This document shows positions 1 to 64,000 of a DNA stretch of 64,000 nt, piece by piece. The notes under the pieces were generated by a model. It saw only the letters and a program-made list of their open reading frames with translations. It made no database searches and was not told where the DNA came from. The stretch is taken from positions 1,054,001-1,118,000 of the forward strand of contig NZ_CP058561.1 of assembly GCF_018141425.1 (NCBI RefSeq), in the 5' to 3' direction. The stretch comes from Vallitalea guaymasensis. GTDB lineage: Bacteria > Bacillota > Clostridia > Lachnospirales > Vallitaleaceae. Within the stretch, counting starts at the first letter, position 1; the number at the start of each line of letters is the position of its first letter. The position numbers and the translations under genes are program-made.

Positions 1-253
1 GGCAATGGTCAACATGAAGTGCTACAGGAATATTATACATATCTGCTGCCTTTTTTACAATAACCCCAATGTATTCTATTCCTGCATGTTTCAAAGTTCC
101 TGGTGTTGTCTGAATAATTACTGGAGCTCTTTCTTCACTAGCACCTTCAATAACTGCTTGAATGGTTTCTAGATTATGTATATTAAACGCCGCTATTGCT
201 ACCTTTTTCTCTTTTGCTTTCTTAATTAATTCTAGTGAACTTACTAATGGCAT
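1..253 (-). CDS. Class II sugar-bisphosphate aldolase, N-terminal part (runs off window)
   Basis: Only the first 84 codons are inside the window. The start ATG (251-253) follows a strong AAGGAGG ribosome site. The visible protein opens MPLVSSLELIKKAKEKKVAI and contains AAFN and a terminal LHVDHC, which matches the start and the zinc-binding His-containing strand of class II fructose- or tagatose-bisphosphate aldolases (GatY/KbaY/FbaA type). It is 15 bases downstream of a GatD-like dehydrogenase, so a tagatose-type substrate is the best inference, but substrate cannot be decided from this part. It is the third gene of an operon starting at the aldo/keto reductase at 2367. Confidence 0.85.
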   Translation of the reverse strand, partial: MPLVSSLELIKKAKEKKVAIAAFNIHNLETIQAVIEGASEERAPVIIQTTPGTLKHAGIEYIGVIVKKAADMYNIPVALHVDHC

Positions 254-268
254 AGCTATACCTCCTTA

Positions 269-1306
269 TTAAAATTTCATCATCACTTTACCCGACACTC
301 TTTTCGCCTCTATATCTTCAAAAGCTTTTTTTATATCATCAATATCAATAACCCTATCTATCAATTTTTCTACTTTTATCTGTCCTGTTCCAAGATAGTT
401 TGCACCTAGAGTCCATTCTTTTCCTGGAAAAGGAGCTGAATATGACATCCAAGAACCTTTTACCGTCAATTCTTTTCTATTCATATATTCAAATTGTTTT
501 GGCTGTATGACAAATTGAGTGTGAGGTGTACCAATATACATAACACTTCCTTTGTTACCAGCAATCTCTAAGCATAGTAATTCTGTAAAAGGCACTCCTG
601 CTGTTTCAAGAACCATCTCAAAACCTTTACCATTAGTGATTCTTTTAACTTGTTCAGCTATATCATCTGTTTTGGTATTGATTACATTATCCGCTCCCAA
701 TTCTAAGGCAATTTTTAATCTTTCGTCATCAATATCAAATACTGTAATATCTTTTGCACCCATTATCTTGGCACACTGTAAGGTCAATAAACCTATAGTA
801 CCCATGCCTGTTATAGCTACACTTGTCATAGGTTTGAAATCCATGATTAACAGTCCATGTAATGCTACGGTTATAGGTTCAAGAAATGCTCCTTGGACAT
901 AAGAAACTTGTTCTGGTAGTTTTACTATATTAACTTCTGGGGCTTTTACATATTCAGCCCAAGCTCCATATTCTCTTGAACCGATGAAACTATAATTTTT
1001 ACATAATGCATGATTACCACTAAGACAATCTACACATGAATGACAAGGTTTTAGAGGTGCTACTGATACTTTGTCTCCAATATGTACATTCTTTACTTCT
1101 CTTCCCATTTCAACTACTTCACCTGAAAACTCATGTCCAAATACATTGGGATAATAATGAGAAGCTGTTCCCAAGACTCTTGGTATATCTGAACCGCATA
1201 TTCCAGAAGCCTTTACTTTAATCAACACTTCATTATCTTCAATAACAGGCTTTTCAATATCTTCTATTCTAATTTCTTTTTGTGCATATAATACAGCAGC
1301 TTTCAT
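269..1306 (-). CDS. Zinc-dependent polyol/sugar-phosphate dehydrogenase, GatD-like
   Basis: 345-residue medium-chain zinc alcohol dehydrogenase. Catalytic zinc ligands are visible as Cys37 (GICGSD), His58-Glu59 (GHEF) and a later Glu. The structural zinc lobe has Cys88, Cys91, Cys94 and Cys102. The NAD-binding Rossmann motif GMGTIG follows at about residue 166. Family knowledge: close relatives oxidise galactitol 1-phosphate or other polyols at C5/C2. The start ATG has GGAGGGC upstream (1312-1320). The neighbours are an aldolase (downstream) and an aldo/keto reductase (upstream), which fits a hexitol or rare-sugar degradation operon. Exact substrate unknown. Confidence 0.85.
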   Translation of the reverse strand: MKAAVLYAQKEIRIEDIEKPVIEDNEVLIKVKASGICGSDIPRVLGTASHYYPNVFGHEFSGEVVEMGREVKNVHIGDKVSVAPLKPCHSCVDCLSGNHALCKNYSFIGSREYGAWAEYVKAPEVNIVKLPEQVSYVQGAFLEPITVALHGLLIMDFKPMTSVAITGMGTIGLLTLQCAKIMGAKDITVFDIDDERLKIALELGADNVINTKTDDIAEQVKRITNGKGFEMVLETAGVPFTELLCLEIAGNKGSVMYIGTPHTQFVIQPKQFEYMNRKELTVKGSWMSYSAPFPGKEWTLGANYLGTGQIKVEKLIDRVIDIDDIKKAFEDIEAKRVSGKVMMKF

Positions 1307-1323
1307 TGATATTGCCCTCCTCG

Positions 1324-2367
1324 CTATTTAGCTATGATTCCCTCTAAATCCCATAAGTCTTCCCATGATTGGTTATCTTTCCATAAGAAAACTTGACCTT
1401 TGATAAGGCGACAGTTCTTATCAATCTTAGATATAGCTTCCATCTCTTCATCAGTCAAAGGGTTTTCTGTTACACATTTTATGTTGCTAAGATATTCATT
1501 TCTCTTTACTGAAAATGGAATAGGCACTTGCCCTCTTTGAACTGCCCATTTTATACATACGACTGCTGGATGTACCCCAAGTCTTTTTGCTGCTGCTAGA
1601 ATAACTGGGTCTTCTATGTCTACTGTATCATTCTCTGTTTTATCTCTATCTGGACGAGTTGGAGAACCAATAGGACAAAAACCGATAGGCTGAATATTAT
1701 TTTTTATGCAAAAATCAAATAGCTCCTGTTGTTGAAAATGAGGGTGTTGCTCCATTTCATTTACTGCTGGTTTTATCCTTGCATCCTTAAGTAACAATTC
1801 AAATTTCGCTTTTGTCATATTGGAAGTACCGATATTTCTTACTAATCCCATGTCTACCAATCTTTCCATTTGTCTCCAAGTTTTCATAAATTCTTCATGG
1901 ATATATGGGTGAGCATTCTCACTTCTTGAATCAACTGAACAACCTGGAGCGTGGTAGTTAGGAAATGGCCAATGAATTAAATATAAATCTAAGTAATCAA
2001 GCTTTAGGTCTTTTAATGTCTTTGCTACAGATATTAAAACGTCACCATCTCCATGCATATCATTCCATACTTTGGAATTTATCCATAGGTCTTCTCTTTT
2101 AATTCCATTTTTCATAGCTATCTTTAGAGCTTCACCAATTTCTTTTTCATTTTCATATACAGAAGCACAGTCGATGTGGCGATAACCAACTGAGATTGCT
2201 CCCAAAACAGCATCTGATATCTGCTCAGCAGTGAATCTGTCAGAACCAAAAGTACCAAGCCCTACAGCTGGCATTTCATCCCCTGTATATAATTTTTTCT
2301 TTGGTATAATATTAGGGTCTACTCCATCTGAAGCAATTTGAAAATTTTTTCTTAGATTATTTTCCAT
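1324..2367 (-). CDS. Aldo/keto reductase family oxidoreductase
   Basis: 347 residues with the TIM-barrel AKR signature: GLGTFG near the N-terminus, the catalytic Asp-Tyr pair in the segment HIDCASVYENE, Lys in INSKVW, and His in LIHWPF. An insertion with YHAPGC after the catalytic His and the long C-terminus (WKDNQSWEDLWDLEG) distinguish it from the shorter AKR at 42.6 kb. It is the first gene of the operon with the GatD-like dehydrogenase and aldolase, so it probably reduces or oxidises an intermediate of the same sugar. AAAGGAGAG precedes the start. A LacI-type operator lies about 90 bases upstream of the start codon. Confidence 0.85.
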   Translation of the reverse strand: MENNLRKNFQIASDGVDPNIIPKKKLYTGDEMPAVGLGTFGSDRFTAEQISDAVLGAISVGYRHIDCASVYENEKEIGEALKIAMKNGIKREDLWINSKVWNDMHGDGDVLISVAKTLKDLKLDYLDLYLIHWPFPNYHAPGCSVDSRSENAHPYIHEEFMKTWRQMERLVDMGLVRNIGTSNMTKAKFELLLKDARIKPAVNEMEQHPHFQQQELFDFCIKNNIQPIGFCPIGSPTRPDRDKTENDTVDIEDPVILAAAKRLGVHPAVVCIKWAVQRGQVPIPFSVKRNEYLSNIKCVTENPLTDEEMEAISKIDKNCRLIKGQVFLWKDNQSWEDLWDLEGIIAK

Positions 2368-2456
2368 TTTTCATTACTCTCCTTTATATTATTTATAGTT
2401 TAATAATTGTTGCTTTATTAATTGGCATATCGTTTAGTTTTTTATTAAAATATTAA

Positions 2457-2472
2457 AGCTAAACGTTTAGCT
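2457..2472. promoter_or_regulatory. LacI-family operator upstream of the aldo/keto reductase operon
   Basis: Perfect 16-bp palindrome AGCTAAACGTTTAGCT, with the AAACGTTT centre typical of LacI/GalR operators. It sits between the LacI-type regulator and the operon it faces. A weaker half-site (ATCGTTTAG) lies at about 2429-2437. Inferred to be the site where the adjacent regulator represses the catabolic operon. Confidence 0.7.
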
Positions 2473-2508
2473 CTAGCATAAAGTAATATCAACCAAATAT
2501 AGTTAAAT

Positions 2509-3543
2509 CTATATATTGGTCGATACAGACTCTTTGATATGAACTTTTGTTTTTAATCTATAAGTTGAAGGAAAATCTGAATAATCGTCACTAAGTCTTT
2601 TGAGCATAAGATTGGCCGCTGTTTCTCCAATCTCTTTCATTGGTTGTTCCACAATAGATAGTGGTGGTCTTACTATCCTTGCCATTTGTATGTTGTCAAA
2701 TCCGATCAAAGATAATTGATTCGGAATAGTAATATTCAAATCATTAACTGCCATTATTGCACCGATAGTCATTTCATAATTGGTTACTAATACTGCAGAA
2801 GGACGTTTGTCCATATTCCAAAGATCAATAAGTGCTGTATATCCACTTACTACAGTATAATCTGCGTTCTTAATTAACTCTTCATCAATATCAACGTTAT
2901 AGTCTTCGTGGACTCTAATATATCCTTTTCTTCTTTCATCGGCAGTATAAGTATTTTCTGGTCCGCATATTATACCTATCCTTTTATGTTTTCTCATAAT
3001 TAGTTCTTCTACAGCTTGGTATGAGGCATTCAAGTTGTCTGCAATGACTATATCACAATCCAGCCCTTTTATCATTCTATCTAATAATATAACAGGAATC
3101 TTTTTATCTATCAGACTCTGTATATGTTTTTTTTCTCCACTATAACTAACCATGATAATACCATCAACGTGTTTATTTATGAGAAATTCAAGTTTGGTGT
3201 GCTCTAATTCTTTGTCTTCTTTGAAGTCACATATTATTGTACCATAACCTTTTTCCTGTAGAATACCTTCAATTATTGATACTATTGAGGTAAAAAATAT
3301 GTTTTCCAAAGATGGCAACAACACCCCTATTGTCATCGTTTTATTGGTTTTCAATCCCCTAGCCATTTCATTTCTTTTATAATCTAAGACTTCTATAGCT
3401 TCTTGGATTATTTTTTTGTTCTCATCTAGGACATTACCACCATTAATGTATTTTGATATGGTTGCTATAGATAATCCTGTATATTTTGCTACATCTTTAA
3501 TAGTTGAAATATTATACACCTCCATCACGAAACGTTTCGTCAT
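2509..3543 (-). CDS. LacI-family transcriptional regulator
   Basis: About 340 residues. An N-terminal LacI helix-turn-helix (STIKDVAKYTGLSIATISKY) is followed by a periplasmic-binding-protein-like effector domain (GVLLPSLENIFFTSI, DGIIMVSY, IGIICGPENT, SLIGFDN). The annotated ATG at 3541-3543 would add MTKRFVMEVYN in front of the usual start, and this stretch contains both an operator palindrome and a GGAGGTG ribosome site. Translation may therefore start later, possibly at a rare ATT at 3508-3510, eight bases after GGAGG. It probably controls the aldo/keto reductase-dehydrogenase-aldolase operon in response to a sugar, and itself. Confidence 0.88.
   Translation of the reverse strand: MTKRFVMEVYNISTIKDVAKYTGLSIATISKYINGGNVLDENKKIIQEAIEVLDYKRNEMARGLKTNKTMTIGVLLPSLENIFFTSIVSIIEGILQEKGYGTIICDFKEDKELEHTKLEFLINKHVDGIIMVSYSGEKKHIQSLIDKKIPVILLDRMIKGLDCDIVIADNLNASYQAVEELIMRKHKRIGIICGPENTYTADERRKGYIRVHEDYNVDIDEELIKNADYTVVSGYTALIDLWNMDKRPSAVLVTNYEMTIGAIMAVNDLNITIPNQLSLIGFDNIQMARIVRPPLSIVEQPMKEIGETAANLMLKRLSDDYSDFPSTYRLKTKVHIKESVSTNI
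3527..3540. promoter_or_regulatory. LacI-family operator in the regulator's own leader
   Basis: Perfect 14-bp palindrome ACGAAACGTTTCGT sharing the AAACGTTT core with the site at 2457-2472. It overlaps the first codons of the longest possible reading frame of the regulator, which suggests autoregulation and argues that this stretch is untranslated leader. Confidence 0.65.
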
Positions 3544-3828
3544 CTTAATTATATCATAGATTTTTTTTTATACAAGTTTTTTTTATTATATCACATTAGT
3601 TTTTTGTTTTTGCTTTATGTAATCACCTATTAAATTATGATAATATAAAAAAGTATACTTATTTAATAAATTTATTACCCAAAATTAATTTTTATGAAAA
3701 AAGACTTTTCTTTTTAATATAATTTTAATATAATTTAATTGATTGCTAAAATTAATTACGTGATATTTTTATAAAAATATTCTTTTAATAAACTAATATA
3801 ATTACTTAATAATATAGGGAGTGATTTA

Positions 3829-4254
3829 ATGTTCAATCTTGATGATTGTGTTGCATTTATTACTAATAATGCTTCTAAACAAATGGAGAATTATTTTAAT
3901 GAAAGGTTGACTCAATTAGGTAGCACCAGAGTTCAATGGATTGCATTATATTATCTAGGGAAAAATAAATCTATTAGTCAAATTGATCTTGCCAAAAAAA
4001 TGAATATAAAAAGTTCTACAGTAGTAAGATTAATTGACAGAATGGAAAGAGATGGTTATGTAAAACGTGTAAAAGATTCTAATGATAGAAGAATAACCAC
4101 TCTTGAATTAACTGATTCCGGACTTAACCTAAGAAAACAATTACTTCCTGAAGGTGAAAAAGCCAGTAAAGTTTTTTCTAGGAACATTACAGATGAAGAA
4201 CTTGAAGTTTTTGTGAATGTTTTAAAGAAAATGGTAGATAATATTAATGAATAA
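3829..4254 (+). CDS. MarR-family transcriptional regulator
   Basis: 141 residues with a winged helix-turn-helix: ISQIDLAKKMNIKSSTVVRL as recognition helix region, then the wing RVKDSNDRRI with the DxR signature of MarR proteins. AGGGAGTG precedes the ATG. It lies immediately upstream of, and co-directional with, the AhpD-like/Lpd/lipoate-ligase genes. A palindrome of the MarR-box type (4349-4362) overlaps the predicted transcription start of that operon, so repression relieved by an oxidant or small aromatic ligand is a reasonable inference. No conserved redox cysteine of the OhrR type is evident near the N-terminus. Confidence 0.88.
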   Translation: MFNLDDCVAFITNNASKQMENYFNERLTQLGSTRVQWIALYYLGKNKSISQIDLAKKMNIKSSTVVRLIDRMERDGYVKRVKDSNDRRITTLELTDSGLNLRKQLLPEGEKASKVFSRNITDEELEVFVNVLKKMVDNINE

Positions 4255-4315
4255 TTTATTTTAGATAGACTTTCTAGATATCTGGACAATAACATCAATT
4301 AATTATTGATAGATG

Positions 4316-4344
4316 TTGATATCTAAAATAATATGTGCTATACT
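4316..4344 (+). promoter_or_regulatory. Sigma-A type promoter of the AhpD-like/Lpd/LplA operon
   Basis: TTGATA (4316-4321) and TATACT (4339-4344) separated by 17 bp, located 45 bases upstream of the AhpD-like start codon. Confidence 0.65.
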
Positions 4345-4348
4345 AACT

Positions 4349-4362
4349 ATTGCATATGCAAT
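4349..4362. promoter_or_regulatory. Probable MarR operator
   Basis: Perfect 14-bp palindrome ATTGCATATGCAAT placed at the expected transcription start of the promoter at 4316-4344. The TTGC/GCAA half-sites resemble MarR boxes. A MarR gene ends 95 bp upstream. Binding is inferred from position and symmetry. Confidence 0.6.
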
Positions 4363-4388
4363 TAATTTACTACTAGGAGGTAACATAG

Positions 4389-4742
4389 ATGGCAAAAGAC
4401 CCAAGACAAATGTTAAATGACTTTATGTCAGGATTAGAAGATTTAGGCAAAACAAATGAATCTCATATGGGTTCATTCATGAATTTATTAGGTACTGCTT
4501 ATGAACCTGGTGCTCTAGATGTTAAAACAAAAGAATTGATGAGTGTAGCAATCGGTGCTTATAACCGTTGCGAATATTGTATAGTATTCCATGTATACAA
4601 AGCTCTTGAAGCAGGTGCAACACGTGAGGAAATCCTAGAAGCAGCTATGGTAGCAGTAGCATTTGGTGGAGGACCTTCTATGGCATACACTGTAACATTA
4701 TTGAAGAAATCAATTGATACATTTGAAGGCGATTTCAAATAA
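4389..4742 (+). CDS. AhpD-like (carboxymuconolactone decarboxylase family) thiol protein
   Basis: 117-residue all-helical CMD-family protein. It keeps the AhpD active-site geometry: Glu49, then Cys61-Glu-Tyr-Cys64, then His68. The Glu-Cys spacing (12) and Cys-His spacing (4) equal those of AhpD (E118, C130, C133, H137). Family knowledge: AhpD is a lipoamide-dependent thiol reductase/peroxidase adaptor reduced by a lipoylated E2 and dihydrolipoyl dehydrogenase. Here the next gene is a dihydrolipoyl dehydrogenase carrying its own lipoyl domain, which supports that role. A strong AGGAGG site precedes the ATG. Confidence 0.85.
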   Translation: MAKDPRQMLNDFMSGLEDLGKTNESHMGSFMNLLGTAYEPGALDVKTKELMSVAIGAYNRCEYCIVFHVYKALEAGATREEILEAAMVAVAFGGGPSMAYTVTLLKKSIDTFEGDFK

Positions 4743-4759
4743 ATTTAATATAAGCATCG

Positions 4760-4787
4760 GAGGCAGTTGGTACTGCCTCTTATTTTT
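4760..4787 (+). terminator. Hairpin with U-run after the AhpD-like gene
   Basis: GAGGCAG (4760-4766) pairs with CTGCCTC (4773-4779), followed by TTATTTTT. It separates the AhpD-like gene from the lpd-lplA pair and could lower, rather than abolish, read-through. Confidence 0.7.
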
Positions 4788-4834
4788 AAATACATTAGTT
4801 TTAATAACATTATATTTACAGCAAGGAGGATCTC

Positions 4835-6592
4835 ATGAACATTGAAGTTAAGTTAGATAAATTATCAGGTCATGCAAAAGATGGCAAAGTAGGAAAAGTT
4901 CATAAAAGCGTTGGTGATAAAGTTACTACTGAAGATATTTTATTTAATATTGAATCAAATAAAGGAAATATGCCTATTAAGGCAACTGCTAATGGAACAA
5001 TCAAAAGCATTGAAGCCAATGAAGGTGATTCAGTTGCTATAGGTTCTCTACTAGCAATAATTGACGGTGAAGCACCTGAGGAGGTCATAGAACAAAAAGC
5101 GCCATCGAAGAATATGAATACTAATAAAACTGCTAGTAAATCTTCAGGTGGTTTTAATTATTTTGGTGGATTATTAAAACCCCAAAAGCAACAGTTGGAA
5201 AGTGATATAACTATTATAGGTGGTGGTCCTGGAGGCTATGTAGCTGCTATTCAAGCTGCTAAATTAGGAGCTAATGTTGTTCTAGTGGAAAAAGAAAGAG
5301 TTGGAGGTACATGTCTCAACTATGGTTGTATACCAACTAAAGCTATTGTTCGTTCATCAGAAGTATATAGAGAATTAAAAGAAGCTGATAAATTCGGTCT
5401 ACATGCTGATAACATTTCAGTAGATATGAAAAAAGTCATTGACAGAAAATCAGATATCGTTAATCAACTAGTAGGTGGTATAGAATATCTCCTAGAAAAA
5501 AACAATGTAAAAGTGATTAAAGGTACTGGAGAAATAATTGACAAAAACAAAGTATTTGCTAAGAATAACAAACTGGAAGCTACTATAAATAGTAAAAATA
5601 TTATTATAGCAACTGGTTCTAAGACATCAATGATTCCTATTAAAGGAATAGACCTTGATAATGTTATTACAAGCAAAGAAGCTCTTGAACTTGATACACT
5701 ACCTGAAAAATTAGTTATTGTTGGCGGTGGTATCATAGGTATGGAATTTGCTTTTATATACTCTAGTTTTGGAGTTGATGTTTCTGTTGTAGAATTTTTG
5801 GAAAACACCTTACTGGCATGTGACAAAGATGTTTGCGATGAGATTAATACAATAGCCAAGAATAGTGGTATTAAACTATATACAAGTTCTAGAGTAGAAT
5901 CTATCATCAAAAGCGAAGATGATAAATGTATTGTTTCATTTACTGAAGATAAGGAAACCAAGTTTATAACTGCTGATAAAGTACTTATGGCTGTTGGCAG
6001 ACAACCATCCTATAAAAACATAGGTCTTGAGAAATTAAATATAGAAATGGATGAAAGAACAAAAGGTATCAAAGTTAACGACAAAATGCAGACTAATATA
6101 CCTAACATTTATGCTATTGGTGATGTGACCAACATAATCCAACTTGCTCATGTTGCTTCACATCAAGGTATTGTAGCAGTTAAAAATATTTTAGGGACAG
6201 AAACTAAGATGGATTACAATGTAGTCCCAAGTGCTATATTCACTAATCCTGAAATTGCTATGGTGGGAGTAAGTGAAAGTATGGCACAAAAAGATGGTAT
6301 TGACATTGAAATAGGTAAATTCCCGTTTTCGGCTAATGGTAAAGCTTTAACTCTAGGTGACAGCAAAGGTTTTGTTAAAATCATTAAGGATAAATCAACT
6401 GGAAAGGTTATTGGTGGTTCTATAATCGGACCTCATGCAACAGATTTGATTGCAGAAATAACTTTAGCAATTAAAAACGGATTGACAACAAATGAAATTA
6501 TTGAAACCATCCACGCTCATCCAACTACAGCTGAGTCCATACATGAAGCTGTTTTAGCTACTGAAGGTGGTGCGTTACATTTTGCCAAATAA
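4835..6592 (+). CDS. lpdA: Dihydrolipoyl dehydrogenase with N-terminal lipoyl domain
   Basis: 585 residues. Residues 1-79 form a lipoyl/biotinyl-type domain with the attachment Lys43 in ESNKGN. Residues 80-120 are a Ser/Lys/Asn-rich linker. Residues 121-585 are an FAD/NAD disulfide oxidoreductase: GGGPGG (129-134), redox-active Cys160-Cys165 in GGTCLNYGCIPTK, NAD motif GGGIIGMEF, and the C-terminal catalytic His562/Glu567 (HPTTAE). It oxidises dihydrolipoyl groups with NAD. No E1 or E2 genes of a 2-oxoacid dehydrogenase are adjacent, so the fused lipoyl domain is probably its own substrate carrier and may hand electrons to the AhpD-like protein. The next gene, a lipoate ligase, overlaps its end. 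Confidence 0.92.
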   Translation: MNIEVKLDKLSGHAKDGKVGKVHKSVGDKVTTEDILFNIESNKGNMPIKATANGTIKSIEANEGDSVAIGSLLAIIDGEAPEEVIEQKAPSKNMNTNKTASKSSGGFNYFGGLLKPQKQQLESDITIIGGGPGGYVAAIQAAKLGANVVLVEKERVGGTCLNYGCIPTKAIVRSSEVYRELKEADKFGLHADNISVDMKKVIDRKSDIVNQLVGGIEYLLEKNNVKVIKGTGEIIDKNKVFAKNNKLEATINSKNIIIATGSKTSMIPIKGIDLDNVITSKEALELDTLPEKLVIVGGGIIGMEFAFIYSSFGVDVSVVEFLENTLLACDKDVCDEINTIAKNSGIKLYTSSRVESIIKSEDDKCIVSFTEDKETKFITADKVLMAVGRQPSYKNIGLEKLNIEMDERTKGIKVNDKMQTNIPNIYAIGDVTNIIQLAHVASHQGIVAVKNILGTETKMDYNVVPSAIFTNPEIAMVGVSESMAQKDGIDIEIGKFPFSANGKALTLGDSKGFVKIIKDKSTGKVIGGSIIGPHATDLIAEITLAIKNGLTTNEIIETIHAHPTTAESIHEAVLATEGGALHFAK

Positions 6593-7589
6593 TGATATTA
6601 ATGTAAAAGTGATATGTTCTAACTCCACGGATCCTTGGTACAATTTAGCTCTTGAAGAATACCTGTTACGTGATATCAATGAAAATGAAATAATATTGTA
6701 TCTCTGGCAAAATGATAATACTGTAGTTATAGGCAGAAATCAAAATCCTTGGAAAGAATGCAAATGTAAAAAATTAGAGAATGAGGGTGGCAAATTAGCT
6801 AGAAGGTTATCTGGTGGAGGTGCTGTCTATCATGATTTAGGGAATCTCAATTTTACATTTGTTATGGATAAAAATTTGTATGATCTGGATAGACAGTTAA
6901 ATGTAATCTTACAGGCTGTTAGAAGCTTTGGAATTGATGCAGAGTTTTCAGGTCGTAATGATTTAACCGTACATGGTAAGAAATTCTCTGGTAATGCTTT
7001 TTATTTCTTGGATAAATCATCTTATCATCATGGTACCATACTTGTAGATACTGATTTTAATAAGCTTACTGATTATCTACAAGTCTCTAAGGAGAAAATT
7101 AATTCTAAAGGAATTGATTCAGTTCGTTCTAGAGTCATTAACTTAAGTGAGCTTAGTGATATTTTAACTACTGAAGGAATGAAAAGAAGTTTGATTGATA
7201 GCTTTGAAAACATATATGGTAAATCTAGTACTGTAATTAATGTAGATAATGATACTTATAACATTCAAGAATTATATGATAAATATGCCTCTTGGGAATG
7301 GCGTTATGGAGAAGCTCCAAAATTTGATATTACTTTTGATAAAAGATTTTCATGGGGCGGTTTTGAGTTAGGTTTGATTCTTAAGAACGGTCATATCAAA
7401 GAAGCCAAAATATATTCTGATGCCATGAACAGTCACTTAATACAAAAGATGTCTTCTTGTTTGCTGGATATTCCTTTTATAATGGATAAAATAATTAATA
7501 CTATTGGTAGTATTTCTACAGATGAAGCAGATAAACTGATTATAGATGATGTAACACATTGGCTCATTGAAAAATCCAAAAGTATATAG
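6567..7589 (+). CDS. lplA: Lipoate-protein ligase A
   Basis: About 330-340 residues. Lipoate/biotin ligase core motifs are present: RRLSGGGAVYHDLGNLNF, GRNDLTVHGKKFSGNAFY, HHGTILV, followed by the C-terminal accessory domain. It adenylates lipoate and attaches it to a lipoyl-domain lysine, most plausibly Lys43 of the preceding Lpd. No ATG exists near the conserved N-terminus: the frame opens with GTG at 6567 (26 bases inside lpd), and TTG codons follow. The start is therefore uncertain, but translational coupling to lpd is likely. A paralog with about the same length is at 49362-50366. Confidence 0.9.
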   Translation: MVRYILPNNDINVKVICSNSTDPWYNLALEEYLLRDINENEIILYLWQNDNTVVIGRNQNPWKECKCKKLENEGGKLARRLSGGGAVYHDLGNLNFTFVMDKNLYDLDRQLNVILQAVRSFGIDAEFSGRNDLTVHGKKFSGNAFYFLDKSSYHHGTILVDTDFNKLTDYLQVSKEKINSKGIDSVRSRVINLSELSDILTTEGMKRSLIDSFENIYGKSSTVINVDNDTYNIQELYDKYASWEWRYGEAPKFDITFDKRFSWGGFELGLILKNGHIKEAKIYSDAMNSHLIQKMSSCLLDIPFIMDKIINTIGSISTDEADKLIIDDVTHWLIEKSKSI

Positions 7590-7604
7590 AAGTTATTTTT
7601 ATAA

Positions 7605-7667
7605 GGCTTAATTAATAAGTATTGTATCATAGTATATGGCAATAAAACTATTAGTTAAGCCCTTTTG
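7605..7667. terminator. Bidirectional terminator between lplA and the sulfatase
   Basis: GGCTTAATTAATA (7605-7617) is nearly complementary to TATTAGTTAAGCC (7649-7661), with T-rich tails on both sides. The genes on either side converge here. Confidence 0.65.
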
Positions 7668-7672
7668 TAGTA

Positions 7673-8998
7673 TCAATAAAAAATACGCTTGTCCTTTGGT
7701 GTATCAGCTGATGGGTCATTGACTACTACACCTTTTGGTACTTCTATCTCATCTTTCAATAGGAAATCGTTGGTTTCTTCCATGAAATCGTCTAATTTTT
7801 TTCTCATCTCGGTTAATACCTTATCATATTTTTTATTACCTACAAGATTCTCTTTTTCTTGTGGATCAAAAACTATATTAAATAGGTATTCATCCTTTAT
7901 TTCATAGTTGTCAAAGTCATTATCTATTAATAGTTGTTTTGGATTAGAATTATCAATATTCGCCAGCATTGGCTTCTTATAGTTATTGAACACTCTGATA
8001 TATTTATACTCTTCTGTTCTTACACATCTCATAGGCTGATATGAGGCATGGTAATTAATTTCAGCATAAACTTCTTCTCTGACTTTATCTTTTTCATTCA
8101 TTACTACACTCTTTTGTGAGATTCCCTGTATGTATTCAGGTATTTCCAAGTTTAATAATTCACATATTGTTGGAAACAGGTCTATCTGAGAAAGCATAGA
8201 GTCCACTACTCTTCCATTCATTGGTGAATCAGGTACCCTAAGAGCTAAGGATACCCCCATTCCACTATCAAAAAGTGTACACTTCATAAATGGCGAAGGT
8301 AATCCGTGGTCTGTGGTAAATATTATTATTGTATCCTCATAAATACCTTTTTCCTTTACAGCATCTAAAACCATCTTAAAACAGTCATCAGCTATTTTCA
8401 CAGAGGTACAGTAATGAGCAAAATCTTCTCTGTTCATATTTGTATCTTTTAGCTTAGAAGGTACTTTAATGTAATCAGGTTCATATCCTTCTGTTATATC
8501 TTCTGGATATTTTCTATGTGTATTCCATAAGCCGAATGAAATGAAAAAATTACTATCTTCAGTATAGTTAAGTATGTAGTCTGCAACTGCTTTGGCATTT
8601 TCCATGTCATTGTCGTCACTGGCTGGTCCTAGAATGTCATCATATGGCAAAACATCATAATTCATGTTGTGCTGTTCTAATAATCCATGATTAGCTATAT
8701 GTTCAGTGCCGGCTATAGCTGTTCTGTAACCATTTTCTTTTAGATAACTACCCAAATGTTTTGTATAATCATTCATCTTAAATCCACGATGGGATAAACC
8801 TATTAAACCGTTATTATGTGCATACATTCCAGATAATAGAGCTCCCCTACTAGGGCTACAAGTAGGACTAGCACTGTAAGCCTGTCTGAATAGTATTGAT
8901 TCTCTTGCGAATTTTTCAATATTTTCTGTTGGAACTTTGTAGCCATATGGTGAAATGTATCTACCTGAATCATGGGTGTTAAAATAAATAATGTTCAT
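7673..8998 (-). CDS. Sulfatase (arylsulfatase/N-sulfoglucosamine sulfohydrolase-like)
   Basis: 441 residues of the alkaline-phosphatase-like sulfatase fold. The formylglycine motif is Cys47-Ser-Pro-Ser-Arg51 (CSPSR), the cysteine type that is matured by anaerobic radical SAM enzymes or FGE. Metal-site residues include Asp10 near the N-terminus, and TDHG near residue 230. There is no signal peptide, so it should act in the cytosol on an imported sulfated sugar or glycan fragment. No maturase gene is adjacent. TATAGGAGGTATAGC precedes the ATG. Substrate cannot be assigned. Confidence 0.85.
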   Translation of the reverse strand: MNIIYFNTHDSGRYISPYGYKVPTENIEKFARESILFRQAYSASPTCSPSRGALLSGMYAHNNGLIGLSHRGFKMNDYTKHLGSYLKENGYRTAIAGTEHIANHGLLEQHNMNYDVLPYDDILGPASDDNDMENAKAVADYILNYTEDSNFFISFGLWNTHRKYPEDITEGYEPDYIKVPSKLKDTNMNREDFAHYCTSVKIADDCFKMVLDAVKEKGIYEDTIIIFTTDHGLPSPFMKCTLFDSGMGVSLALRVPDSPMNGRVVDSMLSQIDLFPTICELLNLEIPEYIQGISQKSVVMNEKDKVREEVYAEINYHASYQPMRCVRTEEYKYIRVFNNYKKPMLANIDNSNPKQLLIDNDFDNYEIKDEYLFNIVFDPQEKENLVGNKKYDKVLTEMRKKLDDFMEETNDFLLKDEIEVPKGVVVNDPSADTPKDKRIFY

Positions 8999-9110
8999 CT
9001 GCTATACCTCCTATATTAGTTGAATTACGCTTGATTAGTTATTAGTATATTAACATATTGGGTATTTACTTTCAATATGAAAATATATTTAGTTCATTAT
9101 ACATTAGTAA

Positions 9111-9147
9111 AAATCAATCAACTCTAATATATAGTGTAGATTGATTT
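9111..9147 (-). terminator. Terminator after the zinc-ribbon membrane protein gene
   Basis: AAATCAATC (9111-9119) pairs with GATTGATTT (9139-9147). Both flanks are A- or T-runs, so it could work in either direction. It lies 17 bases beyond the stop codon of the minus-strand gene. Confidence 0.55.
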
Positions 9148-9163
9148 TTTTCAATGAAATCTA

Positions 9164-9631
9164 TTATCTTGTAAATACTTTTGTCAGAAAATATGTAATC
9201 AAAATAATTGGGGTAGCTACTAAAAACAGTACTATGTTTTTATCTGAAATTGCTACAGATAATACACTGAACAGCATAATGATAGTTAACAGTTTAAAGA
9301 ATATGCTTACATGATTTTTAGTATTATTTTGAAATGTATCTTCATTATCATTAATATTATTTTTTGGTATAGATTCCATCAATTTAGTTTTATCGGATAG
9401 AGCTTGTAGAACAAATTCTTTCTTACATTTTTCACATTGATATACAATAGTTCCAGCATATAAATCTACATCTGTATTAAATTCCATACCATCTAATTGA
9501 CTTTTTGTTTTGCCTCTAAATTCTTTAACTGTTCTTTTTGTTAATTTTGTATTTCCACAATATGGACATTTCTTCTTTTTAAAGATATTTTTTATATCTT
9601 TTAGTTTAAAATTGTATTCTATCCTTTCCAT
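9164..9631 (-). CDS. Zinc-ribbon protein with C-terminal membrane hairpin, unknown function
   Basis: About 155 residues. The start ATG at 9629-9631 was chosen because AAGGTGG lies seven bases ahead; an in-frame ATG two codons earlier is too close. A rubredoxin-knuckle zinc ribbon is seen (CPYCGN ... CEKCKKEF). After an Asn-rich linker, two hydrophobic segments end the protein (about 110-128 and 132-150). It directly follows the LXG-like gene on the same strand with 36 bases between, so they are likely co-transcribed. It could be an accessory or immunity partner, but no recognisable immunity family was seen. Confidence 0.65.
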   Translation of the reverse strand: MERIEYNFKLKDIKNIFKKKKCPYCGNTKLTKRTVKEFRGKTKSQLDGMEFNTDVDLYAGTIVYQCEKCKKEFVLQALSDKTKLMESIPKNNINDNEDTFQNNTKNHVSIFFKLLTIIMLFSVLSVAISDKNIVLFLVATPIILITYFLTKVFTR

Positions 9632-9667
9632 TTTCATCCACCTTCGTTGTTATTATAAAATTAATAT

Positions 9668-10954
9668 TTACCAAGATACAACTATTTTACCTCCAAACCC
9701 AAATAGAGCAGCAAGATTTAATCCCACTTTTAGTTCTCTTCTACCATTTTTATATTCATACATTGCATCTACTCCACCCCCAAAAGCTCCCGCATAGCCT
9801 GTTCCAATAGCAGATATATCTACTCCAAATATGGAAATTTTACCTTTGATTTGTCCACTAGCACCAGCTGCAATAGCATTTCCTGATACACCGTAACCGC
9901 TCTTTCCAAATTTGAAAGCTCCATAAGCATTTGCAGTCAAAACTTCAGCTTCTCCACCAACATTTCCATAAAAGTTATCCCAACCTATATTTTTTGAGGT
10001 GGCTTCAACATCAAGAGCTGATGCACCTACAACAGCTTTTAAATTAACATTACCTTTTTCTATAGTATTTACTATATTGGCTTCAGCGCTAACAGTATAT
10101 ACATTAAAATAATCCTCATATCCTAGATTACATAGATAATAATTATCTCCACGTTTGCCGAATCCATCAGCATGTAAAGTAGTTTTGTTATTACTTTTAT
10201 TCTCATTGTTTACATAGCGATTTGCTGGTAAAATTATTTGATTTATATTTTTAAATTGTCTTGAATTTATAGTATTAGTATATAATAACAATGAATTCCT
10301 TGTCTGATTATCTAACTCTCCAGTCTTATCAGTCTTATACCCTTTTTCATTAAGGAATCTTTGTATTTCAATAATTTTTCCCTCAGTACTGTAAGGAACC
10401 ATACTAATTCTAGTTTTTAAGTCAGGTATTGAATTTAATATTTGATTTATATTATTCTCCTCAGAATCTGGATTCAAATATTCTTGAGCATCTTGTAAAT
10501 CATCTACATATAATTTATTATTAATTATAGTATTATTGTCTTTAAAATATTTCTTTATATTAGATATATTACATATGTACCAATCATTTATTTTATTAAA
10601 TATACCTTTTATACCATCACTAATAAAAGATTTTTTATTCTCATGCGTTAACTCATTATCTAAATCAGTTACAAATTGATCCATTAAGTTTTTTAGTTTA
10701 ACTTCTGTTTGTTTATACTCTTTGATTGCATCTGCCAATACGAACTGCATTTGATAAGATTTTCTATCTATATTTTTAAGTCTATTCCTTATAATTCTGA
10801 GCTCTTTATATATACCCCTTCTACAAATATCTTCATCCATTGAGTTAGTTATCGATATAAACATATCCATTATCTCGCTTGTCCTACGTTTTATTCCTTC
10901 AATATCATATTTACTTCTTTCTAGTTTTCCTATATCCAGGCATATTTTACTCAT
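9668..10954 (-). CDS. Putative LXG/T7SS-like secreted effector with peptidoglycan-binding-like motif and Gly/Ala-rich C-terminus
   Basis: 428 residues starting at the ATG that follows AGGAGATG; an ATG three codons earlier overlaps that site. Layout: residues 1-125 are alpha-helical and coiled-coil-like, resembling the N-terminal LXG/WXG-type module of type VII secretion effectors. Residues about 185-225 resemble a peptidoglycan-binding repeat (IQRFLNEKGYKTDKTGELD). Residues about 275-428 are a Gly/Ala-rich, alternating beta-like region (AEANIV, GGEAEVLTANAYGAFKFG, GYAGAFGGGVDA). No classical signal peptide. The C-terminus could be a pore-like toxin domain. Family assignment is by architecture only. 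Confidence 0.55.
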   Translation of the reverse strand: MSKICLDIGKLERSKYDIEGIKRRTSEIMDMFISITNSMDEDICRRGIYKELRIIRNRLKNIDRKSYQMQFVLADAIKEYKQTEVKLKNLMDQFVTDLDNELTHENKKSFISDGIKGIFNKINDWYICNISNIKKYFKDNNTIINNKLYVDDLQDAQEYLNPDSEENNINQILNSIPDLKTRISMVPYSTEGKIIEIQRFLNEKGYKTDKTGELDNQTRNSLLLYTNTINSRQFKNINQIILPANRYVNNENKSNNKTTLHADGFGKRGDNYYLCNLGYEDYFNVYTVSAEANIVNTIEKGNVNLKAVVGASALDVEATSKNIGWDNFYGNVGGEAEVLTANAYGAFKFGKSGYGVSGNAIAAGASGQIKGKISIFGVDISAIGTGYAGAFGGGVDAMYEYKNGRRELKVGLNLAALFGFGGKIVVSW

Positions 10955-11227
10955 TAATATCATCTCCTATAGTATCATTTGATACAATTTATATTACTAT
11001 TTAAAATCCATAATGCAAGCATTTCTGATAAACTGCATGATATATCGGATAAACTACATATAAAACCTTATTTCAAACCCTTTATTAATAATACTATTAT
11101 ATAATTATTATGTCAAAATTTATTGTTAATTCATATTATTTCAGTTAATTGTAATTATAAATAATATTTATTATAATTCTAATTAATATGATATAATTTG
11201 TGTATATAGCTTAGGAGGTGTACTAAC

Positions 11228-11476
11228 ATGTATAAGAAAAATATTTTTCATTACTGTTGCTATGTGCTTATTTTTTCTTTTGTTATCCTTTTATTAACTC
11301 CTTTTATAACATGTTTGATGTATATTAAATCTGGTGAAGATGTAATAGGATTTGGTGTAATGACTGGAATTATAGCAGTAGCTGGTATGTTTGTAAGTTT
11401 TATGGGAGCATATACACTATATAGGCAAGAACATCCTCTAAAAAATAATGATAGTGATGAAGACCAAGAATTTTAA
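11228..11476 (+). CDS. Small two-segment membrane protein
   Basis: 82 residues, AGGAGGTG eight bases before the ATG. Two hydrophobic stretches (about 9-31 and 41-63) are separated by a short acidic loop, and a charged tail ends NNDSDEDQEF. No family recognised. It is monocistronic, closed by the terminator just downstream. Confidence 0.65.
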   Translation: MYKKNIFHYCCYVLIFSFVILLLTPFITCLMYIKSGEDVIGFGVMTGIIAVAGMFVSFMGAYTLYRQEHPLKNNDSDEDQEF

Positions 11477-11503
11477 TGACTAATTTTATCTACAAAATAA
11501 TAT

Positions 11504-11535
11504 CCCCTGGGGGAGTAAACCTCAGGGTAAAATTT
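11504..11535 (+). terminator. Rho-independent terminator
   Basis: CCCTGGGG pairs with CCTCAGGG around a seven-base loop, followed by TAAAATTTT. It lies 28 bases beyond the small membrane protein gene. Confidence 0.7.
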
Positions 11536-11624
11536 TCAACACATATACAAAAAAATACTAAAATACATATTTATAAACATTTGTTTGATTCATTAATAAT
11601 ATAATAGTAAAAAGAGGTTTTATA

Positions 11625-11774
11625 ATGATGAACAAACAAAAATTTATTGCTATATTTTTTTCTTTAATTTTTCTTATAATTAGTATAATACAATTAATAG
11701 TGGGTAATTACTTTCCAGCAATACTACTTAGTTTTGCTTCATTATGCTTTTTTATAGCTTATAAACTTTTCTAA
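11625..11774 (+). CDS. 49-residue hydrophobic protein
   Basis: Reads MMNKQKFIAIFFSLIFLIIS and continues hydrophobic to AYKLF, giving two membrane segments with a short loop. AAAGAGG stands ahead of the first ATG. It overlaps the 3' end of the convergent gene at 11742-12014 by 33 bases. No family recognised; small membrane proteins of this kind are common in toxin-antitoxin or prophage-like regions. Confidence 0.5.
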   Translation: MMNKQKFIAIFFSLIFLIISIIQLIVGNYFPAILLSFASLCFFIAYKLF

Positions 11775-12014
11775 TATTCTTTTTTTCCTAATATCCCATT
11801 TACCAATAAACTCACCATTTTTAAATTCACCTTGAATATACCCATATGGTTGTGAATCTTTGTTATAAATTATTCCAGAAGCAAATCTTTTATTAATTAA
11901 TTTGAATATAATATAATTAAATGGTGGTGTACATTCAAAATATCCACCTTTTAAGTAAGGATATCCGCACTCTTTAAATATTTCTTCATCTAACTTAATC
12001 ATTATTTTAAACAT
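11742..12014 (-). CDS. Hypothetical protein, possibly 5'-truncated
   Basis: 90 residues from the first ATG. The open frame continues about 22 codons further upstream (…PKWESLVKDSEQYLTD) to a stop codon without any ATG, GTG or TTG start. Those residues look like genuine protein, which suggests a lost start codon or an upstream frameshift. The C-terminus has the pattern YGYIQGEFKNGEFIGKWDIR, reminiscent of MORN-like or beta-sheet repeats. Function unknown. Confidence 0.4.
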   Translation of the reverse strand: MFKIMIKLDEEIFKECGYPYLKGGYFECTPPFNYIIFKLINKRFASGIIYNKDSQPYGYIQGEFKNGEFIGKWDIRKKRILEKFISYKKA

Positions 12015-12250
12015 ATCAGTTAAGTATTGTTCACTATCTTTAACTAACGATTCCCATTTTGGAAGTATTGAAATAATATTTCAACAACCAATTATTTGAT
12101 TTATATTAAAATTTGATTATATTAAGCACAATATTACTTCATTAAATGATAGGTTAAAGTAATTTTAAGTAATTAATATACATTTTGCTACATTTTATTG
12201 AATGTTACATTGCGCAACGTTATAATAATTCAGAAAGGATTTGATACTAT

Positions 12251-12649
12251 ATGTTACCTCAGAGATTAAAAATTTTAAGAAAACAAAATAATTGGACACA
12301 ATTAGTTACAGCTACCAAACTAAATATCCCAAGAGGCACTTACGCACATTATGAAATAGGAAAACGACAGCCAGACTATGGTACTTTAAGTAACATAGCT
12401 GATTTATATAATGTTTCTATTGATTATCTGATAGGTAGAACTGATAATTGTACTCCAATAGGTCAAGTAAAAAAAACGAAAGGAATCGACGAACAGATTA
12501 ATGATTTACTTAAACAACTTGAAGAAAATACCACATTAAATAATAGTTCCCTTGATGAAGAAACTAAAAGAATTCTTATTAAAATGTTAAACACTACTAA
12601 GGAAATAGTACAAAACACTAATAAACGAAATAATAATAGATTTATTTAG
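12251..12649 (+). CDS. XRE-family helix-turn-helix regulator
   Basis: 132 residues. N-terminal Cro/CI-type HTH (LRKQNNWTQLVTATKLNIPR, then YAHYEIGKRQPDYGTL) followed by the SIDYLIGRTD segment typical of clostridial phage-type repressors, and a C-terminal helical tail ending DEETKRILIKMLNTTKEI. A paralog at 23636-24028 shares the same layout, the tail and even a similar terminator, so the two belong to one family spread through the accessory region. Confidence 0.85.
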   Translation: MLPQRLKILRKQNNWTQLVTATKLNIPRGTYAHYEIGKRQPDYGTLSNIADLYNVSIDYLIGRTDNCTPIGQVKKTKGIDEQINDLLKQLEENTTLNNSSLDEETKRILIKMLNTTKEIVQNTNKRNNNRFI

Positions 12650-12704
12650 AATAAATTTAGCCTTATTTTATTTAATACATAGTACTATTCACTGAATATG
12701 AAAA

Positions 12705-12738
12705 AGCAGTCGGGTTATTAATCCACTGCTATTTTCAT
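12705..12738 (+). terminator. Terminator of the first XRE gene
   Basis: AGCAGT (12705-12710) pairs with ACTGCT (12725-12730), with extra GG/CC pairing inside, then ATTTTC. The arm sequence matches the terminator after the second XRE gene (24088-24117). Confidence 0.65.
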
Positions 12739-12905
12739 TACTGGAAATTAGTGATATATAAAAGTCAGAAAATCTATAATATAAAATTGTCATTAAGTGT
12801 ATATTTTCCATATAATTAATATGTTATAATTGAGTTAAGAAGTTAACTTATATTAAATTTAAAAAACAGTATTATTATTTATAAGGTATTGAAAGGATTG
12901 ATATT

Positions 12906-13394
12906 ATGACTATATCACTGAAGTCAAGAACAGAAGATCATGTTAAAATTTATTGGGATAAAACACAGGATGAAGAAATTCAAAAATTATTCCCATTTAG
13001 TATTAAGTCTTTAGAAGAATCACTAAAATTGTACAAAGAAACACTCGAAGATGGGGCTTCTAGCTATGGAAAAGTCATTTATTGTGATGAAAAGTACATA
13101 GGAGATATCTGGTGTTATTGTATAGATGAAACCGATGAAAAAATGACAATGTTAAGTATCGTGATTTTTGAAAAAGATTTATGGGGAAAAGGTATTGCAA
13201 CGGAAGCTACTAAAATTTTCATCCAAGATATTTTTAATAAGTATAAGGTAGATAAAATTGGAGCTTTCACCTACTCTTCCAATAATAGATCACGAGGTCT
13301 ATTACAAAAATCTGGATTCTCTGAAATTGAAACATTTGTGGAAGATGGAATTGAATCTGTTTATTATGAGTTAGGTATAACCCAGTCAAAATAA
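12906..13394 (+). CDS. GNAT-family N-acetyltransferase
   Basis: 162 residues with a GNAT core: the acetyl-CoA loop LWGKGIATEATKIFIQDIF, the beta-5 segment KIGAFTYSSNNRSRGLLQKSGF, and the terminal YYELG. It resembles the RimJ/RimL-like group that acetylates protein N-termini or small amines. GAAAGGATTG precedes the ATG. No partner gene suggests the substrate. Confidence 0.8.
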   Translation: MTISLKSRTEDHVKIYWDKTQDEEIQKLFPFSIKSLEESLKLYKETLEDGASSYGKVIYCDEKYIGDIWCYCIDETDEKMTMLSIVIFEKDLWGKGIATEATKIFIQDIFNKYKVDKIGAFTYSSNNRSRGLLQKSGFSEIETFVEDGIESVYYELGITQSK

Positions 13395-13423
13395 TTATTT
13401 TTTTTAAAAGAAGGAATAAATTA

Positions 13424-13778
13424 ATGAGAAATGCAAAGAAAATATCAGGTTTAGTTTTATTAGGTGTAATAATATTATTAACAACTTATTTTTGTTATTT
13501 TGAATTTATCTATAGATCTTACTATTAAACAAAAAGTTTATAAACAATTTAAGTTTAATCATGGCTTATCTGTATATGATAAGCATGATACTCTTACTAA
13601 CTACATGATAATATTGGATTTATCTAATAATCATTATAATTTTTATATAAGTGGTGGTAGATGTATTAGTGCTAAAATGTTTAGTAAAGAAAAATCATCA
13701 AAAGGTAGTATGCTTTTTGAAATTGTAGGTGAACCTTTTACTTTAGAGATTCCTACTATGTTTAAAGTTAATGATTAA
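13424..13778 (+). pseudogene. Small exported protein gene with a frameshift
   Basis: A 34-codon frame starting at ATG 13424 encodes a signal-peptide-like or anchor segment (MRNAKKISGLVLLGVIILLT). It runs into a stop at 13526. The rest continues in another frame from about 13482 to 13778 (NLSIDLTIKQKVYKQFKFNH to TMFKVND). The switch falls in a T-rich stretch around 13486-13500. Joined, they would give about 115 residues. Either a real inactivating indel, a homopolymer sequencing error, or slippage. No family recognised. Confidence 0.5.
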
Positions 13779-13863
13779 ATGATTATATATAATTTTTTAT
13801 GTACAATTCTGATTTTTTGCATTCACCAATTATAAGCTTTATGAATAATATATAGTAACAACG

Positions 13864-13893
13864 TGGACATGCATTAAAACATGGACATGCATT
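13864..13893 (+). repeat. Short direct repeat
   Basis: TGGACATGCATT occurs at 13864-13875 and again at 13882-13893, 18 bp apart, in the leader of the 79-residue protein gene. Possibly a pair of binding sites; nothing further can be said. Confidence 0.45.
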
Positions 13894-13930
13894 CTGTGTT
13901 GTTAAAAAATATTGAAAGAAGGTGTAAATT

Positions 13931-14170
13931 TTGGCAAGCGTTAAAGTTATTCTTGCAGATCACAACGAAGTAATTTCAGTAGATCAAAGTCCAGTTAATG
14001 CTAGTCCTATTATAAGTTCAGGAGATTCCATTGCTAGAACTATACGAAGACTTGAAGAGCAGGATTACGATTTTGAACAATTTAAACAAGCTGGAATACT
14101 AGGACAAAGTTATCAATTCGTATATATCTTTATTAATGATGACGACGATGATGAATTAGATGTTGATTAA
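13931..14170 (+). CDS. 79-residue hypothetical protein with acidic tail
   Basis: Starts with TTG nine bases after GAAGGTG and reads MASVKVILADHNEVISVDQS. The C-terminus is a run of Asp (NDDDDDELDVD). No membrane segment or signal peptide. The strong terminator 20 bases downstream supports a real monocistronic gene. Function not recognised. Confidence 0.55.
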   Translation: MASVKVILADHNEVISVDQSPVNASPIISSGDSIARTIRRLEEQDYDFEQFKQAGILGQSYQFVYIFINDDDDDELDVD

Positions 14171-14190
14171 ATTTAAACCTTATTTTTCTT

Positions 14191-14211
14191 GGGAGTATAA
14201 ACTCCCTTTTT
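14191..14211 (+). terminator. Terminator of the 79-residue protein gene
   Basis: GGGAGT (14191-14196) pairs with ACTCCC (14201-14206) around a four-base loop, followed by TTTTT. Confidence 0.8.
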
Positions 14212-14462
14212 ATATACCATAAATAACTGATAGATAAACATAATTTTTTAGTTACAACTATTATTTAGAAATACCTCATTTTCCATTATTAATTATTGAT
14301 AATCTTTTTTGCTAGTTTTATTTTAACAAGTACTGTTATAGGTGTCTCCAAGAATGAATTATTATTATAGCTTTTGATTCCGGATCTTTACTCACTTTTG
14401 ATTTGTTTCAAATTATTATGAACAAGCATATAATATATTAACATACCTAAAGGAGATTAATT

Positions 14463-14711
14463 ATGATTTACTTAATACCTTTACCTTATTATGATGATGT
14501 TATCTATGATAATCCTAATTATTATCGGAGAATAATTCCCCCACCACTTACAAGATACGGTAGCCCAGCTGCTGATATGATTCCTCCAGATATGGTACCC
14601 AATGGCGGTTCTTCTAGTGATGATATATGGTTCCCTTCTTACCCACCAAATTATTTACCATTCCCCGATCCAGCAATTGGAGGAGAAGTTCAGATTATCC
14701 CTTTAGATTAA
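14463..14711 (+). CDS. Proline/tyrosine-rich small protein
   Basis: 82 residues with 17 Pro and many Tyr, Asp and Ile (for example PPPLTRYGSPAADMIPPDMV). No signal peptide and no membrane segment. AAAGGAG precedes the ATG. Composition is unlike its neighbours and suggests an unfolded or coat-like structural peptide. The 290 bases upstream hold only AT-rich DNA with no other gene seen. Function unknown. Confidence 0.55.
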   Translation: MIYLIPLPYYDDVIYDNPNYYRRIIPPPLTRYGSPAADMIPPDMVPNGGSSSDDIWFPSYPPNYLPFPDPAIGGEVQIIPLD

Positions 14712-14750
14712 AAGGGGTAACACTTTTATCCATTAAAAATTACATAATCC

Positions 14751-14911
14751 GCTTAAAGATATAGCAATATTAAGAGGTTCTATGAATCTCTAATAATGAT
14801 GCAAAAAAACAAGTGAGTCCCATTGTTTTACTAGAAAACAGAAGGTGACTCACTATATTTTTAAGTTAGAGGTTTGTCATTTTGGAAAAGTCCGCCAGAC
14901 AGCCCCTTTAA
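14751..14911 (+). mobile_element. IS1182-type remnant A (one IS end)
   Basis: About 160 bp that recur almost unchanged, in inverted orientation, at 17282-17443 (only a few mismatches and one indel). It ends in AGACAGCCCCTTTA, an imperfect copy of the terminal inverted repeat. It contains no intact gene. It borders the 5' arm of the element B att site at 15000. Confidence 0.7.
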
Positions 14912-14999
14912 AAAACCCTTTTTTCATTTTATAGCGCACGAGGACAGCAACGAAATGAAACAAAGTAAACAATGAAGATATTCTATCTATAAAAATTAA

Positions 15000-15022
15000 T
15001 TTACTTTTATAACTAACGATGA
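15000..15022 (+). other. Serine-recombinase attachment half-site, left (element B)
   Basis: A 21-base arm ending CTTTTATAACTAACGAT (to 15020) is followed by the presumed GA crossover core (15021-15022) and then by coding sequence of the deacetylase. The arm matches 18 of 21 bases with the arm at 35705-35725 (ending CTTTTGTAACGCACGAT). Joined head to head around GA they form a symmetric attP of the kind used by large serine integrases. Confidence 0.75.
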
Positions 15023-15263
15023 TAGCCTTGATTGGAAAGAATATGGTGTAGATCACGAAATAAAAACAGTTGTTCAAAATAAACACTTATCAAATGGTTC
15101 AATAATACTTTTCCATAACGATGCTAAATATACACCAGAAGCATTAAGACCAATATTAGATGCTCTAAAAGAAAAAGGATATGAAATTGTTCCTATATCA
15201 GAATTGATTATTAGAGACGATTATTATATGGACCACACGGGTAAACAAATAAAAAAAGAATAG
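15021..15263 (+). CDS. pdaB: PdaB-type polysaccharide deacetylase, piece 3 (codons 179-258)
   Basis: Eighty codons plus stop, with no start codon of their own, reading DSLDWKEYGVDHEIKTVVQN to the end KQIKKE. The piece supplies the rest of NodB motif 4 (WDVDSLDWK when joined) and motif 5 (IILFHND). Joining the GA core at 35727-35726 to this piece restores the frame exactly. It lies on the plus strand while the other two pieces are on the minus strand. Its native terminator follows at 15278. It is not expressed as a functional product unless the DNA is rearranged. Confidence 0.8.
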   Translation, partial: DSLDWKEYGVDHEIKTVVQNKHLSNGSIILFHNDAKYTPEALRPILDALKEKGYEIVPISELIIRDDYYMDHTGKQIKKE

Positions 15264-15277
15264 ATACATATATTATT

Positions 15278-15315
15278 AATACAATTTCTGGTTATTTAAC
15301 CAGAGATTGTATTTT
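15278..15315 (+). terminator. Native terminator of pdaB
   Basis: AATACAAT plus TCTGGTT pair with AACCAGA plus ATTGTATT around a short ATTT-type loop, ending in TTTT. It lies 15 bases after the deacetylase stop codon. Confidence 0.85.
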
Positions 15316-15460
15316 AATATGTATAAGTTTTTATATCATTATGTGTATATATAAATTGCTTTGGACAAGCCACGAAATAAAAGTTATTATTAAATAATTT
15401 ATCTATTTTTATAAGTTATACTTATCATATTCTTTATATGAGATAATTTATTTTAGTTTT

Positions 15461-15603
15461 ATTGATGATGCACATGAATAAATATTATGTCGAAAAAAGT
15501 ACAACACTTAATTATACTATTTATATACATTGATTATAAGGCTATATATTGACTATGTATTATGGTATAATTTGGCATAATTAATAAGAAAGGACGATAT
15601 ACA
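15461..15603 (+). repeat. Inverted-repeat copy of FN3-gene upstream region (copy 1) with extended -10 promoter
   Basis: This 140-bp stretch is about 85-90% identical to the reverse complement of 20164-20306, upstream of the other FN3 gene. Both keep ATGGTATAATTTGGCATAA, an extended -10 promoter (TGG-TATAAT), and the AAGGACGATAT ribosome site. The remaining sequence from 15316 to 15460 is AT-rich with nothing recognisable. Confidence 0.75.
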
Positions 15604-17046
15604 ATGAAAAATATTAAGAAATTAGTTTTATTTATTACACTGATTATAGTGGTTGGTGGAGTTAATGTTTATGCAGCAAATATTGGAGCCAAATTAACAT
15701 CACCAGAAGAAGGATGGAAAAGATATGATGATAATGCATCAGAAATAACATATATTAATTGTGATGTATTTCATTCGGAGTTCTCTAATAGTAATTATTA
15801 TTATAGTGGAATTACTGGAGATTCTGAACTGATTCCAGAAATTAGTTTTAAATTTTATGGTACTAAAATAAGATTTATTGGGACAACACATTTGGAATCA
15901 CATAGAGGGAAAGTTAAAATAATAATTGATGGTGTTGAATATGAATTTTCGCAGATTGCTAGTAATTATGATCTTGAAATATTGCAATTTGAAAAATTAG
16001 ATCTTAATAAGGATATACATACAGTGACAATTACAAGAGAAGCTAGTTATACTGGAAAACATATGTATTTAGGAGCGATTGATATAGATGAAGATGGTTA
16101 TCTGATAGGAAAGGCAAAAGTAGGTGATCAATTACTAGAGCCAGAAACTGGGTGGAAGAGGTATGATGATGCAGATTCAAGATTTAGTTATCAAGGAGAT
16201 TTTTTATCTGGAACTTCTGATCAGTATGGTGGTGATTATTATAATGATACTTTACACTGGGTAAAAGCTACTCCAGTTGTAGATGATACTAAAATAAAAT
16301 TTGAGTTCTTAGGAAGTAAATTAAGAATTATTAGCACTGTTTTTAACCAATACTCAAAAGCATTTGTAGTTAATGTTGATGGTAAGGAATATACATTCAG
16401 CCAGTACGGTGATCATTCATATCAAATGTTAATAGCTGAAATTAATAATTTAACATATGAAAGGCATACTGTTGAAATATTTAGTAATGATAATATAAGA
16501 TATACTTTTGATGCAATAGATATAGATGAAGATGGGGCATTATTACCTTTAAATGTTATCAATTTAACCGCAATACCTAACGATACTAATATAGATCTTT
16601 CTTGGGATGCTGTTGCAGATGCAGAAAAATATATAGTAAAAAGAGCAACATCTGAAAATGGTCCATTTCAAACAATTGCAGATAATGTAACATCAACTAG
16701 TTATATAGATACAACAGCACAACCAGCAGTAACATATTATTATGTAGTAAATGTTGTGAAAGGAACAATAGTTAGTGAAAACTCTAATGTTGCATCAGCT
16801 ATGATTGAAAATACAAATATAGCAGTATTACAAATTAAATTATCCACTACAGATGTATACGAATATAGAGTTACTATGAATGAAGTTGATAATTTTATGA
16901 AATGGTATATTGATAGAGCTAATGGTACAGGATTACCATTTTATAGTTTTTCAGATGAATCAAAAATAGAACCTTATACAGATGTAAATGAGTATCTGAT
17001 CTTCGATAAAATAATATGGTTTAAAGTTAAAGAGTATTTAAAATAA
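15604..17046 (+). CDS. Secreted protein with two jelly-roll-like repeats, FN3 domain and conserved C-terminal domain
   Basis: 480 residues. A signal peptide (about 1-24, ending VYAA) is followed by two repeats (about 28-170 and 175-312) each beginning with L-x-x-P-E-x-GWKRYDD and ending AIDIDEDG. A fibronectin type III domain (about 318-400) and an 80-residue C-terminal domain (KLSTTDVYEYRVTMNEVDNF to KVKEYLK) follow. The repeats resemble galactose-binding-like modules (GTKIRFIGT, KIIIDGVEY). No membrane anchor or LPXTG motif is seen. Probably an extracellular or surface binding protein. A one-repeat paralog is at 19147-20163, inverted. It lies on the pdaB side of the left att site. Confidence 0.75.
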   Translation: MKNIKKLVLFITLIIVVGGVNVYAANIGAKLTSPEEGWKRYDDNASEITYINCDVFHSEFSNSNYYYSGITGDSELIPEISFKFYGTKIRFIGTTHLESHRGKVKIIIDGVEYEFSQIASNYDLEILQFEKLDLNKDIHTVTITREASYTGKHMYLGAIDIDEDGYLIGKAKVGDQLLEPETGWKRYDDADSRFSYQGDFLSGTSDQYGGDYYNDTLHWVKATPVVDDTKIKFEFLGSKLRIISTVFNQYSKAFVVNVDGKEYTFSQYGDHSYQMLIAEINNLTYERHTVEIFSNDNIRYTFDAIDIDEDGALLPLNVINLTAIPNDTNIDLSWDAVADAEKYIVKRATSENGPFQTIADNVTSTSYIDTTAQPAVTYYYVVNVVKGTIVSENSNVASAMIENTNIAVLQIKLSTTDVYEYRVTMNEVDNFMKWYIDRANGTGLPFYSFSDESKIEPYTDVNEYLIFDKIIWFKVKEYLK

Positions 17047-17120
17047 TACTTAATAAAAGTAAGTAATTTGAGCTGTTTTATTTATAAAATATACTTTACT
17101 ACTATAATTCACAGAAATAT

Positions 17121-17192
17121 CTTGGATTGGAAAGAATATGGGTTAGAACAATAGTAGAACAGTTCAATAGAGTTAAGCAGACCAAGCATTAA
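17121..17192 (+). pseudogene. Transposase fragment
   Basis: Twenty-three codons reading LGLERIWVRTIVEQFNRVKQ then TKH and a stop. RTIVEQFNRVK matches the C-terminal segment of DDE transposases. No start codon; flanks are non-coding. A decayed remnant, different from the IS1182 remnant that follows. Confidence 0.5.
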
Positions 17193-17285
17193 ATATATCC
17201 TAGGAGATTAATAATATGAGACTTAAATAATATTTTGCAACAAGAATTAGAGCAAAGATTGTATTTAGATTAAATAAATAAAATA

Positions 17286-17720
17286 AAGGGGCTGTCTCAT
17301 GGACTTTTCCAAAATGACAAACCTCTAACTTAAAAATATAGTGAGTCACCTTCTGTTTTCTAGTAAAACAATGGGGACTCACTTGTTTTTTTGCATCATT
17401 ATTAGATATTCATAGAACCTCTTAATATTGCTATATCTTTAAGCGAATTATACATAAATTCGCCTATTATGCTTTGATCTCATGAATAAAATTTTATGTT
17501 CACAGTCCTCACACGTCTCACATTCGTAAATTTTAATCTCTGCCTTATACCCTGATTTTCAAGGTATTCATTGAACGCTTTAATATGGCGTTGAAGGGAA
17601 GTTTTTCGTTTGCCTTTACCATAGACAAATGTAATGTCTAACTGCTGCTGCTTTTTATTAAGAAATCAAAAAAGGGTGTCTCACCATAGATTTATTGATC
17701 TATTTGATGAGACAGCCCCT
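17286..17720 (-). mobile_element. IS1182-type remnant B with both terminal repeats
   Basis: About 435 bp bounded by GGGGCTGTCTCA (from 17288) and TGAGACAGCCCC (to 17720). Inside, the minus strand shows decayed transposase in shifting frames: KKQQQLDITFVYGKGKRKTS, then YECETCEDCEHKILFMRSKH, the Cys-rich segment of IS1182-family transposases. Bases 17282-17443 are an inverted near-copy of remnant A (14751-14911). Internally deleted and dead, but still a recombination substrate. Confidence 0.7.
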
Positions 17721-17775
17721 TTATAATAAGTAATAACAACTATAAAATAATTGATATTTTATTTTCTGCTACAAT

Positions 17776-18573
17776 TTAATTATTTACTGGTTTAAACTGA
17801 AAAGCATAGCTTTGTTTATTCCCTCTTACATATTCTACATATACTCTATATTTATGATTTGCTATCATGTAAAAAGGTGTATAGGTATTTCCAGTAATTG
17901 TACCTTGATGGATAATTTCACCTGTTGCATCATCTACCATATATGTAAATACCGCATTTTCAGTGCCTGATGATAAAAACTGATATCTTACTTGTTGGCT
18001 TTCTGTAGCAGTATATTCAAAATAATCGACATCGCTAGAATCTTTTATTGATCCAATATATTGCTTCATATCTGGACATATATTAGCAGTTTCTTGAGTA
18101 TTATTAGGCTCTTCTTCCATACTAGACTTTAAAACTAAATGACCTATCTCCTCATCTGTAAGTGATAATTGATAAGTTGTGTTTGATGAACCATTTAATC
18201 CTAGCACTCTTATATAGTATCTATGATCCTTTTTAAAACGAAAATCTTTTTCAGTTACTTTTGAAGTCATGATTTCAGCAGATAATAAATCTCCTGTAGT
18301 TTCATCATATATCCAAGCTACAAATCCGTCATTAGTTCCTTGGTGTATAAATAAAAAATGTACATCTCTATCTTCACTAAGAATCTTAGTTCTATAATAA
18401 TCATAATCTTGATTATCAGTTGCTATTCCACAAGTAACTGATGTCAATTCAACCATATTTGCTTGTGCTAATGAATCATTTGGTTCCATCTCATCAGCGG
18501 CTTTAACATTTATAGATATGGACATTACCATAATTAACGCTAAGCATAAAGTACTTATTTTCTTAATATTCAT
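17776..18573 (-). CDS. Secreted protein with two PPC-type (pre-peptidase C-terminal-like) domains
   Basis: 265 residues. Signal peptide (about 1-25, ending VKAA). Two domains start with EPNDSLAQAN (about 30) and EPNNTQETAN (about 156) and contain DYDYYRTK and DVDYFEYTA, the hallmark of bacterial PPC beta-domains found after secreted proteases. Here no protease domain is present, so it is a stand-alone adhesion or binding protein. GGAGATATAAG precedes the ATG. A paralog lies at 20444-21244. Inside element B, sharing a neighbourhood with the FN3 proteins. Confidence 0.75.
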   Translation of the reverse strand: MNIKKISTLCLALIMVMSISINVKAADEMEPNDSLAQANMVELTSVTCGIATDNQDYDYYRTKILSEDRDVHFLFIHQGTNDGFVAWIYDETTGDLLSAEIMTSKVTEKDFRFKKDHRYYIRVLGLNGSSNTTYQLSLTDEEIGHLVLKSSMEEEPNNTQETANICPDMKQYIGSIKDSSDVDYFEYTATESQQVRYQFLSSGTENAVFTYMVDDATGEIIHQGTITGNTYTPFYMIANHKYRVYVEYVRGNKQSYAFQFKPVNN

Positions 18574-19081
18574 CTTATATCTCCTTCACTGTTTAATAAT
18601 ATTTACTAATTATTATATATTAAAGCTGCAGCATTAATAACGATTTAAAATAATATACTTATACTATTAGTTTACTAAATTCTTTATATTTGTTAATCTT
18701 TTTAATGTTTATTATACTATTTCTATTTAACTATTCAATCATATTTTTAATTTTCGTTATTTTTTATTTTTTAATAAAATACTCTAACTTTATATAAGGT
18801 CAAATTATCTTATAAGGTTACAAAAAATTTTATTTTTGTTACTTTTAACTGAATTTATTACAAATTCTTTATTTATATTTACAACTAACATTTCTATATG
18901 CAAATAATATAATTTATGCAATATTTATATTTACTTTTATTTCCTTAATCATAAAAAATTCCACATTATAAAACAACTTATCTTTTTAAGTAAATTTTGT
19001 AATTATATCAAATATACCTTTAATTCATAATATTATTTCATTATATTCATCTGTTATTAAAATTACAAATTAAACCAAAAT
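18574..19081. other. AT-rich non-coding stretch
   Basis: About 500 bases, very AT-rich, with no open frame carrying a ribosome site, no RNA gene and no repeat that I could recognise. It holds the promoter of the minus-strand PPC gene on its left edge and ends at a terminator on its right. Confidence 0.6.
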
Positions 19082-19111
19082 AGTCCTACTTCCAATCAAG
19101 AAAGTAGGACT
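19082..19111 (-). terminator. Terminator of the second FN3 gene
   Basis: AGTCCTACTT pairs with AAGTAGGACT around a short loop. On the minus strand it is followed by ATTTTGG. Confidence 0.75.
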
Positions 19112-19146
19112 ACACATATACTAAAACTTAGTTTAATTAATAAATC

Positions 19147-20163
19147 TTATTTTATGTACTCTTTAACTTTAAACCATACTATCTTATCAAAGATCAGATA
19201 CTCATTTATATATGTATAAGGTTCAATTTTTGACTCATCTGAAAAACTATAAAATGGTAATCCTGTACCATTTGCTCTATCAATATACCATTTCATGAAA
19301 TTATCAACTTCATTCATTGTAATTCTATATTCGTATACATCTGTTGTAGATAATTTAATTTGTATTACTGCTGTATTTATATTTTCTATCATTGCTGAAG
19401 CAATGTTTGAATTATCACTTTCTACATCATTTCTCACTGCACGAACTACATAATAATAAGTAACTTCTGGTTCAACATTATTATCTATGTAAGTTGTGTC
19501 TGTTACATTAGAAGCTATTACAGTATCTATAGAACTTGATATTGTTGATCTTAAAATAGTATAGCTATCTGCACCAGAAACTTCCTTCCATGTAAGATTT
19601 ATTGTATCATTATCTGGTTTTGCCACTAATTCATTTGGTTGCATTATATATATCAGTTCTCCAGATTCATCAATATCAATAGCATCACAACTAAATCTTA
19701 TTCCATCAACGGAATATATCTCAACCTCATGTGTACCATATTCTAACCCTGTTTTTTCTGCTATTATTGATTGTTGTGTATAAGAATCACTTTGCCAAGC
19801 ACTAAAAATTCCTATAAACTCTCCATCTATTTTTAATCCTACCTGCTTAGTATATTCATCAAATATTGAACCTATAAAACGAATCTGTGTACCAACAAAT
19901 TTAAAGTTAATTTTGCACTTAATTACTTCATTATTTGAGAGACCGCTTGGTATATAATGTTGAATGCCTCCGTATGCTAATCCACTTGAATCTACTTTCC
20001 ATTCATCTCCTACGTAATTAATGCATTTATTATCATCATCATACCTTTTCCAACCAGCTTCTGGTTGTAATAATTGATCACCCACACCTGCAGCATAAAC
20101 ATTAATTCCGCCAACTACTATAATCATTGTAATAAATACAACCAACTTCTTAATATTTTTCAT
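19147..20163 (-). CDS. Secreted protein with one jelly-roll-like repeat, FN3 domain and conserved C-terminal domain
   Basis: 338 residues. Same build as the protein at 15604 with one repeat fewer: signal peptide (1-25), one repeat (LLQPEAGWKRYDDD to AIDIDESG), an FN3 domain (about 178-262) and a nearly identical C-terminal 80 residues. DNA identity is high in the signal peptide, the upstream region and the C-terminal part. The two genes face opposite ways and so form long inverted repeats. Extracellular location is inferred from the signal peptide; function unknown. Confidence 0.75.
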   Translation of the reverse strand: MKNIKKLVVFITMIIVVGGINVYAAGVGDQLLQPEAGWKRYDDDNKCINYVGDEWKVDSSGLAYGGIQHYIPSGLSNNEVIKCKINFKFVGTQIRFIGSIFDEYTKQVGLKIDGEFIGIFSAWQSDSYTQQSIIAEKTGLEYGTHEVEIYSVDGIRFSCDAIDIDESGELIYIMQPNELVAKPDNDTINLTWKEVSGADSYTILRSTISSSIDTVIASNVTDTTYIDNNVEPEVTYYYVVRAVRNDVESDNSNIASAMIENINTAVIQIKLSTTDVYEYRITMNEVDNFMKWYIDRANGTGLPFYSFSDESKIEPYTYINEYLIFDKIVWFKVKEYIK

Positions 20164-20306
20164 TATATATCGTCCTTTCCTAATAATTTATGCCAAATTA
20201 TACCATATTACATACTCAATATATAGCCTTATAATTAATTAATTTACATAGTACAATTAAGTATTGTGCTTTTTTCGACATAATATTTATTCATATGTAT
20301 CATCAA
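20164..20306 (-). repeat. Inverted-repeat copy of FN3-gene upstream region (copy 2)
   Basis: Reverse-complement counterpart of 15461-15603, with the same extended -10 element (ATGGTATAAT) and ribosome site. The following 130 bases to 20443 are non-coding and AT-rich. Confidence 0.75.
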
Positions 20307-20443
20307 CAAATTCTTATAATTAACACATAAATATCCTATAACAAAGTATAAAAAAAAGCTACAGACTTTATAATATAATCTATAGCTTTAATTTTATATT
20401 TAATTTTTGTTTTCTAATTATTTTATATTTAATAAAACTTATT

Positions 20444-21244
20444 CTATTTCTTATACATTTGGATTGTATATGGTATGCCTGAATAATAATCGTTTGATGT
20501 TACCCCATGTACTATTACCATATACTCTGTACCTTCAACTAATTTAAAATCAATGTCCTCATAACAGTTGCCTTGTCCAACAGTTTCATTTCTATCATTA
20601 TCATATATTATAATTTTATAATTTCGTGGATTAAAAAATAATCTTGCTCTTACATCTCCTGTATAGTCAGATATATATTTATAATAATCTACATCTGAAC
20701 TACTAGAAATGGTTGCATTCACATTCCCTTTTAAGAAATCCACTTCAAAAGCTTCTGAAAAAGAATCACTAGGTTCATATGCAGCATCACCTGTTGTTTC
20801 AAAATTGTCTTGCCTTAATTCATATTCCTCTGTTGAATAGTCATATGTAGGGGAATATACGAAAATTAAGTATTCATGATCTTTTGTAACAGGGAATCTA
20901 ACAGTTTCTGCTTGACCAGGTCCAGCACTTGTGGATTTTGCAATTCGTACTATATCACCCTGTGGATTTTTATAATGAACAATTATTCCATAATTCTTAC
21001 CCGCTGGAGGAGTTAATGTCAATGTTTCATATCCTTCACTATAATATTCAGTTTTATACCAATCTTGATCTCCGCTTCCATTTATTGTAGCTTTTACTGG
21101 TACACCATGTTTTAACAATGGTACCTCTACAGCTGTACCGTAGGTATTATTAGGTTCATAAGAATCACTAGCAGCCATTACAAAAAAGCTATTGGTTAAA
21201 ACCATAGATAAACATAATATACTCATTATTAATTTTTTTTTCAT
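20444..21244 (-). CDS. Secreted protein with two PPC-type domains (paralog)
   Basis: About 266 residues. Signal peptide (1-27, ending VMAA). Two PPC-like domains start at SYEPNNTYGTAVEV and AYEPSDSFSEAFEV and contain DQDWYKTEYY and DVDYYKYIS. It ends in an Ig-like strand with MVIVHGV. The second ATG was chosen because AGGAGAGA lies eight bases ahead of it. Paralog of 17776-18573. Probably an extracellular binding protein. Confidence 0.7.
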   Translation of the reverse strand: MKKKLIMSILCLSMVLTNSFFVMAASDSYEPNNTYGTAVEVPLLKHGVPVKATINGSGDQDWYKTEYYSEGYETLTLTPPAGKNYGIIVHYKNPQGDIVRIAKSTSAGPGQAETVRFPVTKDHEYLIFVYSPTYDYSTEEYELRQDNFETTGDAAYEPSDSFSEAFEVDFLKGNVNATISSSSDVDYYKYISDYTGDVRARLFFNPRNYKIIIYDNDRNETVGQGNCYEDIDFKLVEGTEYMVIVHGVTSNDYYSGIPYTIQMYKK

Positions 21245-21525
21245 TTTCATTCTCTCCTTATATATTCTTGTTAATCAGATAGTTGTAAAGATCTGTGCAC
21301 AGTATAATTCCTTTACATTGCATATTATAACAGAATATTCTTTTAACATATGTCGAAACTTGTTGTCTAATTATTTTTTATCAGAATTTATTATATTTAT
21401 TATTATAATATGTATTTTTTTATATTTTTTCACACTTTGTGTTATTGATACAGATAATTGTCCTATAATCTACCAATATAACAAAAAAAGAATCATTATA
21501 ATTAAACTAGCTGATTACATTAACC

Positions 21526-21669
21526 CTAATCTCCTGCCCCACCAAAACGTATCATCATATCTGAATATACATCACCCTCAGCAGTAACAATATCAAATAT
21601 ATCTATTCGGTATATTTTACCTATTATTGTAGGCTTTTCCCATGTAACTATAACTTTTGTACCTGTATT
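21526..21669 (-). pseudogene. Fragment of a phage-like small protein
   Basis: Forty-seven codons open from a stop codon with no start: TGTKVIVTWEKPTIIGKIYR to MMIRFGGAGD. The sequence looks like genuine protein. It follows the 71-residue gene on the same strand. Probably a truncated remnant. The bases 21251-21525 to its left show nothing I can identify. Confidence 0.35.
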
Positions 21670-21731
21670 TTATTCATTCTTTCTACTTGCTCTTTTTTTA
21701 ATTTCTTCACCCTTTCCAACTCTATACAAAA

Positions 21732-21947
21732 TCAATCTTTTGCTTGCCTTCTTATAAATTGAAATGTCCATGCTTCATCTTTAATTGTTTTAATCTCGAT
21801 GCTTTCATCAATATAAACTGCTTCAATAAATGTAGGTTTATTAACTTTCTTTTCTTCGCTGTTATGATTAAAAAATAAGGCTATACTCAAAACATTAAAA
21901 ACTTGTTCTTTATAAATCATTTTATAGTTGCTCATATCTATTCCCAT
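21732..21947 (-). CDS. Phage-type small hypothetical protein
   Basis: 71 residues. The pattern NYKMIYKEQVFNVLSIALFF, KPTFIEAVYIDES, then DEAWTFQFIRR looks like small proteins found in clostridial prophages, by memory of such sequences rather than a named domain. The ribosome site is weak (TAGAGA), and an internal ATG (MSNYKM) is an alternative start. Function unknown. Confidence 0.5.
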   Translation of the reverse strand: MGIDMSNYKMIYKEQVFNVLSIALFFNHNSEEKKVNKPTFIEAVYIDESIEIKTIKDEAWTFQFIRRQAKD

Positions 21948-22044
21948 ATTATATCTCTATTCCAAAACTAGTTCTTTTGTTATTATAATGATTTTGGTAT
22001 AATTAATAATCGGCAAATTGTAATTTACATAAGGAGGTATTCTC

Positions 22045-22230
22045 TTGTATGAATATAAATTCGTTAAATTAAAATTAAGTAGTTTTCTTAAAAATACAGA
22101 TCAAGATTATCATGCAGTGATAACAGAACATGCGCATCAAGGATGGAGACTCAAACAAATATTTGCTCCTCCCATATCAGGTTATGGAGTTGCTAAATTT
22201 TATGAACTAATATTTGAACGTAAACTCTAA
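22045..22230 (+). CDS. DUF4177-family protein
   Basis: 61 residues starting at TTG, seven bases after AAGGAGG. The sequence YEYKFVKLK, HAHQGWRLKQIFAPP, YELIFERK is the DUF4177 pattern (short beta-alpha-beta proteins, role unknown). The nearby ATG is out of frame, so the TTG start is the only good one. Often found as stray genes in accessory regions. Confidence 0.75.
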   Translation: MYEYKFVKLKLSSFLKNTDQDYHAVITEHAHQGWRLKQIFAPPISGYGVAKFYELIFERKL

Positions 22231-22407
22231 TAATATATACAATTTGCTGATTATATATACTAAACTCACTTCTAATCCCTCCTAAACCAAGCTTTACTTC
22301 ACTTCTTCGTAATAATCTCTAGTGCTTAAATCAATATAATTTTCCTTCCCACTTATTAGGTTTTAATGTATAATTTATACTATAACTTAGTAGGAGGTAG
22401 TATTGTT

Positions 22408-22650
22408 ATGTTACAAAGATTTGTTTTTTTTATAATTATTGCTTTCTTTTCTTTTTTTGGTTTAGACCTTCTAGCACAATTAGTAGATATTGCTATGGGA
22501 AATAATCCAATTGATGATGACTTTCATGCAATAATTGTAGTAGGTACTATTGTTATATGCTGTACATATTTAATTATTTCTAAGATTAATGAGCTTAAGG
22601 ATTCTCTACATTCACATGATAACGATGATAATCACAAAACTAATATTTAA
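22408..22650 (+). CDS. Small two-segment membrane protein
   Basis: 80 residues from the ATG at 22408, which has AGGAGGTAG ten bases ahead; the frame is open 14 codons further up without such a site. Hydrophobic segments at about 4-26 and 42-61, then a His/Asp-rich polar tail (SHDNDDNHKTN). No family recognised. Confidence 0.6.
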   Translation: MLQRFVFFIIIAFFSFFGLDLLAQLVDIAMGNNPIDDDFHAIIVVGTIVICCTYLIISKINELKDSLHSHDNDDNHKTNI

Positions 22651-22652
22651 TC

Positions 22653-23010
22653 CTATTATTCATCACTAAAAGCTACTAATTTCCTCATATTTTCTCTCTC
22701 AAACACTTTATCCCCTGTCATCTTAGCAATACACTCAATCCCCAGTATTGCTATATCTGATTTTCGACTCCTTTGGTAAAGAGGTACATGTTTCGTTGTA
22801 CTTATCTACAATCTCCTGACAGATGTTCTTTTTCTTTTCTGGAACTTGATATGGTTCATCTGTTTTTGTATATATATTATTATTACTTGTATTATTATCT
22901 TTTTTCACAGTTTTCTCAAAGGGGGTTTTCGACATTTAGAGGGAGGGCTTCGATATCTGGAAGGGGTACATTATTGTATTCACGATTAAATCCTTTGTTG
23001 TGTTTCCTCC
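22653..23010 (-). pseudogene. Decayed phage replication-type gene
   Basis: On the minus strand the pieces GFNREYNNVPLPDIEALPLN and FEKTVKKDNNTSNNN to EIVDKYNETCTSLPKESK appear in two frames. The pattern IVDKYNETCTSLPK is typical of the C-terminal linker of DnaD-like phage replication proteins. A further piece (IECIAKMTGDKVFERENMRK, ending FSDE) continues to 22653 in yet another frame. Frameshifts and no intact start mean it is dead. It supports a prophage origin for this part of element B. Confidence 0.55.
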
Positions 23011-23040
23011 TTCTTTTTTATAGAATGATAGATAGTTTTT

Positions 23041-23199
23041 CTATTTAGCACCATTCTTTTTCGCTAGTTCTTTTTCTTTTTTGATTCTTTCATCATGTTT
23101 CATTAATACCTTATATACAAATTCAGCTACCTCTTTTTCACGTCTTTTTCTTTCTTCATCTGAAATGTCTGGATAAATATTAACTACTTTGTAAGGCAT
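23041..23199 (-). CDS. 52-residue charged phage-type protein
   Basis: Reads MPYKVVNIYPDISDEERKRR, then a long charged helix ending AKKNGAK. GAAGGAG lies eight bases before the ATG. Short MPYKVVNIYP-type proteins are common in clostridial prophages next to their regulator genes. It lies directly downstream of the small XRE gene on the same strand. Function unknown. Confidence 0.65.
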   Translation of the reverse strand: MPYKVVNIYPDISDEERKRREKEVAEFVYKVLMKHDERIKKEKELAKKNGAK

Positions 23200-23282
23200 A
23201 AAATCAACTCCTTCTAATGAATTTTATGAGGTACTGTTTGTACATTATTACTCTCATTATGTTTCCTCAAAAGAAACAAATA

Positions 23283-23471
23283 TTACATAAAAATATCTTC
23301 TACCTTCTTACTTAGTTTATTAGATATTTTTAAAGCTTCATCAATTGAAATTTTTATTTTGCCATTTTCTTTTTTATAATATGCTGATGTAGTCTTTAAA
23401 CCCAATAGTTTAGACATTTCTTGAGCAGTAAAATTTTGTCTTAGTCGCTCTTCCCTTAATTTTGCATACAA
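23283..23471 (-). CDS. Small XRE-family DNA-binding protein (Cro-like)
   Basis: 62 residues, almost only a helix-turn-helix: LREERLRQNFTAQEMSKLLG then SAYYKKENGKIKISIDEALK. It starts at TTG, seven bases after AGGAGG. It diverges from the XRE gene at 23636 across 164 bases, the classic cI/cro layout of a lysogeny switch. Likely the anti-repressor or excisionase-type arm of a decayed prophage. Confidence 0.8.
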   Translation of the reverse strand: MYAKLREERLRQNFTAQEMSKLLGLKTTSAYYKKENGKIKISIDEALKISNKLSKKVEDIFM

Positions 23472-23635
23472 ATTATCACCTCCTATCAGTTTCCAATGAG
23501 GATATTTTTATTATAGTTTCCTTATTGGAAATTGTCAAGAGTTTCACTCAAATTGTTTCCAAATCTTATACTTAGCTTGTTAGTATCCATTATGGAGAGT
23601 ATAATATAAATAGTTACAAAGAAAGGAAAATATAT

Positions 23636-24028
23636 ATGTTTAGTAATAGATTAAAAGCTCTTAGAATCAAAAATAACATGACTCAAGAAGAACTTGGTAA
23701 AAAAGTAAATTTAAAAAAAGCTGCTATTTCTAAATATGAAAATGGTAAATTACAACCTAATATTGATATGATTATTAAATTTGCAGAAATTTTCGGCGTT
23801 TCGGTAGATTATATATCTGGTAGATCTGATAAACTTACACCTATTTCAAATAATAAAACCAATAATGAAGTAGATAAAAAATTAGATAATTTTATTGAAG
23901 AAATAGAAAAAATTGATGGACTTATGTTTAGTGGTAAACCAATGGATGAATCTACAAAAGATGTTCTTTTAAAGATGTTAAGAACTACTAAAGATATGGC
24001 AAAAAAAATGAATGAAAATAATAAATAA
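23636..24028 (+). CDS. XRE-family repressor (CI-like)
   Basis: 130 residues. HTH (RIKNNMTQEELGKKVNLKKA, then AISKYENGKLQPNID), the VDYISGRSD segment, and a helical tail ending DESTKDVLLKMLRTTKDM. Paralog of 12251-12649. The ImmA-like protease at 25910 is the usual partner that cleaves this type of repressor on DNA damage. Divergent from the Cro-like gene, so it probably represses that promoter and its own. Confidence 0.85.
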   Translation: MFSNRLKALRIKNNMTQEELGKKVNLKKAAISKYENGKLQPNIDMIIKFAEIFGVSVDYISGRSDKLTPISNNKTNNEVDKKLDNFIEEIEKIDGLMFSGKPMDESTKDVLLKMLRTTKDMAKKMNENNK

Positions 24029-24087
24029 TAAGACATTTATTCTAATCTTATACAGCTCAAACGACTACGAAAAAGGCATTTTAGATG

Positions 24088-24117
24088 AGCAGTTGGATAA
24101 TTATCCACTGCTTTTTT
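24088..24117 (+). terminator. Terminator of the second XRE gene
   Basis: AGCAGT (24088-24093) and GGAT pair with ATCC and ACTGCT (24107-24112), followed by TTTTT. Arms match the terminator at 12705-12738. Confidence 0.75.
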
Positions 24118-24148
24118 GTGTTTAAATATATACTATGGAGGAGTTTAA

Positions 24149-24899
24149 ATGTATGAACCTGTTAAGAACGTTAGCCCAACTATAACGTTATGCTTTAATA
24201 AATCTACATCTAATAATTTTGATTATGTATTTACTAAAACAAAAAGAATGTCATGAATATGTTAGTTACAGGAAATCAAGCTATATTATAGTTGATAATC
24301 AAAAATATTTTCTATCAAAAATCAGAAAAGGATTATGCTGTTATCGCAATAAGTGTATATCTACTAATCCATCTAATTATTGCTTTGAATCGTTAGACGA
24401 AAATAGATTTAATAGTAATATTTTTGGTTGCAAGTATAGTTTAACTAACAATTGTTTTAATGGTTGGTTACCCGGAAATTTAGATGATAACAACATATTT
24501 CATGTTGATAAAGAAAAAATCAGAGAAATTATTATTGATAGATTAAATATTGATTTACAATATTGTCCTGCCCTAGATATGAATGAAATTATGTCTAACA
24601 TTGAAAATTTACCAGATACTATAAATCCATTAATTGACGATACTTTTGATTATCTATATGATGAATATGATAAACCTTATGGAATAAAGTTTAAAGATTA
24701 TCATAAAAACTTACCTTTATACAATATTCTAACTATTGATGCACATGAACAATTAGATAATTTAGATACAAAAACTAATATTATAAATAGGACAAGTAGA
24801 ATCCCAATATTTAATAAACTTACTTCATTTTTGGCTTATATTCCTAGATTTAGAAAACGTATAAAATGGAAGATGATAGTGCATCTATATATTATTTAA
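24149..24899 (+). pseudogene. Unknown protein, frameshifted in an A-run
   Basis: ATG 24149, with GGAGGAG ahead, opens MYEPVKNVSPTITLCFNKST and runs to a stop at 24254. The long frame that continues (ECHEYVSYRKSSYIIVDNQK to IVHLYII) has no credible start; it is reached by skipping one base in AAAAA at 24241-24245. Joined length is about 250 residues. Several Cys occur (CCYRNKC, FGCKYSLTNNCF), possibly a metal site. No family recognised. An indel, a sequencing error or slippage are all possible. Confidence 0.5.
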
Positions 24900-25024
24900 T
24901 AGCTATTACACAAGTCTGTAATGGTAGACTCGAATTTATAATAATGTTTTTATTACCTTTTGTTATTTTTAATGTAATGTACATAAAAAGTTTATTTGGT
25001 AAGTTTAAGGATAATAAATCATAA
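24866..25024 (+). CDS. Possible 52-residue membrane protein
   Basis: Reads MEDDSASIYYLIAITQVCNG then a hydrophobic segment (FIIMFLLPFVIFNVMYI) and a basic tail. It overlaps the preceding frame by 34 bases and has no clear ribosome site, so expression is doubtful. Confidence 0.3.
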   Translation: MEDDSASIYYLIAITQVCNGRLEFIIMFLLPFVIFNVMYIKSLFGKFKDNKS

Positions 25025-25126
25025 TATTCGTCTGTGCTTTTTTAATAAGTATATTTTGACAATGAATGTCGAAATATCTAAACAGTAAGTATAGAGTTTA
25101 CTATAATTCATAAAAGGAGAAAAATC

Positions 25127-25867
25127 ATGAAAACATTACTTCCTATTTTGGGAGCTATAGTTCCAATTATTTCTATTATTATATCAGAAATAATAAAAAC
25201 AAGATTTGGTTATAAAGAGTATTCTAGGTGTAAACCATACAACAAATATAAAGGAGATCCTTTTATTAATACAATGAAATGGATAAATTTTAACTGTTTA
25301 TCTATTGTTTTACCAATATTTATATATAGTTCATTCAGTTTAATTTTGTATTTAAATAAAATTCCACTAACAATTTTTAAGACTATAATTTATATATTGT
25401 TTTTCTTAGAATGTGCAATATATATTATTTTCCTACCAAAAATAAAAGCCAAAAATAAGATATCCGATACAGACATTAAGTCAATTAAAAAAACTAAAAT
25501 TCTATTATTACTAACAAATATTCCACTATCTCTTATATTATACATTGGAATTATATATTATTATGGAATTTATATTCCTACCAATGAAGGAATTGGATTA
25601 TACTTACTGATTACTAGCATTATATTAATATTAATAGGCATGATATATTCAAAAGATTTTTATATACAATATTTACCTAAGTTTAAATTCAAAGTATATC
25701 TTAAAGATAGCATTGACAATACATGTATTGAATGTATTAATATTACCGAAAAAAATGACAGAGTAGTTTTAGAAATTGATAAAGATAATGCTATAAAAAA
25801 GCAATATATAGAAAGACCAATGAATGATATTAAATTCATTGAAACATATGTAGAATACACTATTTAA
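25127..25867 (+). CDS. Integral membrane protein of unknown function
   Basis: 246 residues. Five or six hydrophobic segments (about 4-20, 60-78, 87-105, 128-148, 157-176) are followed by a soluble C-terminal domain of about 65 residues (FKVYLKDSIDNTCIECINIT to IETYVEYTI). AAAAGGAG precedes the ATG. It stands 42 bases ahead of the ImmA-like protease, so co-transcription is likely. Membrane-plus-sensor layouts occur in abortive-infection systems, but no homology was recognised. Confidence 0.65.
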   Translation: MKTLLPILGAIVPIISIIISEIIKTRFGYKEYSRCKPYNKYKGDPFINTMKWINFNCLSIVLPIFIYSSFSLILYLNKIPLTIFKTIIYILFFLECAIYIIFLPKIKAKNKISDTDIKSIKKTKILLLLTNIPLSLILYIGIIYYYGIYIPTNEGIGLYLLITSIILILIGMIYSKDFYIQYLPKFKFKVYLKDSIDNTCIECINITEKNDRVVLEIDKDNAIKKQYIERPMNDIKFIETYVEYTI

Positions 25868-25909
25868 TTATGCTTAACTTAAACATTAACTTATAGAGAG
25901 ATTGATAAA

Positions 25910-26344
25910 ATGCAATGGATAAAACATAAAATAAATAATCTGCTTGAACAATATGGTACAAATGAACCAACTGAATTAGCCGATTACTTAGGTATAGCAA
26001 TAATTTACGAATACTTAGGTAATAACAATGGATTATATATTAATCAGAATGGTTGTAAGTTTATTGTTGTTAATAAAAACTTAGATTATTATGACCAACG
26101 TGTAATTATAGCTCATGAACTAGGACATGCTGTACTCCATAGTAATCTTAATATGGCTTACTTAGAGAATAATACATATTATTCAAGAGATAAATTTGAA
26201 TATCAGGCTAACTATTTTGTAGCTAACCTACTTCTACCAGATGGATTTGAAAAAGATGTTGATTTTGAAGGAATGAGTATTAACCAAATTTCTGGATTAG
26301 TTGGTATGCCTATAGAATTAGTTAATATTAAATTATATTTTTAG
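25910..26344 (+). CDS. ImmA/IrrE-family metalloprotease
   Basis: 144 residues. The zinc-protease motif HELGHAVLH and the downstream acidic ligand region FEYQANYFVANLLLPD define the ImmA/IrrE (COG2856) family. Known members cleave XRE-type repressors such as ImmR to induce mobile elements. The CI-like XRE at 23636 is the obvious substrate candidate. It also stands right before the AIPR/DUF262 pair, so it may alternatively regulate that pair. Confidence 0.88.
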   Translation: MQWIKHKINNLLEQYGTNEPTELADYLGIAIIYEYLGNNNGLYINQNGCKFIVVNKNLDYYDQRVIIAHELGHAVLHSNLNMAYLENNTYYSRDKFEYQANYFVANLLLPDGFEKDVDFEGMSINQISGLVGMPIELVNIKLYF

Positions 26345-26455
26345 TAAGTGTCAATTATATATTCATGTATTTATTCTTATGTAACAGGTGATATATTATC
26401 ATTTAAATAGTTATATAATATTTAAACTACTAGTTTAGTTAGAAAGGAATTTATT

Positions 26456-28270
26456 ATGAATAATCAATTAAGGTTAATAAACTCTACAATAACAAGATTT
26501 CAAAAAGAAAATGATTTAGATGATCAATTTCTTTTTGAGATATTTTCAATCTCACAAATTCTAAAAAGTAAAAATATTGATTTTGTTGATATTGAGAATA
26601 GTATTGTTGATGGGGGTAATGATGGTGGAATAGATAGTGTTATAGTATTAGTCAATGATACTAATCTTAATACTATTGAAGAATTATCTGAACTAGAAAT
26701 AAACAGAAAAACTGAGTTGGAAATTTTTATCATCCAAACAAAAGATTCAAATAGTTTTAAAGAAAGGGTTTTTGATACATTAAGTCTCACATTCCAAGAT
26801 GTTTTTGACTACACTAAAGAATTAGAAGATTTAAATTCAAGATATAATCATTCTCTAGTTGATAAAATTTTCTTGTTAAGAGAAGCAATTGATCAAATTA
26901 TGGTTACTACCGATAAAGTTAGAATAAATGTAGTTTATGCTTCTAAAGGAGATACAACTCAAATATCTAATGGAGTAAAAAATAGAGCTCAACTACTAGT
27001 TCAAACACTTAAAGAAAAGTCATCTATTTCAAACTGTGAAGTTTTATATTATGGAGCTAATGAATTAAGAAAAATATTTATTGAACCTGAAGAAACAGAA
27101 TTAATTCTTAATTATAGAGACAGTTTCAGTTCCAGTTTCTTAGATGGAAGCAGTGTTGGATATGTACTTACAGTTAATCTAAAAGACTATTTTAACTTTG
27201 TTACAAAAGATAAAACAATCAGAGAGAGCATTTTTGAAAATAATGTACGTCATTTTCAAGGTAGTATTACAGTTAATAAAGGTATAAATGAAACCCTTAA
27301 AAATAGTGAAGATATAGAGTTCTGGTGGTTAAATAATGGTATTACTATACTATCCCCTGAAATAGTTCCTCTACCCGATAACAAATTACGATTAAAAAAT
27401 ATTCAAATCGTAAATGGTTTACAAACTACGTTTTGTATATATAACCATTATAAAGAAAAAGGAATTGATACTATAGATGAAAAAAGGTCTGTGCTAATTA
27501 AAATTATTAAAACAAGCGACCAAACTACTATGGATAAAATTATTTATTCCACAAATAGCCAAACAATGGTAAGAGCTGCTGATTTAAGAGCAACAGATGA
27601 ATTACAAAGAAATATTGAAAATTACTTTCTTAGTAAAGGTTACTATTATGACCGTCGTAAAAACTATTATAAAAATATGAATAAAGATCGTTCTAAAATA
27701 TTTAATATAGCTAAGACCGCACAGTATATTGAAACATTACTATTTAAAAGACCGAATTTAGCAAGAGCTAATCCTACCTCCTTACTAAAAACAGATGAAA
27801 ATTATAGCAGAATTTTTAGCTACGATTTTAACATTGATAGCTATTTAAAAGCTTGCTTACTCCATACAAAAGTAAGTAAGTTTATAAAAAAAATTCCTTT
27901 AGATTCAGATATAATAAATATAAAATATGGGGCTTCTATGAAAAATTTATCATTTCATCTTATGCTTATTACTGCTATTTTATATTTTAAAAATTACGGA
28001 TTTAATGATACTGATCTAGCTAATTTAGATTTAGATAAGATTGACCAAAAATTATTTAATCAATCACTACTATATCTTGTTCAGATATTAGATAAATTAG
28101 ATGATACTAGAAGTATAATTAATATTGCTAAATCAAGTGCTTTAACAAAAGAAATAACAAATGAATTCATTAATAAAGATAAATCTGATTATGAAATAAT
28201 AGATAATTTAACAGAAATGGTTACTGAACTAATTGCAGTATCACTTGAAGAAAGAAAGGATGACCTATAA
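26456..28270 (+). CDS. AIPR-family (abortive infection phage resistance) protein
   Basis: 604 residues. The N-terminal half (VDGGNDGGIDSVIVLVND, IFIIQTKDS) has the acidic-plus-QxK pattern of a PD-(D/E)XK-like nuclease: D/E in GGIDS and Gln-x-Lys in IIQTK. The central part (WWLNNGITILSPEI, LKNIQIVNGLQTT, NSQTMVRAADLRA) is the AIPR domain (PF10592 pattern). It overlaps the next gene by one base (TAATG), so the two are translationally coupled. Family members are linked to phage abortive infection. Role here inferred from family and context. Confidence 0.8.
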   Translation: MNNQLRLINSTITRFQKENDLDDQFLFEIFSISQILKSKNIDFVDIENSIVDGGNDGGIDSVIVLVNDTNLNTIEELSELEINRKTELEIFIIQTKDSNSFKERVFDTLSLTFQDVFDYTKELEDLNSRYNHSLVDKIFLLREAIDQIMVTTDKVRINVVYASKGDTTQISNGVKNRAQLLVQTLKEKSSISNCEVLYYGANELRKIFIEPEETELILNYRDSFSSSFLDGSSVGYVLTVNLKDYFNFVTKDKTIRESIFENNVRHFQGSITVNKGINETLKNSEDIEFWWLNNGITILSPEIVPLPDNKLRLKNIQIVNGLQTTFCIYNHYKEKGIDTIDEKRSVLIKIIKTSDQTTMDKIIYSTNSQTMVRAADLRATDELQRNIENYFLSKGYYYDRRKNYYKNMNKDRSKIFNIAKTAQYIETLLFKRPNLARANPTSLLKTDENYSRIFSYDFNIDSYLKACLLHTKVSKFIKKIPLDSDIINIKYGASMKNLSFHLMLITAILYFKNYGFNDTDLANLDLDKIDQKLFNQSLLYLVQILDKLDDTRSIINIAKSSALTKEITNEFINKDKSDYEIIDNLTEMVTELIAVSLEERKDDL

Positions 28271-30117
28271 TGCCTTGTACAGAAGTTGAAAGTTGGACAA
28301 TTAATGACCTATTAGACGCATTTAAACAACAACCATTAAAAAAGAAAAAGATTATTATACCGCAATATCAACGTAATTTAGTATGGAATAATTCTAAGAA
28401 AAAATTATTAATAGATAGTATTAAAAGTGGTATGCCAATTGGAGCTTTTCTATTATTTAATGAAGGTGCAGAAGATGGAAATATTAGATATCATTTAGTA
28501 GATGGACTTCAAAGATCTACATCTATTAAAAATTATAATGAAAATCCTACTCTATTTTTCTCTCCTGACAACATTGATAAAAATTTTAGAAACATCCTAG
28601 TTGAAACTTTTAAAGATGATGAAAAAAAGCTTGTTAAACTATTTGTTGAATGGGTACAAACGCTAAAAGGATTTAATGAAAATGATGGATTTTCTTCATA
28701 TTCAGCAATAACTTATATTGATGAAAAAACAGATAATAAATTAGATAAAAATCAAACTAAGTTAGCTACAAATTCAATAATTACATATTTGGACGAAATC
28801 AAACAACTAAGCAATATTAATGATATAAAAGTACCCATTATAATTTATCACGGTAATAAATCAGACCTACCAACAATATTTGAAAGAATTAATTCAAAAG
28901 GTACACAACTAAATAAGTATCAAATATATGCAGCCACATGGTCTATTTATGATTCGTTTGATATTAATAATACAGAGATAATAAAAAAAATACAAGCTAA
29001 ATATGAAGCTTTGATAGAAGAAGGGCTTGAAATAGATAATTATGACCCACTAAATTTTAATACTGCAAGTTTTAATTATTTTGAATATTTATTTGGACTA
29101 GGAAAATTACTTTGTGAAGATGAAAATTATTCCAATTTGTTTGGCAAAAATAATAACAAAAAGGATCAAACAGAATCAATAGGATTTAATCTTGGTTGTA
29201 TTTGTCTTGGTAATGACTTGAAAAAAATGGGTAAATTGCCAACGTATTTACAAAAAATTGACCTTAACAAATATGAAAAATGCATATTAGATTCAGTAAA
29301 AATTACAAATAAAATACTCAACCCTTTTATTGGTTTTAAAGCTAATACCAAAAGCAAAGGAAATCCAGTTATTTATCATACTGAAATGCAAATAATATCT
29401 ATTATAGGTAAAATATTTAAAAGTAAATATGATGAGAATTTAAACCTTCGAAATGGTTACTCTCAATCTATTGATAAATTAAAGCGTACAATACCTTTAC
29501 ATTATCTTTATGATATATTACGCAATTATTGGAGTGGTACTGGAGATAATAAAGCACTTGAATTGATAAAATCAGATAAATATAAAACTGAAATAAAACA
29601 ATCTCAATGGGATTTAGTATTTGATGAATGGTTTGAAAATGACATATCAAAAAAAGAAAAAAGTAGAATAACAATTAAACCTCAATCAATACTTTTATTA
29701 CGTTTCATATATACACATTTATTCAGTGCACATGAAGAATTATCTCATGAAATTTATGAAATAGAACATCTATGTCCAGTTAGTAAATTGAAAAATGCAG
29801 CAAAAAATGTAGATGGTTTGCCAATAAGTTGTATTAGTAATTTATGTCTAATAGAAAAAGACTTAAATAGGTCTAAAAACAATAAGACAATATATCAATA
29901 TTATGATGAACGTAAAACAGAAGGTGAATTTACTGAAAAACAAATTAAAGAAGAAATTGAACATATAGAATCTAGAACTTTTACTCAAAGAACTGATCTA
30001 GAATTCATGAATGATTTTAAAGATGACTCAATACAAGATTATTATAATTTTTTAGAAAAGAGATTTTATATTATAAAAGATAAGTTTTATAAATTAAATA
30101 AAATTGTTAATGACTAA
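28270..30117 (+). CDS. DUF262/DUF1524-type protein (GmrSD-like nuclease)
   Basis: 615 residues. The N-terminal DUF262 domain shows PQYQRNLVWNNSKKKLLIDS, PIGAFLLF, YHLVDGLQRSTSI (the DGQQR-type nucleotide site, here DGLQR) and FERINSKGTQLNKYQ. The C-terminal DUF1524 HNH region shows EIEHLCPVS ... NLCLIEKDLNRSKNN. Known relatives (GmrSD, SspE and others) use NTP-driven conformations to license DNA nicking of modified or foreign DNA. Coupled to the AIPR gene, and followed by a strong terminator, so the pair is one unit. No modification genes of the GmrSD or phosphorothioate type are present. Confidence 0.85.
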   Translation: MPCTEVESWTINDLLDAFKQQPLKKKKIIIPQYQRNLVWNNSKKKLLIDSIKSGMPIGAFLLFNEGAEDGNIRYHLVDGLQRSTSIKNYNENPTLFFSPDNIDKNFRNILVETFKDDEKKLVKLFVEWVQTLKGFNENDGFSSYSAITYIDEKTDNKLDKNQTKLATNSIITYLDEIKQLSNINDIKVPIIIYHGNKSDLPTIFERINSKGTQLNKYQIYAATWSIYDSFDINNTEIIKKIQAKYEALIEEGLEIDNYDPLNFNTASFNYFEYLFGLGKLLCEDENYSNLFGKNNNKKDQTESIGFNLGCICLGNDLKKMGKLPTYLQKIDLNKYEKCILDSVKITNKILNPFIGFKANTKSKGNPVIYHTEMQIISIIGKIFKSKYDENLNLRNGYSQSIDKLKRTIPLHYLYDILRNYWSGTGDNKALELIKSDKYKTEIKQSQWDLVFDEWFENDISKKEKSRITIKPQSILLLRFIYTHLFSAHEELSHEIYEIEHLCPVSKLKNAAKNVDGLPISCISNLCLIEKDLNRSKNNKTIYQYYDERKTEGEFTEKQIKEEIEHIESRTFTQRTDLEFMNDFKDDSIQDYYNFLEKRFYIIKDKFYKLNKIVND

Positions 30118-30148
30118 TATAGATTAGTATATACTTTTACTATATAAT

Positions 30149-30187
30149 AATGGTGAATCTTAATAAGTAAGTAATAGATTCACCATT
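30149..30187. terminator. Bidirectional terminator
   Basis: AATGGTGAATC (30149-30159) pairs perfectly with GATTCACCATT (30177-30187). It lies between the convergent DUF262 gene and the restriction-like gene at 30196. Confidence 0.8.
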
Positions 30188-30195
30188 GTATATTT

Positions 30196-31263
30196 CTATA
30201 TTTTTTCTAGAATATATCTAGCTAGGTCAATATCGCTATCTACTATAAATTGAAATATTTTTCTTATATTAGAACGTCTCCTATCTACTGTGGAACTTGA
30301 TATATAATTTTTAAGATACTCTGATAAGTCAAATGATGAATCATTAAGAACTTTTGATACAATTACTTTTATAATATCTAATTTAAAAACCTGATATAAT
30401 ACTAACTTATGTTGTTGCTCTTGTTGAAGATTATAAAATATATTACCTAATCTAGTAATATGAATTTTTCTTGGTCTATCACAATCAATATAAGCAAAAT
30501 CCATTAATTGCGCAAACTTAGCGTGATTTTCTCCATATTTTTTATATGCAAAATCTGTTTTACCAACTTCTTCCAAATATTGTCCAAGTTGATTATATGT
30601 AATACCAATAATATTTGAAGACACTAGACTTTCAGGAGTATCATATACAGCTTTATTAAATTTACTAAATTGAGGTATAGTATTGGGGGAAATAGTACAA
30701 TTTTCAGGACAGTTAAAAACAACAGAATATAAGTTATACTCTAATATGCTAGTATCTAATTCTAAAATTTTATTAATATAGCTATCTACCAATTGTTTAT
30801 AATTAAGATCATTAGTATTATTATTTATATATCTTGATAAAAATTGTTCAATTAATTTTCTATCAGAAGTTTCAATACCATATCCATTTACACATGTTGT
30901 ATTATTACAATTAATAAATAGATTTTTAAAGGTTTCATATGAAAATGCATTTATTAGTCTTTCATCATCTAGAATTAATACATTTGTTTCAATATTATCT
31001 TTTGTCTTTATATGTATATTAGAAAAACTATCTATTAATTCAATCGCTGAAAATTGAGAATTACCGTTTAAAAAATTATTGATATTATTTTCAAACACAA
31101 ATTGTATTTTAATAGACTCATCTTTAAAAATATTCTTAAATGTATTTATAATAGCTTCTGCTAATTGTACATTTATATATTTACAATAAAAAATAATACT
31201 TTTTTTAGGTTTGTTGTTATTTACCCATTCTTTACTAATCTTATCATCTATAATATAATTCAT
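30196..31263 (-). CDS. Restriction-like protein with DUF7226-like C-terminal wHTH
   Basis: 355 residues. The first 140 residues alternate beta and alpha (KKSIIFYCKYINVQLAEAII, ETNVLILDDERLINAFSYET), similar to phospholipase-D-type nuclease halves seen in some restriction enzymes, though no clear HxK motif is present. The C-terminus (RPRKIHITRLGNIFYNLQQE ... SSSTVDRRRSNIRKIFQFIV) resembles the winged-helix DUF7226 module that ends many restriction and AAA proteins. It converges on the AIPR/DUF262 operon, in keeping with a defence island. Assignment is tentative. Confidence 0.5.
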   Translation of the reverse strand: MNYIIDDKISKEWVNNNKPKKSIIFYCKYINVQLAEAIINTFKNIFKDESIKIQFVFENNINNFLNGNSQFSAIELIDSFSNIHIKTKDNIETNVLILDDERLINAFSYETFKNLFINCNNTTCVNGYGIETSDRKLIEQFLSRYINNNTNDLNYKQLVDSYINKILELDTSILEYNLYSVVFNCPENCTISPNTIPQFSKFNKAVYDTPESLVSSNIIGITYNQLGQYLEEVGKTDFAYKKYGENHAKFAQLMDFAYIDCDRPRKIHITRLGNIFYNLQQEQQHKLVLYQVFKLDIIKVIVSKVLNDSSFDLSEYLKNYISSSTVDRRRSNIRKIFQFIVDSDIDLARYILEKI

Positions 31264-31363
31264 ATATACCCTTGTATACTAAATATATCAGATTGATACA
31301 TCAGTATACTCTCCTTTCTTATTTCTGCTTTATATTATTTTCCTATATAATATTTAGATAAAC

Positions 31364-31536
31364 GTTGTGGAGTATTCCATGTTTTACCTACGGCTCGACC
31401 GTTGAATGGAGGGTATACCCACAACTATTATTCAAAGGATAAATTAGCTGGTTAACGCTTGACGTTTCATTTACAAGGTCATCCGAATTTTAGTTTGTGG
31501 TCGCACAATGTTTAAATATATCTAGGAGGTCTTAAC
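31364..31536 (+). ncRNA. Candidate IS110 bridge RNA / structured left end
   Basis: The non-coding stretch before the IS110 transposase is highly structured. GTTGTGG (31364-31370) pairs with CCACAAC (31419-31425). Inside it GTAT and CCAT pair with ATGG and ATAC, and ACGG/CCGT closes an innermost hairpin around CTCGA. A second structured part with possible guide loops continues to the ribosome site. In IS110-family elements such an RNA from the left end guides target and donor DNA choice. The loop-target match was not determined. Confidence 0.6.
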
Positions 31537-32709
31537 ATGCTTTTTATTGGCATTGATGTCGCTTCAAAAAAACATGATGTAATTATTATTTCAGAGTACG
31601 GTGAAATCCTTTCAGAGTCTTTTACTATCGAAAACTCTTCTGCTGGATTTAAAAAACTCCATACGGAAATTTCTTCCCATACGGAGCTTTTTGATAACGT
31701 CCATATAGGGCTTGAAGAAACTGGTATTTACTCCAGTAACATCCGTGACTTCTTGCACTCTGCCGGTTTCAACGTGTATATGATTAACCCCGTTCTAACC
31801 CACCACAGTAGAATGGCATATTCACTAAGAAACACAAAAACTGATAAACTTGACTGCCTTGCAATCTGTAGATATATCATGCATAATTTCACGCATCTCA
31901 AACCCTATATATCTACACTATACACGACTTCTGAACTTAAGTCATTATCTAGATTACGTCTAGATAAACTTCATACCCTTGCAAAGGCCAAAATGGAGTT
32001 CACTCGATTGCTCCAGATTACTTTCCCTGAGTTTATCAAACACTTCAAACAGCATTCTCAGTGGGCTATGAATCTTTTCTCTTCTTATCCAGCTCCTGCT
32101 AAGATTGCTCGTATGCATCTTGACACACTTGTAAGCATTATCAAAATCAAGGGGGATCGTGTTTCTGCTGCTCAATTAATCAAAAATCTTGCTAAAAAAA
32201 CAATTGGTGATACTTCTATTACCAACTCACTTCTTATAGAGTCTATCATCGATGACATCAATCACTACAACAAACAGATTGCTATTATCGATAAACATCT
32301 TGATGCTCTGATGGCTGATTTTGATTTTATAACAACAATACCAGGTGTTGGTAACGTTATTGGTGCTTCTATCATTGGTGAAATCGGTGATATCTCACGC
32401 TTTAATTCACCTTCTCAACTATTAGCATTTGCCGGTCTTGATCCCTCCATCTATGAATCAGGAGAGTTCAAAGGTAAACGGTGTCGCATATCTAAACGTG
32501 GCTCTAAATACCTCAGAACTTCCATTTTTACAGCTACACGTGTTGCGTGTGTAGGAAAAGGCAAGAACAATCAATTCCGTCAGAAATATCATAAGAAAAA
32601 ACTTCAAGGCAAGCATCATAATTCTGCACTTTGTAATGTGTCCAAAAACATGATAAATACCATTTTCGCTATGCTTAACAGTAAAGAGGATTTTATATAC
32701 ATTACATAA
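31537..32709 (+). CDS. IS110-family transposase (DEDD recombinase)
   Basis: 390 residues, intact. The N-terminal DEDD RuvC-like domain begins FIGIDVASKKHDVIIIS, with Glu in GLEETGIY and Asp in TDKLDC. The C-terminal Transposase_20 domain has TIPGVGNVIGASIIGEIGDI and the catalytic Ser region RISKRGSKYLR. AGGAGGTC precedes the ATG. These enzymes use a guide (bridge) RNA and leave no target-site duplication. It sits between the restriction-like gene and the radical SAM gene of element B. Codon use is richer in GC than its neighbours, which suggests recent arrival. Confidence 0.92.
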   Translation: MLFIGIDVASKKHDVIIISEYGEILSESFTIENSSAGFKKLHTEISSHTELFDNVHIGLEETGIYSSNIRDFLHSAGFNVYMINPVLTHHSRMAYSLRNTKTDKLDCLAICRYIMHNFTHLKPYISTLYTTSELKSLSRLRLDKLHTLAKAKMEFTRLLQITFPEFIKHFKQHSQWAMNLFSSYPAPAKIARMHLDTLVSIIKIKGDRVSAAQLIKNLAKKTIGDTSITNSLLIESIIDDINHYNKQIAIIDKHLDALMADFDFITTIPGVGNVIGASIIGEIGDISRFNSPSQLLAFAGLDPSIYESGEFKGKRCRISKRGSKYLRTSIFTATRVACVGKGKNNQFRQKYHKKKLQGKHHNSALCNVSKNMINTIFAMLNSKEDFIYIT

Positions 32710-32945
32710 CTCACAATATAATTTAGGTATTCTTAGCAGTACCTTTATTTATGATGTTCTTTTTTATCTATTCAATATTTTCTTCTTTTATTTCATTTTT
32801 TACTTGACTTTTGTATAGCTGGCTCCATTTTATTTTACTAACATAATAATAACATATTTATTTAATATGTTCAAAAATAATGATCGTTTTTTGTCTAAGC
32901 ATGTGATATAATAATATATTGGTAATACATGATTGGAGGTACATT

Positions 32946-34064
32946 ATGAATATCGGAATAATTGATGCAGATTTACTAGATAATGGCACTCGTCATCCAA
33001 ATCTTGCATTAATGAAAATAAGTGGATACATGAAAGAAATGGGACACGATACTAGTTTACTTTTAAACTATAATGATGTGTATAATTATGAAAAAATATA
33101 TATGTCTAAAGTATTTTCTTTTACAGATGTTCCTTTAGATTATAGACAGTTTCCAGATATCGAATATGGAGGAACTGGTTTTTTTGAAGATGGTGGTGAA
33201 AATCTCCCCCAAGATATAGAACACCATATGCCAGATTACCAGTTATATGATCCATATATTGCTGCAAAAGTAGCGCAAGGTGCAAAACCTAATACCTATT
33301 CAGATTATGTTGACTATTCTATTGGTTTTACAACTAGAGGATGTTTTCGCAAATGTGACTTCTGTGTTAATAAAAAATATAATCATGTTTTTAGGCATTC
33401 ACCTTTAACAGAATTCCTAGATAAAAATAGAAAATATATTTATCTATGGGATGATAATATTATGGGATATAATAAATGGCATGAAGTATTTGATGAATTA
33501 GAAGCTACAGGAAAATATTTTCAATTTCGTCAAGGACTGGATATAAGATTAATGACTGATGAAAAAGCTAAAAGATTAAAAACACTCAAATATAAAGGAG
33601 ATTTTATCTTTGCTTTTGACCATATCCAAGATAAAGAATTGATTCAATCAAAACTTAAACTATGGAGAAAACATATTAATAAAACGACTAAACTATATGT
33701 ACTGTGTAGTTTTGATAGTACTAATACATACGATGAAACCTTCTGGGTAAGCGATATTATTAATACATTTGAACGTATTAAAATTTTGATGCAATTTGGT
33801 TGTCTTCCATATATAATGAGATATGAAAGATATAAAACTAGTCCATATCGGGGAATGTATATAAACTTAGGTAGATGGTGTAATCAACCTAATATTTTCA
33901 AGAAAATGTCTTTTAATAATTTTGTTGACCGTAATCAGGAATTAGCTAAAACACCTAGACCTTGTTCTGCTAAGAGGTATGCAGATTCCTTTAGACTTAG
34001 ATATCCTAATGTAGCTCAAAAATATTATGATTTACGATTTGAGGATCTAAACCAATATAAATAA
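32946..34064 (+). CDS. Radical SAM protein of unknown substrate
   Basis: 372 residues from the ATG at 32946, which follows GGAGGT by five bases; the frame is open nine codons further up without a site. The N-terminal Rossmann-like part (MNIGIIDADLLDNGTRHPNL ... MKEMGHDTSLLLNY) resembles the cobalamin-binding fold of B12 radical SAM enzymes, without an obvious DxHxxG motif. The iron-sulfur motif is RGCFRKCDFCVNKK (CxxxCxxC). It is the last cargo gene before the recombinase and is closed by its own terminator. Substrate unknown. Confidence 0.8.
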   Translation: MNIGIIDADLLDNGTRHPNLALMKISGYMKEMGHDTSLLLNYNDVYNYEKIYMSKVFSFTDVPLDYRQFPDIEYGGTGFFEDGGENLPQDIEHHMPDYQLYDPYIAAKVAQGAKPNTYSDYVDYSIGFTTRGCFRKCDFCVNKKYNHVFRHSPLTEFLDKNRKYIYLWDDNIMGYNKWHEVFDELEATGKYFQFRQGLDIRLMTDEKAKRLKTLKYKGDFIFAFDHIQDKELIQSKLKLWRKHINKTTKLYVLCSFDSTNTYDETFWVSDIINTFERIKILMQFGCLPYIMRYERYKTSPYRGMYINLGRWCNQPNIFKKMSFNNFVDRNQELAKTPRPCSAKRYADSFRLRYPNVAQKYYDLRFEDLNQYK

Positions 34065-34086
34065 ATCAGGATTAATATAAGCTATA

Positions 34087-34117
34087 AAAGTAACCTCTCA
34101 ATTTGGGTTACTTTTTT
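34087..34117 (+). terminator. Terminator of the radical SAM gene
   Basis: AAAGTAACC (34087-34095) pairs with GGTTACTTT (34106-34114), followed by TTT. Confidence 0.8.
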
Positions 34118-34180
34118 AATTGTCTTAATCGTTTTTTTCATTTATAATATTATCATAAGTAATTTATGAGGTGATACCCA

Positions 34181-35683
34181 ATGATAGCAATATACGCTCG
34201 TCAATCCATAGATAAGAAAGATAGTATTTCCATAGAAAGTCAAATAGATTTCTGTAAAAAAGAATTTACTACAGAAAAGTACAAGGTGTATAGCGATAGA
34301 GGTTTCAGTGGCAGCAACACTAACCGCCCCCAATTTGAACAAATGCTAAAAGATATCAAGCGTGAAGATATCTCCAAAGTGATTGTTTACAAATTAGATC
34401 GTATCAGTCGTTCTATCTTAGACTTTGCTAAGATCATTGAACTATTCAAGAAAAATCACGTGGAGTTCACTAGTGCTACTGAGAAATTTGATACTAGTAC
34501 TCCTATGGGTAATGCTATGCTTAATATTACTATGGTATTCGCTCAATTAGAGCGTGAGACTATCCAGAGACGTATTAAGGACAACTACTATGCCCGAGGA
34601 AAGAAAGGCTTTTTTATGGGTGGTAAAACCCCTTATGGATGTATAAAAGAAAAGATTACTATAGATGGTGTTAAGACTTCAATTCTAAAACCTAATCCTG
34701 ATGAACATAATGTTTTAATTAAGATGTTTGACCTCTACTCTACTACCGATATATCACTAGGTAAACTTGCTACACTATTGAATCAAGAGGGTCATAAATC
34801 CCCTAGCGGTGTTAACTGGGAAGGACAGAAAATCCAGAGAATACTTCGTAACCCTGTTTATGTCATGGCTGATGCTGATGTTTATTCTTATTTTCAAAAT
34901 AGAGGTTGTAAGATAAGTAATGATATATCTGAATTTATTGGTACTAATGGCTGTTACCTATACGGTAAAAGGGATCGTAGCGCTGCCAAATATACTGATT
35001 TTAAGAATCATGTGTTATCAATCGGCTTACATAAAGGTTTTATTAGCAGCCATACTTGGTTAGCATGTCAATATAGGCTTGATAAGAATAAGCAGCTTAA
35101 GAATACTGGAAAAGGTAAATATTCTTGGTTAAGTGGTCTAGTAAAATGTGGTTATTGTAATTATGCTATGACAGTATCTAAGTACAAAGATATAAGATAT
35201 CTCAACTGTAGAGGTAAAACTAATTACAAAGTATGTACTGCAGATCATAAGACATATTATGTTGATGAGATTGAAAAATATGTAGAGACAGAGATTATTG
35301 ATAGATTCTCAGATATGGACCCAGTTACTATTAAAGCTAGTGATAATGTTAATAATATTGAAGTAAATCAATTTAAACTGCAAGTGATTGATATAGATAA
35401 TCAGATCAACCAATTAATTGAAAAACTTGCTCTATCTAATGATGTGGTTATGGATTATATTAATAAGAAAATATCAGAGTTGGATTCCATGAAAACGGAT
35501 TTATTAAAGACCATTGAAGAAAATACTATCAATGAGCACTTATCTAATTCATTATTTGAGATATCGAAGAAGATTGCTGTATGGGATACCCTTGACCTAG
35601 AAGAAAAGAAAGTAATTACTAAGAAAATAATTGATAAAGTTTTCATCACTAATGATGAAATTAAAATATCTTGGAAATACTGA
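34181..35683 (+). CDS. Large serine recombinase of element B
   Basis: 500 residues. The resolvase domain carries the catalytic Ser in IAIYARQSIDKKDS and the Arg motif YKLDRISRS. The recombinase domain spans about 160-270. The zinc ribbon is CGYCNYAM ... CRGKTNYKVC, and a coiled coil lies at about 400-460. GAGGTGATACCC precedes the ATG, and a TATAAT -10 is at 34143. It ends 21 bases from the att arm at 35705, as expected for a self-mobilising serine integrase. It should recombine the arms at 15000 and 35705. Skin-element SpoIVCA is a known relative that rebuilds a sporulation gene. Confidence 0.92.
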   Translation: MIAIYARQSIDKKDSISIESQIDFCKKEFTTEKYKVYSDRGFSGSNTNRPQFEQMLKDIKREDISKVIVYKLDRISRSILDFAKIIELFKKNHVEFTSATEKFDTSTPMGNAMLNITMVFAQLERETIQRRIKDNYYARGKKGFFMGGKTPYGCIKEKITIDGVKTSILKPNPDEHNVLIKMFDLYSTTDISLGKLATLLNQEGHKSPSGVNWEGQKIQRILRNPVYVMADADVYSYFQNRGCKISNDISEFIGTNGCYLYGKRDRSAAKYTDFKNHVLSIGLHKGFISSHTWLACQYRLDKNKQLKNTGKGKYSWLSGLVKCGYCNYAMTVSKYKDIRYLNCRGKTNYKVCTADHKTYYVDEIEKYVETEIIDRFSDMDPVTIKASDNVNNIEVNQFKLQVIDIDNQINQLIEKLALSNDVVMDYINKKISELDSMKTDLLKTIEENTINEHLSNSLFEISKKIAVWDTLDLEEKKVITKKIIDKVFITNDEIKISWKY

Positions 35684-35689
35684 TAAATA

Positions 35690-35707
35690 GGGGCTTACAG
35701 CCCCTTT
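35690..35707. terminator. Terminator between recombinase B and the att arm
   Basis: GGGGC (35690-35694) pairs with GCCCC (35700-35704), followed by TTTACTTTT. Its T-run is the outer part of the att arm itself. It can stop transcription from both sides. Confidence 0.7.
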
Positions 35708-35727
35708 ACTTTTGTAACGCACGATTC
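35705..35727 (-). other. Serine-recombinase attachment half-site, right (element B)
   Basis: Reading the minus strand: deacetylase codons end GATGTT, then core GA (35727-35726), then the arm beginning ATCGTGCGTTACAAAAG. The arm is an inverted counterpart of the arm at 15000-15020. Joining the deacetylase side here to TAGCCTTGATTGG at 15023 gives the in-frame attB. Confidence 0.75.
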
Positions 35728-36063
35728 AACATCCCATTGTATTGTATAATACCCACACTCTCTAGCTGTCTCCACCAACTTATCATCATAATCTCCAAAA
35801 GGTGGTCTAAACAATTCCATTTCATATCCTGTCAAATTCTTAACCTTTTCATGTGCTTTCATCAGTTCGTCTTTAATACCTTCTTTTGATAATTGAGTCA
35901 TATGAGGATGAGTATTTGAATGATTGCCAATATCATGACCAGCATCTAATATCCTTTTAACATCATCTGGATATTTCTCTACCCACATACCAACCAAAAA
36001 AAATGTAGTTTTAATATCATATTCTTCTAGTATCTCTAATAAATTATCAGTATCATCATTCCC
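35728..36063 (-). CDS. pdaB: PdaB-type polysaccharide deacetylase, piece 2 (codons 67-178)
   Basis: 112 codons with no start and no stop of their own, reading GNDDTDNLLEILEEYDIKTT to YYTIQWDV. It carries NodB motif 2 (HSNTH, residues 114-118 of the joined protein) and motif 3 (RPPFGDYD, 152-159). The local frame extends past both edges (SRW before, ESCVTKVKGL after) only because element DNA happens to be open. It lies as a 336-base island between two recombinase genes that converge on it. Purifying selection is suggested by the intact frame. Confidence 0.85.
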
Positions 36064-36067
36064 CCAC

Positions 36068-36086
36068 CGTGACAATATTTATAGAC
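36068..36086 (-). other. Element A att arm, recombinase side
   Basis: Nineteen bases between the recombinase stop codon (36087) and the GTGGG core. On the minus strand it reads GTCTATAAATATTGTCACG. It is the inverted partner of the arm at 42177-42194. Confidence 0.75.
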
Positions 36087-37727
36087 TCAAATCCCCCCTG
36101 TTTGTTCTTTAATAATATCTTGCATTATACTACTATAATAATAATGAATTTCTATTGTTCCATCTTCATAAACAACAATCTCATCTAACAATTCTTCTAA
36201 TACTTCTCTATTTAATTCTGATATTTTACCTTCTTTTAATTGTTCTAACCATATATTATTAATCACTTCATTATCTTTACTATACTTTATCTTTTCTTTA
36301 ATTTGTATAATCTCCTGATCAATTTCAAATTCCAACTTATCATATTTATCTTTTATAGATAAATATTGATCTTTAGTCAAAAGTTCTTCTTTAAAATCTT
36401 CATAAGCTTCTAAAATCCTTTTTGAATACTTTTCCCTTATATTTTCTAATTTATTAAGGTATATTTGACCTCTTTCATTTTTTGTACAAATATATGAGTT
36501 TTGATTAATTAGTTCAATAATTTCTTCCTTCATAAGCTCAAGTACCAATTCTCTTTGAATATCCTTCAATAATATTTCTATTAGTTCATCTTCCTTTATC
36601 ATATGGCTACTGCATTGCTTTTTCCCATATGTTTTATATGTACCACAAACATAATAATACTTACCTTTCTTACCTTTTTTCCTATGCATTGCTCTACCAC
36701 AATCATTACATTTTAGAAATCCTGCAAATAGTGATATTTGTTTGTTTTTATTTGATATTCTAGTATCTTTGGTTAATTTGATTTGTGTCTTTTCCCATGT
36801 ATGTAAATCAATGATAGGTTCATGAGTATTATATACGATAATCTGTTCTTCTTCTGGTTTGGTTATCCTTTTATCAATCTTAAAACTTATTTTTTCTGAT
36901 TTCTTTTGAACCATATGACCAATATATACCTCATTATTTAATATCCTATGAATAGTTGAATAGGTCCAATATACAGTGGCTTTTAATCGATTACAATTTT
37001 TATACTTTAACCCTTTTCTTTTTTTATATTCGCTTGGACATGGAATTCCTTGTTCATTTAACATTTTTGCTATAGTTAATTGGTTGTATCCTTGTATATA
37101 AAAATTAAATATTTTTCTAATTACTTTAGCTGCTTTATCATCAATTAGCAATTTGTTTTTTTCTCCTGGATCTTTTATATATCCATAAGGTGCAAAAGCT
37201 CCAATAAATTCGCCTTTTCTTCTTTTTATATCTAATGATGAACGTACCTTCTTAGAAATATCAGCTGCATACATTTCATTAAAAACAAATCTAAAAGGCA
37301 TCATGTCATTACTATAATTGTTTTCACCAAAAGTATCAATACCATCATTAACAGCAATAAAACGGACACCTAATTCTTTTAACTGTTTCTCAACTAGGTC
37401 TCCAGCTCCCGCATAGTCTCTTGCTAATCTTGAACTATCTTTAACAATAACACAATTGATCTTTCCTGCTCTAATATCTGTCATCATCTGTTGAAAACCT
37501 TCACGATTAAAATTTGTCCCTGTTTTTCCATCGTCTTGATATATTTTAATAAGCTTAAATTCTTCATCAGCTTCCATGAATTTTTCTAATAATAATTTTT
37601 GATTAGTAATACTATTACTCTCATCTTTTTTATCATCATCCTCTCTTGAAAGTCTTACATATAGCCCTACTTTCCATTCATCTTTGGCAGGTGTACAAAT
37701 ATTATTATATTTACCTTTCCTACCCAA
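36087..37727 (-). CDS. Large serine recombinase of element A
   Basis: 546 residues, starting at TTG seven bases after GGGAGG. Catalytic Ser is in VGLYVRLSREDD, the Arg motif in VKDSSRLARDYAG. A recombinase domain (about 165-290), zinc ribbon (CNDCGRAMHRKK ... CGTYKTYGKKQC) and coiled coil (about 410-500) follow. The stop codon abuts the att arm. It is the last gene of the germination operon, with only 36 bases after the 84-residue gene, so it should be expressed when the ger operon is, that is during sporulation. That timing would allow excision and repair of pdaB in sporulating cells. Confidence 0.92.
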   Translation of the reverse strand: MGRKGKYNNICTPAKDEWKVGLYVRLSREDDDKKDESNSITNQKLLLEKFMEADEEFKLIKIYQDDGKTGTNFNREGFQQMMTDIRAGKINCVIVKDSSRLARDYAGAGDLVEKQLKELGVRFIAVNDGIDTFGENNYSNDMMPFRFVFNEMYAADISKKVRSSLDIKRRKGEFIGAFAPYGYIKDPGEKNKLLIDDKAAKVIRKIFNFYIQGYNQLTIAKMLNEQGIPCPSEYKKRKGLKYKNCNRLKATVYWTYSTIHRILNNEVYIGHMVQKKSEKISFKIDKRITKPEEEQIIVYNTHEPIIDLHTWEKTQIKLTKDTRISNKNKQISLFAGFLKCNDCGRAMHRKKGKKGKYYYVCGTYKTYGKKQCSSHMIKEDELIEILLKDIQRELVLELMKEEIIELINQNSYICTKNERGQIYLNKLENIREKYSKRILEAYEDFKEELLTKDQYLSIKDKYDKLEFEIDQEIIQIKEKIKYSKDNEVINNIWLEQLKEGKISELNREVLEELLDEIVVYEDGTIEIHYYYSSIMQDIIKEQTGGI

Positions 37728-37763
37728 TTACACGCCTCCCTATCCAATATCAAAATATTATTC

Positions 37764-38018
37764 TCAATATGATTTCTCAACTTTTAATTTGATTATATTC
37801 TCTAATGCTTTTTTAAATTTCACTCCTGATTGATTATATTTTTTTATGACCAATCTATTATGATAAATATATCTATCAGGGTTTTTTATCTGCTTTAAAT
37901 ATTCCATGTTTCGTTGTTTTATAGGTAATTCTTTATTAATTGTAACAGTATCTATGTCAATAACATCTTTAGTATTAAAATCATCTTTTGCTGGTGGTGA
38001 TTTTTCTCTTTGACTCAT
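37764..38018 (-). CDS. 84-residue protein beside the recombinase (DUF6870-like), candidate recombination factor
   Basis: A basic, charged protein. The segment LPIKQRNMEYLKQIKNPDRY, then IYHNRLVIKKYNQSG, resembles the small DUF6870-type proteins (EQI-NPY pattern) that travel with mobile-element genes in Clostridia. It lies between gerKB and the recombinase with 36-base gaps on each side. Size, charge and position make it a candidate recombination directionality factor for excision, but this is inference only. Confidence 0.5.
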   Translation of the reverse strand: MSQREKSPPAKDDFNTKDVIDIDTVTINKELPIKQRNMEYLKQIKNPDRYIYHNRLVIKKYNQSGVKFKKALENIIKLKVEKSY

Positions 38019-38054
38019 CCAACAACCTCATATTTTATCTTACTTAATTATATT

Positions 38055-39182
38055 CTAAGAATCATACTCTAATACATTATCATCAGCCTTTTTGTCCCCT
38101 CTATTATCGGCTAATTTTTTTCTTACTAATGCAATTATATACAGTAATATTGGAATAATAACTTGAAATGGTAAAGAATAAACAGGAAATATATAATCAA
38201 TCCATTTTGTAGCTTCAAAAATGCTTTTAAAATTTATAATAAAAACATTAAACATCATAAGTGCAACAGGAGCTATTATGAAATCATAAGTTTTATAACT
38301 AAATATTTTTGCAATCCCTTTACTTGTTGCTATAATACATATACTTACCTTTATTACCCCTCCTAAAATAAATAACAACGGGGCTATAATATCTATTCTT
38401 TGAATAAACTTCCCTACATTAATGTGACTAACCGTAGTAAGAATTGGGAAATATGCTTGTTTAGCTAGAGTCTCTCCTATAACTAATAAGGTAGTTAAGT
38501 ATAATATTACCCCCAAAAAACCTGATATAAGTATCCCAATAGTATATATCTTAGATTTACCTTTTCCTTTTATGTTAGTAAATATTGTAGTAAAAAGAAC
38601 AACTTCGCCATAAGGAAAAGCAAAAGCCAAGGGAATTTCTTTTAAAACTGGTTTTATACCATTAAATAGTACAGGTCTTAGATTATTAATTCGCATATCT
38701 TTTACCAAAAATATGATTATTAGACTTAATGCACCTGCAAACAAAAGCATTGTAGTTTCAGACCATCTTCCTATAATCTCAACACCGTATTTTGATATTA
38801 ATATACAAACTAAAAGCATCAAAAATACAGGTAATATCATAGGTGTTTCTGGTATAGATACTACATTAACCATATCCCCAAATCTCCTTAACACCAAAGA
38901 ACCTAAAATAAAAAAATAAATCGTATATAACATGATAACTATATTCCCTATTACTTTTCCAAACACTTCAATAAGTATTTCATACAGATTTTTCTTGGGG
39001 AAAATGTGCATTAACTGTTCATATATAAATGTGAATATTAATGCTATAAGTACAGCTATGATTTTAACTATCCATGCATCTTTCCCTGCATTTATTCCTG
39101 GAAAAGCAACAATTGAACTGCTTAAGAAAGTTAGTATAATTAGACTTACAGCTTGTTTTGTAGTTACAGTATCCTTATTCAT
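38055..39182 (-). CDS. gerKB: Spore germination permease, GerKB/GerAB type
   Basis: 375 residues with about ten membrane segments, of the APC-superfamily spore germination permease family (Spore_permease). The N-terminus KDTVTTKQAVSLIILTFLSS and the motif NINAGKDAW-like FPGINAGKDAWIV are typical. It sits in the spore inner membrane and binds germinants as the B subunit of a GerA-type receptor. AGGAGAGG precedes the ATG. Third large gene of the receptor operon; the order here is A, C, small D, B. Confidence 0.9.
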   Translation of the reverse strand: MNKDTVTTKQAVSLIILTFLSSSIVAFPGINAGKDAWIVKIIAVLIALIFTFIYEQLMHIFPKKNLYEILIEVFGKVIGNIVIMLYTIYFFILGSLVLRRFGDMVNVVSIPETPMILPVFLMLLVCILISKYGVEIIGRWSETTMLLFAGALSLIIIFLVKDMRINNLRPVLFNGIKPVLKEIPLAFAFPYGEVVLFTTIFTNIKGKGKSKIYTIGILISGFLGVILYLTTLLVIGETLAKQAYFPILTTVSHINVGKFIQRIDIIAPLLFILGGVIKVSICIIATSKGIAKIFSYKTYDFIIAPVALMMFNVFIINFKSIFEATKWIDYIFPVYSLPFQVIIPILLYIIALVRKKLADNRGDKKADDNVLEYDS

Positions 39183-39206
39183 ATATCCTCTCCTGAGACT
39201 TAAGAA

Positions 39207-39407
39207 TTATATAATATTTATCAAACTTTCAATCATCTTGGTTGGGCTGGGAATTTCTATTTTATTCATTATTAAAATTATTAATATGACTGACACTATC
39301 ATTGTTGGTAAATAAAGATTTAATTCCTTTTTTTTATTATTTCTATATAAATAAATACTTTCAAATAATGTAACCAATATATAGATACTAACTAAAAATG
39401 TATTCAT
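39207..39407 (-). CDS. Small two-helix germination receptor subunit (D-type)
   Basis: 66 residues with two membrane helices (about 4-20 and 32-48) and a short polar tail (KIEIPSPTKMIESLINII). Its start overlaps the gerKC stop by four bases (ATGA). Small two-helix D subunits of this size are encoded in many GerA-type operons and modulate the receptor. Identity inferred from position and topology. Confidence 0.7.
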   Translation of the reverse strand: MNTFLVSIYILVTLFESIYLYRNNKKKELNLYLPTMIVSVILIILIMNKIEIPSPTKMIESLINII

Positions 39408-40573
39408 TTCGATTCTCCCACCTTAATAATTTCAGAGTTCAAGGCAGCATTATTTATATTAATTTTCACATTTACATTAGTATCTAGACTCTGAAAAATA
39501 GAACTCCAATAGGGTTTAATTTTTTTCCATTCCTTTGGCATTTCTCTTTGTATAATATCAGAAAATCCAAAAATATCACTTTTAAATATATTTTGTGCCT
39601 TATTAATAATACACTCTATAGATTTTTTCACATACTGTTCTCCATCTTTCTGTAATATCTTCATATTGTCTTTTTGCATAAAATTGATATCTCCATTTAT
39701 AGCAGCTATTCCAACATCTATATCAACATTAATATTTAAAGCTACTTTATTATCTTTAATGATTGGCTTAATTTTGGTTTTGCTTTTGAATATTTCCAAA
39801 TCATTTTTATATTTATTACCATTTACTACACCTTCTACCTGTACTAATCCACCTTTAATTTTGTTGGTTACCCATAAAGCGCTTTTGCACTCATTACTAT
39901 TTAACCAACCTACTAATTTATCTCCCTTGAAAGCGTATCCCCCAAATACTCTAAATCTTTCTTTTCCATTTAGTAATTCCTTATCAATAGATGTAACTAT
40001 AGGTGAAGAACCATCTGTTCCTAAAGAAGTTATAAATTCCCACATTGTTATCACTGGATATTTTGCTACACTCTTCTGAAATTCTATCGCTTGATTAATA
40101 CTGAAGGATATAATATCGTTATCTTTTTTAGTCTTAATATTCAATATTTCTCCTGCTGTATCTTCTTTGGAAATGAGGAACTTAATATCACCTCTTATTT
40201 CTGCATCTCTATACAAATAATCAACAATAGATACTATATCATCCTCTGCAATATCCTTACTGAAAATAATAATCTTTGTATGAGTCCAATATGGCTTTTC
40301 ACTTTTTTGTATTAAAATATCTCTAACCGAATCAAATGGTGTTACCCCTTCGGTAATATAAATATCAGAAGTTATAGTATTTCCACCACCTTCAGATGTA
40401 AAACTTATAATTTCTGTTGTAAGTATATATTTATTGTTATGCTTGTCTTTATCTATTGCTACACCTGCAACTATCCCCATATCATTAGTCTCTTTATAAT
40501 TCCAACATCCTGTTAAAATATTAGTATTTGTTACAATAATAAGTATAAGGAATATTTTTTTAAGTTTCTTCAT
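39404..40573 (-). CDS. gerKC: Spore germination lipoprotein, GerKC/GerAC type
   Basis: 389 residues. Lipoprotein signal with lipobox LTGC (Cys23) followed by WNYKETNDMGIVAGVAIDKD, the classic start of GerAC proteins. Later segments (IIFSKDIAEDDIVSIVDYLY, FGGYAFKGDKLVGWL, IINKAQNIFKSDIFGFSDII) match the Ger(x)C family. It is the membrane-anchored C subunit of the germinant receptor. 17 bases separate it from gerKA. Confidence 0.93.
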   Translation of the reverse strand: MKKLKKIFLILIIVTNTNILTGCWNYKETNDMGIVAGVAIDKDKHNNKYILTTEIISFTSEGGGNTITSDIYITEGVTPFDSVRDILIQKSEKPYWTHTKIIIFSKDIAEDDIVSIVDYLYRDAEIRGDIKFLISKEDTAGEILNIKTKKDNDIISFSINQAIEFQKSVAKYPVITMWEFITSLGTDGSSPIVTSIDKELLNGKERFRVFGGYAFKGDKLVGWLNSNECKSALWVTNKIKGGLVQVEGVVNGNKYKNDLEIFKSKTKIKPIIKDNKVALNINVDIDVGIAAINGDINFMQKDNMKILQKDGEQYVKKSIECIINKAQNIFKSDIFGFSDIIQREMPKEWKKIKPYWSSIFQSLDTNVNVKININNAALNSEIIKVGESK

Positions 40574-40590
40574 TTACTTATTCTTCTTTC

Positions 40591-42066
40591 TTATTTATTC
40601 AATAGATTTTTAATATTAAATTTATCTTTTTTTTGCATGTACCAAAAGGGGTACCTAATACTAGTATCATACAGAGATTTTTTGTCTATTTTAATGAATT
40701 TTGACATATAATTAACTCCAAAGGATTTCATTGATGTTAGATAAAAAGAAACACAAATAGCTGCAAATAAATACCCATATAACCCTATTACAGAAGCTGC
40801 TATCATAAAAATATATCTCAATATTAATATTGGCATAAATATTTTAGGTAATAGATAACTACAAATCCCAGTTGTAGCAACAATAATTACCATTGATGGA
40901 CTTACAATTTTAGCCTGCACTGCCGCCTCTCCTAATACTAATGCTCCAATTATACTAACAGTTTGCCCTAGTGTCTTAGGCATTCTCGTAGATGCCTCTT
41001 TTAAAATATCAAATATCAATAACATAATAACTGCTTCGATAAAGATAGGTAATGGTACTGATTCTCTAGAAGCTGCAATACTTAATAATAATTGAGTAGG
41101 TACCATTTCTTGATGATACGTTAATACAGCTAAGTAAATAGCTGGTACTGAAGTAGCAAGAAAAAACCCTAAAATCCTGATAAGCCTATTGAATGAACCA
41201 TAGATATAATTATTATTATAGTCTTCTACATTTTGAATATTTTCCAGAAACAAAAAAGGTATAGTTAATACAAAAGGGGTACCATCACACAGAATGGCTA
41301 TCCTGCCTTCTAACAATTTTGCTGCTACCACATCAGGTTTTTCTGTATTGCCTACTGTGTTAAAAGGTAATTTTGAGTGGTCTCTTATTAATTCTTCGAT
41401 ATAGCCTGATTCAAGAACACCATCTATTTTTATAGTAGATAATCTTTTATTCAATTCTTCAAGTATTTGTTTAGATACTATATTATCTAAATAACAAATA
41501 CAGATTTTGGTTTTAGTTACATTTCCTACTTCCCTATAACTAAATTTCAACTGTGAAGATATTATTTTTCTCCTTATCAATGATATATTCGTTTCTAGAG
41601 ATTCATTGAACCCTTCTCTGGATCCTCTAATAACGCTTTCTCCCTCTGGTTCTTTAATATCTCTTACTTGTCCACCTTTTGTATCTACTACTAATGCTTC
41701 TAGAATACCATTAAGAAATATAACAGTATTACCTTGTAATATATTTAGTATAATCGTTTGTTCATCTGATGTTTTCTTTACAGTGAGGATGTTTATTATC
41801 TTATATTTAATAAAATCAATTATATCTTCATTTTTTATATTCTTTTCTATATCACTTTTCATTATTGGTGAAATCAAATTATTGTTTATTATATTTTTAT
41901 CTATAAGAGGACTTAAATAAACAATACCACATCTAATACTACAATCTTGATTATCAATAAATCGAAATTCAAAAGTTTCATCATCCTTAAAAATATCTTG
42001 GTAACGCTTAATATCTTTTTTCAAAACTCCTGTAAGACTTGATTCTCTAAATATCTTTTTATCCAT
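40591..42066 (-). CDS. gerKA: Spore germination protein, GerKA/GerAA type
   Basis: About 491 residues from the ATG at 42066, which follows GAGGTG; the frame is open 14 codons further up (from 42108). N-terminal soluble domain with DVVAAKLLEGRIAILCDGTP and RDIKEPEGESVIRGSREGFN, the GerA signature. Four or more membrane helices follow, with PLPIFIEAVIMLLIFDILKE and GQTVSIIGALVLGEAAVQAK. It is the A subunit of the germinant receptor. First gene of the element A operon, and it also lies downstream of the pdaB promoter fragment. Confidence 0.93.
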   Translation of the reverse strand: MDKKIFRESSLTGVLKKDIKRYQDIFKDDETFEFRFIDNQDCSIRCGIVYLSPLIDKNIINNNLISPIMKSDIEKNIKNEDIIDFIKYKIINILTVKKTSDEQTIILNILQGNTVIFLNGILEALVVDTKGGQVRDIKEPEGESVIRGSREGFNESLETNISLIRRKIISSQLKFSYREVGNVTKTKICICYLDNIVSKQILEELNKRLSTIKIDGVLESGYIEELIRDHSKLPFNTVGNTEKPDVVAAKLLEGRIAILCDGTPFVLTIPFLFLENIQNVEDYNNNYIYGSFNRLIRILGFFLATSVPAIYLAVLTYHQEMVPTQLLLSIAASRESVPLPIFIEAVIMLLIFDILKEASTRMPKTLGQTVSIIGALVLGEAAVQAKIVSPSMVIIVATTGICSYLLPKIFMPILILRYIFMIAASVIGLYGYLFAAICVSFYLTSMKSFGVNYMSKFIKIDKKSLYDTSIRYPFWYMQKKDKFNIKNLLNK

Positions 42067-42176
42067 TAATAAGAACACCTCTATTATTATTGGTGAAATA
42101 TCTTCCATAATTAATACTTCTTATTTTTACCAAAAATAATATACTTATTCTATTTAATTATACTATCTCTGTTTGT

Positions 42177-42194
42177 GTCTATAAATGACATCAG
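42177..42194 (+). other. Element A att arm, ger side
   Basis: Eighteen bases between the GTGGG core (42195-42199) and the ger operon. The plus strand reads GTCTATAAATGACATCAG. The first ten bases equal those of the other arm, in inverted orientation. Confidence 0.75.
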
Positions 42195-42195
42195 C

Positions 42196-42393
42196 CCACG
42201 CTGCATCAAAACTTATTGCAACCTTCTTCTCATCCGTATCAACACAATAAATAGGCAATTGCTTCTTACTCGTTGATAACGTAGCTATTGTTTTTTCAAT
42301 CAAAACATTACTAAGCATCATTATTGCCAATATAATTAACAATACACCTATAACTTTAATCAAAACCTTTGTATTTAGACGTGTTCTATTCAT
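42196..42393 (-). CDS. pdaB: PdaB-type polysaccharide deacetylase, piece 1 (codons 1-66)
   Basis: ATG with GGAGG 6 bases ahead. Encodes MNRTRLNTKVLIKVIGVLLI, an N-terminal membrane anchor or signal (about 9-30), then QLPIYCVDTDEKKVAISFDA with NodB motif 1 (SFD, residues 61-63), up to Trp66. Beyond 42196 the frame enters element A and stops at 42163. Joined with the other two pieces the protein has 258 residues, the usual size of PdaB-type sporulation deacetylases (B. subtilis PdaB is about 254). PdaB acts on spore peptidoglycan and is needed for stable spores. Confidence 0.82.
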
Positions 42394-42623
42394 AATCCTC
42401 CATCACACTTCTATAAAATCTTTATTATATTCTATTCCAAGATTATATAAAAAATTAATAAAATGATTCCTAAATAACTTTCATGCTACTAATATCTAAT
42501 AAACAACCATAAAAATAAAAACCCATAGATAAACATTCCACAATAAAATGTCATCTACAGGTCTCTTATATTTGTCTAGGTAAAACCTTAAACTATCTTC
42601 CTAAAAAAATACTACTATTCCTA

Positions 42624-43451
42624 CTAAAAATTAATATTATCAGGCTCTGGAAATAACTTTCTTCCATTATTCAAAGTAGCTATAATATCCATATCTTCCT
42701 TAGTAAGTGTAAAATCAAATACATCTTTATTTGATGCAATACGTTCTGGTGTAGAAGATTTTGGTAAAGGAATTATATTTCTTTCCAACAAGAATCTGAT
42801 AGCAACTTGAGGAACAGTTTTACCATATTTCTTGGCAATTTCAATCATATGTTCATTATTTAATAATTCACCTATATTACTGCTCATCAAAGGCGCATAG
42901 GCTTCTAGATAAATACCAAACTTCTTGCAGTAATCTTGAAGAACACGATTTTGTAGACCGACATGACATTCAACTTGGTTTACTACTGGCATAATTCTAG
43001 CTGTTTTTAATAAATCATCCAAATGATGAATATTGAAATTAGAAACACCTATAGCACGAATCTTACCTTCCTCATATAACTCTTCCATAGCACGCCATGA
43101 AGCACGAGCTTTATCATAACCTTTTGGCCAATGTATAAGATATAAATCAACATAATCAAGTTGTAATTTATTTAAAGAATCTGTAAAAGCCGCTTTTGTT
43201 TCTTCATAACCTTGGTCATCATTCCAAAGTTTTGTTGTAACAAAAATGTCGCCTCTATCTATTCCACTATCTTTAATAGCTCTTCCAACACTTTCTTCAT
43301 TACCATAAGCTACTGCAGTATCAATATGACGATAGCCATTTTCAAGAGCACATTTTACATTTTGGTAAGCTTCATCATCTTTAGCACGAAATGTACCAAA
43401 TCCTAATTGTGGTATTTCCACACCATTATTCAAAATCAACTTTTTCATCAT
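42624..43451 (-). CDS. Aldo/keto reductase (2,5-diketo-gluconate reductase-like)
   Basis: 275 residues, the compact bacterial AKR5-type length. GFGTFRAKD, the catalytic HIDTAVAYGNEESVG (Asp, Tyr), TTKLWND (Lys) and LIHWPKG (His) are present, as is the C-terminal NADPH-binding IPLPKSSTPERIASNKDVFD. GGAGGTTATATAT precedes the ATG. It stands alone between pdaB piece 1 and bioY. Substrate unknown; these enzymes reduce small aldehydes and keto-sugars. Confidence 0.92.
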   Translation of the reverse strand: MMKKLILNNGVEIPQLGFGTFRAKDDEAYQNVKCALENGYRHIDTAVAYGNEESVGRAIKDSGIDRGDIFVTTKLWNDDQGYEETKAAFTDSLNKLQLDYVDLYLIHWPKGYDKARASWRAMEELYEEGKIRAIGVSNFNIHHLDDLLKTARIMPVVNQVECHVGLQNRVLQDYCKKFGIYLEAYAPLMSSNIGELLNNEHMIEIAKKYGKTVPQVAIRFLLERNIIPLPKSSTPERIASNKDVFDFTLTKEDMDIIATLNNGRKLFPEPDNINF

Positions 43452-43539
43452 ATATATAACCTCCTAATTTAAGTTAAATATATTGTACTATATGTTGTCA
43501 ATAATAGCTACCATATATTAGTATAAAAATTAAAGCTAT

Positions 43540-44118
43540 TTAAATATTGTTTTTGCAGACTCCATTCATAACTCCAGACTTTCTTAGAATAGGAATTATA
43601 ATGGTTGAAGAATAAGCAGCTATAATAACTAGAATAAAATCTTTTACCATAAAAGGTATCATTGATTTAAAAATACCGACTAGTGAAGCTGGTTTATTAA
43701 GATATAAATCTTTTATAAAATAAAGATACACATTACCAATGATATAAATTGCTGCAAATCCAACTATAGATATACCTAAAACTTTAATAAAATTAATATT
43801 CTTTTTATTGTTCAATAATGCACCTACTATCAATGGAGCAACAGCAAATCCTATAATATAACCAAAAGTAGGGTTGAAAATATAAGCTATTCCCCCTCCC
43901 ATAGTAAATACGGGAAGTCCTACAAGACCTAAGAGTATGTATATTAATTGAGATAAAAAACCTGCTTTAGCTCCTAATAAAAGCCCTGCATAAATACTGA
44001 AAAACAGTTGAAATGTTAAAGGCACACCAAAAGGTGTAGGTATACTTAACTTAGCTCCAACTACCATTAACGCTGCAAAAATACCAATCATAATCATTTC
44101 TCTAAGTTGTAATTTCAT
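43540..44118 (-). CDS. bioY: Biotin transporter BioY (ECF S component)
   Basis: 192 residues and six membrane segments. The BioY signature includes PFGVPLTFQLFFSIYAGLLL, GLPVFTMGGGIAYIFNPTFG and YIIGFAVAPLIVG. It is the substrate-binding S component of an energy-coupling-factor biotin importer; the shared ECF ATPases are not in the window. GAGGAGATAAAATT precedes the ATG. A consensus promoter covered by BirA-type half-sites lies upstream, so repression by biotin-bound BirA is expected. Confidence 0.95.
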   Translation of the reverse strand: MKLQLREMIMIGIFAALMVVGAKLSIPTPFGVPLTFQLFFSIYAGLLLGAKAGFLSQLIYILLGLVGLPVFTMGGGIAYIFNPTFGYIIGFAVAPLIVGALLNNKKNINFIKVLGISIVGFAAIYIIGNVYLYFIKDLYLNKPASLVGIFKSMIPFMVKDFILVIIAAYSSTIIIPILRKSGVMNGVCKNNI

Positions 44119-44150
44119 AATTTTATCTCCTCGTTAATTTGATTAATTGT

Positions 44151-44203
44151 ATTATACATTTGTTAACCCCTATTGTCAACTACAAAGGTATAGAGGTTAA
44201 CAA
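44151..44203 (-). promoter_or_regulatory. bioY promoter with BirA-type operator half-sites
   Basis: On the minus strand: TTGTTAACC (44203-44195), 14 bases, then GTTGACAA (44180-44173), whose TTGACA is a perfect -35. After a 17-base spacer comes a perfect -10 TATAAT (44156-44151). A third half-site GGTTAACAA (44168-44160) lies in the spacer. TTGTTAACC...GGTTAACAA is the Firmicute BirA operator type. Confidence 0.75.
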
Positions 44204-44278
44204 TGCCTCGACAAAAAATGCAAAGAATACCTTATTCATCCTTTGCACTTTTTATTTATATATCTATCAATTCTATAA

Positions 44279-45532
44279 TCAATTAGCAACAACAGCTTCT
44301 TCTTCATCTACTCTGCTTTTAATCTCATTCTTGTTTATTCTTATCATCCACAATGTGGATACACCTACAATCAAAGCACATATCTTCCAAGCAATAGAAA
44401 AACTCGTTGCTTCAAGAACATGTCCCATTATTAGTGGTCCTACTGTAAAACCTAATCCCATAGTTATAGGTAAAACTGAACTCATCCTTCCTCTATGAGT
44501 AGCAGGAGTATGATTCATAATAAACGGCATTACACTTATAGCTTCAAGTATTTCTCCTAGAGTAAATATAAACACTGAAGTGAAGAATGCTACTCTCGTT
44601 GAAATAAACCCTAACATACCAAATCCTATAGTAAATAATATACCTGCATAGAATACTCTTTTTACATTAGTTTTTTTACTAAATAATGAAGTCAGCACAG
44701 GTGTTAATACAACAACAATAATTGCGTTAAAAGTCCCTAAAGCACCATACAAAGCTGCTCCATCAGCGGGAAAATTATCTTTTGCATGTAATGGCAACAT
44801 GAAGGACCATTGAGAATATACGAATCTATAACCAAAAAGTGCTAATGCAAATGCGATTAATATTGGTCTAGAGAATAATACGTCCAGTATAGATCCTTCT
44901 TCTTTCTTTTCTAATTCACGATCTTGTGATATCTCTTTACTACTATTATGTAGAGTCTCACTAACAAATAATCCTATAAGTGTTATTCCAATTAAACCAG
45001 TTACAACATCTAATAGAAAAAACAGTTTTAGATTATATTCAAATAAAGTTCCTGCAAATAGCATAGCTATAGCATAGCCAAAGTTAAACCCTAAATAGTT
45101 AAGTGAATATGCCCCTTCTCTCTCTTCCGGAGTAGTTAAATCAGCAGTCATTGCATCATGAGCTGGTCCAGCTATACCAAATAATATTCCGGATAATAAT
45201 AGCAAATAAGCCATTAACATGGTAGGCTGTATAAAGCAACAAGCACCATAGCATAATATGCCTAATGTCTCAAAAATAACTATAAGCTTCTTTCTCCCTA
45301 TGATATCCGATAGCTTTCCTCCAATTAAACTTGAGGGTATAAATAACAACCCGCTAATGGCTATAAAAGTTCCTGTTTCACTTTCTGATAAACCTATTTT
45401 ATTGTTTAATAATAATGTTAGAAATGGAAAGACAAACGCTCCCATTGCATTGACAGTTTTTGCGATAAATATAATATATATTTCTCTTTTTAATCCTCGA
45501 TATGGTTCTATTAATTTCATTAACCTCTGCAT
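44279..45532 (-). CDS. Major facilitator superfamily drug/efflux transporter
   Basis: 417 residues with twelve predicted membrane segments. The MFS loop 2-3 motif is visible as GGKLSDIIGRKK, and AGPAHDAMTADL, TPEEREGAYSLNYLGFNFGY are typical of the MdtH/YfmO-like multidrug group. AAAGGAG precedes the ATG. A 30-residue leader peptide and mutually exclusive hairpins upstream suggest that expression is induced by an antibiotic or translation stress, which fits an exporter role. Confidence 0.85.
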   Translation of the reverse strand: MQRLMKLIEPYRGLKREIYIIFIAKTVNAMGAFVFPFLTLLLNNKIGLSESETGTFIAISGLLFIPSSLIGGKLSDIIGRKKLIVIFETLGILCYGACCFIQPTMLMAYLLLLSGILFGIAGPAHDAMTADLTTPEEREGAYSLNYLGFNFGYAIAMLFAGTLFEYNLKLFFLLDVVTGLIGITLIGLFVSETLHNSSKEISQDRELEKKEEGSILDVLFSRPILIAFALALFGYRFVYSQWSFMLPLHAKDNFPADGAALYGALGTFNAIIVVVLTPVLTSLFSKKTNVKRVFYAGILFTIGFGMLGFISTRVAFFTSVFIFTLGEILEAISVMPFIMNHTPATHRGRMSSVLPITMGLGFTVGPLIMGHVLEATSFSIAWKICALIVGVSTLWMIRINKNEIKSRVDEEEAVVAN

Positions 45533-45622
45533 AATCCTAGTTCTCCTTTTGTCTGTATTAATTTTTTAATAGAAGCATTACAAATAAATCCACTTTTCAA
45601 TAATTCACCTTTTCTACAATAT

Positions 45623-45660
45623 AAAAAAGCCATGTTAACGTAACTTACGTTCCATGGCTA
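45623..45660 (-). terminator. Attenuator terminator before the MFS gene
   Basis: On the minus strand AGCCATGGAACGTAA pairs with TTACGTTAACATGGCT, followed by TTTTTT. It stands about 90 bases ahead of the MFS start codon and after the leader peptide gene, so it must be overcome for expression. Confidence 0.85.
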
Positions 45661-45771
45661 TATATCTATACAAGGTATGCATAATTATAGTCGTAATATT
45701 ATAGATTTACTCATTGACAAATCAATATTACATACAAGTTATTATACCTTTCTCATAATAAGGCATAATAA

Positions 45772-45862
45772 TAGCCACAGTTATATATACCTGTGACTAG
45801 CTAACTATAATTATATAAGATTCACTTATAATATTTAACTATTATTTATCACTAACACAGGT
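45772..45862 (-). promoter_or_regulatory. Alternating attenuator segments
   Basis: Three segments can pair in turn on the minus strand: ACCTGTG (45862-45856, inside the last codons of the leader peptide), CACAGGT (45795-45789) and CTGTGGCTA (45780-45772). Segment 1 pairs with 2, or 2 pairs with 3. The TGGCTA of segment 3 can also pair with TAGCCA at the base of the terminator (45660-45655). This is the logic of ribosome-mediated attenuation. Confidence 0.6.
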
Positions 45863-45934
45863 TGTTTTATATTTCTTAGATTGTAATTGGGTATTTACTG
45901 TTTTATTTGATGTGATATGTAATTTAATTATCAT
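45842..45934 (-). CDS. 30-residue leader peptide of the MFS gene
   Basis: Starts at ATG 45932-45934 with AAAGGAAGG nine bases ahead and reads MIIKLHITSNKTVNTQLQSK, ending KYKTTCVSDK. It is preceded by a strong promoter and followed by alternative hairpins and a terminator. The peptide is rich in Lys and Thr. Stalling of a ribosome here probably decides whether the terminator forms. Confidence 0.65.
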   Translation of the reverse strand: MIIKLHITSNKTVNTQLQSKKYKTTCVSDK

Positions 45935-45967
45935 AAAACAACCTTCCTTTCTTAAACAAATTTCTTA

Positions 45968-46001
45968 TAAAATTATATAATGATATACATACCATTGTCA
46001 A
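45968..46001 (-). promoter_or_regulatory. Promoter of the leader peptide/MFS transcript
   Basis: TTGACA and TATAAT separated by 18 bases on the minus strand, about 40 bases before the leader peptide start codon. Confidence 0.65.
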
Positions 46002-46123
46002 GAACTATTTATACCATCTATAAAGATTACCATATATGGATATACTATTTATAACTATAATTAACACAAATTTACAAATATGAGCATAGTTGTATAATAT
46101 AATAACAAAACAGGAGCAATACA

Positions 46124-47413
46124 ATGAACAAATATAATAAGCATATCATAGTCATTAGTATCGATGCATTAAATGCTCTCGATTTTAATTATATAAAAGA
46201 CTTGCCTACTTTTAAATCATACATCTCAGAAGGCTCTTATGTAAGAAATATGTATAGTATATATCCTAGCTTAACATATCCCTGCCACACTTCCATAATA
46301 ACCGGTACATATCCCAATAAACATGGTATTGTATCCAATAAAAAATGTCAGCCAGAGAGATATAAGAAACCAGAATGGTATTGGTATGAAAAATCCATAA
46401 AAGTTCCAACTATATTTGACTATGCAAAGAAACAGGGATATACATGTGCTTCTATATTATGGCCAGTAATGGCTGGTGCTACAATAACATATAACATGCC
46501 CGAATTATGGCCTATAGAACCAGGTTGTTTTATAAGTAATTATATAAAAAACAGTAGTAGAAATCTTATTATTCCTGCATTAAAAAATGCAAAATTAAGT
46601 TGTTCAGCTCAACCCACCTTGGATAACATAGCTGATGATATTTCCAACTATCTGATCTTAAAAAAACAGCCAAATCTATTATTCATTCATTTCACTCAGT
46701 TGGATTACACTATGCATAGACTTGGTACTAGCGCAACTAAAATCCAATGTATATTAAATACTATGGATTCTCGTATAGAAGGACTTATTAACTCTACTAA
46801 AAAGGCTAATATATATGATCAAACAGACTTCATAATATTAGGTGATCATGGTATGAATAATTACAAATATTATATATGTATGAATTCTTTTTTCAAAGAA
46901 AACAAACTGATAATAACAAATGATAGAAATAGAATCATATCTTGGAAAGCATTCTGTAACGCATGTGGTGGTTCTGCACAGATATGTATCAAAAATGAAG
47001 GAGATAAACAATTATACAAAAAGGTTTATGCTCAATTATTAGAATTACAATCTAATCCAGAAAGTGGAATAAAGAAAGTATATACAAGTGAAGAAACTAA
47101 TAGATTATTCCACCTAGATAATAGTTTTCAGTTTGTTCTAGAAGCTAAGGATGGCTATGTCTTCAATAATCACATATGCAATCAATTAATAATCCCTAGA
47201 ACCAAATTATCAAGACCCCATATAGCTGACCATGGATTTTTACCTACTCATCCTAATATGAGAACACTTCTTTTTGCCAAAGGTAATAACATCAATAACA
47301 CATATATACCACAAGCTACACTAGTTGATGTAGCGCCAACCATAGCTAAGATAATGAATATACCTATGAAAAATATTGATGGTAAATGTTTGGATTCTCT
47401 TTTAAAACACTAA
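46124..47413 (+). CDS. Alkaline-phosphatase-superfamily phosphodiesterase (ENPP/nucleotide pyrophosphatase type)
   Basis: 429 residues. Metal and nucleophile motifs of the ENPP family are present: ISIDALNALDFN (Asp), SLTYPCHTSIITGTYPNKHG (Thr nucleophile and glycine turn), HFTQLDYTMHRLG (Asp, His), IILGDHGMNNY (Asp-His) and a late HIADHGF His. No signal peptide, so probably cytosolic. AGGAGCAATACA precedes the ATG. It hydrolyses phosphodiester or phosphonate-type bonds; substrate unknown. It diverges from the MFS transcript. Confidence 0.88.
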   Translation: MNKYNKHIIVISIDALNALDFNYIKDLPTFKSYISEGSYVRNMYSIYPSLTYPCHTSIITGTYPNKHGIVSNKKCQPERYKKPEWYWYEKSIKVPTIFDYAKKQGYTCASILWPVMAGATITYNMPELWPIEPGCFISNYIKNSSRNLIIPALKNAKLSCSAQPTLDNIADDISNYLILKKQPNLLFIHFTQLDYTMHRLGTSATKIQCILNTMDSRIEGLINSTKKANIYDQTDFIILGDHGMNNYKYYICMNSFFKENKLIITNDRNRIISWKAFCNACGGSAQICIKNEGDKQLYKKVYAQLLELQSNPESGIKKVYTSEETNRLFHLDNSFQFVLEAKDGYVFNNHICNQLIIPRTKLSRPHIADHGFLPTHPNMRTLLFAKGNNINNTYIPQATLVDVAPTIAKIMNIPMKNIDGKCLDSLLKH

Positions 47414-47511
47414 AAAGAGCTGCCATAATTTATACAAAAATATCCATTAGAATACTTTTGTGATATATATGAACAGCTCATAATAATACTAGTATGCTCT
47501 ATTTATCACTA

Positions 47512-48096
47512 TTAAAAATTATCACATAAAAGTTCAAAATATGATTGTGGATGTGCACATGCTGGACATACCTGAGGTGCGCTATCTCCTTCGTGTATAT
47601 AGCCACAATTATCGCATTTCCATAAAGTTTTTTCTTCTTTTTTGAAAACACTGCCGTCTCCAATATTACTTAATAATTTTCTATATCTTTCTTCATGATG
47701 CTTCTCTACAGAACCAATCTTCTCAAATACAACTGCAATATTTTCAAATCCTTCTTCTCTTGCTACTTCTGCAAATGCTGGGTATAAATCAGACCATTCT
47801 TCATTTTCTCCATTGGCAGCAGCTAACAGATTATCTTTTGTATCTCCAAGAGTAATAGGAAAACCTGCAGTTATTTCAATTGCTTCATGTTTATAATCTT
47901 GTTTCAGAAACTTAAAAAATCTCTTTGCATGTTCTTTCTCATTGTCTGCTGTTTCATAAAATATATTGGATATTTGTACATATCCTTCTTTTTTAGCAAT
48001 TGATGCATAGAAAGTATATCTGTTTCTTGCTTGTGATTCGCCAGCAAAAGCTTTTAAAAGATTCTCAGCTGTTCTTGTTCCCTTTAATGATTTCAT
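47512..48096 (-). CDS. rbr: Rubrerythrin
   Basis: 194 residues. The ferritin-like diiron domain has NLLKAFAGESQARNRYTFYA and ETADNEKEHAKRFF, and later EEGFENIAVVFEKI and EKHHEERYRKLL with Glu and His ligands. The C-terminal rubredoxin-like domain is CDNCGYIHEG ... CPACAHPQSYF. It reduces hydrogen peroxide in anaerobes using electrons from rubredoxin or NADH. 36 bases behind desulfoferrodoxin, so the two form one oxygen-defence operon. CGGAGGAATTGT precedes the ATG. Confidence 0.95.
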   Translation of the reverse strand: MKSLKGTRTAENLLKAFAGESQARNRYTFYASIAKKEGYVQISNIFYETADNEKEHAKRFFKFLKQDYKHEAIEITAGFPITLGDTKDNLLAAANGENEEWSDLYPAFAEVAREEGFENIAVVFEKIGSVEKHHEERYRKLLSNIGDGSVFKKEEKTLWKCDNCGYIHEGDSAPQVCPACAHPQSYFELLCDNF

Positions 48097-48132
48097 TACA
48101 ATTCCTCCGTATTCAATTTGTTTATCTATATC

Positions 48133-48516
48133 TTAATTTTTTCTCCATAATCCATGGATATTACAATATTCTCTTGCAAAAACATTATCTGTTTTTGGTA
48201 CTATGAATGTGGCTTCTGGTTCGTCATCAGGAGTTAATTCTTTTCTATATATATGAGAGTCTGCAACTAATTCTATCCACATTATATGATGTTTTTCAGT
48301 CATTGGATGAGCTTGATTTTCTCCAATTCTAACTTTATAACCGTTCTCTATCTCTTCAATAAATGGTACATGTTTCTCTTTAGAAGTATCAGCTGTCTGT
48401 TCTTCTAATAATTGCATTTTTTCACCACAACATACTATTGGCGCGCCATTTCCTACAAAAACCTCAACAATGTTTCCACAATGTGGACATTTATAGATTT
48501 CTAGTTTTTTTGTCAT
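48133..48516 (-). CDS. dfx: Desulfoferrodoxin (superoxide reductase, two-iron type)
   Basis: 127 residues. The N-terminal desulforedoxin domain has YKCPHCGNI and VCCGEKM (four Cys, FeS4 centre). The SOR domain has [14 protein letters not shown] and [10 protein letters not shown] (four His and one Cys for the active iron). It reduces superoxide to peroxide, which rubrerythrin then removes. AAAGGAGGAAATAG precedes the ATG. A weak PerR-like AT-rich pattern upstream is not convincing. Confidence 0.95.
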
Positions 48517-48658
48517 TCTATTTCCTCCTTTTGTTAAAATTAATTATTATAGAGTATAAAAAAAATTACACCTTATTAGATATATTCTATATCTCAATTG
48601 ATAATCCTTTTAGAATTATGAACCACTATATATTAACATCTCAAATGTTTAATATGGT

Positions 48659-49330
48659 CTATTTTTCTGGCAGATCTACTTTTCTTAATCTAATTTTATC
48701 ATTAGTACCTGTTCCGTAATGTATTCCTTTATTAACAATATCAGCTGCTCCACTAGTTATATCAACCATCTTATTCAAGAATGATTCTTTCTTGTTATAT
48801 TCAACTAATACTGAATAACATACTTGATCAAGATACCCAGTATCATTAATGATATAATCATTCTGTAATATTTCATATTGTACTTTACCTGATAAAGTAT
48901 AATCTACTTTAACATCAATTAAATAATATAATATATTCTCTTCTACATTGGATGATTCTATTCCCAACTTAGCACAACCTCCATAAGCTCTTACAAGCCC
49001 ACCTGTACCAAGTAAAGTCCCTCCAAAATATCTAGTTACAACAACTATTACATTATGTAATTTGCTACCTCTTATTACTTCTAGAATAGGCATACCAGCA
49101 GTACCACTAGGCTCCCCATCATCACTACATCGTTCTAACGGTTGTTTAAGTCCTATGGTGTAAGCAAATACATTATGAGTTGCATTCCAATATTTTTTAC
49201 GTATTCCCTCTAAAAAATCTTTTATTTCTTCTTCTGTTTCTACATGTTTTATTGTAGCTATGAATCGAGATTTTTTCTCCACTAATTCAGCTTCATTATC
49301 TTCAAATATAGTCAAATATTTTTCTACCAT
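48659..49330 (-). CDS. YigZ/IMPACT-family protein
   Basis: 223 residues. The UPF0029 signature is present: KYWNATHNVFAYTIG, SDDGEPSGTAGMPILEVIRG and VTRYFGGTLLGTGGLVRAYG, with a C-terminal DUF1949 domain. Conserved across bacteria; linked to proline peptidase or translation-stress functions, but the biochemical role is not settled. It sits 31 bases after the second lipoate ligase and probably shares its transcript. Confidence 0.9.
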   Translation of the reverse strand: MVEKYLTIFEDNEAELVEKKSRFIATIKHVETEEEIKDFLEGIRKKYWNATHNVFAYTIGLKQPLERCSDDGEPSGTAGMPILEVIRGSKLHNVIVVVTRYFGGTLLGTGGLVRAYGGCAKLGIESSNVEENILYYLIDVKVDYTLSGKVQYEILQNDYIINDTGYLDQVCYSVLVEYNKKESFLNKMVDITSGAADIVNKGIHYGTGTNDKIRLRKVDLPEK

Positions 49331-49361
49331 ACGATATCATCCTTATACTTCTTATTTATTA

Positions 49362-50366
49362 CTAAAACTTCTTGTTTTCTATCCAATCAGCAATATCTTC
49401 CAACATTTTTTGTCTTCCTTGGGATAACTTATTATTTCTTAACTTATGTGCTATGATTGATGAATTATATTTCTCTTGTATAAACATATCAGGTAACAAC
49501 CCAATAAAATCTTGATCTAAGCAGTCTGAATATATGGCTACTTCATCTATTATAGCATTTTTAGTATTTATATGAATCTGTATTTCTCCCCAATTAAATC
49601 TGGTTTCCAATAGCACTTGGAATTTGGCTGCTTTGCCATATCTCCAATCCCATGAAGCATTCTTTTCATATAATCCATTGATATCTTCATTATTGAACCA
49701 CTCAGGATCTTTCTCAATAATTATTCCATCACTTCCATGTGCATATTCATCTGCGAAACTCTTTATACACATATCACTAACAATCTCAGTACTTAGACCT
49801 TCATAGAAACTTGCTAAATTGGTAACTCTTGACTTAACTGATTTTACACCTTTTGAACTTATTTTTTCTTTAGAAACATTTAGATATCTTGCTAGATTAC
49901 TCATGTTTTCATTAATAAGTAGAGTACCATGATGCAACGAAACCTTCTTGCCATGATAAAATGCATTACCAGAAAATTTCTTATCATCTACAGTTAAATC
50001 ATTGCGCCCAGTAAGCTTACCATGGATACCTAACTTTTCACACATATTCAATATTACTTTTAGCTGTCTTTCCAAGTCATAATCAGATTTATTTATCACA
50101 AATGAAAAATTAAGATTTCCAAGTCCATGATAAACGGCTCCTCCGCCAGTTATCCTTCTTGATAATTTGACTCCTTCGTCTTCCAAAAGCGATATATTAC
50201 ATTCCCTCCATGGGTTTTGGTTTTTACCTACAACTACAGTCTTATCATTTTTCCATAAATATAAAACACATTGATCTTCCTCAAGATTCCTAACCAAATA
50301 TTCTTCAATAGATAAATTCTTCCATGGGTCTAAGCTTGTACTTATTACAACTTTTGCTTGTTTCAT
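49362..50366 (-). CDS. lplA: Lipoate-protein ligase A (second copy)
   Basis: 334 residues with the same motifs as 6567-7589: SRRITGGGAVYHGLGNLNFS, GRNDLTVDDKKFSGNAFY and LHHGTLLI, plus the accessory domain. AGGAGGTATTT directly precedes a proper ATG. Sequence identity to the first copy appears roughly half, so the copies are old and may serve different lipoyl domains. No lipoyl-domain gene is adjacent here, so this is probably the housekeeping ligase, for example for GcvH. Confidence 0.92.
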   Translation of the reverse strand: MKQAKVVISTSLDPWKNLSIEEYLVRNLEEDQCVLYLWKNDKTVVVGKNQNPWRECNISLLEDEGVKLSRRITGGGAVYHGLGNLNFSFVINKSDYDLERQLKVILNMCEKLGIHGKLTGRNDLTVDDKKFSGNAFYHGKKVSLHHGTLLINENMSNLARYLNVSKEKISSKGVKSVKSRVTNLASFYEGLSTEIVSDMCIKSFADEYAHGSDGIIIEKDPEWFNNEDINGLYEKNASWDWRYGKAAKFQVLLETRFNWGEIQIHINTKNAIIDEVAIYSDCLDQDFIGLLPDMFIQEKYNSSIIAHKLRNNKLSQGRQKMLEDIADWIENKKF

Positions 50367-50485
50367 AAATACCTCCTATAAGAATAAATATTTATTATAT
50401 TTGTATATGTATTAAAATGAGTTTCTTCTAACTAAAATCTTGTTTTTATATAATATGATTATACTTGTTATTGACTATTATTTCA

Positions 50486-50520
50486 AACAAAAAAACAGGC
50501 CGATCCTAATGACCGACCTG
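50486..50520 (-). terminator. Terminator of the GH3 gene
   Basis: CAGGTCGGTC pairs with GATCGGCCTG on the minus strand around ATTAG, followed by TTTTTTTG. Confidence 0.8.
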
Positions 50521-50535
50521 CATTTCATATTAATA

Positions 50536-52776
50536 CTAGGCATTCAATTGATTGATTAGATTCTGTAATTCTTCTTCGTTCATGGCACCAAATGTTATAA
50601 GTGATCTGAGAGTATTAGTTGCCGCCATCTCCTCCAATGCATTTTCATTAAATATATCTGAATCATTGAACATTTGTTTCATATTCTCAGTAATCTGTTT
50701 TACTATCATTGCACCTACAGGATGACCTGCTATTTCTACGAATGTTGAATTTCTATTAAATAACTTTTTAATTTTTCTAGTTGAATTGACTCTAATATTT
50801 GCTTTAAGAGGTAGATTGACTACTGAAGAACCTGCTAATATTTGGAATTCACCTGTTTCCACATGCCAGTCTTTAATGTCTACGTTATAGTAAGCAAAAG
50901 AACGTTTATTCAATATGAATTTCACTTTCTTTTCTTCACCTGGTACTAGTTCTACCTTAGCAAAATCCTTTAACTCTTTTACTGGTCTTATAACTGATGA
51001 TTCAATATCTCTTACATATAATTGAACAACTTCTTTTCCAGCTGTATCCCCAGTATTTTTAACTGTTACAGTAACTTCCACATTTTCTGAGTCTTCTATT
51101 TCATCTTTGTTCATTTCAATATCAATATATTCAAAAATAGTATAACTAAGTCCATGTCCAAATGGAAATAGAGTATCCATATCTTTGGCATCATAATATC
51201 TGTATCCTACAAATAATCCTTCGTTATAGGAGACTTTGTTCTCTTTTCCTGGATAATTCAATGATGATGGATTATGATTCAACCTAATTGGGAATGTTTC
51301 AGCTAATTTGCCTGAAGGGTTAACCTTGCCATATAAAATATCAGCGACAGCTCCTCCCCCTGCTTGCCCTCCTAGATATCCTTCTAATACTGCTTTTACA
51401 CTATTTATCCAAGACATTTCTATAGGAGAACCATTAAACAATACTACTACTATATTCTCATTAGCTTTACTTAGTTCTTCAATTAGATGAACTTGGTTTT
51501 CAGGCATTTGCATATGTTTTCTATCGTATCCTTCTGATTCATATCTATCCGGAAGACCTGCAAATACTATAACCACTTCACTTTCTTTTGCTAAGCTTAT
51601 TGCTTCATTTTCTAATTTCTGGCTAGGATCGTCAACATTAGCATCATATCCTTTTGCAAAATTAACTGTACCAAGCTTCTCCATTTCTTCTAATGCATTG
51701 TGTAAAAACGTAGGGTTTATATGTGAACTTCCACCACCTTGATATCTTGGGTTATTTGCTAGTTCACCAACTACAGCAACTTTTTTATCTTTATCCAATG
51801 GAAGTACTTTATCATTATTTTTAAGAAGTACCATACATTCTGATGCAACTTTCCTAGCTAATGAATCATGTTCTTTTTTGTCATAATTCATATCCCTTGC
51901 ATTCTCTATTCCTTTAAAAACTAGTTCCAATATTCTTCTTACAACTTTATCTAGGTCTTTTTCATCTAGAATACCCTTTTTGACTGCTTCAACGATTTTT
52001 TTATCATTGAGTCCTCCATTACCTGGCATTTCTAGGTCCATACCAGCTTTGATTCCTTCTACTCTATCATCTTCTGCTCCCCAGTCTGAGATTACCAAAC
52101 CTTCATAACCCCAGTCATCTCTAAGAACTTCCGTCAACAGTTTGTAGTTGTCAGCACAATAAGTTCCATTTAATTTATTATAGGCACACATGACAGTCCA
52201 TGGTTTTGCTTCTTTGATGGCAGTTTCAAAACTAGCAAGATATATTTCTCTTAAGGTTCTTTCATCAACTAAAGTATCAACGCTCATTCTCTTGTATTCT
52301 TGATTGTTGGCAGCAAAGTGTTTTATAGATGTTCCTACTCCTTGACTCTGAACACCTAATATATGATGTTTAGCTATTTGAGTTGATAAATATGGGTCTT
52401 CTGAAAAATATTCAAAATTTCTCCCACATAGAGGTGACCGCTTAATATTTACTGCTGGGCCTAATAGGACTGATACATTTTCTGTTTGTGTTTCTTCACC
52501 TAATGCTACCCCGACTTTTTCTACTAAATCTCTATCCCATGATGATGCTAATCCTACACCAGAAGGAAAACAAGTTGATGGTACTGAGGTATTAACTCCA
52601 AGATGGTCTGAATCACCAGCTTGTTTTCTTAATCCATGAGGTCCATCAGTAACCATGATTGAAGGAATATCTAACCTTTCAATTGGCTCGGTAGTCCAAA
52701 AATCCTTACCTGAACATAAAGAAGCTTTCTCTTCTAATGTCAACTCTGATAGAAGCTTATTAATCTTTTCCTGCAT
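50536..52776 (-). CDS. Glycoside hydrolase family 3 beta-glucosidase
   Basis: 746 residues. GH3 N-terminal TIM barrel with LCSGKDFWTTEPIERLDIPS, GTSIKHFAANNQEYKRM and the nucleophile Asp in GLVISDWGAEDDR. The C-terminal domain includes QGGGSSHINPT and VIVFAGLPDRYESEGYDRKH, an FN3-like domain at about 590-660 follows, and a helical tail ends the protein. No signal peptide, so it cleaves imported beta-linked oligosaccharides or glycosides. Divergent from an AraC regulator 150 bases away that probably controls it. AAGGAGGAGATAGT precedes the ATG. Confidence 0.93.
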   Translation of the reverse strand: MQEKINKLLSELTLEEKASLCSGKDFWTTEPIERLDIPSIMVTDGPHGLRKQAGDSDHLGVNTSVPSTCFPSGVGLASSWDRDLVEKVGVALGEETQTENVSVLLGPAVNIKRSPLCGRNFEYFSEDPYLSTQIAKHHILGVQSQGVGTSIKHFAANNQEYKRMSVDTLVDERTLREIYLASFETAIKEAKPWTVMCAYNKLNGTYCADNYKLLTEVLRDDWGYEGLVISDWGAEDDRVEGIKAGMDLEMPGNGGLNDKKIVEAVKKGILDEKDLDKVVRRILELVFKGIENARDMNYDKKEHDSLARKVASECMVLLKNNDKVLPLDKDKKVAVVGELANNPRYQGGGSSHINPTFLHNALEEMEKLGTVNFAKGYDANVDDPSQKLENEAISLAKESEVVIVFAGLPDRYESEGYDRKHMQMPENQVHLIEELSKANENIVVVLFNGSPIEMSWINSVKAVLEGYLGGQAGGGAVADILYGKVNPSGKLAETFPIRLNHNPSSLNYPGKENKVSYNEGLFVGYRYYDAKDMDTLFPFGHGLSYTIFEYIDIEMNKDEIEDSENVEVTVTVKNTGDTAGKEVVQLYVRDIESSVIRPVKELKDFAKVELVPGEEKKVKFILNKRSFAYYNVDIKDWHVETGEFQILAGSSVVNLPLKANIRVNSTRKIKKLFNRNSTFVEIAGHPVGAMIVKQITENMKQMFNDSDIFNENALEEMAATNTLRSLITFGAMNEEELQNLINQLNA

Positions 52777-52928
52777 ACTATCTCCTCCTTAATTTTATCT
52801 ACTTATTTACCTCTCAATCTGATATAATTGTATTAATGTTATTGATTATATTGTAAAGATTTATCTATCCACTGTATATCATTTTATTTACTATTTTTTT
52901 CGTATATTTTACTTTTGGGAGGGATTTT

Positions 52929-53723
52929 GTGTTTATAGGCAATATGGATTTCAGTCAGATTTTCAACTCACTCAAAATAACCGATATGTCCAAGAAAGAG
53001 GAATATTTATACCAAGAATCAAAAAATGATTCTATCAACCATTCCCATTACCCTTATGAATTGGAAAAACGACTTTACCAAGCAATTATTACTGGTAATA
53101 TAGACGAGTTAGAAAAAGTTGGATATGAGTATAGTAATTATCCTTCTTCAGTATTATGTGAAAACAACTCAATAAGGTCTTTGAAGAACAATATGATATG
53201 CAGTTGTGCACTTATAACTAGAATGGCTATTGAAACTGGCTTAGAAGAAAATTATGCGTATTTCCTTAGTGACCTGTATATTAATAAAGTAGAATCTCTA
53301 CGTGATGAAGAATCTTTACTTAATCTTAATGCTATAATGATACTTGATTTCATGACTCAGATAAAGAATAGTCTATCTTCCAATAAGAATAATTACTCTC
53401 CCTTAACCAAAGAAGTGATTAAATATATTAATGATAATCTTTGTACCAACTTTACTTTGACTGATGTTGCAGATCATGTTAATGCTAACAGCAGTTATTT
53501 ATCCAGAACCTTTAAAAAGGAAATTGGAATTAGTTTTACCAAATATATTCATATTAACAGAATAAAAAAAGCTAAACATCTGCTTCTGTTCACTAACCTA
53601 TCATTAGTGGAGATATCTACCCGATTAGGTTACACGACTCAGAGCCATTTCAGTAAGATATTCAAACAAATTAGCGGAATGACTCCTAATACCTTCAAAC
53701 AAAATCACATAAAACCTGATTGA
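52929..53723 (+). CDS. AraC-family transcriptional regulator
   Basis: 264 residues, GTG start six bases after GGGAGGG. The N-terminal part (1-155) is not a cupin of the usual AraC type and lacks clear homology. The C-terminal double HTH (about 165-262) shows VIKYINDNLCTNFTLTDVAD, SSYLSRTFKKEIGISFTKYI and LGYTTQSHFSKIFKQISGMT. Divergent from the GH3 gene, so it is the likely activator of beta-glucoside use. It ends in a strong bidirectional terminator. Confidence 0.88.
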   Translation: MFIGNMDFSQIFNSLKITDMSKKEEYLYQESKNDSINHSHYPYELEKRLYQAIITGNIDELEKVGYEYSNYPSSVLCENNSIRSLKNNMICSCALITRMAIETGLEENYAYFLSDLYINKVESLRDEESLLNLNAIMILDFMTQIKNSLSSNKNNYSPLTKEVIKYINDNLCTNFTLTDVADHVNANSSYLSRTFKKEIGISFTKYIHINRIKKAKHLLLFTNLSLVEISTRLGYTTQSHFSKIFKQISGMTPNTFKQNHIKPD

Positions 53724-53734
53724 ATCATATAGAA

Positions 53735-53784
53735 AAGTGGCTGTCGGATAATATATTTTACGTTGTATCTCGGGACAGCCACTT
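53735..53784. terminator. Bidirectional terminator
   Basis: AAGTGGCTGTC (53735-53745) pairs perfectly with GACAGCCACTT (53774-53784). Lies between the convergent AraC gene and the 93-residue gene. Confidence 0.8.
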
Positions 53785-53794
53785 CTATATTAAA

Positions 53795-54076
53795 TTAAAA
53801 TAATTCATCAACCACACAAACCATACCCACAGGGGTTACTATATTAGCTATGAGCTTATTAATTATGTTTATAATCTTATCTTTACTGTCAGTTACCTTA
53901 GAAACAATATCCGATTCTAAATAATTAAAATTATCTCTCTTAAGTATTTCAACACCATATGCAACTTTCGTTTCATCTTTTTCGTAGTATGTAGATTCAA
54001 CTAAATAATACTCTAGGTTAATAATTAGATTATTCTCAGTTATAACTTGTCTTGTTCCTTCCAGGTATTTTTTCAT
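53795..54076 (-). CDS. DUF6514-like hypothetical protein
   Basis: 93 residues: IINLEYYLVESTYYEKDETK, VAYGVEILKRD and TPVGMVCVVDELF. The YGVEI-K pattern and the C-terminal TP segment resemble the DUF6514 family of Clostridia, whose role is unknown. No signal peptide or membrane segment. The 315 bases beyond its start (54077-54391) are AT-rich and hold only its presumed promoter; nothing else was recognised. Confidence 0.6.
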   Translation of the reverse strand: MKKYLEGTRQVITENNLIINLEYYLVESTYYEKDETKVAYGVEILKRDNFNYLESDIVSKVTDSKDKIINIINKLIANIVTPVGMVCVVDELF

Positions 54077-54391
54077 AATAACATCCCCGCTTTCTGTAAT
54101 AAAATCTAATAGACATGTCCAAACTATCCCCTAGCTTTCTAGAAATATCATTAATATTTCCACAATATGTAGTACCTATTTTTTTCTATCACAATACATA
54201 TTGTAGTTTCATGCCTTATCATCATTATATATTACTTAAAGTAGGTATTCTATATAAACATATCGCAAATCAATGTAGAAAATCACTCTTTTCGACGTAT
54301 CATTTCATTACCTCTTAGCATCTCTGTATAATACCGTCATATATATGATATTACTGCGATATTTTTATTATCATATTTAATGTAATATGTT

Positions 54392-55357
54392 TTATTCTAT
54401 AAAACCCCTCTTCCTATTCATTATTTCAACAATTTTTACCTTATTATTATAATAATCTATATCCTTTCTATTGCATATAGTAGGATATTTTGAACTTTTT
54501 ACAGCAATACTGCTTGCCATAACCAGTTTAGCCATCTTTTCCTGCTCATATTTTCTCTCTATAGAAACAGCAAACGCTCCAACCATTGAATCACTTGCAC
54601 CAATACCGTCAGATATTTCTGGAGTTTCACTAAGTATAACTTTGCAGATCTTATTTTTTGAGAGTACATATAGACCCTCATTAGAATCATATAACATATA
54701 ATGAATCTTATTTGATATAAGTATATCGTACAACTCTTTTATTACATAGTACTTGTCATAGGTTAAAGTATCTACGTTAACCAGATCGGAAATGTTTTTA
54801 TCACTTATCTTCAATGCATATGGTTTAAGATTTAACGACTTACGTAGATTTTGCCCTTCTAATGCAGTAATGACCTTAATATCATGTTTCTTGGCTACTG
54901 AACTTATGTCTTCAATCAGGTTAAAATCTGTACCTCTTGGCATATCTCCACCTAAAACCATTATTTTAGCATCTTTTATTCTATTTTGAAGCTTATGTTT
55001 AAGGTTTTTCTCATCTCTTTCATCTACTAACATATTGTCATCCAATAATGTAGTTTGTGTTCCGTTTACTGAATCAACAATTCTATAAATAGATTTACTT
55101 TCACCCATGTTAAATACAAAATCAGATTTTATTCTGTTTTTCTGCATTACATTATGAATGAACCTTCCGCCCATTCCGCCTAAAAATCCTAATACATATG
55201 GTTCTCCCTGAAGTAACTTTATTATATACGCTGTATATATCGGGCTCTCTCCAAGGCTTATACGATAATCCTGTACTTTGTTTTCACCATCCACTTCTAA
55301 CCCATCAATAACAGCTAATTTGTTAATTGAAGGATTAAGTGCTATAGTAACAATCAT
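54392..55357 (-). CDS. PfkB-family sugar-phosphate kinase (1-phosphofructokinase/tagatose-6-phosphate kinase type)
   Basis: 321 residues from ATG 55357, which follows GAGGTGG by six bases; the frame is open six codons further without a site. LacC/FruK-type features: TIALNPSINK at the start, GGDMPRGTDF and the anion-hole/catalytic GIGASDSMVGAFA (Asp). The first strand has Asn-Lys in place of the usual NPAVDK-type Asp, which may mean altered substrate use. No phosphotransferase system is adjacent. Substrate unknown. Confidence 0.8.
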   Translation of the reverse strand: MIVTIALNPSINKLAVIDGLEVDGENKVQDYRISLGESPIYTAYIIKLLQGEPYVLGFLGGMGGRFIHNVMQKNRIKSDFVFNMGESKSIYRIVDSVNGTQTTLLDDNMLVDERDEKNLKHKLQNRIKDAKIMVLGGDMPRGTDFNLIEDISSVAKKHDIKVITALEGQNLRKSLNLKPYALKISDKNISDLVNVDTLTYDKYYVIKELYDILISNKIHYMLYDSNEGLYVLSKNKICKVILSETPEISDGIGASDSMVGAFAVSIERKYEQEKMAKLVMASSIAVKSSKYPTICNRKDIDYYNNKVKIVEIMNRKRGFIE

Positions 55358-55477
55358 TTTATTCCACCTCAACAATATGTTTAATCTTATAGATTATTTA
55401 ATATTATAACAGACCTTCAGGTTATAGACAAATGTTAAATAATTAGATGTTATATATTTCTTAATTGTAATAGATAT

Positions 55478-55521
55478 TAGAAAAACCATGAAGATTGCTG
55501 TAAACAGCTTTCTTCATGGTT
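55478..55521 (-). terminator. Terminator of glnN
   Basis: AACCATGAAGA (55484-55494) pairs perfectly with TCTTCATGGTT (55511-55521). On the minus strand it is followed by TTTTTC. Confidence 0.8.
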
Positions 55522-55586
55522 AGCCTAGTATAATATATTTACATTAAGGAGTATATTATAACCGTAATTATGTGTATATGATAGAA

Positions 55587-57686
55587 CTAAACTCTAAACA
55601 ATAGTTCATCATATGTTGGGTATGGCCATGCTTCTTCTGAAACTATTTTTTCAAGTTCATCACATGGTTTTCTTAACTCTGCCATAGCTGGGAATACTTT
55701 TTCTCTATAAGCGAATGCCATACTTTCAATATTACTAATTCCCTTAGCTTCTTCAATTGCTTTATTGAGATCAGCAACTTTGACTCTAACATCGAATAAC
55801 AGTTTTGAAATCTTATTAACAAGTTCTTCTTGTACAGATACATCCACTGAAGGACATACACCCTTAATCTTGCTGATAGATTCAGCAACATCAGTCATGT
55901 AATTAATACATGCAGGAATAATCTGCTTTTTAACCATTTGAGACATTGTAAGTCCCTCTATATTAATTATTTTTGCATATTCTTCAAATACGATTTCTTT
56001 ACGAGAAACTATTTCTCCTTTTGTAAAGACACCATGTCTTTCAAATAATTCAACAGCTTCTGGTTTATCAAAATAAGTATAAGCTTCAACTGTTGATGAT
56101 AGATTAGGAAGTCCTCTTCTTGCTGCTTCTTTAATCCAATCATCAGAATAACCATCACCATCAAATATGATTTTCTTATGATCTTTTATTAATCTTACCA
56201 TAACTTTTTTAAGAGATTCATTGAAATCATCAGCTTTCTCTAATTCATCAGCAACTCTTCTAAGATATTCAGAAACAATTGTATTAAGAACAATGTTAGG
56301 TCCAGCTATTGATGCTGATGAAGGACACATTCTGAACTCGAATCTATTACCAGTGAATGCGAATGGTGATGTTCTATTTCTATCAGTAGAATCTTTTGGA
56401 AGTTTTGGAAGTGTAGAAACACCTACTTCAAGTAATTCTACTTGTTTTTCTATATTAAGGTCTCCAGCTTCAATTTGATTGATTATACTAGTTAATTTAT
56501 CCCCTAAGAATACTGAAATTATAGCTGGTGGAGCTTCATTAGCTCCTAATCTATGATCATTACCAGGGTTAGCTGCTGATAATCTTAGTAATGGAGCATA
56601 TTCGTCAACTGCTGCAATAATTATTGATAGGAAAAGCAAGAATCTTGCATTTTCTTCAGGTGTTTTTCCTGGGTTCAATAAGTTAATACCATCATCAGTA
56701 GCTAATGACCAGTTGTTATGCTTACCAGAACCATTAACTCCAGCAAATGGTTTTTCATGTAGTAGACATACTAGATCATGTCTCATTGCAACCTTTTGAA
56801 TGATTTCCATCATTAATTGGTTATGGTCTGTTGCAATATTTGTTGTTGAGAATATTGGTGCTACTTCGAATTGAGCTGGAGCTACTTCATTATGCTTTGT
56901 CTTAGCAGATACCCCTAGCTTCCATAGTTCAACATCCAACTCTCTCATAAAATTGGCAATTCTTTCTTTTATACTTCCAAAATAATGGTCATCCAATTCT
57001 TGACCTTTTGGAGGCATTGCACCAAATAATGTTCTTCCAGTGAATATTAAATCTTTTCTAGCTTGATAATATTTTTTATCTACTAAGAAATACTCTTGTT
57101 CTGCTCCAACTGTAGTTATTACTTTCTTAGAACTTGTTTCTCCGAATAATTTTAATACACGCATTGCTTGTTTTGAAATAGATTCCATTGAACGAAGTAA
57201 TGGTGTTTTTTTGTCAAGAGCTTCACCAGTATAAGAATAGAAAGCAGTTGGTATACATAATGTTACACCTGCTGAATCTTCTTTTAGGAAAGCTGGTGAT
57301 GTTGGGTCCCAAGCTGTATATCCTCTAGCTTCAAATGTAGCTCTAAGTCCTCCATTAGGGAATGATGAAGCATCAGGCTCTCCTTGAATCAATTCTTTAC
57401 CAGAGAACTCCATAGTTGCTCTTCCGTCAGGAGTCAATGATATAAAAGAGTCATGCTTTTCTGCTGTCTTTCCTGTCATAGGCTGGAACCAGTGTGTATA
57501 ATGAGTTGCTCCTTTTTCGATAGCCCAATCTTTCATAGCGTTTGCAATTACTTCGGCTGTTGTCTTCTCTAGTGGCTCTCCCATCTCTATTGTTCTTTTA
57601 AGTGATTTATATGTTTCTTTTGGAAGTCTTTCTTTCATAACTGCATCACTAAATACATTTGTTCCGAATAAATCGTTGATACTCAT
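55587..57686 (-). CDS. glnN: Glutamine synthetase type III
   Basis: 699 residues, the expected length of GSIII. Signatures include [72 protein letters not shown] and [18 protein letters not shown]. It condenses glutamate and ammonia with ATP. AGGAGGACATAGT precedes the ATG. Its leader carries an ANTAR-type antitermination element and the upstream gene encodes an ANTAR protein, so it is probably switched on under nitrogen limitation. Confidence 0.96.
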
Positions 57687-57848
57687 ACTATGTCCTCCTA
57701 AATCCTAATCAAATTTTTATTTTTATATTTTCATTGGTTTTCTCATACGTTCTTATGATTACATTTTTTTAATAATTATATCTTGTAAAAACCATTATTT
57801 ATTAAGCAATTAGAGCCTTCAACTATACTTTTTATATAAAAATCTAAT

Positions 57849-57926
57849 AAAAAAAGCGTTACTAAGGGAACTTCCCTAAGAACGCCATTGTTCTAAAAGT
57901 TTAGTTAAAGTCGGACTCCTTTGCCC
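57849..57926 (-). promoter_or_regulatory. ANTAR antitermination element with overlapping terminator (glnN leader)
   Basis: On the minus strand hairpin P1 has stem GGGC/GTCC and hexaloop AAAGGA (57917-57922). P2 has stem AGAAC/GTTCT and hexaloop AATGGC (57884-57889). Both loops keep A at position 1 and G at position 4, the known ANTAR recognition rule. The 3' half of P2 is shared with the terminator GGCGTTCTTAGGGAA.../...AACGC (57885-57856) followed by seven Ts. ANTAR binding would stabilise P1-P2 and block termination. Confidence 0.85.
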
Positions 57927-58016
57927 AGTCATATCTATATATAATATATCATATCATAATTGATAATGCAAGTATTAATTGCCCAGAAATTATCTTTCAT
58001 AATTTTCAAACTATTG

Positions 58017-58586
58017 TCATTTATATTTGTTAATAATCTCTATAGCTACTATTCTTTTGGAGATACCTTTGTTCATGCTGAGTTTCTGAATCTTCCTATG
58101 TGCCTCTTCTTCTGTTAGACCATTAGCCTCTATCAATAATTGTTTAGCTTGATTAATCAATTGCTTATCTTCCTGCTTCTTCTTCAGAGTACTGACTTCT
58201 TTTCGCAACTGAGTTATACTCCTAGATGTTTTAACCAATAAATCAATAGTATTAATTAATGAATCCTTATTGATAGGCTTGATAAGCAAGCTAAATATGG
58301 GTTCGTGTTTTAAGTTAGTAAAATAATGCAGTTCAGATGAACCAATTATGGTAATGATTGGACATACGTTGTCTGCTATCAGCACTTCACTCACGTCATG
58401 ACCGTTTAATCCCTTCATGTTGAAATCCATAATACATAAATCCGGATAAACAGTATGGATTCTCCTTAGGATATCATATCCATCTGTTGTTTCACCTACT
58501 ACATTATATCCATTTTCATTAAGGAAGTGCGATAATTGCTTCAATATTTTTTTGTTAGAGGATCCTACTATGATTCTAGCTCCCAT
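58017..58586 (-). CDS. ANTAR-domain response regulator (RNA-binding antiterminator)
   Basis: 189 residues from ATG 58586; a TTG two codons earlier is an alternative. Residues about 4-125 form a receiver-like domain with Asp in LCIMDFNMKGLNG, but the usual N-terminal acidic pair is replaced by Ser-Ser (IVGSSNKK), so phosphorylation may be atypical. A coiled coil (RKEVSTLKKKQEDK) leads to the ANTAR domain (AKQLLIEANGLTEEEAHRKI, SMNKGISKRIVAIEII). Between glnA and glnN on the same strand; acts on the glnN leader. Confidence 0.93.
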   Translation of the reverse strand: MGARIIVGSSNKKILKQLSHFLNENGYNVVGETTDGYDILRRIHTVYPDLCIMDFNMKGLNGHDVSEVLIADNVCPIITIIGSSELHYFTNLKHEPIFSLLIKPINKDSLINTIDLLVKTSRSITQLRKEVSTLKKKQEDKQLINQAKQLLIEANGLTEEEAHRKIQKLSMNKGISKRIVAIEIINKYK

Positions 58587-58623
58587 ACACAAAACATCCT
58601 TTTACTCAGCTATAAATATTTTC

Positions 58624-59958
58624 TTAATATCTTGAAATATATTTTTCAACTTCCCATGAATGGACTACTGATATATATTCATCCCATTCTAGACTTTTCG
58701 CTTTCATGTATCTCTCGTAAACATCACCTAATGCATCTTTTATTATTTCATCTTTTGATAAATCTATCAACGCTTCTTTCAGAGTACTTGGAATTGTTGA
58801 TTCTACATCAAGTGTATCAAGTACTTTACTTAGTTCTTTCTGTTCCATCATTTTTGGTGGTTCTATCTTGTTCTTAATACCATCAAGTCCTGCTTTCAAC
58901 ATTGCTGCAACAGCCAAATAAGGATTGCAGGATGGGTCTGGACTTCTAAGTTCAATCAGAGAATTTTTGTTTCTACCTCTTGGAACTCTAATAAGTGGAC
59001 TGGCATTTATAGTTGACCAGCCAATTCTCACAGGTGCTTCAAATCCTGATACTAATCTTTTATAAGAGTTTACCGTAGGATTAGTTACAGCAGTTAAAGC
59101 TTTTGCATGTTCAAGTAATCCACCAATAAAATAATATGCTTCTTTTGATAGATTCAGCTCATCTTTTTCATCATAGAAGATGTTTCTACCATCTTCATCA
59201 TACATGAGCAGGTTGCAATGCATCCCTGAACCACTTATCCCAAATATAGGCTTAGGCATGAATGTGGCATGTAACCCATGTTTTCTTGCAATGACCTTAA
59301 CTACCAGCTTAAAAGTTACTATATTATCTGCAGACCTTAACGCATCACTGTATTTGAAATCTATTTCATGTTGACCTGGAGCTACTTCATGGTGAGATGT
59401 CTGAATATCAAATCCCATTTCTTCAAGTGTAAGTACTATGTCCCGTCTTACATTTTCTCCCAAATCAATTGGTCCCAGATCAAAATATCCTGCATTATCG
59501 TGAGTTGTTGTTGTAGGATAACCATTTTCATCTATCTGAAATAGGAAAAATTCAAATTCTGGTCCTACATTGAAATCGTACCCCATATCTGCAGCTTCTT
59601 TTATTACTTTCTTGAGAACATATCTAGGATCGCCTTGAAAAGGAGTACCGTCAAGATTATATATATCACATATCATTCTACCTACTTTACCTTGATGAGG
59701 TCTCCAGGGAAATATCTCAAAAGTATCCAAATCTGGTTTTAGATACATATCAGATTCTTCCATTCTAACAAATCCTTCTATTGATGAACCATCAATCAAT
59801 ATTTGATTGTTTAATGCTTTTTCTAGTTGTTCATCTGTAATAGCTACATTTTTGAGAGTACCTAGAATGTCTACAAATTGAAGTCTTATGAATTTGATAT
59901 CCTCTTCACGTGTGATTTTAATTATATCTTCTTTTGTATATCTGCTATCTCCTAACAT
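58624..59958 (-). CDS. glnA: Glutamine synthetase type I
   Basis: 444 residues, GSI-alpha length. Motifs: [76 protein letters not shown] and [20 protein letters not shown]. Makes glutamine from glutamate and ammonia. AAAGGAGGCAATGTT precedes the ATG. It heads the glnA-ANTAR unit with 37 bases to the next start, and glnN follows after the leader. Confidence 0.96.
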
Positions 59959-60087
59959 AACATTGCCTCCTTTTCATATAGTATTAATATTATCAGCAAT
60001 CTTTATTAGTTAAGAGTATATTATAAAAATATTATTCTGGCAATAGTTTTCCATTAATCTACTATATGTTAAAACATATTTAGAGAG

Positions 60088-60134
60088 CAAAAAAGCTGTC
60101 AAAATACCTTACTTGACTAAAGTATTTTGGCAGC
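60088..60134 (-). terminator. Terminator of the thiolase gene
   Basis: GCTGTCAAAATAC (60095-60107) pairs with GTATTTTGGCAGC (60122-60134). On the minus strand it is followed by TTTTTTG. Confidence 0.85.
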
Positions 60135-60153
60135 CCTTATTCTTCATTTATTA

Positions 60154-61341
60154 TTATATATTCATATTTTCTACGATAATTGATGTTCCCATACCTCCAC
60201 CGATACATAGAGCAGCGACACCATATCTAACTTTTCTTTTCATCATTTCATGGAGTAACGTTACTAATATTCTTGCTCCTGAAGCCCCTATAGGATGTCC
60301 TATTGCAATAGCTCCACCATTTACATTGACTTTTTCTTCTTGTATACCTAATTGTTCCAACACTCCTAGAGATTGTACCGCAAAAGCTTCATTCAATTCA
60401 AATAGTCCAATATCATCTATAGTCAGATTCGCTTTTTCTAATGCTTTTTTTACAGCATTCACAGGTCCAAGTCCCATGATTTTGGGATCTAATCCTACTG
60501 AAGCATGACTTAATATTCTTGCAATAGGTTTCAAATCTTTTTTAGCAGCATATTCCTCATTAGCTATAACTATTGCTGCAGCACCATCGTTTATACCAGA
60601 AGCATTACCTGCTGTGACAGTACCATCTTTTTTAAATGCTGGTCTTAATTTTGCTAATTGCTCATGGGTTGCACCATATCTAATGAATTCATCTTCTTCA
60701 AATATAGTGGTTTTACCTTTTCTGCCAATTAATTCAACAGGAACAATTTCATCTTTGAAACGACCTGATTTTTGTGCTTCTTCTGCTTTATTTTGAGATT
60801 TTACTGCAAAATCATCTTGTTGTTCTCTTGTATAATTATACTTTTCAGCGATATTTTCAGCTGTAATACCCATATGATAATCGTTGAATGCATCCCATAG
60901 TCCATCTATTACCATCATGTCTATCATATTTGCATTACCCATCCTATATCCGAATCTAGCTTTATCAAGTACATATGGAGAAGCACTCATGTTCTCTGTT
61001 CCACCTGTAACCACAACATTATTATCCCCGGCAAGAACAGTCTGAGCACCTAAGCTGACAGTTCGTAATCCAGAACCGCAGACCTTATTTATTGTCATAC
61101 CTGGTACTTCTTCGGGTATCCCTGCATTTACAGCCGCCTGCCTAGCAACATTTTGTCCCAAACCAGCTTGTAATACACAACCGAACAATACTTCATCAAC
61201 ATCTTCATTTGATATTTTTGCTCTGTTAATAGCTTCTTTTATAACCGTTTCACCTAATTTTACTGCACTAGTATATTGTAATGCTCCACCGTAATTTCCT
61301 ACAGCTGTTCTTACGGCAGATAAGATAACAACAGAATCCAT
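60154..61341 (-). CDS. Acetyl-CoA acetyltransferase (thiolase)
   Basis: 395 residues from ATG 61341; an ATG three codons earlier lies inside the ribosome site. Thiolase residues: Cys in [11 protein letters not shown], His in [18 protein letters not shown], Cys in [11 protein letters not shown]. It interconverts acetoacetyl-CoA and two acetyl-CoA, or cleaves another 3-oxoacyl-CoA. One base after the CoA-transferase B subunit, so part of the same operon as the CoA-transferase, IolJ and IolC genes. Confidence 0.94.
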
Positions 61342-61342
61342 T

Positions 61343-62005
61343 TTATTCATCCTTCCATACTTTTATATCTTCACTAACTGTCAATTCTGCTTCTGTCAAT
61401 TTTATTACTTCTTCAACTGTAGTGTCTTGACTGATTTCTTTTAAGACTAACCCATCTTCAGTTACTTCTATCACTGCTAATTCTGTAATTATAGTATCAA
61501 CTTGCCCCACTGCTGTTAAGGGCAAAGTACATTTCTTAAGTATTTTGGGTTTACCTTTATTAGTATGGGTTGTGGCAATAATAACTTTCTTTGCTCCAGT
61601 TACCAAGTCCATTGCTCCACCCATTCCTGGAACTATTTTACCTGGTATTATCCAGTTAGCTAGATTGCCTTCTCCATCAACCTGAAGTGTACCTAGAACA
61701 CATACATCTACATGTCCTCCACGTATCATAGTAAAGGAACTGGAACTATCAAAAGCTGCTCCATATGGTAATAACGTAGAATATTGTCCTCCAGCATCCA
61801 CTATGTCAAAGGATTCTTCCCCTTCTTTTGGAATACCTCCCATACATAACATACCATTTTCAGATTGAAAGAACACTTCTACACCACTAGGAATATAGTT
61901 AGCCACTTTTGTAGGAAGACCTATACCTAGGTTGACGAAGTCACCATCATTCAATTCAAGGGCAACACGTTTTGCAATACGCTTTTTCACATCACTAATA
62001 GACAT
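61343..62005 (-). CDS. 3-oxoacid CoA-transferase subunit B
   Basis: 220 residues from ATG 62005 with GAGGAGG upstream; the frame is open 12 codons more. [20 protein letters not shown], the catalytic Glu in [11 protein letters not shown] and [15 protein letters not shown] identify the beta subunit of family I CoA-transferases (AtoA/CtfB/ScoB). With subunit A it moves CoA from an acyl-CoA to a 3-oxoacid. Overlaps the end of subunit A by 11 bases. Confidence 0.93.
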
Positions 62006-62663
62006 ATTTCCTATTACCTCCTCTAATAATATAATCCACATATATACTTGGAGTACTTATGCTTTCTGGAGATAAGGTTCCACCATGAACCAATTTTTCT
62101 GTTTCAACAATCACAGTCTTACCTGCTGTTGCCATAACTTGATTAAAATTATTAGTTGTACCTCTATAAACTGTATTTCCATATACATCAGTTACGCTTC
62201 CTCTTATTAGAGATACATCTGCCTGTAAAATCTTTTCTAATATATATTTCTTACCATCTATTTCTAATACTTGTTTTCCTTCTTCAACTATTGTACCTAT
62301 TCCAGTTGGTGTTAAAACTCCACCTAAGCCCGCTCCACCTGATCTGATTCGTTCAACCAAAGTTCCTTGAGGCACTAGTTCAACTTCCATTGTTCCGTCA
62401 TTCATTTGATTTCCAGTTTCAGGATTAAGTCCTATATGTGAAGCAAATAATTTTTTAACTCTTTTTGCAACTATCAATTTCCCTACACCTTTATCAACAG
62501 TAGCAGTATCTGTTGATATAAGTATAATATCTTTTATTCCTAGCTCAAGAATATAATCTATAAGAGTTTCTGGTGCTCCACACCCCATGAATCCTCCAAC
62601 CATCAAAGTCATACCATCAAAAAAGCAATCCTTGATAGTATCTAAATCAACTACTTTCTTCAC
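61995..62663 (-). CDS. 3-oxoacid CoA-transferase subunit A
   Basis: 222 residues from GTG 62663, which follows GGAGG by 7 bases; a frame six codons longer lacks a site. CoA-binding glycine motif in [15 protein letters not shown] and [20 protein letters not shown] and [20 protein letters not shown] identify the alpha subunit (AtoD/CtfA/ScoA). Directly behind the IolJ-type aldolase, so the oxoacid may come from inositol or another dicarboxylic semialdehyde route. Confidence 0.93.
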
Positions 62664-62674
62664 ATTTATACCTC

Positions 62675-63505
62675 CTACCAACCAAGTAAACGATATTTTT
62701 CAGTAACAACTTTTTTCATTTTTTCCATTGGTTTCTGGAATAATTGGATTCTATCAAAGATATGTGGATTTTCATTAGAAAAATCCCTCACAGTATTACC
62801 AAAAGCCATGCGTACAGCTGTACCTATATTCATTTTACCAACACCGTAATATCTTAACTTTTCTATTTGGTCATCAGGTATTCCTGTTGAACCATGAATT
62901 ACCAATGGTACTGGACAAACTTTTGCAATCTTTTCTAGTCTTTCAAAATCAATTACAGCTTTTTGTTCTGTCATACGATGAACATTACCTACTGCCACTG
63001 CAATACAATTCACATTGACTTCATTTGACATAGCCAAAACTTCTTCAACCTCTGTTAATTTTTCGCTTACATTAAGTCCTGGTTCACTATAAGAAACACA
63101 TCCTACCTCTACTTCTAGGGAAACATCACATGGACTACATATACTATAAATATCTTTGGAATTTTTTATGTTCTCTTCTATTGGATAAGCTGAGCCGTCA
63201 TACATAACTGATGTATATCCTGCTTGAATGGCTTTTGCAATATCTACAACATTTTTACCATGATCCAGATGAATACATACATCAACACTAGCTTCCTCAG
63301 CCATTTTTCTATATAATGCACCATAATATTTAACTGGCATAAAATTTGCTGCATCCTTATTTGTCATTAATAATACAGGAGCTCCAATTGTTTGCGCTAC
63401 TTCGATTATTACTTTTGCATCTTCGTAACCAAAAACATTGAACCCTGGTACGATACGATTATTTTTAACAGCAGTTTGCAGCATATTGTTCATATTCACT
63501 AACAT
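62675..63505 (-). CDS. iolJ: Class II aldolase, IolJ type (6-phospho-5-dehydro-2-deoxy-D-gluconate aldolase)
   Basis: 276 residues. Class II aldolase motifs: VPGFNVFGYEDAKVIIEVAQ, zinc His in VCIHLDHGKN, Glu in SLEVEVGCVSY and His in LVIHGSTGIPDDQI. Its start lies two bases from the IolC stop; IolC and IolJ catalyse consecutive steps of myo-inositol breakdown, giving dihydroxyacetone phosphate and malonate semialdehyde. The gene context, more than the sequence, points to IolJ rather than a general fructose-bisphosphate aldolase. Confidence 0.8.
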   Translation of the reverse strand: MLVNMNNMLQTAVKNNRIVPGFNVFGYEDAKVIIEVAQTIGAPVLLMTNKDAANFMPVKYYGALYRKMAEEASVDVCIHLDHGKNVVDIAKAIQAGYTSVMYDGSAYPIEENIKNSKDIYSICSPCDVSLEVEVGCVSYSEPGLNVSEKLTEVEEVLAMSNEVNVNCIAVAVGNVHRMTEQKAVIDFERLEKIAKVCPVPLVIHGSTGIPDDQIEKLRYYGVGKMNIGTAVRMAFGNTVRDFSNENPHIFDRIQLFQKPMEKMKKVVTEKYRLLGW

Positions 63506-63506
63506 A

Positions 63507-64000
63507 TCAATGCTCCTTTACATAGTTTTTTATAAAGTCTGTAATCTCTTCTTCTGTCGGCATTGCATCAGAACAACTATTATTTGTTACAACGATCGCG
63601 GCTGCACCTGCACCATATTTCATAGCTTCAGTGATACTTTTACCTTTTATTAATGAACTGATAACTCCTCCTGCATAAGAATCACCAGCACCTTGAGTTT
63701 TTAGTGGTTTCACAGGGAATACTTCTCCTTGCTTTTCTTCACCATTTTTCAGATATGCTATAGAACCATCTTTTCCATGTTTCACTATGACTATTTTAGC
63801 ATTATAGCTAAACCAATGATTAGCACTTACTTTATCTTCTTTATTATCTGGTAAATCTATTTTCTCAAGCATATCAAATTCTTCTCTAGTACCAATAATC
63901 ACATCACATTTTTCAGCGGCAAGACTGTAATACAAGCCTGTTTCTTCTTCTGATTTCCATGTGTATGGACGGTAATCTATATCAAAAAAGACTTTTGTAT
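63507..64000 (-). CDS. iolC: 5-dehydro-2-deoxygluconokinase (PfkB family), C-terminal part
   Basis: About 164 codons to the window edge; the start is outside. The visible part opens VFFDIDYRPYTWKSEEETGL and contains DVIIGTREEFDMLEKID and the kinase motif TQGAGDSYAGGVIS with catalytic Asp. The DYRPYTW segment is characteristic of IolC, which phosphorylates 5-dehydro-2-deoxygluconate in inositol catabolism. It is followed at once by the IolJ-type aldolase. Confidence 0.85.
   Translation of the reverse strand, partial: TKVFFDIDYRPYTWKSEEETGLYYSLAAEKCDVIIGTREEFDMLEKIDLPDNKEDKVSANHWFSYNAKIVIVKHGKDGSIAYLKNGEEKQGEVFPVKPLKTQGAGDSYAGGVISSLIKGKSITEAMKYGAGAAAIVVTNNSCSDAMPTEEEITDFIKNYVKEH

Follow-up and report, generated by a model that had tools for sequence, protein, structure and literature searches.

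Recurrent serine-recombinase elements at two sites of the sporulation gene pdaB, both occupied in Vallitalea guaymasensis

Introduction

How does a spore former make a spore-wall enzyme whose gene lies in three pieces with two mobile elements between them? The question is raised by pdaB of the marine spore former Vallitalea guaymasensis, within a 64,000-nucleotide stretch of contig NZ_CP058561.1 (positions 1,054,001 to 1,118,000; hereafter the window). The available parts of the published accounts name five sporulation genes with programmed reconstruction, sigK, spsM, spoVFB, gerE and yabG (PMC5595907, PMC10747680). A preliminary description of the window proposed that pdaB is split by two independent serine-recombinase elements, in a double version of the strategy known from skin and SPbeta. 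In this study, we compared the locus with those of relatives to assess whether both breaks can be healed.

Results

The pieces of pdaB and their joins

The three pieces lie where the preliminary description had placed them. Piece 1 (42196..42393, minus strand) encodes codons 1-66 with the membrane anchor, up to SFDAAW. Piece 2 (35728..36063, minus) encodes codons 67-178 with the NodB core, and scored 119.6 bits for Polysacc_deac_1 (PF01522) in a Pfam scan. Piece 3 (15021..15263, plus) encodes codons 179-258 and the stop; its strand differs from that of pieces 1 and 2, a point not stressed before. Break 1 joins 42198-42197 with 36066-36065, both on the minus strand, at the core TG in codon 66, within FDAAWG. 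Break 2 joins 35727-35726 (minus) with 15021-15022 (plus) at the core GA in codon 179, within WDVDSLDW. Exact joining at these two cores gives a PdaB of 258 codons with no stop and no indel, as had been claimed, so that a sporulation gene is split in frame with exact repair possible.

Uninterrupted pdaB orthologues are present in two congeners, and intact sequences of relatives match both predicted joins. The assignment to PdaB (TIGR02764) comes through one of them, from genome G005, which scored 240.2 bits against a curated cut-off of 237.4 and is identical to the rebuilt window protein at 249 of 258 residues; window piece 2 alone scored 140.8 bits over its part of the model. As for a second PdaB in the window genome, none of its seven other deacetylases reached the cut-off. 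Against G005, dN and dS were 0.026 and 0.252 for piece 1, 0.015 and 0.406 for piece 2, and 0.005 and 0.501 for piece 3 (dN/dS 0.01-0.10). The three pieces are under purifying selection rather than relaxed selection, which favors the earlier proposal that selection keeps the gene repairable.

Break 1 and its element

The TG cores of attL1 (42197..42198, minus; in the shared run TGGG, with TG as dyad centre) and attR1 (36065..36066, minus; by dyad reading) are in direct orientation, and the 6.13 kb from core to core (element 1, 36067..42198, minus) could therefore be excised. Element 1 carries, all on the minus strand, a ger operon, a DUF6870 small protein (37764..38018; PF21757) and rec1, the large serine recombinase of this break (36087..37727; PF00239, PF07508, PF13408). 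The operon encodes a GerA-type germinant receptor subunit (40591..42108; PF03323, 553 bits), assigned to the GerA family by Pfam with 305.5 bits for GerXA (NF052514; cut-off 850), a GerC-type (Spore_GerAC) subunit (39404..40573; PF05504, PF25198) and a GerB-type spore permease subunit (38055..39182; PF03845).

Break 1 recurs in other genomes with a second clade of recombinases, in which rec1 clusters with those from four other genomes, and all three pdaB pieces are present in three genomes besides that of the window. In the six genomes read on both sides, the dyad scored 13-17 of 20 against 5.8 for shuffles. TG had belonged to the search pattern for four of these six, and 11 positions were tested instead; TG was the sole one with a mean dyad above 7.3. 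The dN/dS of break-1 pieces within one genus was 0.014-0.251. Relatives of rec1 occur in two congeners, G003 (49%) and G004 (39%), and the ORF lists of these loci showed no split sporulation gene.

Break 2 and the inverted piece 3

The GA cores of attL2 (35726..35727, minus) and attR2 (15021..15022, plus) were located by core and dyad reading. Beside attL2 lies rec2, a large serine recombinase gene by Pfam (34181..35683, plus), convergent with piece 2. Thus a recombinase gene adjoins each break and both junctions have an attL and an attR that share a core flanked by dyad arms, as two independent elements would lead one to expect. A 52-aa protein (23041..23199, minus) is a candidate recombination directionality factor; homologues of it are encoded in the break-2 elements of G001, G003 and G004, and a weaker one in that of Defluviitalea phaphyphila. 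By eye, a similar small ORF adjoins related recombinases elsewhere. Element 2 also carries genes for an AIPR protein and a GmrSD-type restriction protein (26456..30117, plus; Pfam) and an IS110-family transposase (31537..32709, plus; Pfam, and NCBIfam NF033542 above its cut-off). Neither Rfam at its gathering threshold nor a tRNA scan gave a hit in the window. No clear sporulation promoter was found; a sigma-E-like -10 box was seen by eye upstream of the candidate directionality factor, and a strongly conserved block upstream of pdaB could not be assigned to a sigma factor.

Piece 3 lies in a 2.4-kb segment (14911-17283) bracketed by 167-bp inverted repeats that are 96% identical (left arm 14744..14910, plus; right arm 17284..17451, minus). 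The segment also holds a CE2_N-domain esterase gene (15604..17046, plus; PF17996), which has a shorter inverted paralogue at 19147-20163 (minus; inverted repeats I1-I3). Because piece 3 is inverted, the att sites of break 2 are not direct, and in the assembled arrangement plain excision cannot heal this break. Of the proposed double version of the skin and SPbeta strategy, the att anatomy and the precise in-frame repair therefore stand, while excision at break 2 does not. Judged from the assembled order, healing would need either a flip of the 2.4-kb segment or a 20.7-kb inversion.

It is also conceivable that the assembly misrepresents the orientation of piece 3, or shows a minority state reached through the 167-bp repeats, the true or major state having direct att sites so that both breaks excise. 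The position of the repeats suits this explanation, and a flip restores the relative strand of all 16 other break-2 genomes with pieces 2 and 3 on one contig, which carry them on the same strand. However, the window genome is a single contig, and the genes at 12906-13394 and 11228-11476, whose relatives lie inside the element of G001, are found here beyond piece 3, which implies a history of more than one flip. We regard this explanation as a real but lesser possibility; it concerns orientation only and is compatible with healing of both breaks by their own recombinases.

Recurrence across relatives

Forty-five of 392 genomes were chosen for a weak or partial best match, and junctions were read in 33 of them; four Vallitalea genomes bring the number to 37. 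The GA-type split was found in 34 of these, which, given how the genomes were picked, is a minimum rather than a frequency. Outside the junction count are G104, G150, G260 and G302 (split), G193 and G265 (break 1 only), G305 (partial), and G022, G023, G025, G034 and G068 (near full-length matches). Several candidates were rejected as splits: L095 has a frameshift; in G030 and G058 the contig breaks off at the site or close to it, and intact pdaB runs on in the following contig; and the insertion of G264 is a different, unrelated and apparently dead one. pdaB can thus also be broken by an unrelated insertion.

A rec2-family gene lies within 4.5 kb in 31 of the 34 break-2 genomes, and these genes form one clade apart from 25 other recombinases. 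In 31 genomes (G264, G318, G159, G082, G030 and G058 were omitted for another insertion or a missing side), the joined element ends form a dyad with a mean of 14.4 of 20, shuffles giving 7.1, and GA is the core on both sides in all 31. Within Vallitalea, break 2 is present in four of six genomes; the partners of rec2 near the same junction are 77% (G003), 73% (G001) and 64% (G004) identical and at most 1.8 kb from piece 2, and the two genomes with intact pdaB have no rec2 match above 36%. The link between rec2 and pdaB is not exclusive, since two of 32 intact-pdaB genomes have a rec2-like gene away from pdaB at E < 1e-100 (12 of 32 in all at E <= 1e-60 or better). The split genome G092 carries a second rec2-like gene elsewhere.

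The dN/dS of break-2 pieces was 0.004-0.194 wherever dS was not saturated; the trimming rule removed the left pieces of G229, G032, G082, G324 and G000 (the window genome), and the G000 pieces were handled separately in the comparison with G005. The recombinases are constrained too (rec2 dN/dS 0.04-0.35 where dS was not saturated). Between G000 and G003, the dS of rec2 was 0.44 and that of the right half of pdaB 2.1. Therefore, rec2 moves between species, and vertical inheritance is ruled out as the sole cause of sharing between these two genomes.

Joined forms and viral contigs

In G012, a metagenome-assembled genome of Candidatus Epulonipiscium sp. AS20ysBPTH_2, two contigs share exactly a 127-bp overlap that ends at the GA core, and one of them continues as joined pdaB. 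The expected attL contig was not found in the bin of this genome, so a strain mixture is possible. The search for attP-like dyads covered 27 of 31 viral contigs, one of which (L347) has a joined attP-like dyad adjoining a rec2 relative; related integrases were seen by eye on the phage-like contigs L353 and L360.

The branch point and joined form in G012, together with these viral contigs, would also fit excision at low frequency at all growth stages, as in active lysogeny or phase variation, with a minority of cells carrying joined pdaB sporulating and no developmental control. However, the only ligA match of G265 is inside its break-1 segment, alongside a pcrA-like gene. Loss of this segment is therefore expected to be lethal in growing cells, which favors a terminal cell. 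Moreover, published cases of such elements are sporulation-specific in the available text of PMC5595907. We consider excision throughout growth improbable.

Discussion

The explanation that best accounts for these results is that both pdaB breaks are healed by their own recombinases to yield PdaB, to which we assign a probability of about 0.7. pdaB would be a host gene with two native attB sites, TG and GA, each serving a separate family of large serine recombinase elements and both occupied in the window strain. rec1 and rec2, each with a directionality factor, would recombine attL with attR to give an exact fusion, from which PdaB is made. Break 1 would heal by excision of 6.13 kb. For break 2 there would be two routes: the inverted att sites could recombine and so invert 20.7 kb, or the 2.4-kb segment could first flip back and excision follow. 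The 52-aa protein may serve as directionality factor and, by analogy with skin and SPbeta, the recombination probably takes place during sporulation in the mother cell, which is terminal.

Still less probable than excision throughout growth is that pdaB is dead in the window strain and that ordinary mobile elements have integrated into it, so recently that the frames are still open. Of the six Vallitalea genomes, that of the window alone has element 1, the orientation of piece 3 blocks simple repair, rec2 has moved horizontally, and G264 offers an example of an apparently decayed insertion. Against this, both halves of pdaB remain constrained even where dS between split congeners is high or saturated, as do the recombinases where dS is not saturated, and the halves with the GA core persist in four of the six Vallitalea genomes and in 34 or more genomes across the order. 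A chance match of reading frames is implausible because of the Pfam score of piece 2, the exact joins and the full-length orthologues in two congeners.

Healing of both breaks thus remains the preferred explanation for the window strain, and the presence of one or both cuts in many relatives within the order suggests that their DNA, too, is re-spliced for a working gene. We tentatively extend this, at a little under even odds, to a joint reading: pdaB may be a locus at which Lachnospirales spore formers generally splice their DNA, with two recombinase families each specialised on one invariant stretch and several genomes holding both at once. The mother cell would then need two rearrangements per enzyme. 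In the window strain one of them would be an inversion without DNA loss; in a sister lineage, the one DNA ligase gene found lies in the removed segment, an arrangement that would fit only a cell due to die.

Two recombinase families each hit this one gene at a place of their own, and do so repeatedly across the order. The isolate D. phaphyphila Alg1 is among the genomes concerned; it has a single break, of 11.8 kb, with direct att sites. The locus supplies tens of matched recombinase/att pairs, and the persistence of elements in sporulation genes, whether selfish, domesticated or both, becomes directly testable. Reading by gene content could mistake such loci for a truncated or absent pdaB and so cast unwarranted doubt on sporulation. 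In the literature searched, which leaves most subscription journals outside, we found no account of such elements in pdaB, nor of a polysaccharide deacetylase with a large serine recombinase and attB.

pdaB is a recurrent, doubly targeted case of the skin and SPbeta kind. The following comparisons follow the available portions of the cited sources. In skin, a serine-recombinase element splits the sporulation gene sigK of Bacillus subtilis and Clostridioides difficile, the recombinase gene lying downstream of the 5' piece in B. subtilis (PMC10747680, PMC5595907). pdaB is likewise a sporulation gene split by such elements, but gene and recombinases are different, there are two sites, and one att pair is inverted. 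Excision of SPbeta rebuilds the spore-envelope gene spsM (PMC4191935) with a recombinase and a directionality factor (PMC5595907). The latter has a candidate counterpart in element 2 of pdaB. The pdaB elements differ from SPbeta in their target, and the 15 element ORFs scanned with Pfam included none for phage structure or packaging. The gin element in gerE of B. cereus ATCC10987 lacks phage genes and has serine recombinases and a central dinucleotide within an imperfect inverted repeat (PMC5595907), as at pdaB; gin, however, makes one break with three recombinase genes, whereas each of the two pdaB breaks has its own recombinase. The best NCBIfam match of rec2 is XisF of the fdxN element (NF041201), at 149.9 bits (102.2 for rec1) far under the cut-off of 375, and matches to the SCC cassette recombinases CcrA/B/C reached at most 124.3 bits (cut-offs 700-900). 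Finally, yin in yabG of Clostridium botulinum and vfbin in spoVFB also target sporulation genes (PMC10747680); yin was termed unique by its authors, whereas break 2 of pdaB was read in 34 genomes.

Results

The genome holding the window is a single contig of 5.63 Mb and belongs to the genus Vallitalea. The preliminary description held that one sporulation deacetylase gene, pdaB, is divided into three pieces by two independent serine-recombinase elements. The three pieces (42196..42393 and 35728..36063 on the minus strand, 15021..15263 on the plus strand) are present in the sequence as claimed, and the claim that they join exactly was confirmed: recombination at a TG core between pieces 1 and 2 (break 1) and at a GA core between pieces 2 and 3 (break 2) gives 258 codons, of which 249 are identical to the intact pdaB of the congener G005. 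The G005 protein scores 240.2 bits, above the NCBIfam PdaB equivalog cut-off of 237.4. All seven remaining deacetylases of the window genome fall below this cut-off, so that the check for a second pdaB in the genome gave 0/7. In B. subtilis, pdaB acts in sporulation.

Element 1 (6.13 kb) carries a ger operon of three genes, a DUF6870 gene and the recombinase gene rec1 (36087-37727, minus strand). Element 2 begins with rec2 (34181-35683, plus strand), which is convergent with piece 2, and its cargo includes an IS110 transposase, an AIPR protein and a GmrSD-type gene. Besides rec2, the only gene found common to all four Vallitalea break-2 elements is a 52-aa ORF (23041-23199, minus strand), present in three copies in G003; other genes are shared pairwise only. 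A weak homologue occurs in the break-2 element of Defluviitalea phaphyphila, and in the genome G288 a small ORF resembling it by eye lies ahead of related recombinases carried by other elements. The 52-aa ORF is probably the directionality factor. Minimal break-2 elements of 2.5-2.8 kb (L326, L329 and L330 in G151, G237 and G291) contain little beyond the recombinase and an amidase-like gene, assigned to its family by eye and reminiscent of spore-cortex amidases. Two rec2-like recombinases of G288 on elements away from pdaB (L379, L380) are accompanied by a small ORF resembling the 52-aa one. Another serine recombinase adjoins feoB, which is cut to fewer than 300 codons in G000 (the window genome) and G001 and is intact, at 717-721 aa, in G002 and G004; the shortened locus (L171, G000:C1 about 1038774-1041086) lies roughly 13 kb to the left of the window.

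Within Vallitalea, break 2 occurs in G000, G001, G003 and G004 and is absent from G002 and G005. Partners of rec2 adjoin piece 2 in G001 and G003 (73-77% identical) and lie 1.8 kb off in G004 (64%); the intact genomes G002 and G005 have no rec2 relative above 36%. Among 69 loci from named records, eight (L041, L042, L046, L049, L050, L052, L053, L059) depart from the PdaB sequence just past codon 178-180, the contig of L061 terminates at the GA core, and three (L059, L063, L065) have frames joining PdaB only at the break-1 site. Of 392 genomes sampled across the order, 45 were picked for their weak or incomplete matches, and junctions were read in 37 genomes, drawn from these picks and the four Vallitalea. 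The GA-type split was seen in 34; two showed contig ends only (G030, G058) and one another insertion (G264). Of these 34, 31 have a gene of the rec2 family no more than 4.5 kb from a junction; the other three (G099, G159, G082) could be viewed only in part, owing to a contig end, the lack of one side or the shortness of the stretch inspected. The elements span 2.5 to 46 kb. All six split genomes searched have a rec2-like gene (E < 1e-100) at pdaB, G092 with a second copy elsewhere. Among 32 genomes with intact pdaB, two carry such genes at other loci (G288 twice, G166), and 12 of the 32, these two counted, have one at E <= 1e-60; the rec2 family is therefore not bound to pdaB.

The insertion in G264 (L288, C1:1136669-1138179) is a CAP-domain-like gene, named by eye, which interrupts pdaB over 1.5 kb near the break-2 site. 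It lacks a recombinase, its right side lacks the GA core, and it is apparently dead. In L096 (G015), an open 3' end of pdaB is followed by two degenerate extra copies of the 3' piece (1600-1890 and 3714-3857), perhaps scars of former elements.

All 31 genomes in which both sides of break 2 are readable have a GA core on either side. Set side by side, the element ends form a dyad with 9-18 matches in 20 (mean 14.4, against 7.1 for shuffles), and at least 12 matches are reached in 28/31 genomes compared with 2.9% of shuffles. The break-1 dyad around TG has 13-17 matches in 20 in six genomes (G000, the MAG locus L059, G193, G265, G082, G324), where 3000 shuffles gave a mean of 5.8 and a maximum of 14; of 11 positions tried, that of TG alone stands out (mean 14.5; next best 7.3). 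Inverted repeats about a central dinucleotide are described for serine recombinase attP sites in PMC5595907. A FastTree topology places the 31 break-2 recombinases together, apart from 25 others, and five break-1 recombinases, including rec1, in a second group; these groups were read without support values, against a small comparison set partly picked by similarity.

All three pieces occur in the window genome and three others. Both breaks were read on both sides in G324. In G082 break 1 was read on both sides and break 2 on its right half, the left contig ending at the site; in the MAG L059/G011 break 1 was read on both sides and break 2 on left and right, spread over two contigs. In G229 and G032 the right half starts at the break-1 site and piece 3 stands apart, the first piece being absent from the matches listed. 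The genome of L063 (G013; loci L233-L238; contigs C38, C64, C47, C6 and C134) holds eleven ORFs of the pdaB N-terminus, 77-86 codons long and all ending at the break-1 site; the four measured sit in 300-nt repeats. They separate defence-like blocks, namely type I CRISPR-Cas (Cas1, Cas7, Csd1), a Gabija-like OLD-TOPRIM and UvrD pair, a TOTE primase-helicase and a RelBE-like pair (by eye). This looks like a cassette array bordered by pdaB att sites.

The claim that selection keeps the pieces intact was borne out by low dN/dS. Among split congeners, break-2 pieces gave 0.004-0.194 where dS was unsaturated; dN/dS of the window pieces against intact G005 was 0.026/0.252, 0.015/0.406 and 0.005/0.501 for pieces 1 to 3, values that do not exceed the range spanned by eight neighbouring genes. 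The recombinase rec2 is also constrained. Between G000 and G003, its dS (0.44) is far below that of the pdaB right half (2.1), and rec2 has therefore moved between species.

Discussion

Piece 3 of the window lies on the strand opposite to piece 2, whereas the two sides of break 2 share a strand in all 16 other genomes with both on one contig (G001, G004, G039, G061, G092, G101, G127, G135, G143, G151, G174, G237, G269, G291, G312, G316). It is bracketed by 167-bp inverted repeats of 96% identity (14744-14910 and 17284-17451). A 34-bp stretch resembling its start (17116-17150, plus strand) also lies between these repeats. The native pdaB 3' flank continues after piece 3 to 15319, and the match to the next gene of G005 stands at about 4.26 kb in normal orientation. 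The inverted piece 3 may be a misassembly. If 14911-17283 flipped, the att sites would again be direct; recombination of the sites as assembled would invert 20.7 kb and likewise rebuild the gene. Two genes related to element genes of G001 sit beyond piece 3, and the window's history therefore took more than one step.

Traces of actual joining were sought in assemblies. The MAG G012 (L061) has a contig that stops at the GA core and a second one that starts with the same 127 bases and runs on as intact pdaB, as expected of a k-mer graph that can continue in two ways. The bin contained no third contig carrying the 127 bases, and a mixture of strains is therefore as possible as excision. Contigs of G058 likewise meet at the core, sharing 7 bases. 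In a tblastn comparison, two of 31 viral contigs with rec2 relatives (L350, L367) carry a pdaB piece, and the end of L348 matches, by eye, the opening bases of piece 3. Next to the recombinase of L347 lies an attP-like dyad in joined form, matching at 17/20 positions where shuffles reached 14 at most. The remaining contigs show no pdaB. The phage-like genes (by eye) of L353 and L360 suggest that rec2 relatives include phages.

The joining of pdaB is likely to be developmentally timed, presumably in the mother cell. The break-1 segments of L341 (G265), L340 (G193) and L335 (G082) measure 11-14 kb and carry pcrA- and ligA-like genes, named from their sequences, the ligase being confirmed by PF01653. 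The only NAD-dependent ligase match of G193 and of G265 (one contig) is inside this segment; G082 has one additional weak partial match. Their congener G181 has an intact pdaB with pcrA- and ligA-like genes downstream. Break 1 of G193, G265 and G082 retains intact cores and dyads, and dN/dS of 0.014-0.251 points to constraint on its pieces and recombinase. Excision of the ligA-bearing segment, if it occurs, can hardly take place in a cell with descendants. Of the indirect arguments that joining is timed to the mother cell, this cargo is the best, though it belongs to a sister lineage.

The central observation of the preliminary description is real and more widespread than the window alone reveals. 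Of its proposed double skin-type strategy, the two sites and two recombinase families are supported; the break-2 sites are inverted as assembled. Sporulation-gene targets named in PMC5595907 and PMC10747680 include sigK, spsM, spoVFB, gerE and yabG. The split pdaB is a known kind of system with new features: pdaB as a target, of which no published case was found in the open-licence literature, two sites, each with a recombinase family of its own, and one site pair that is inverted.
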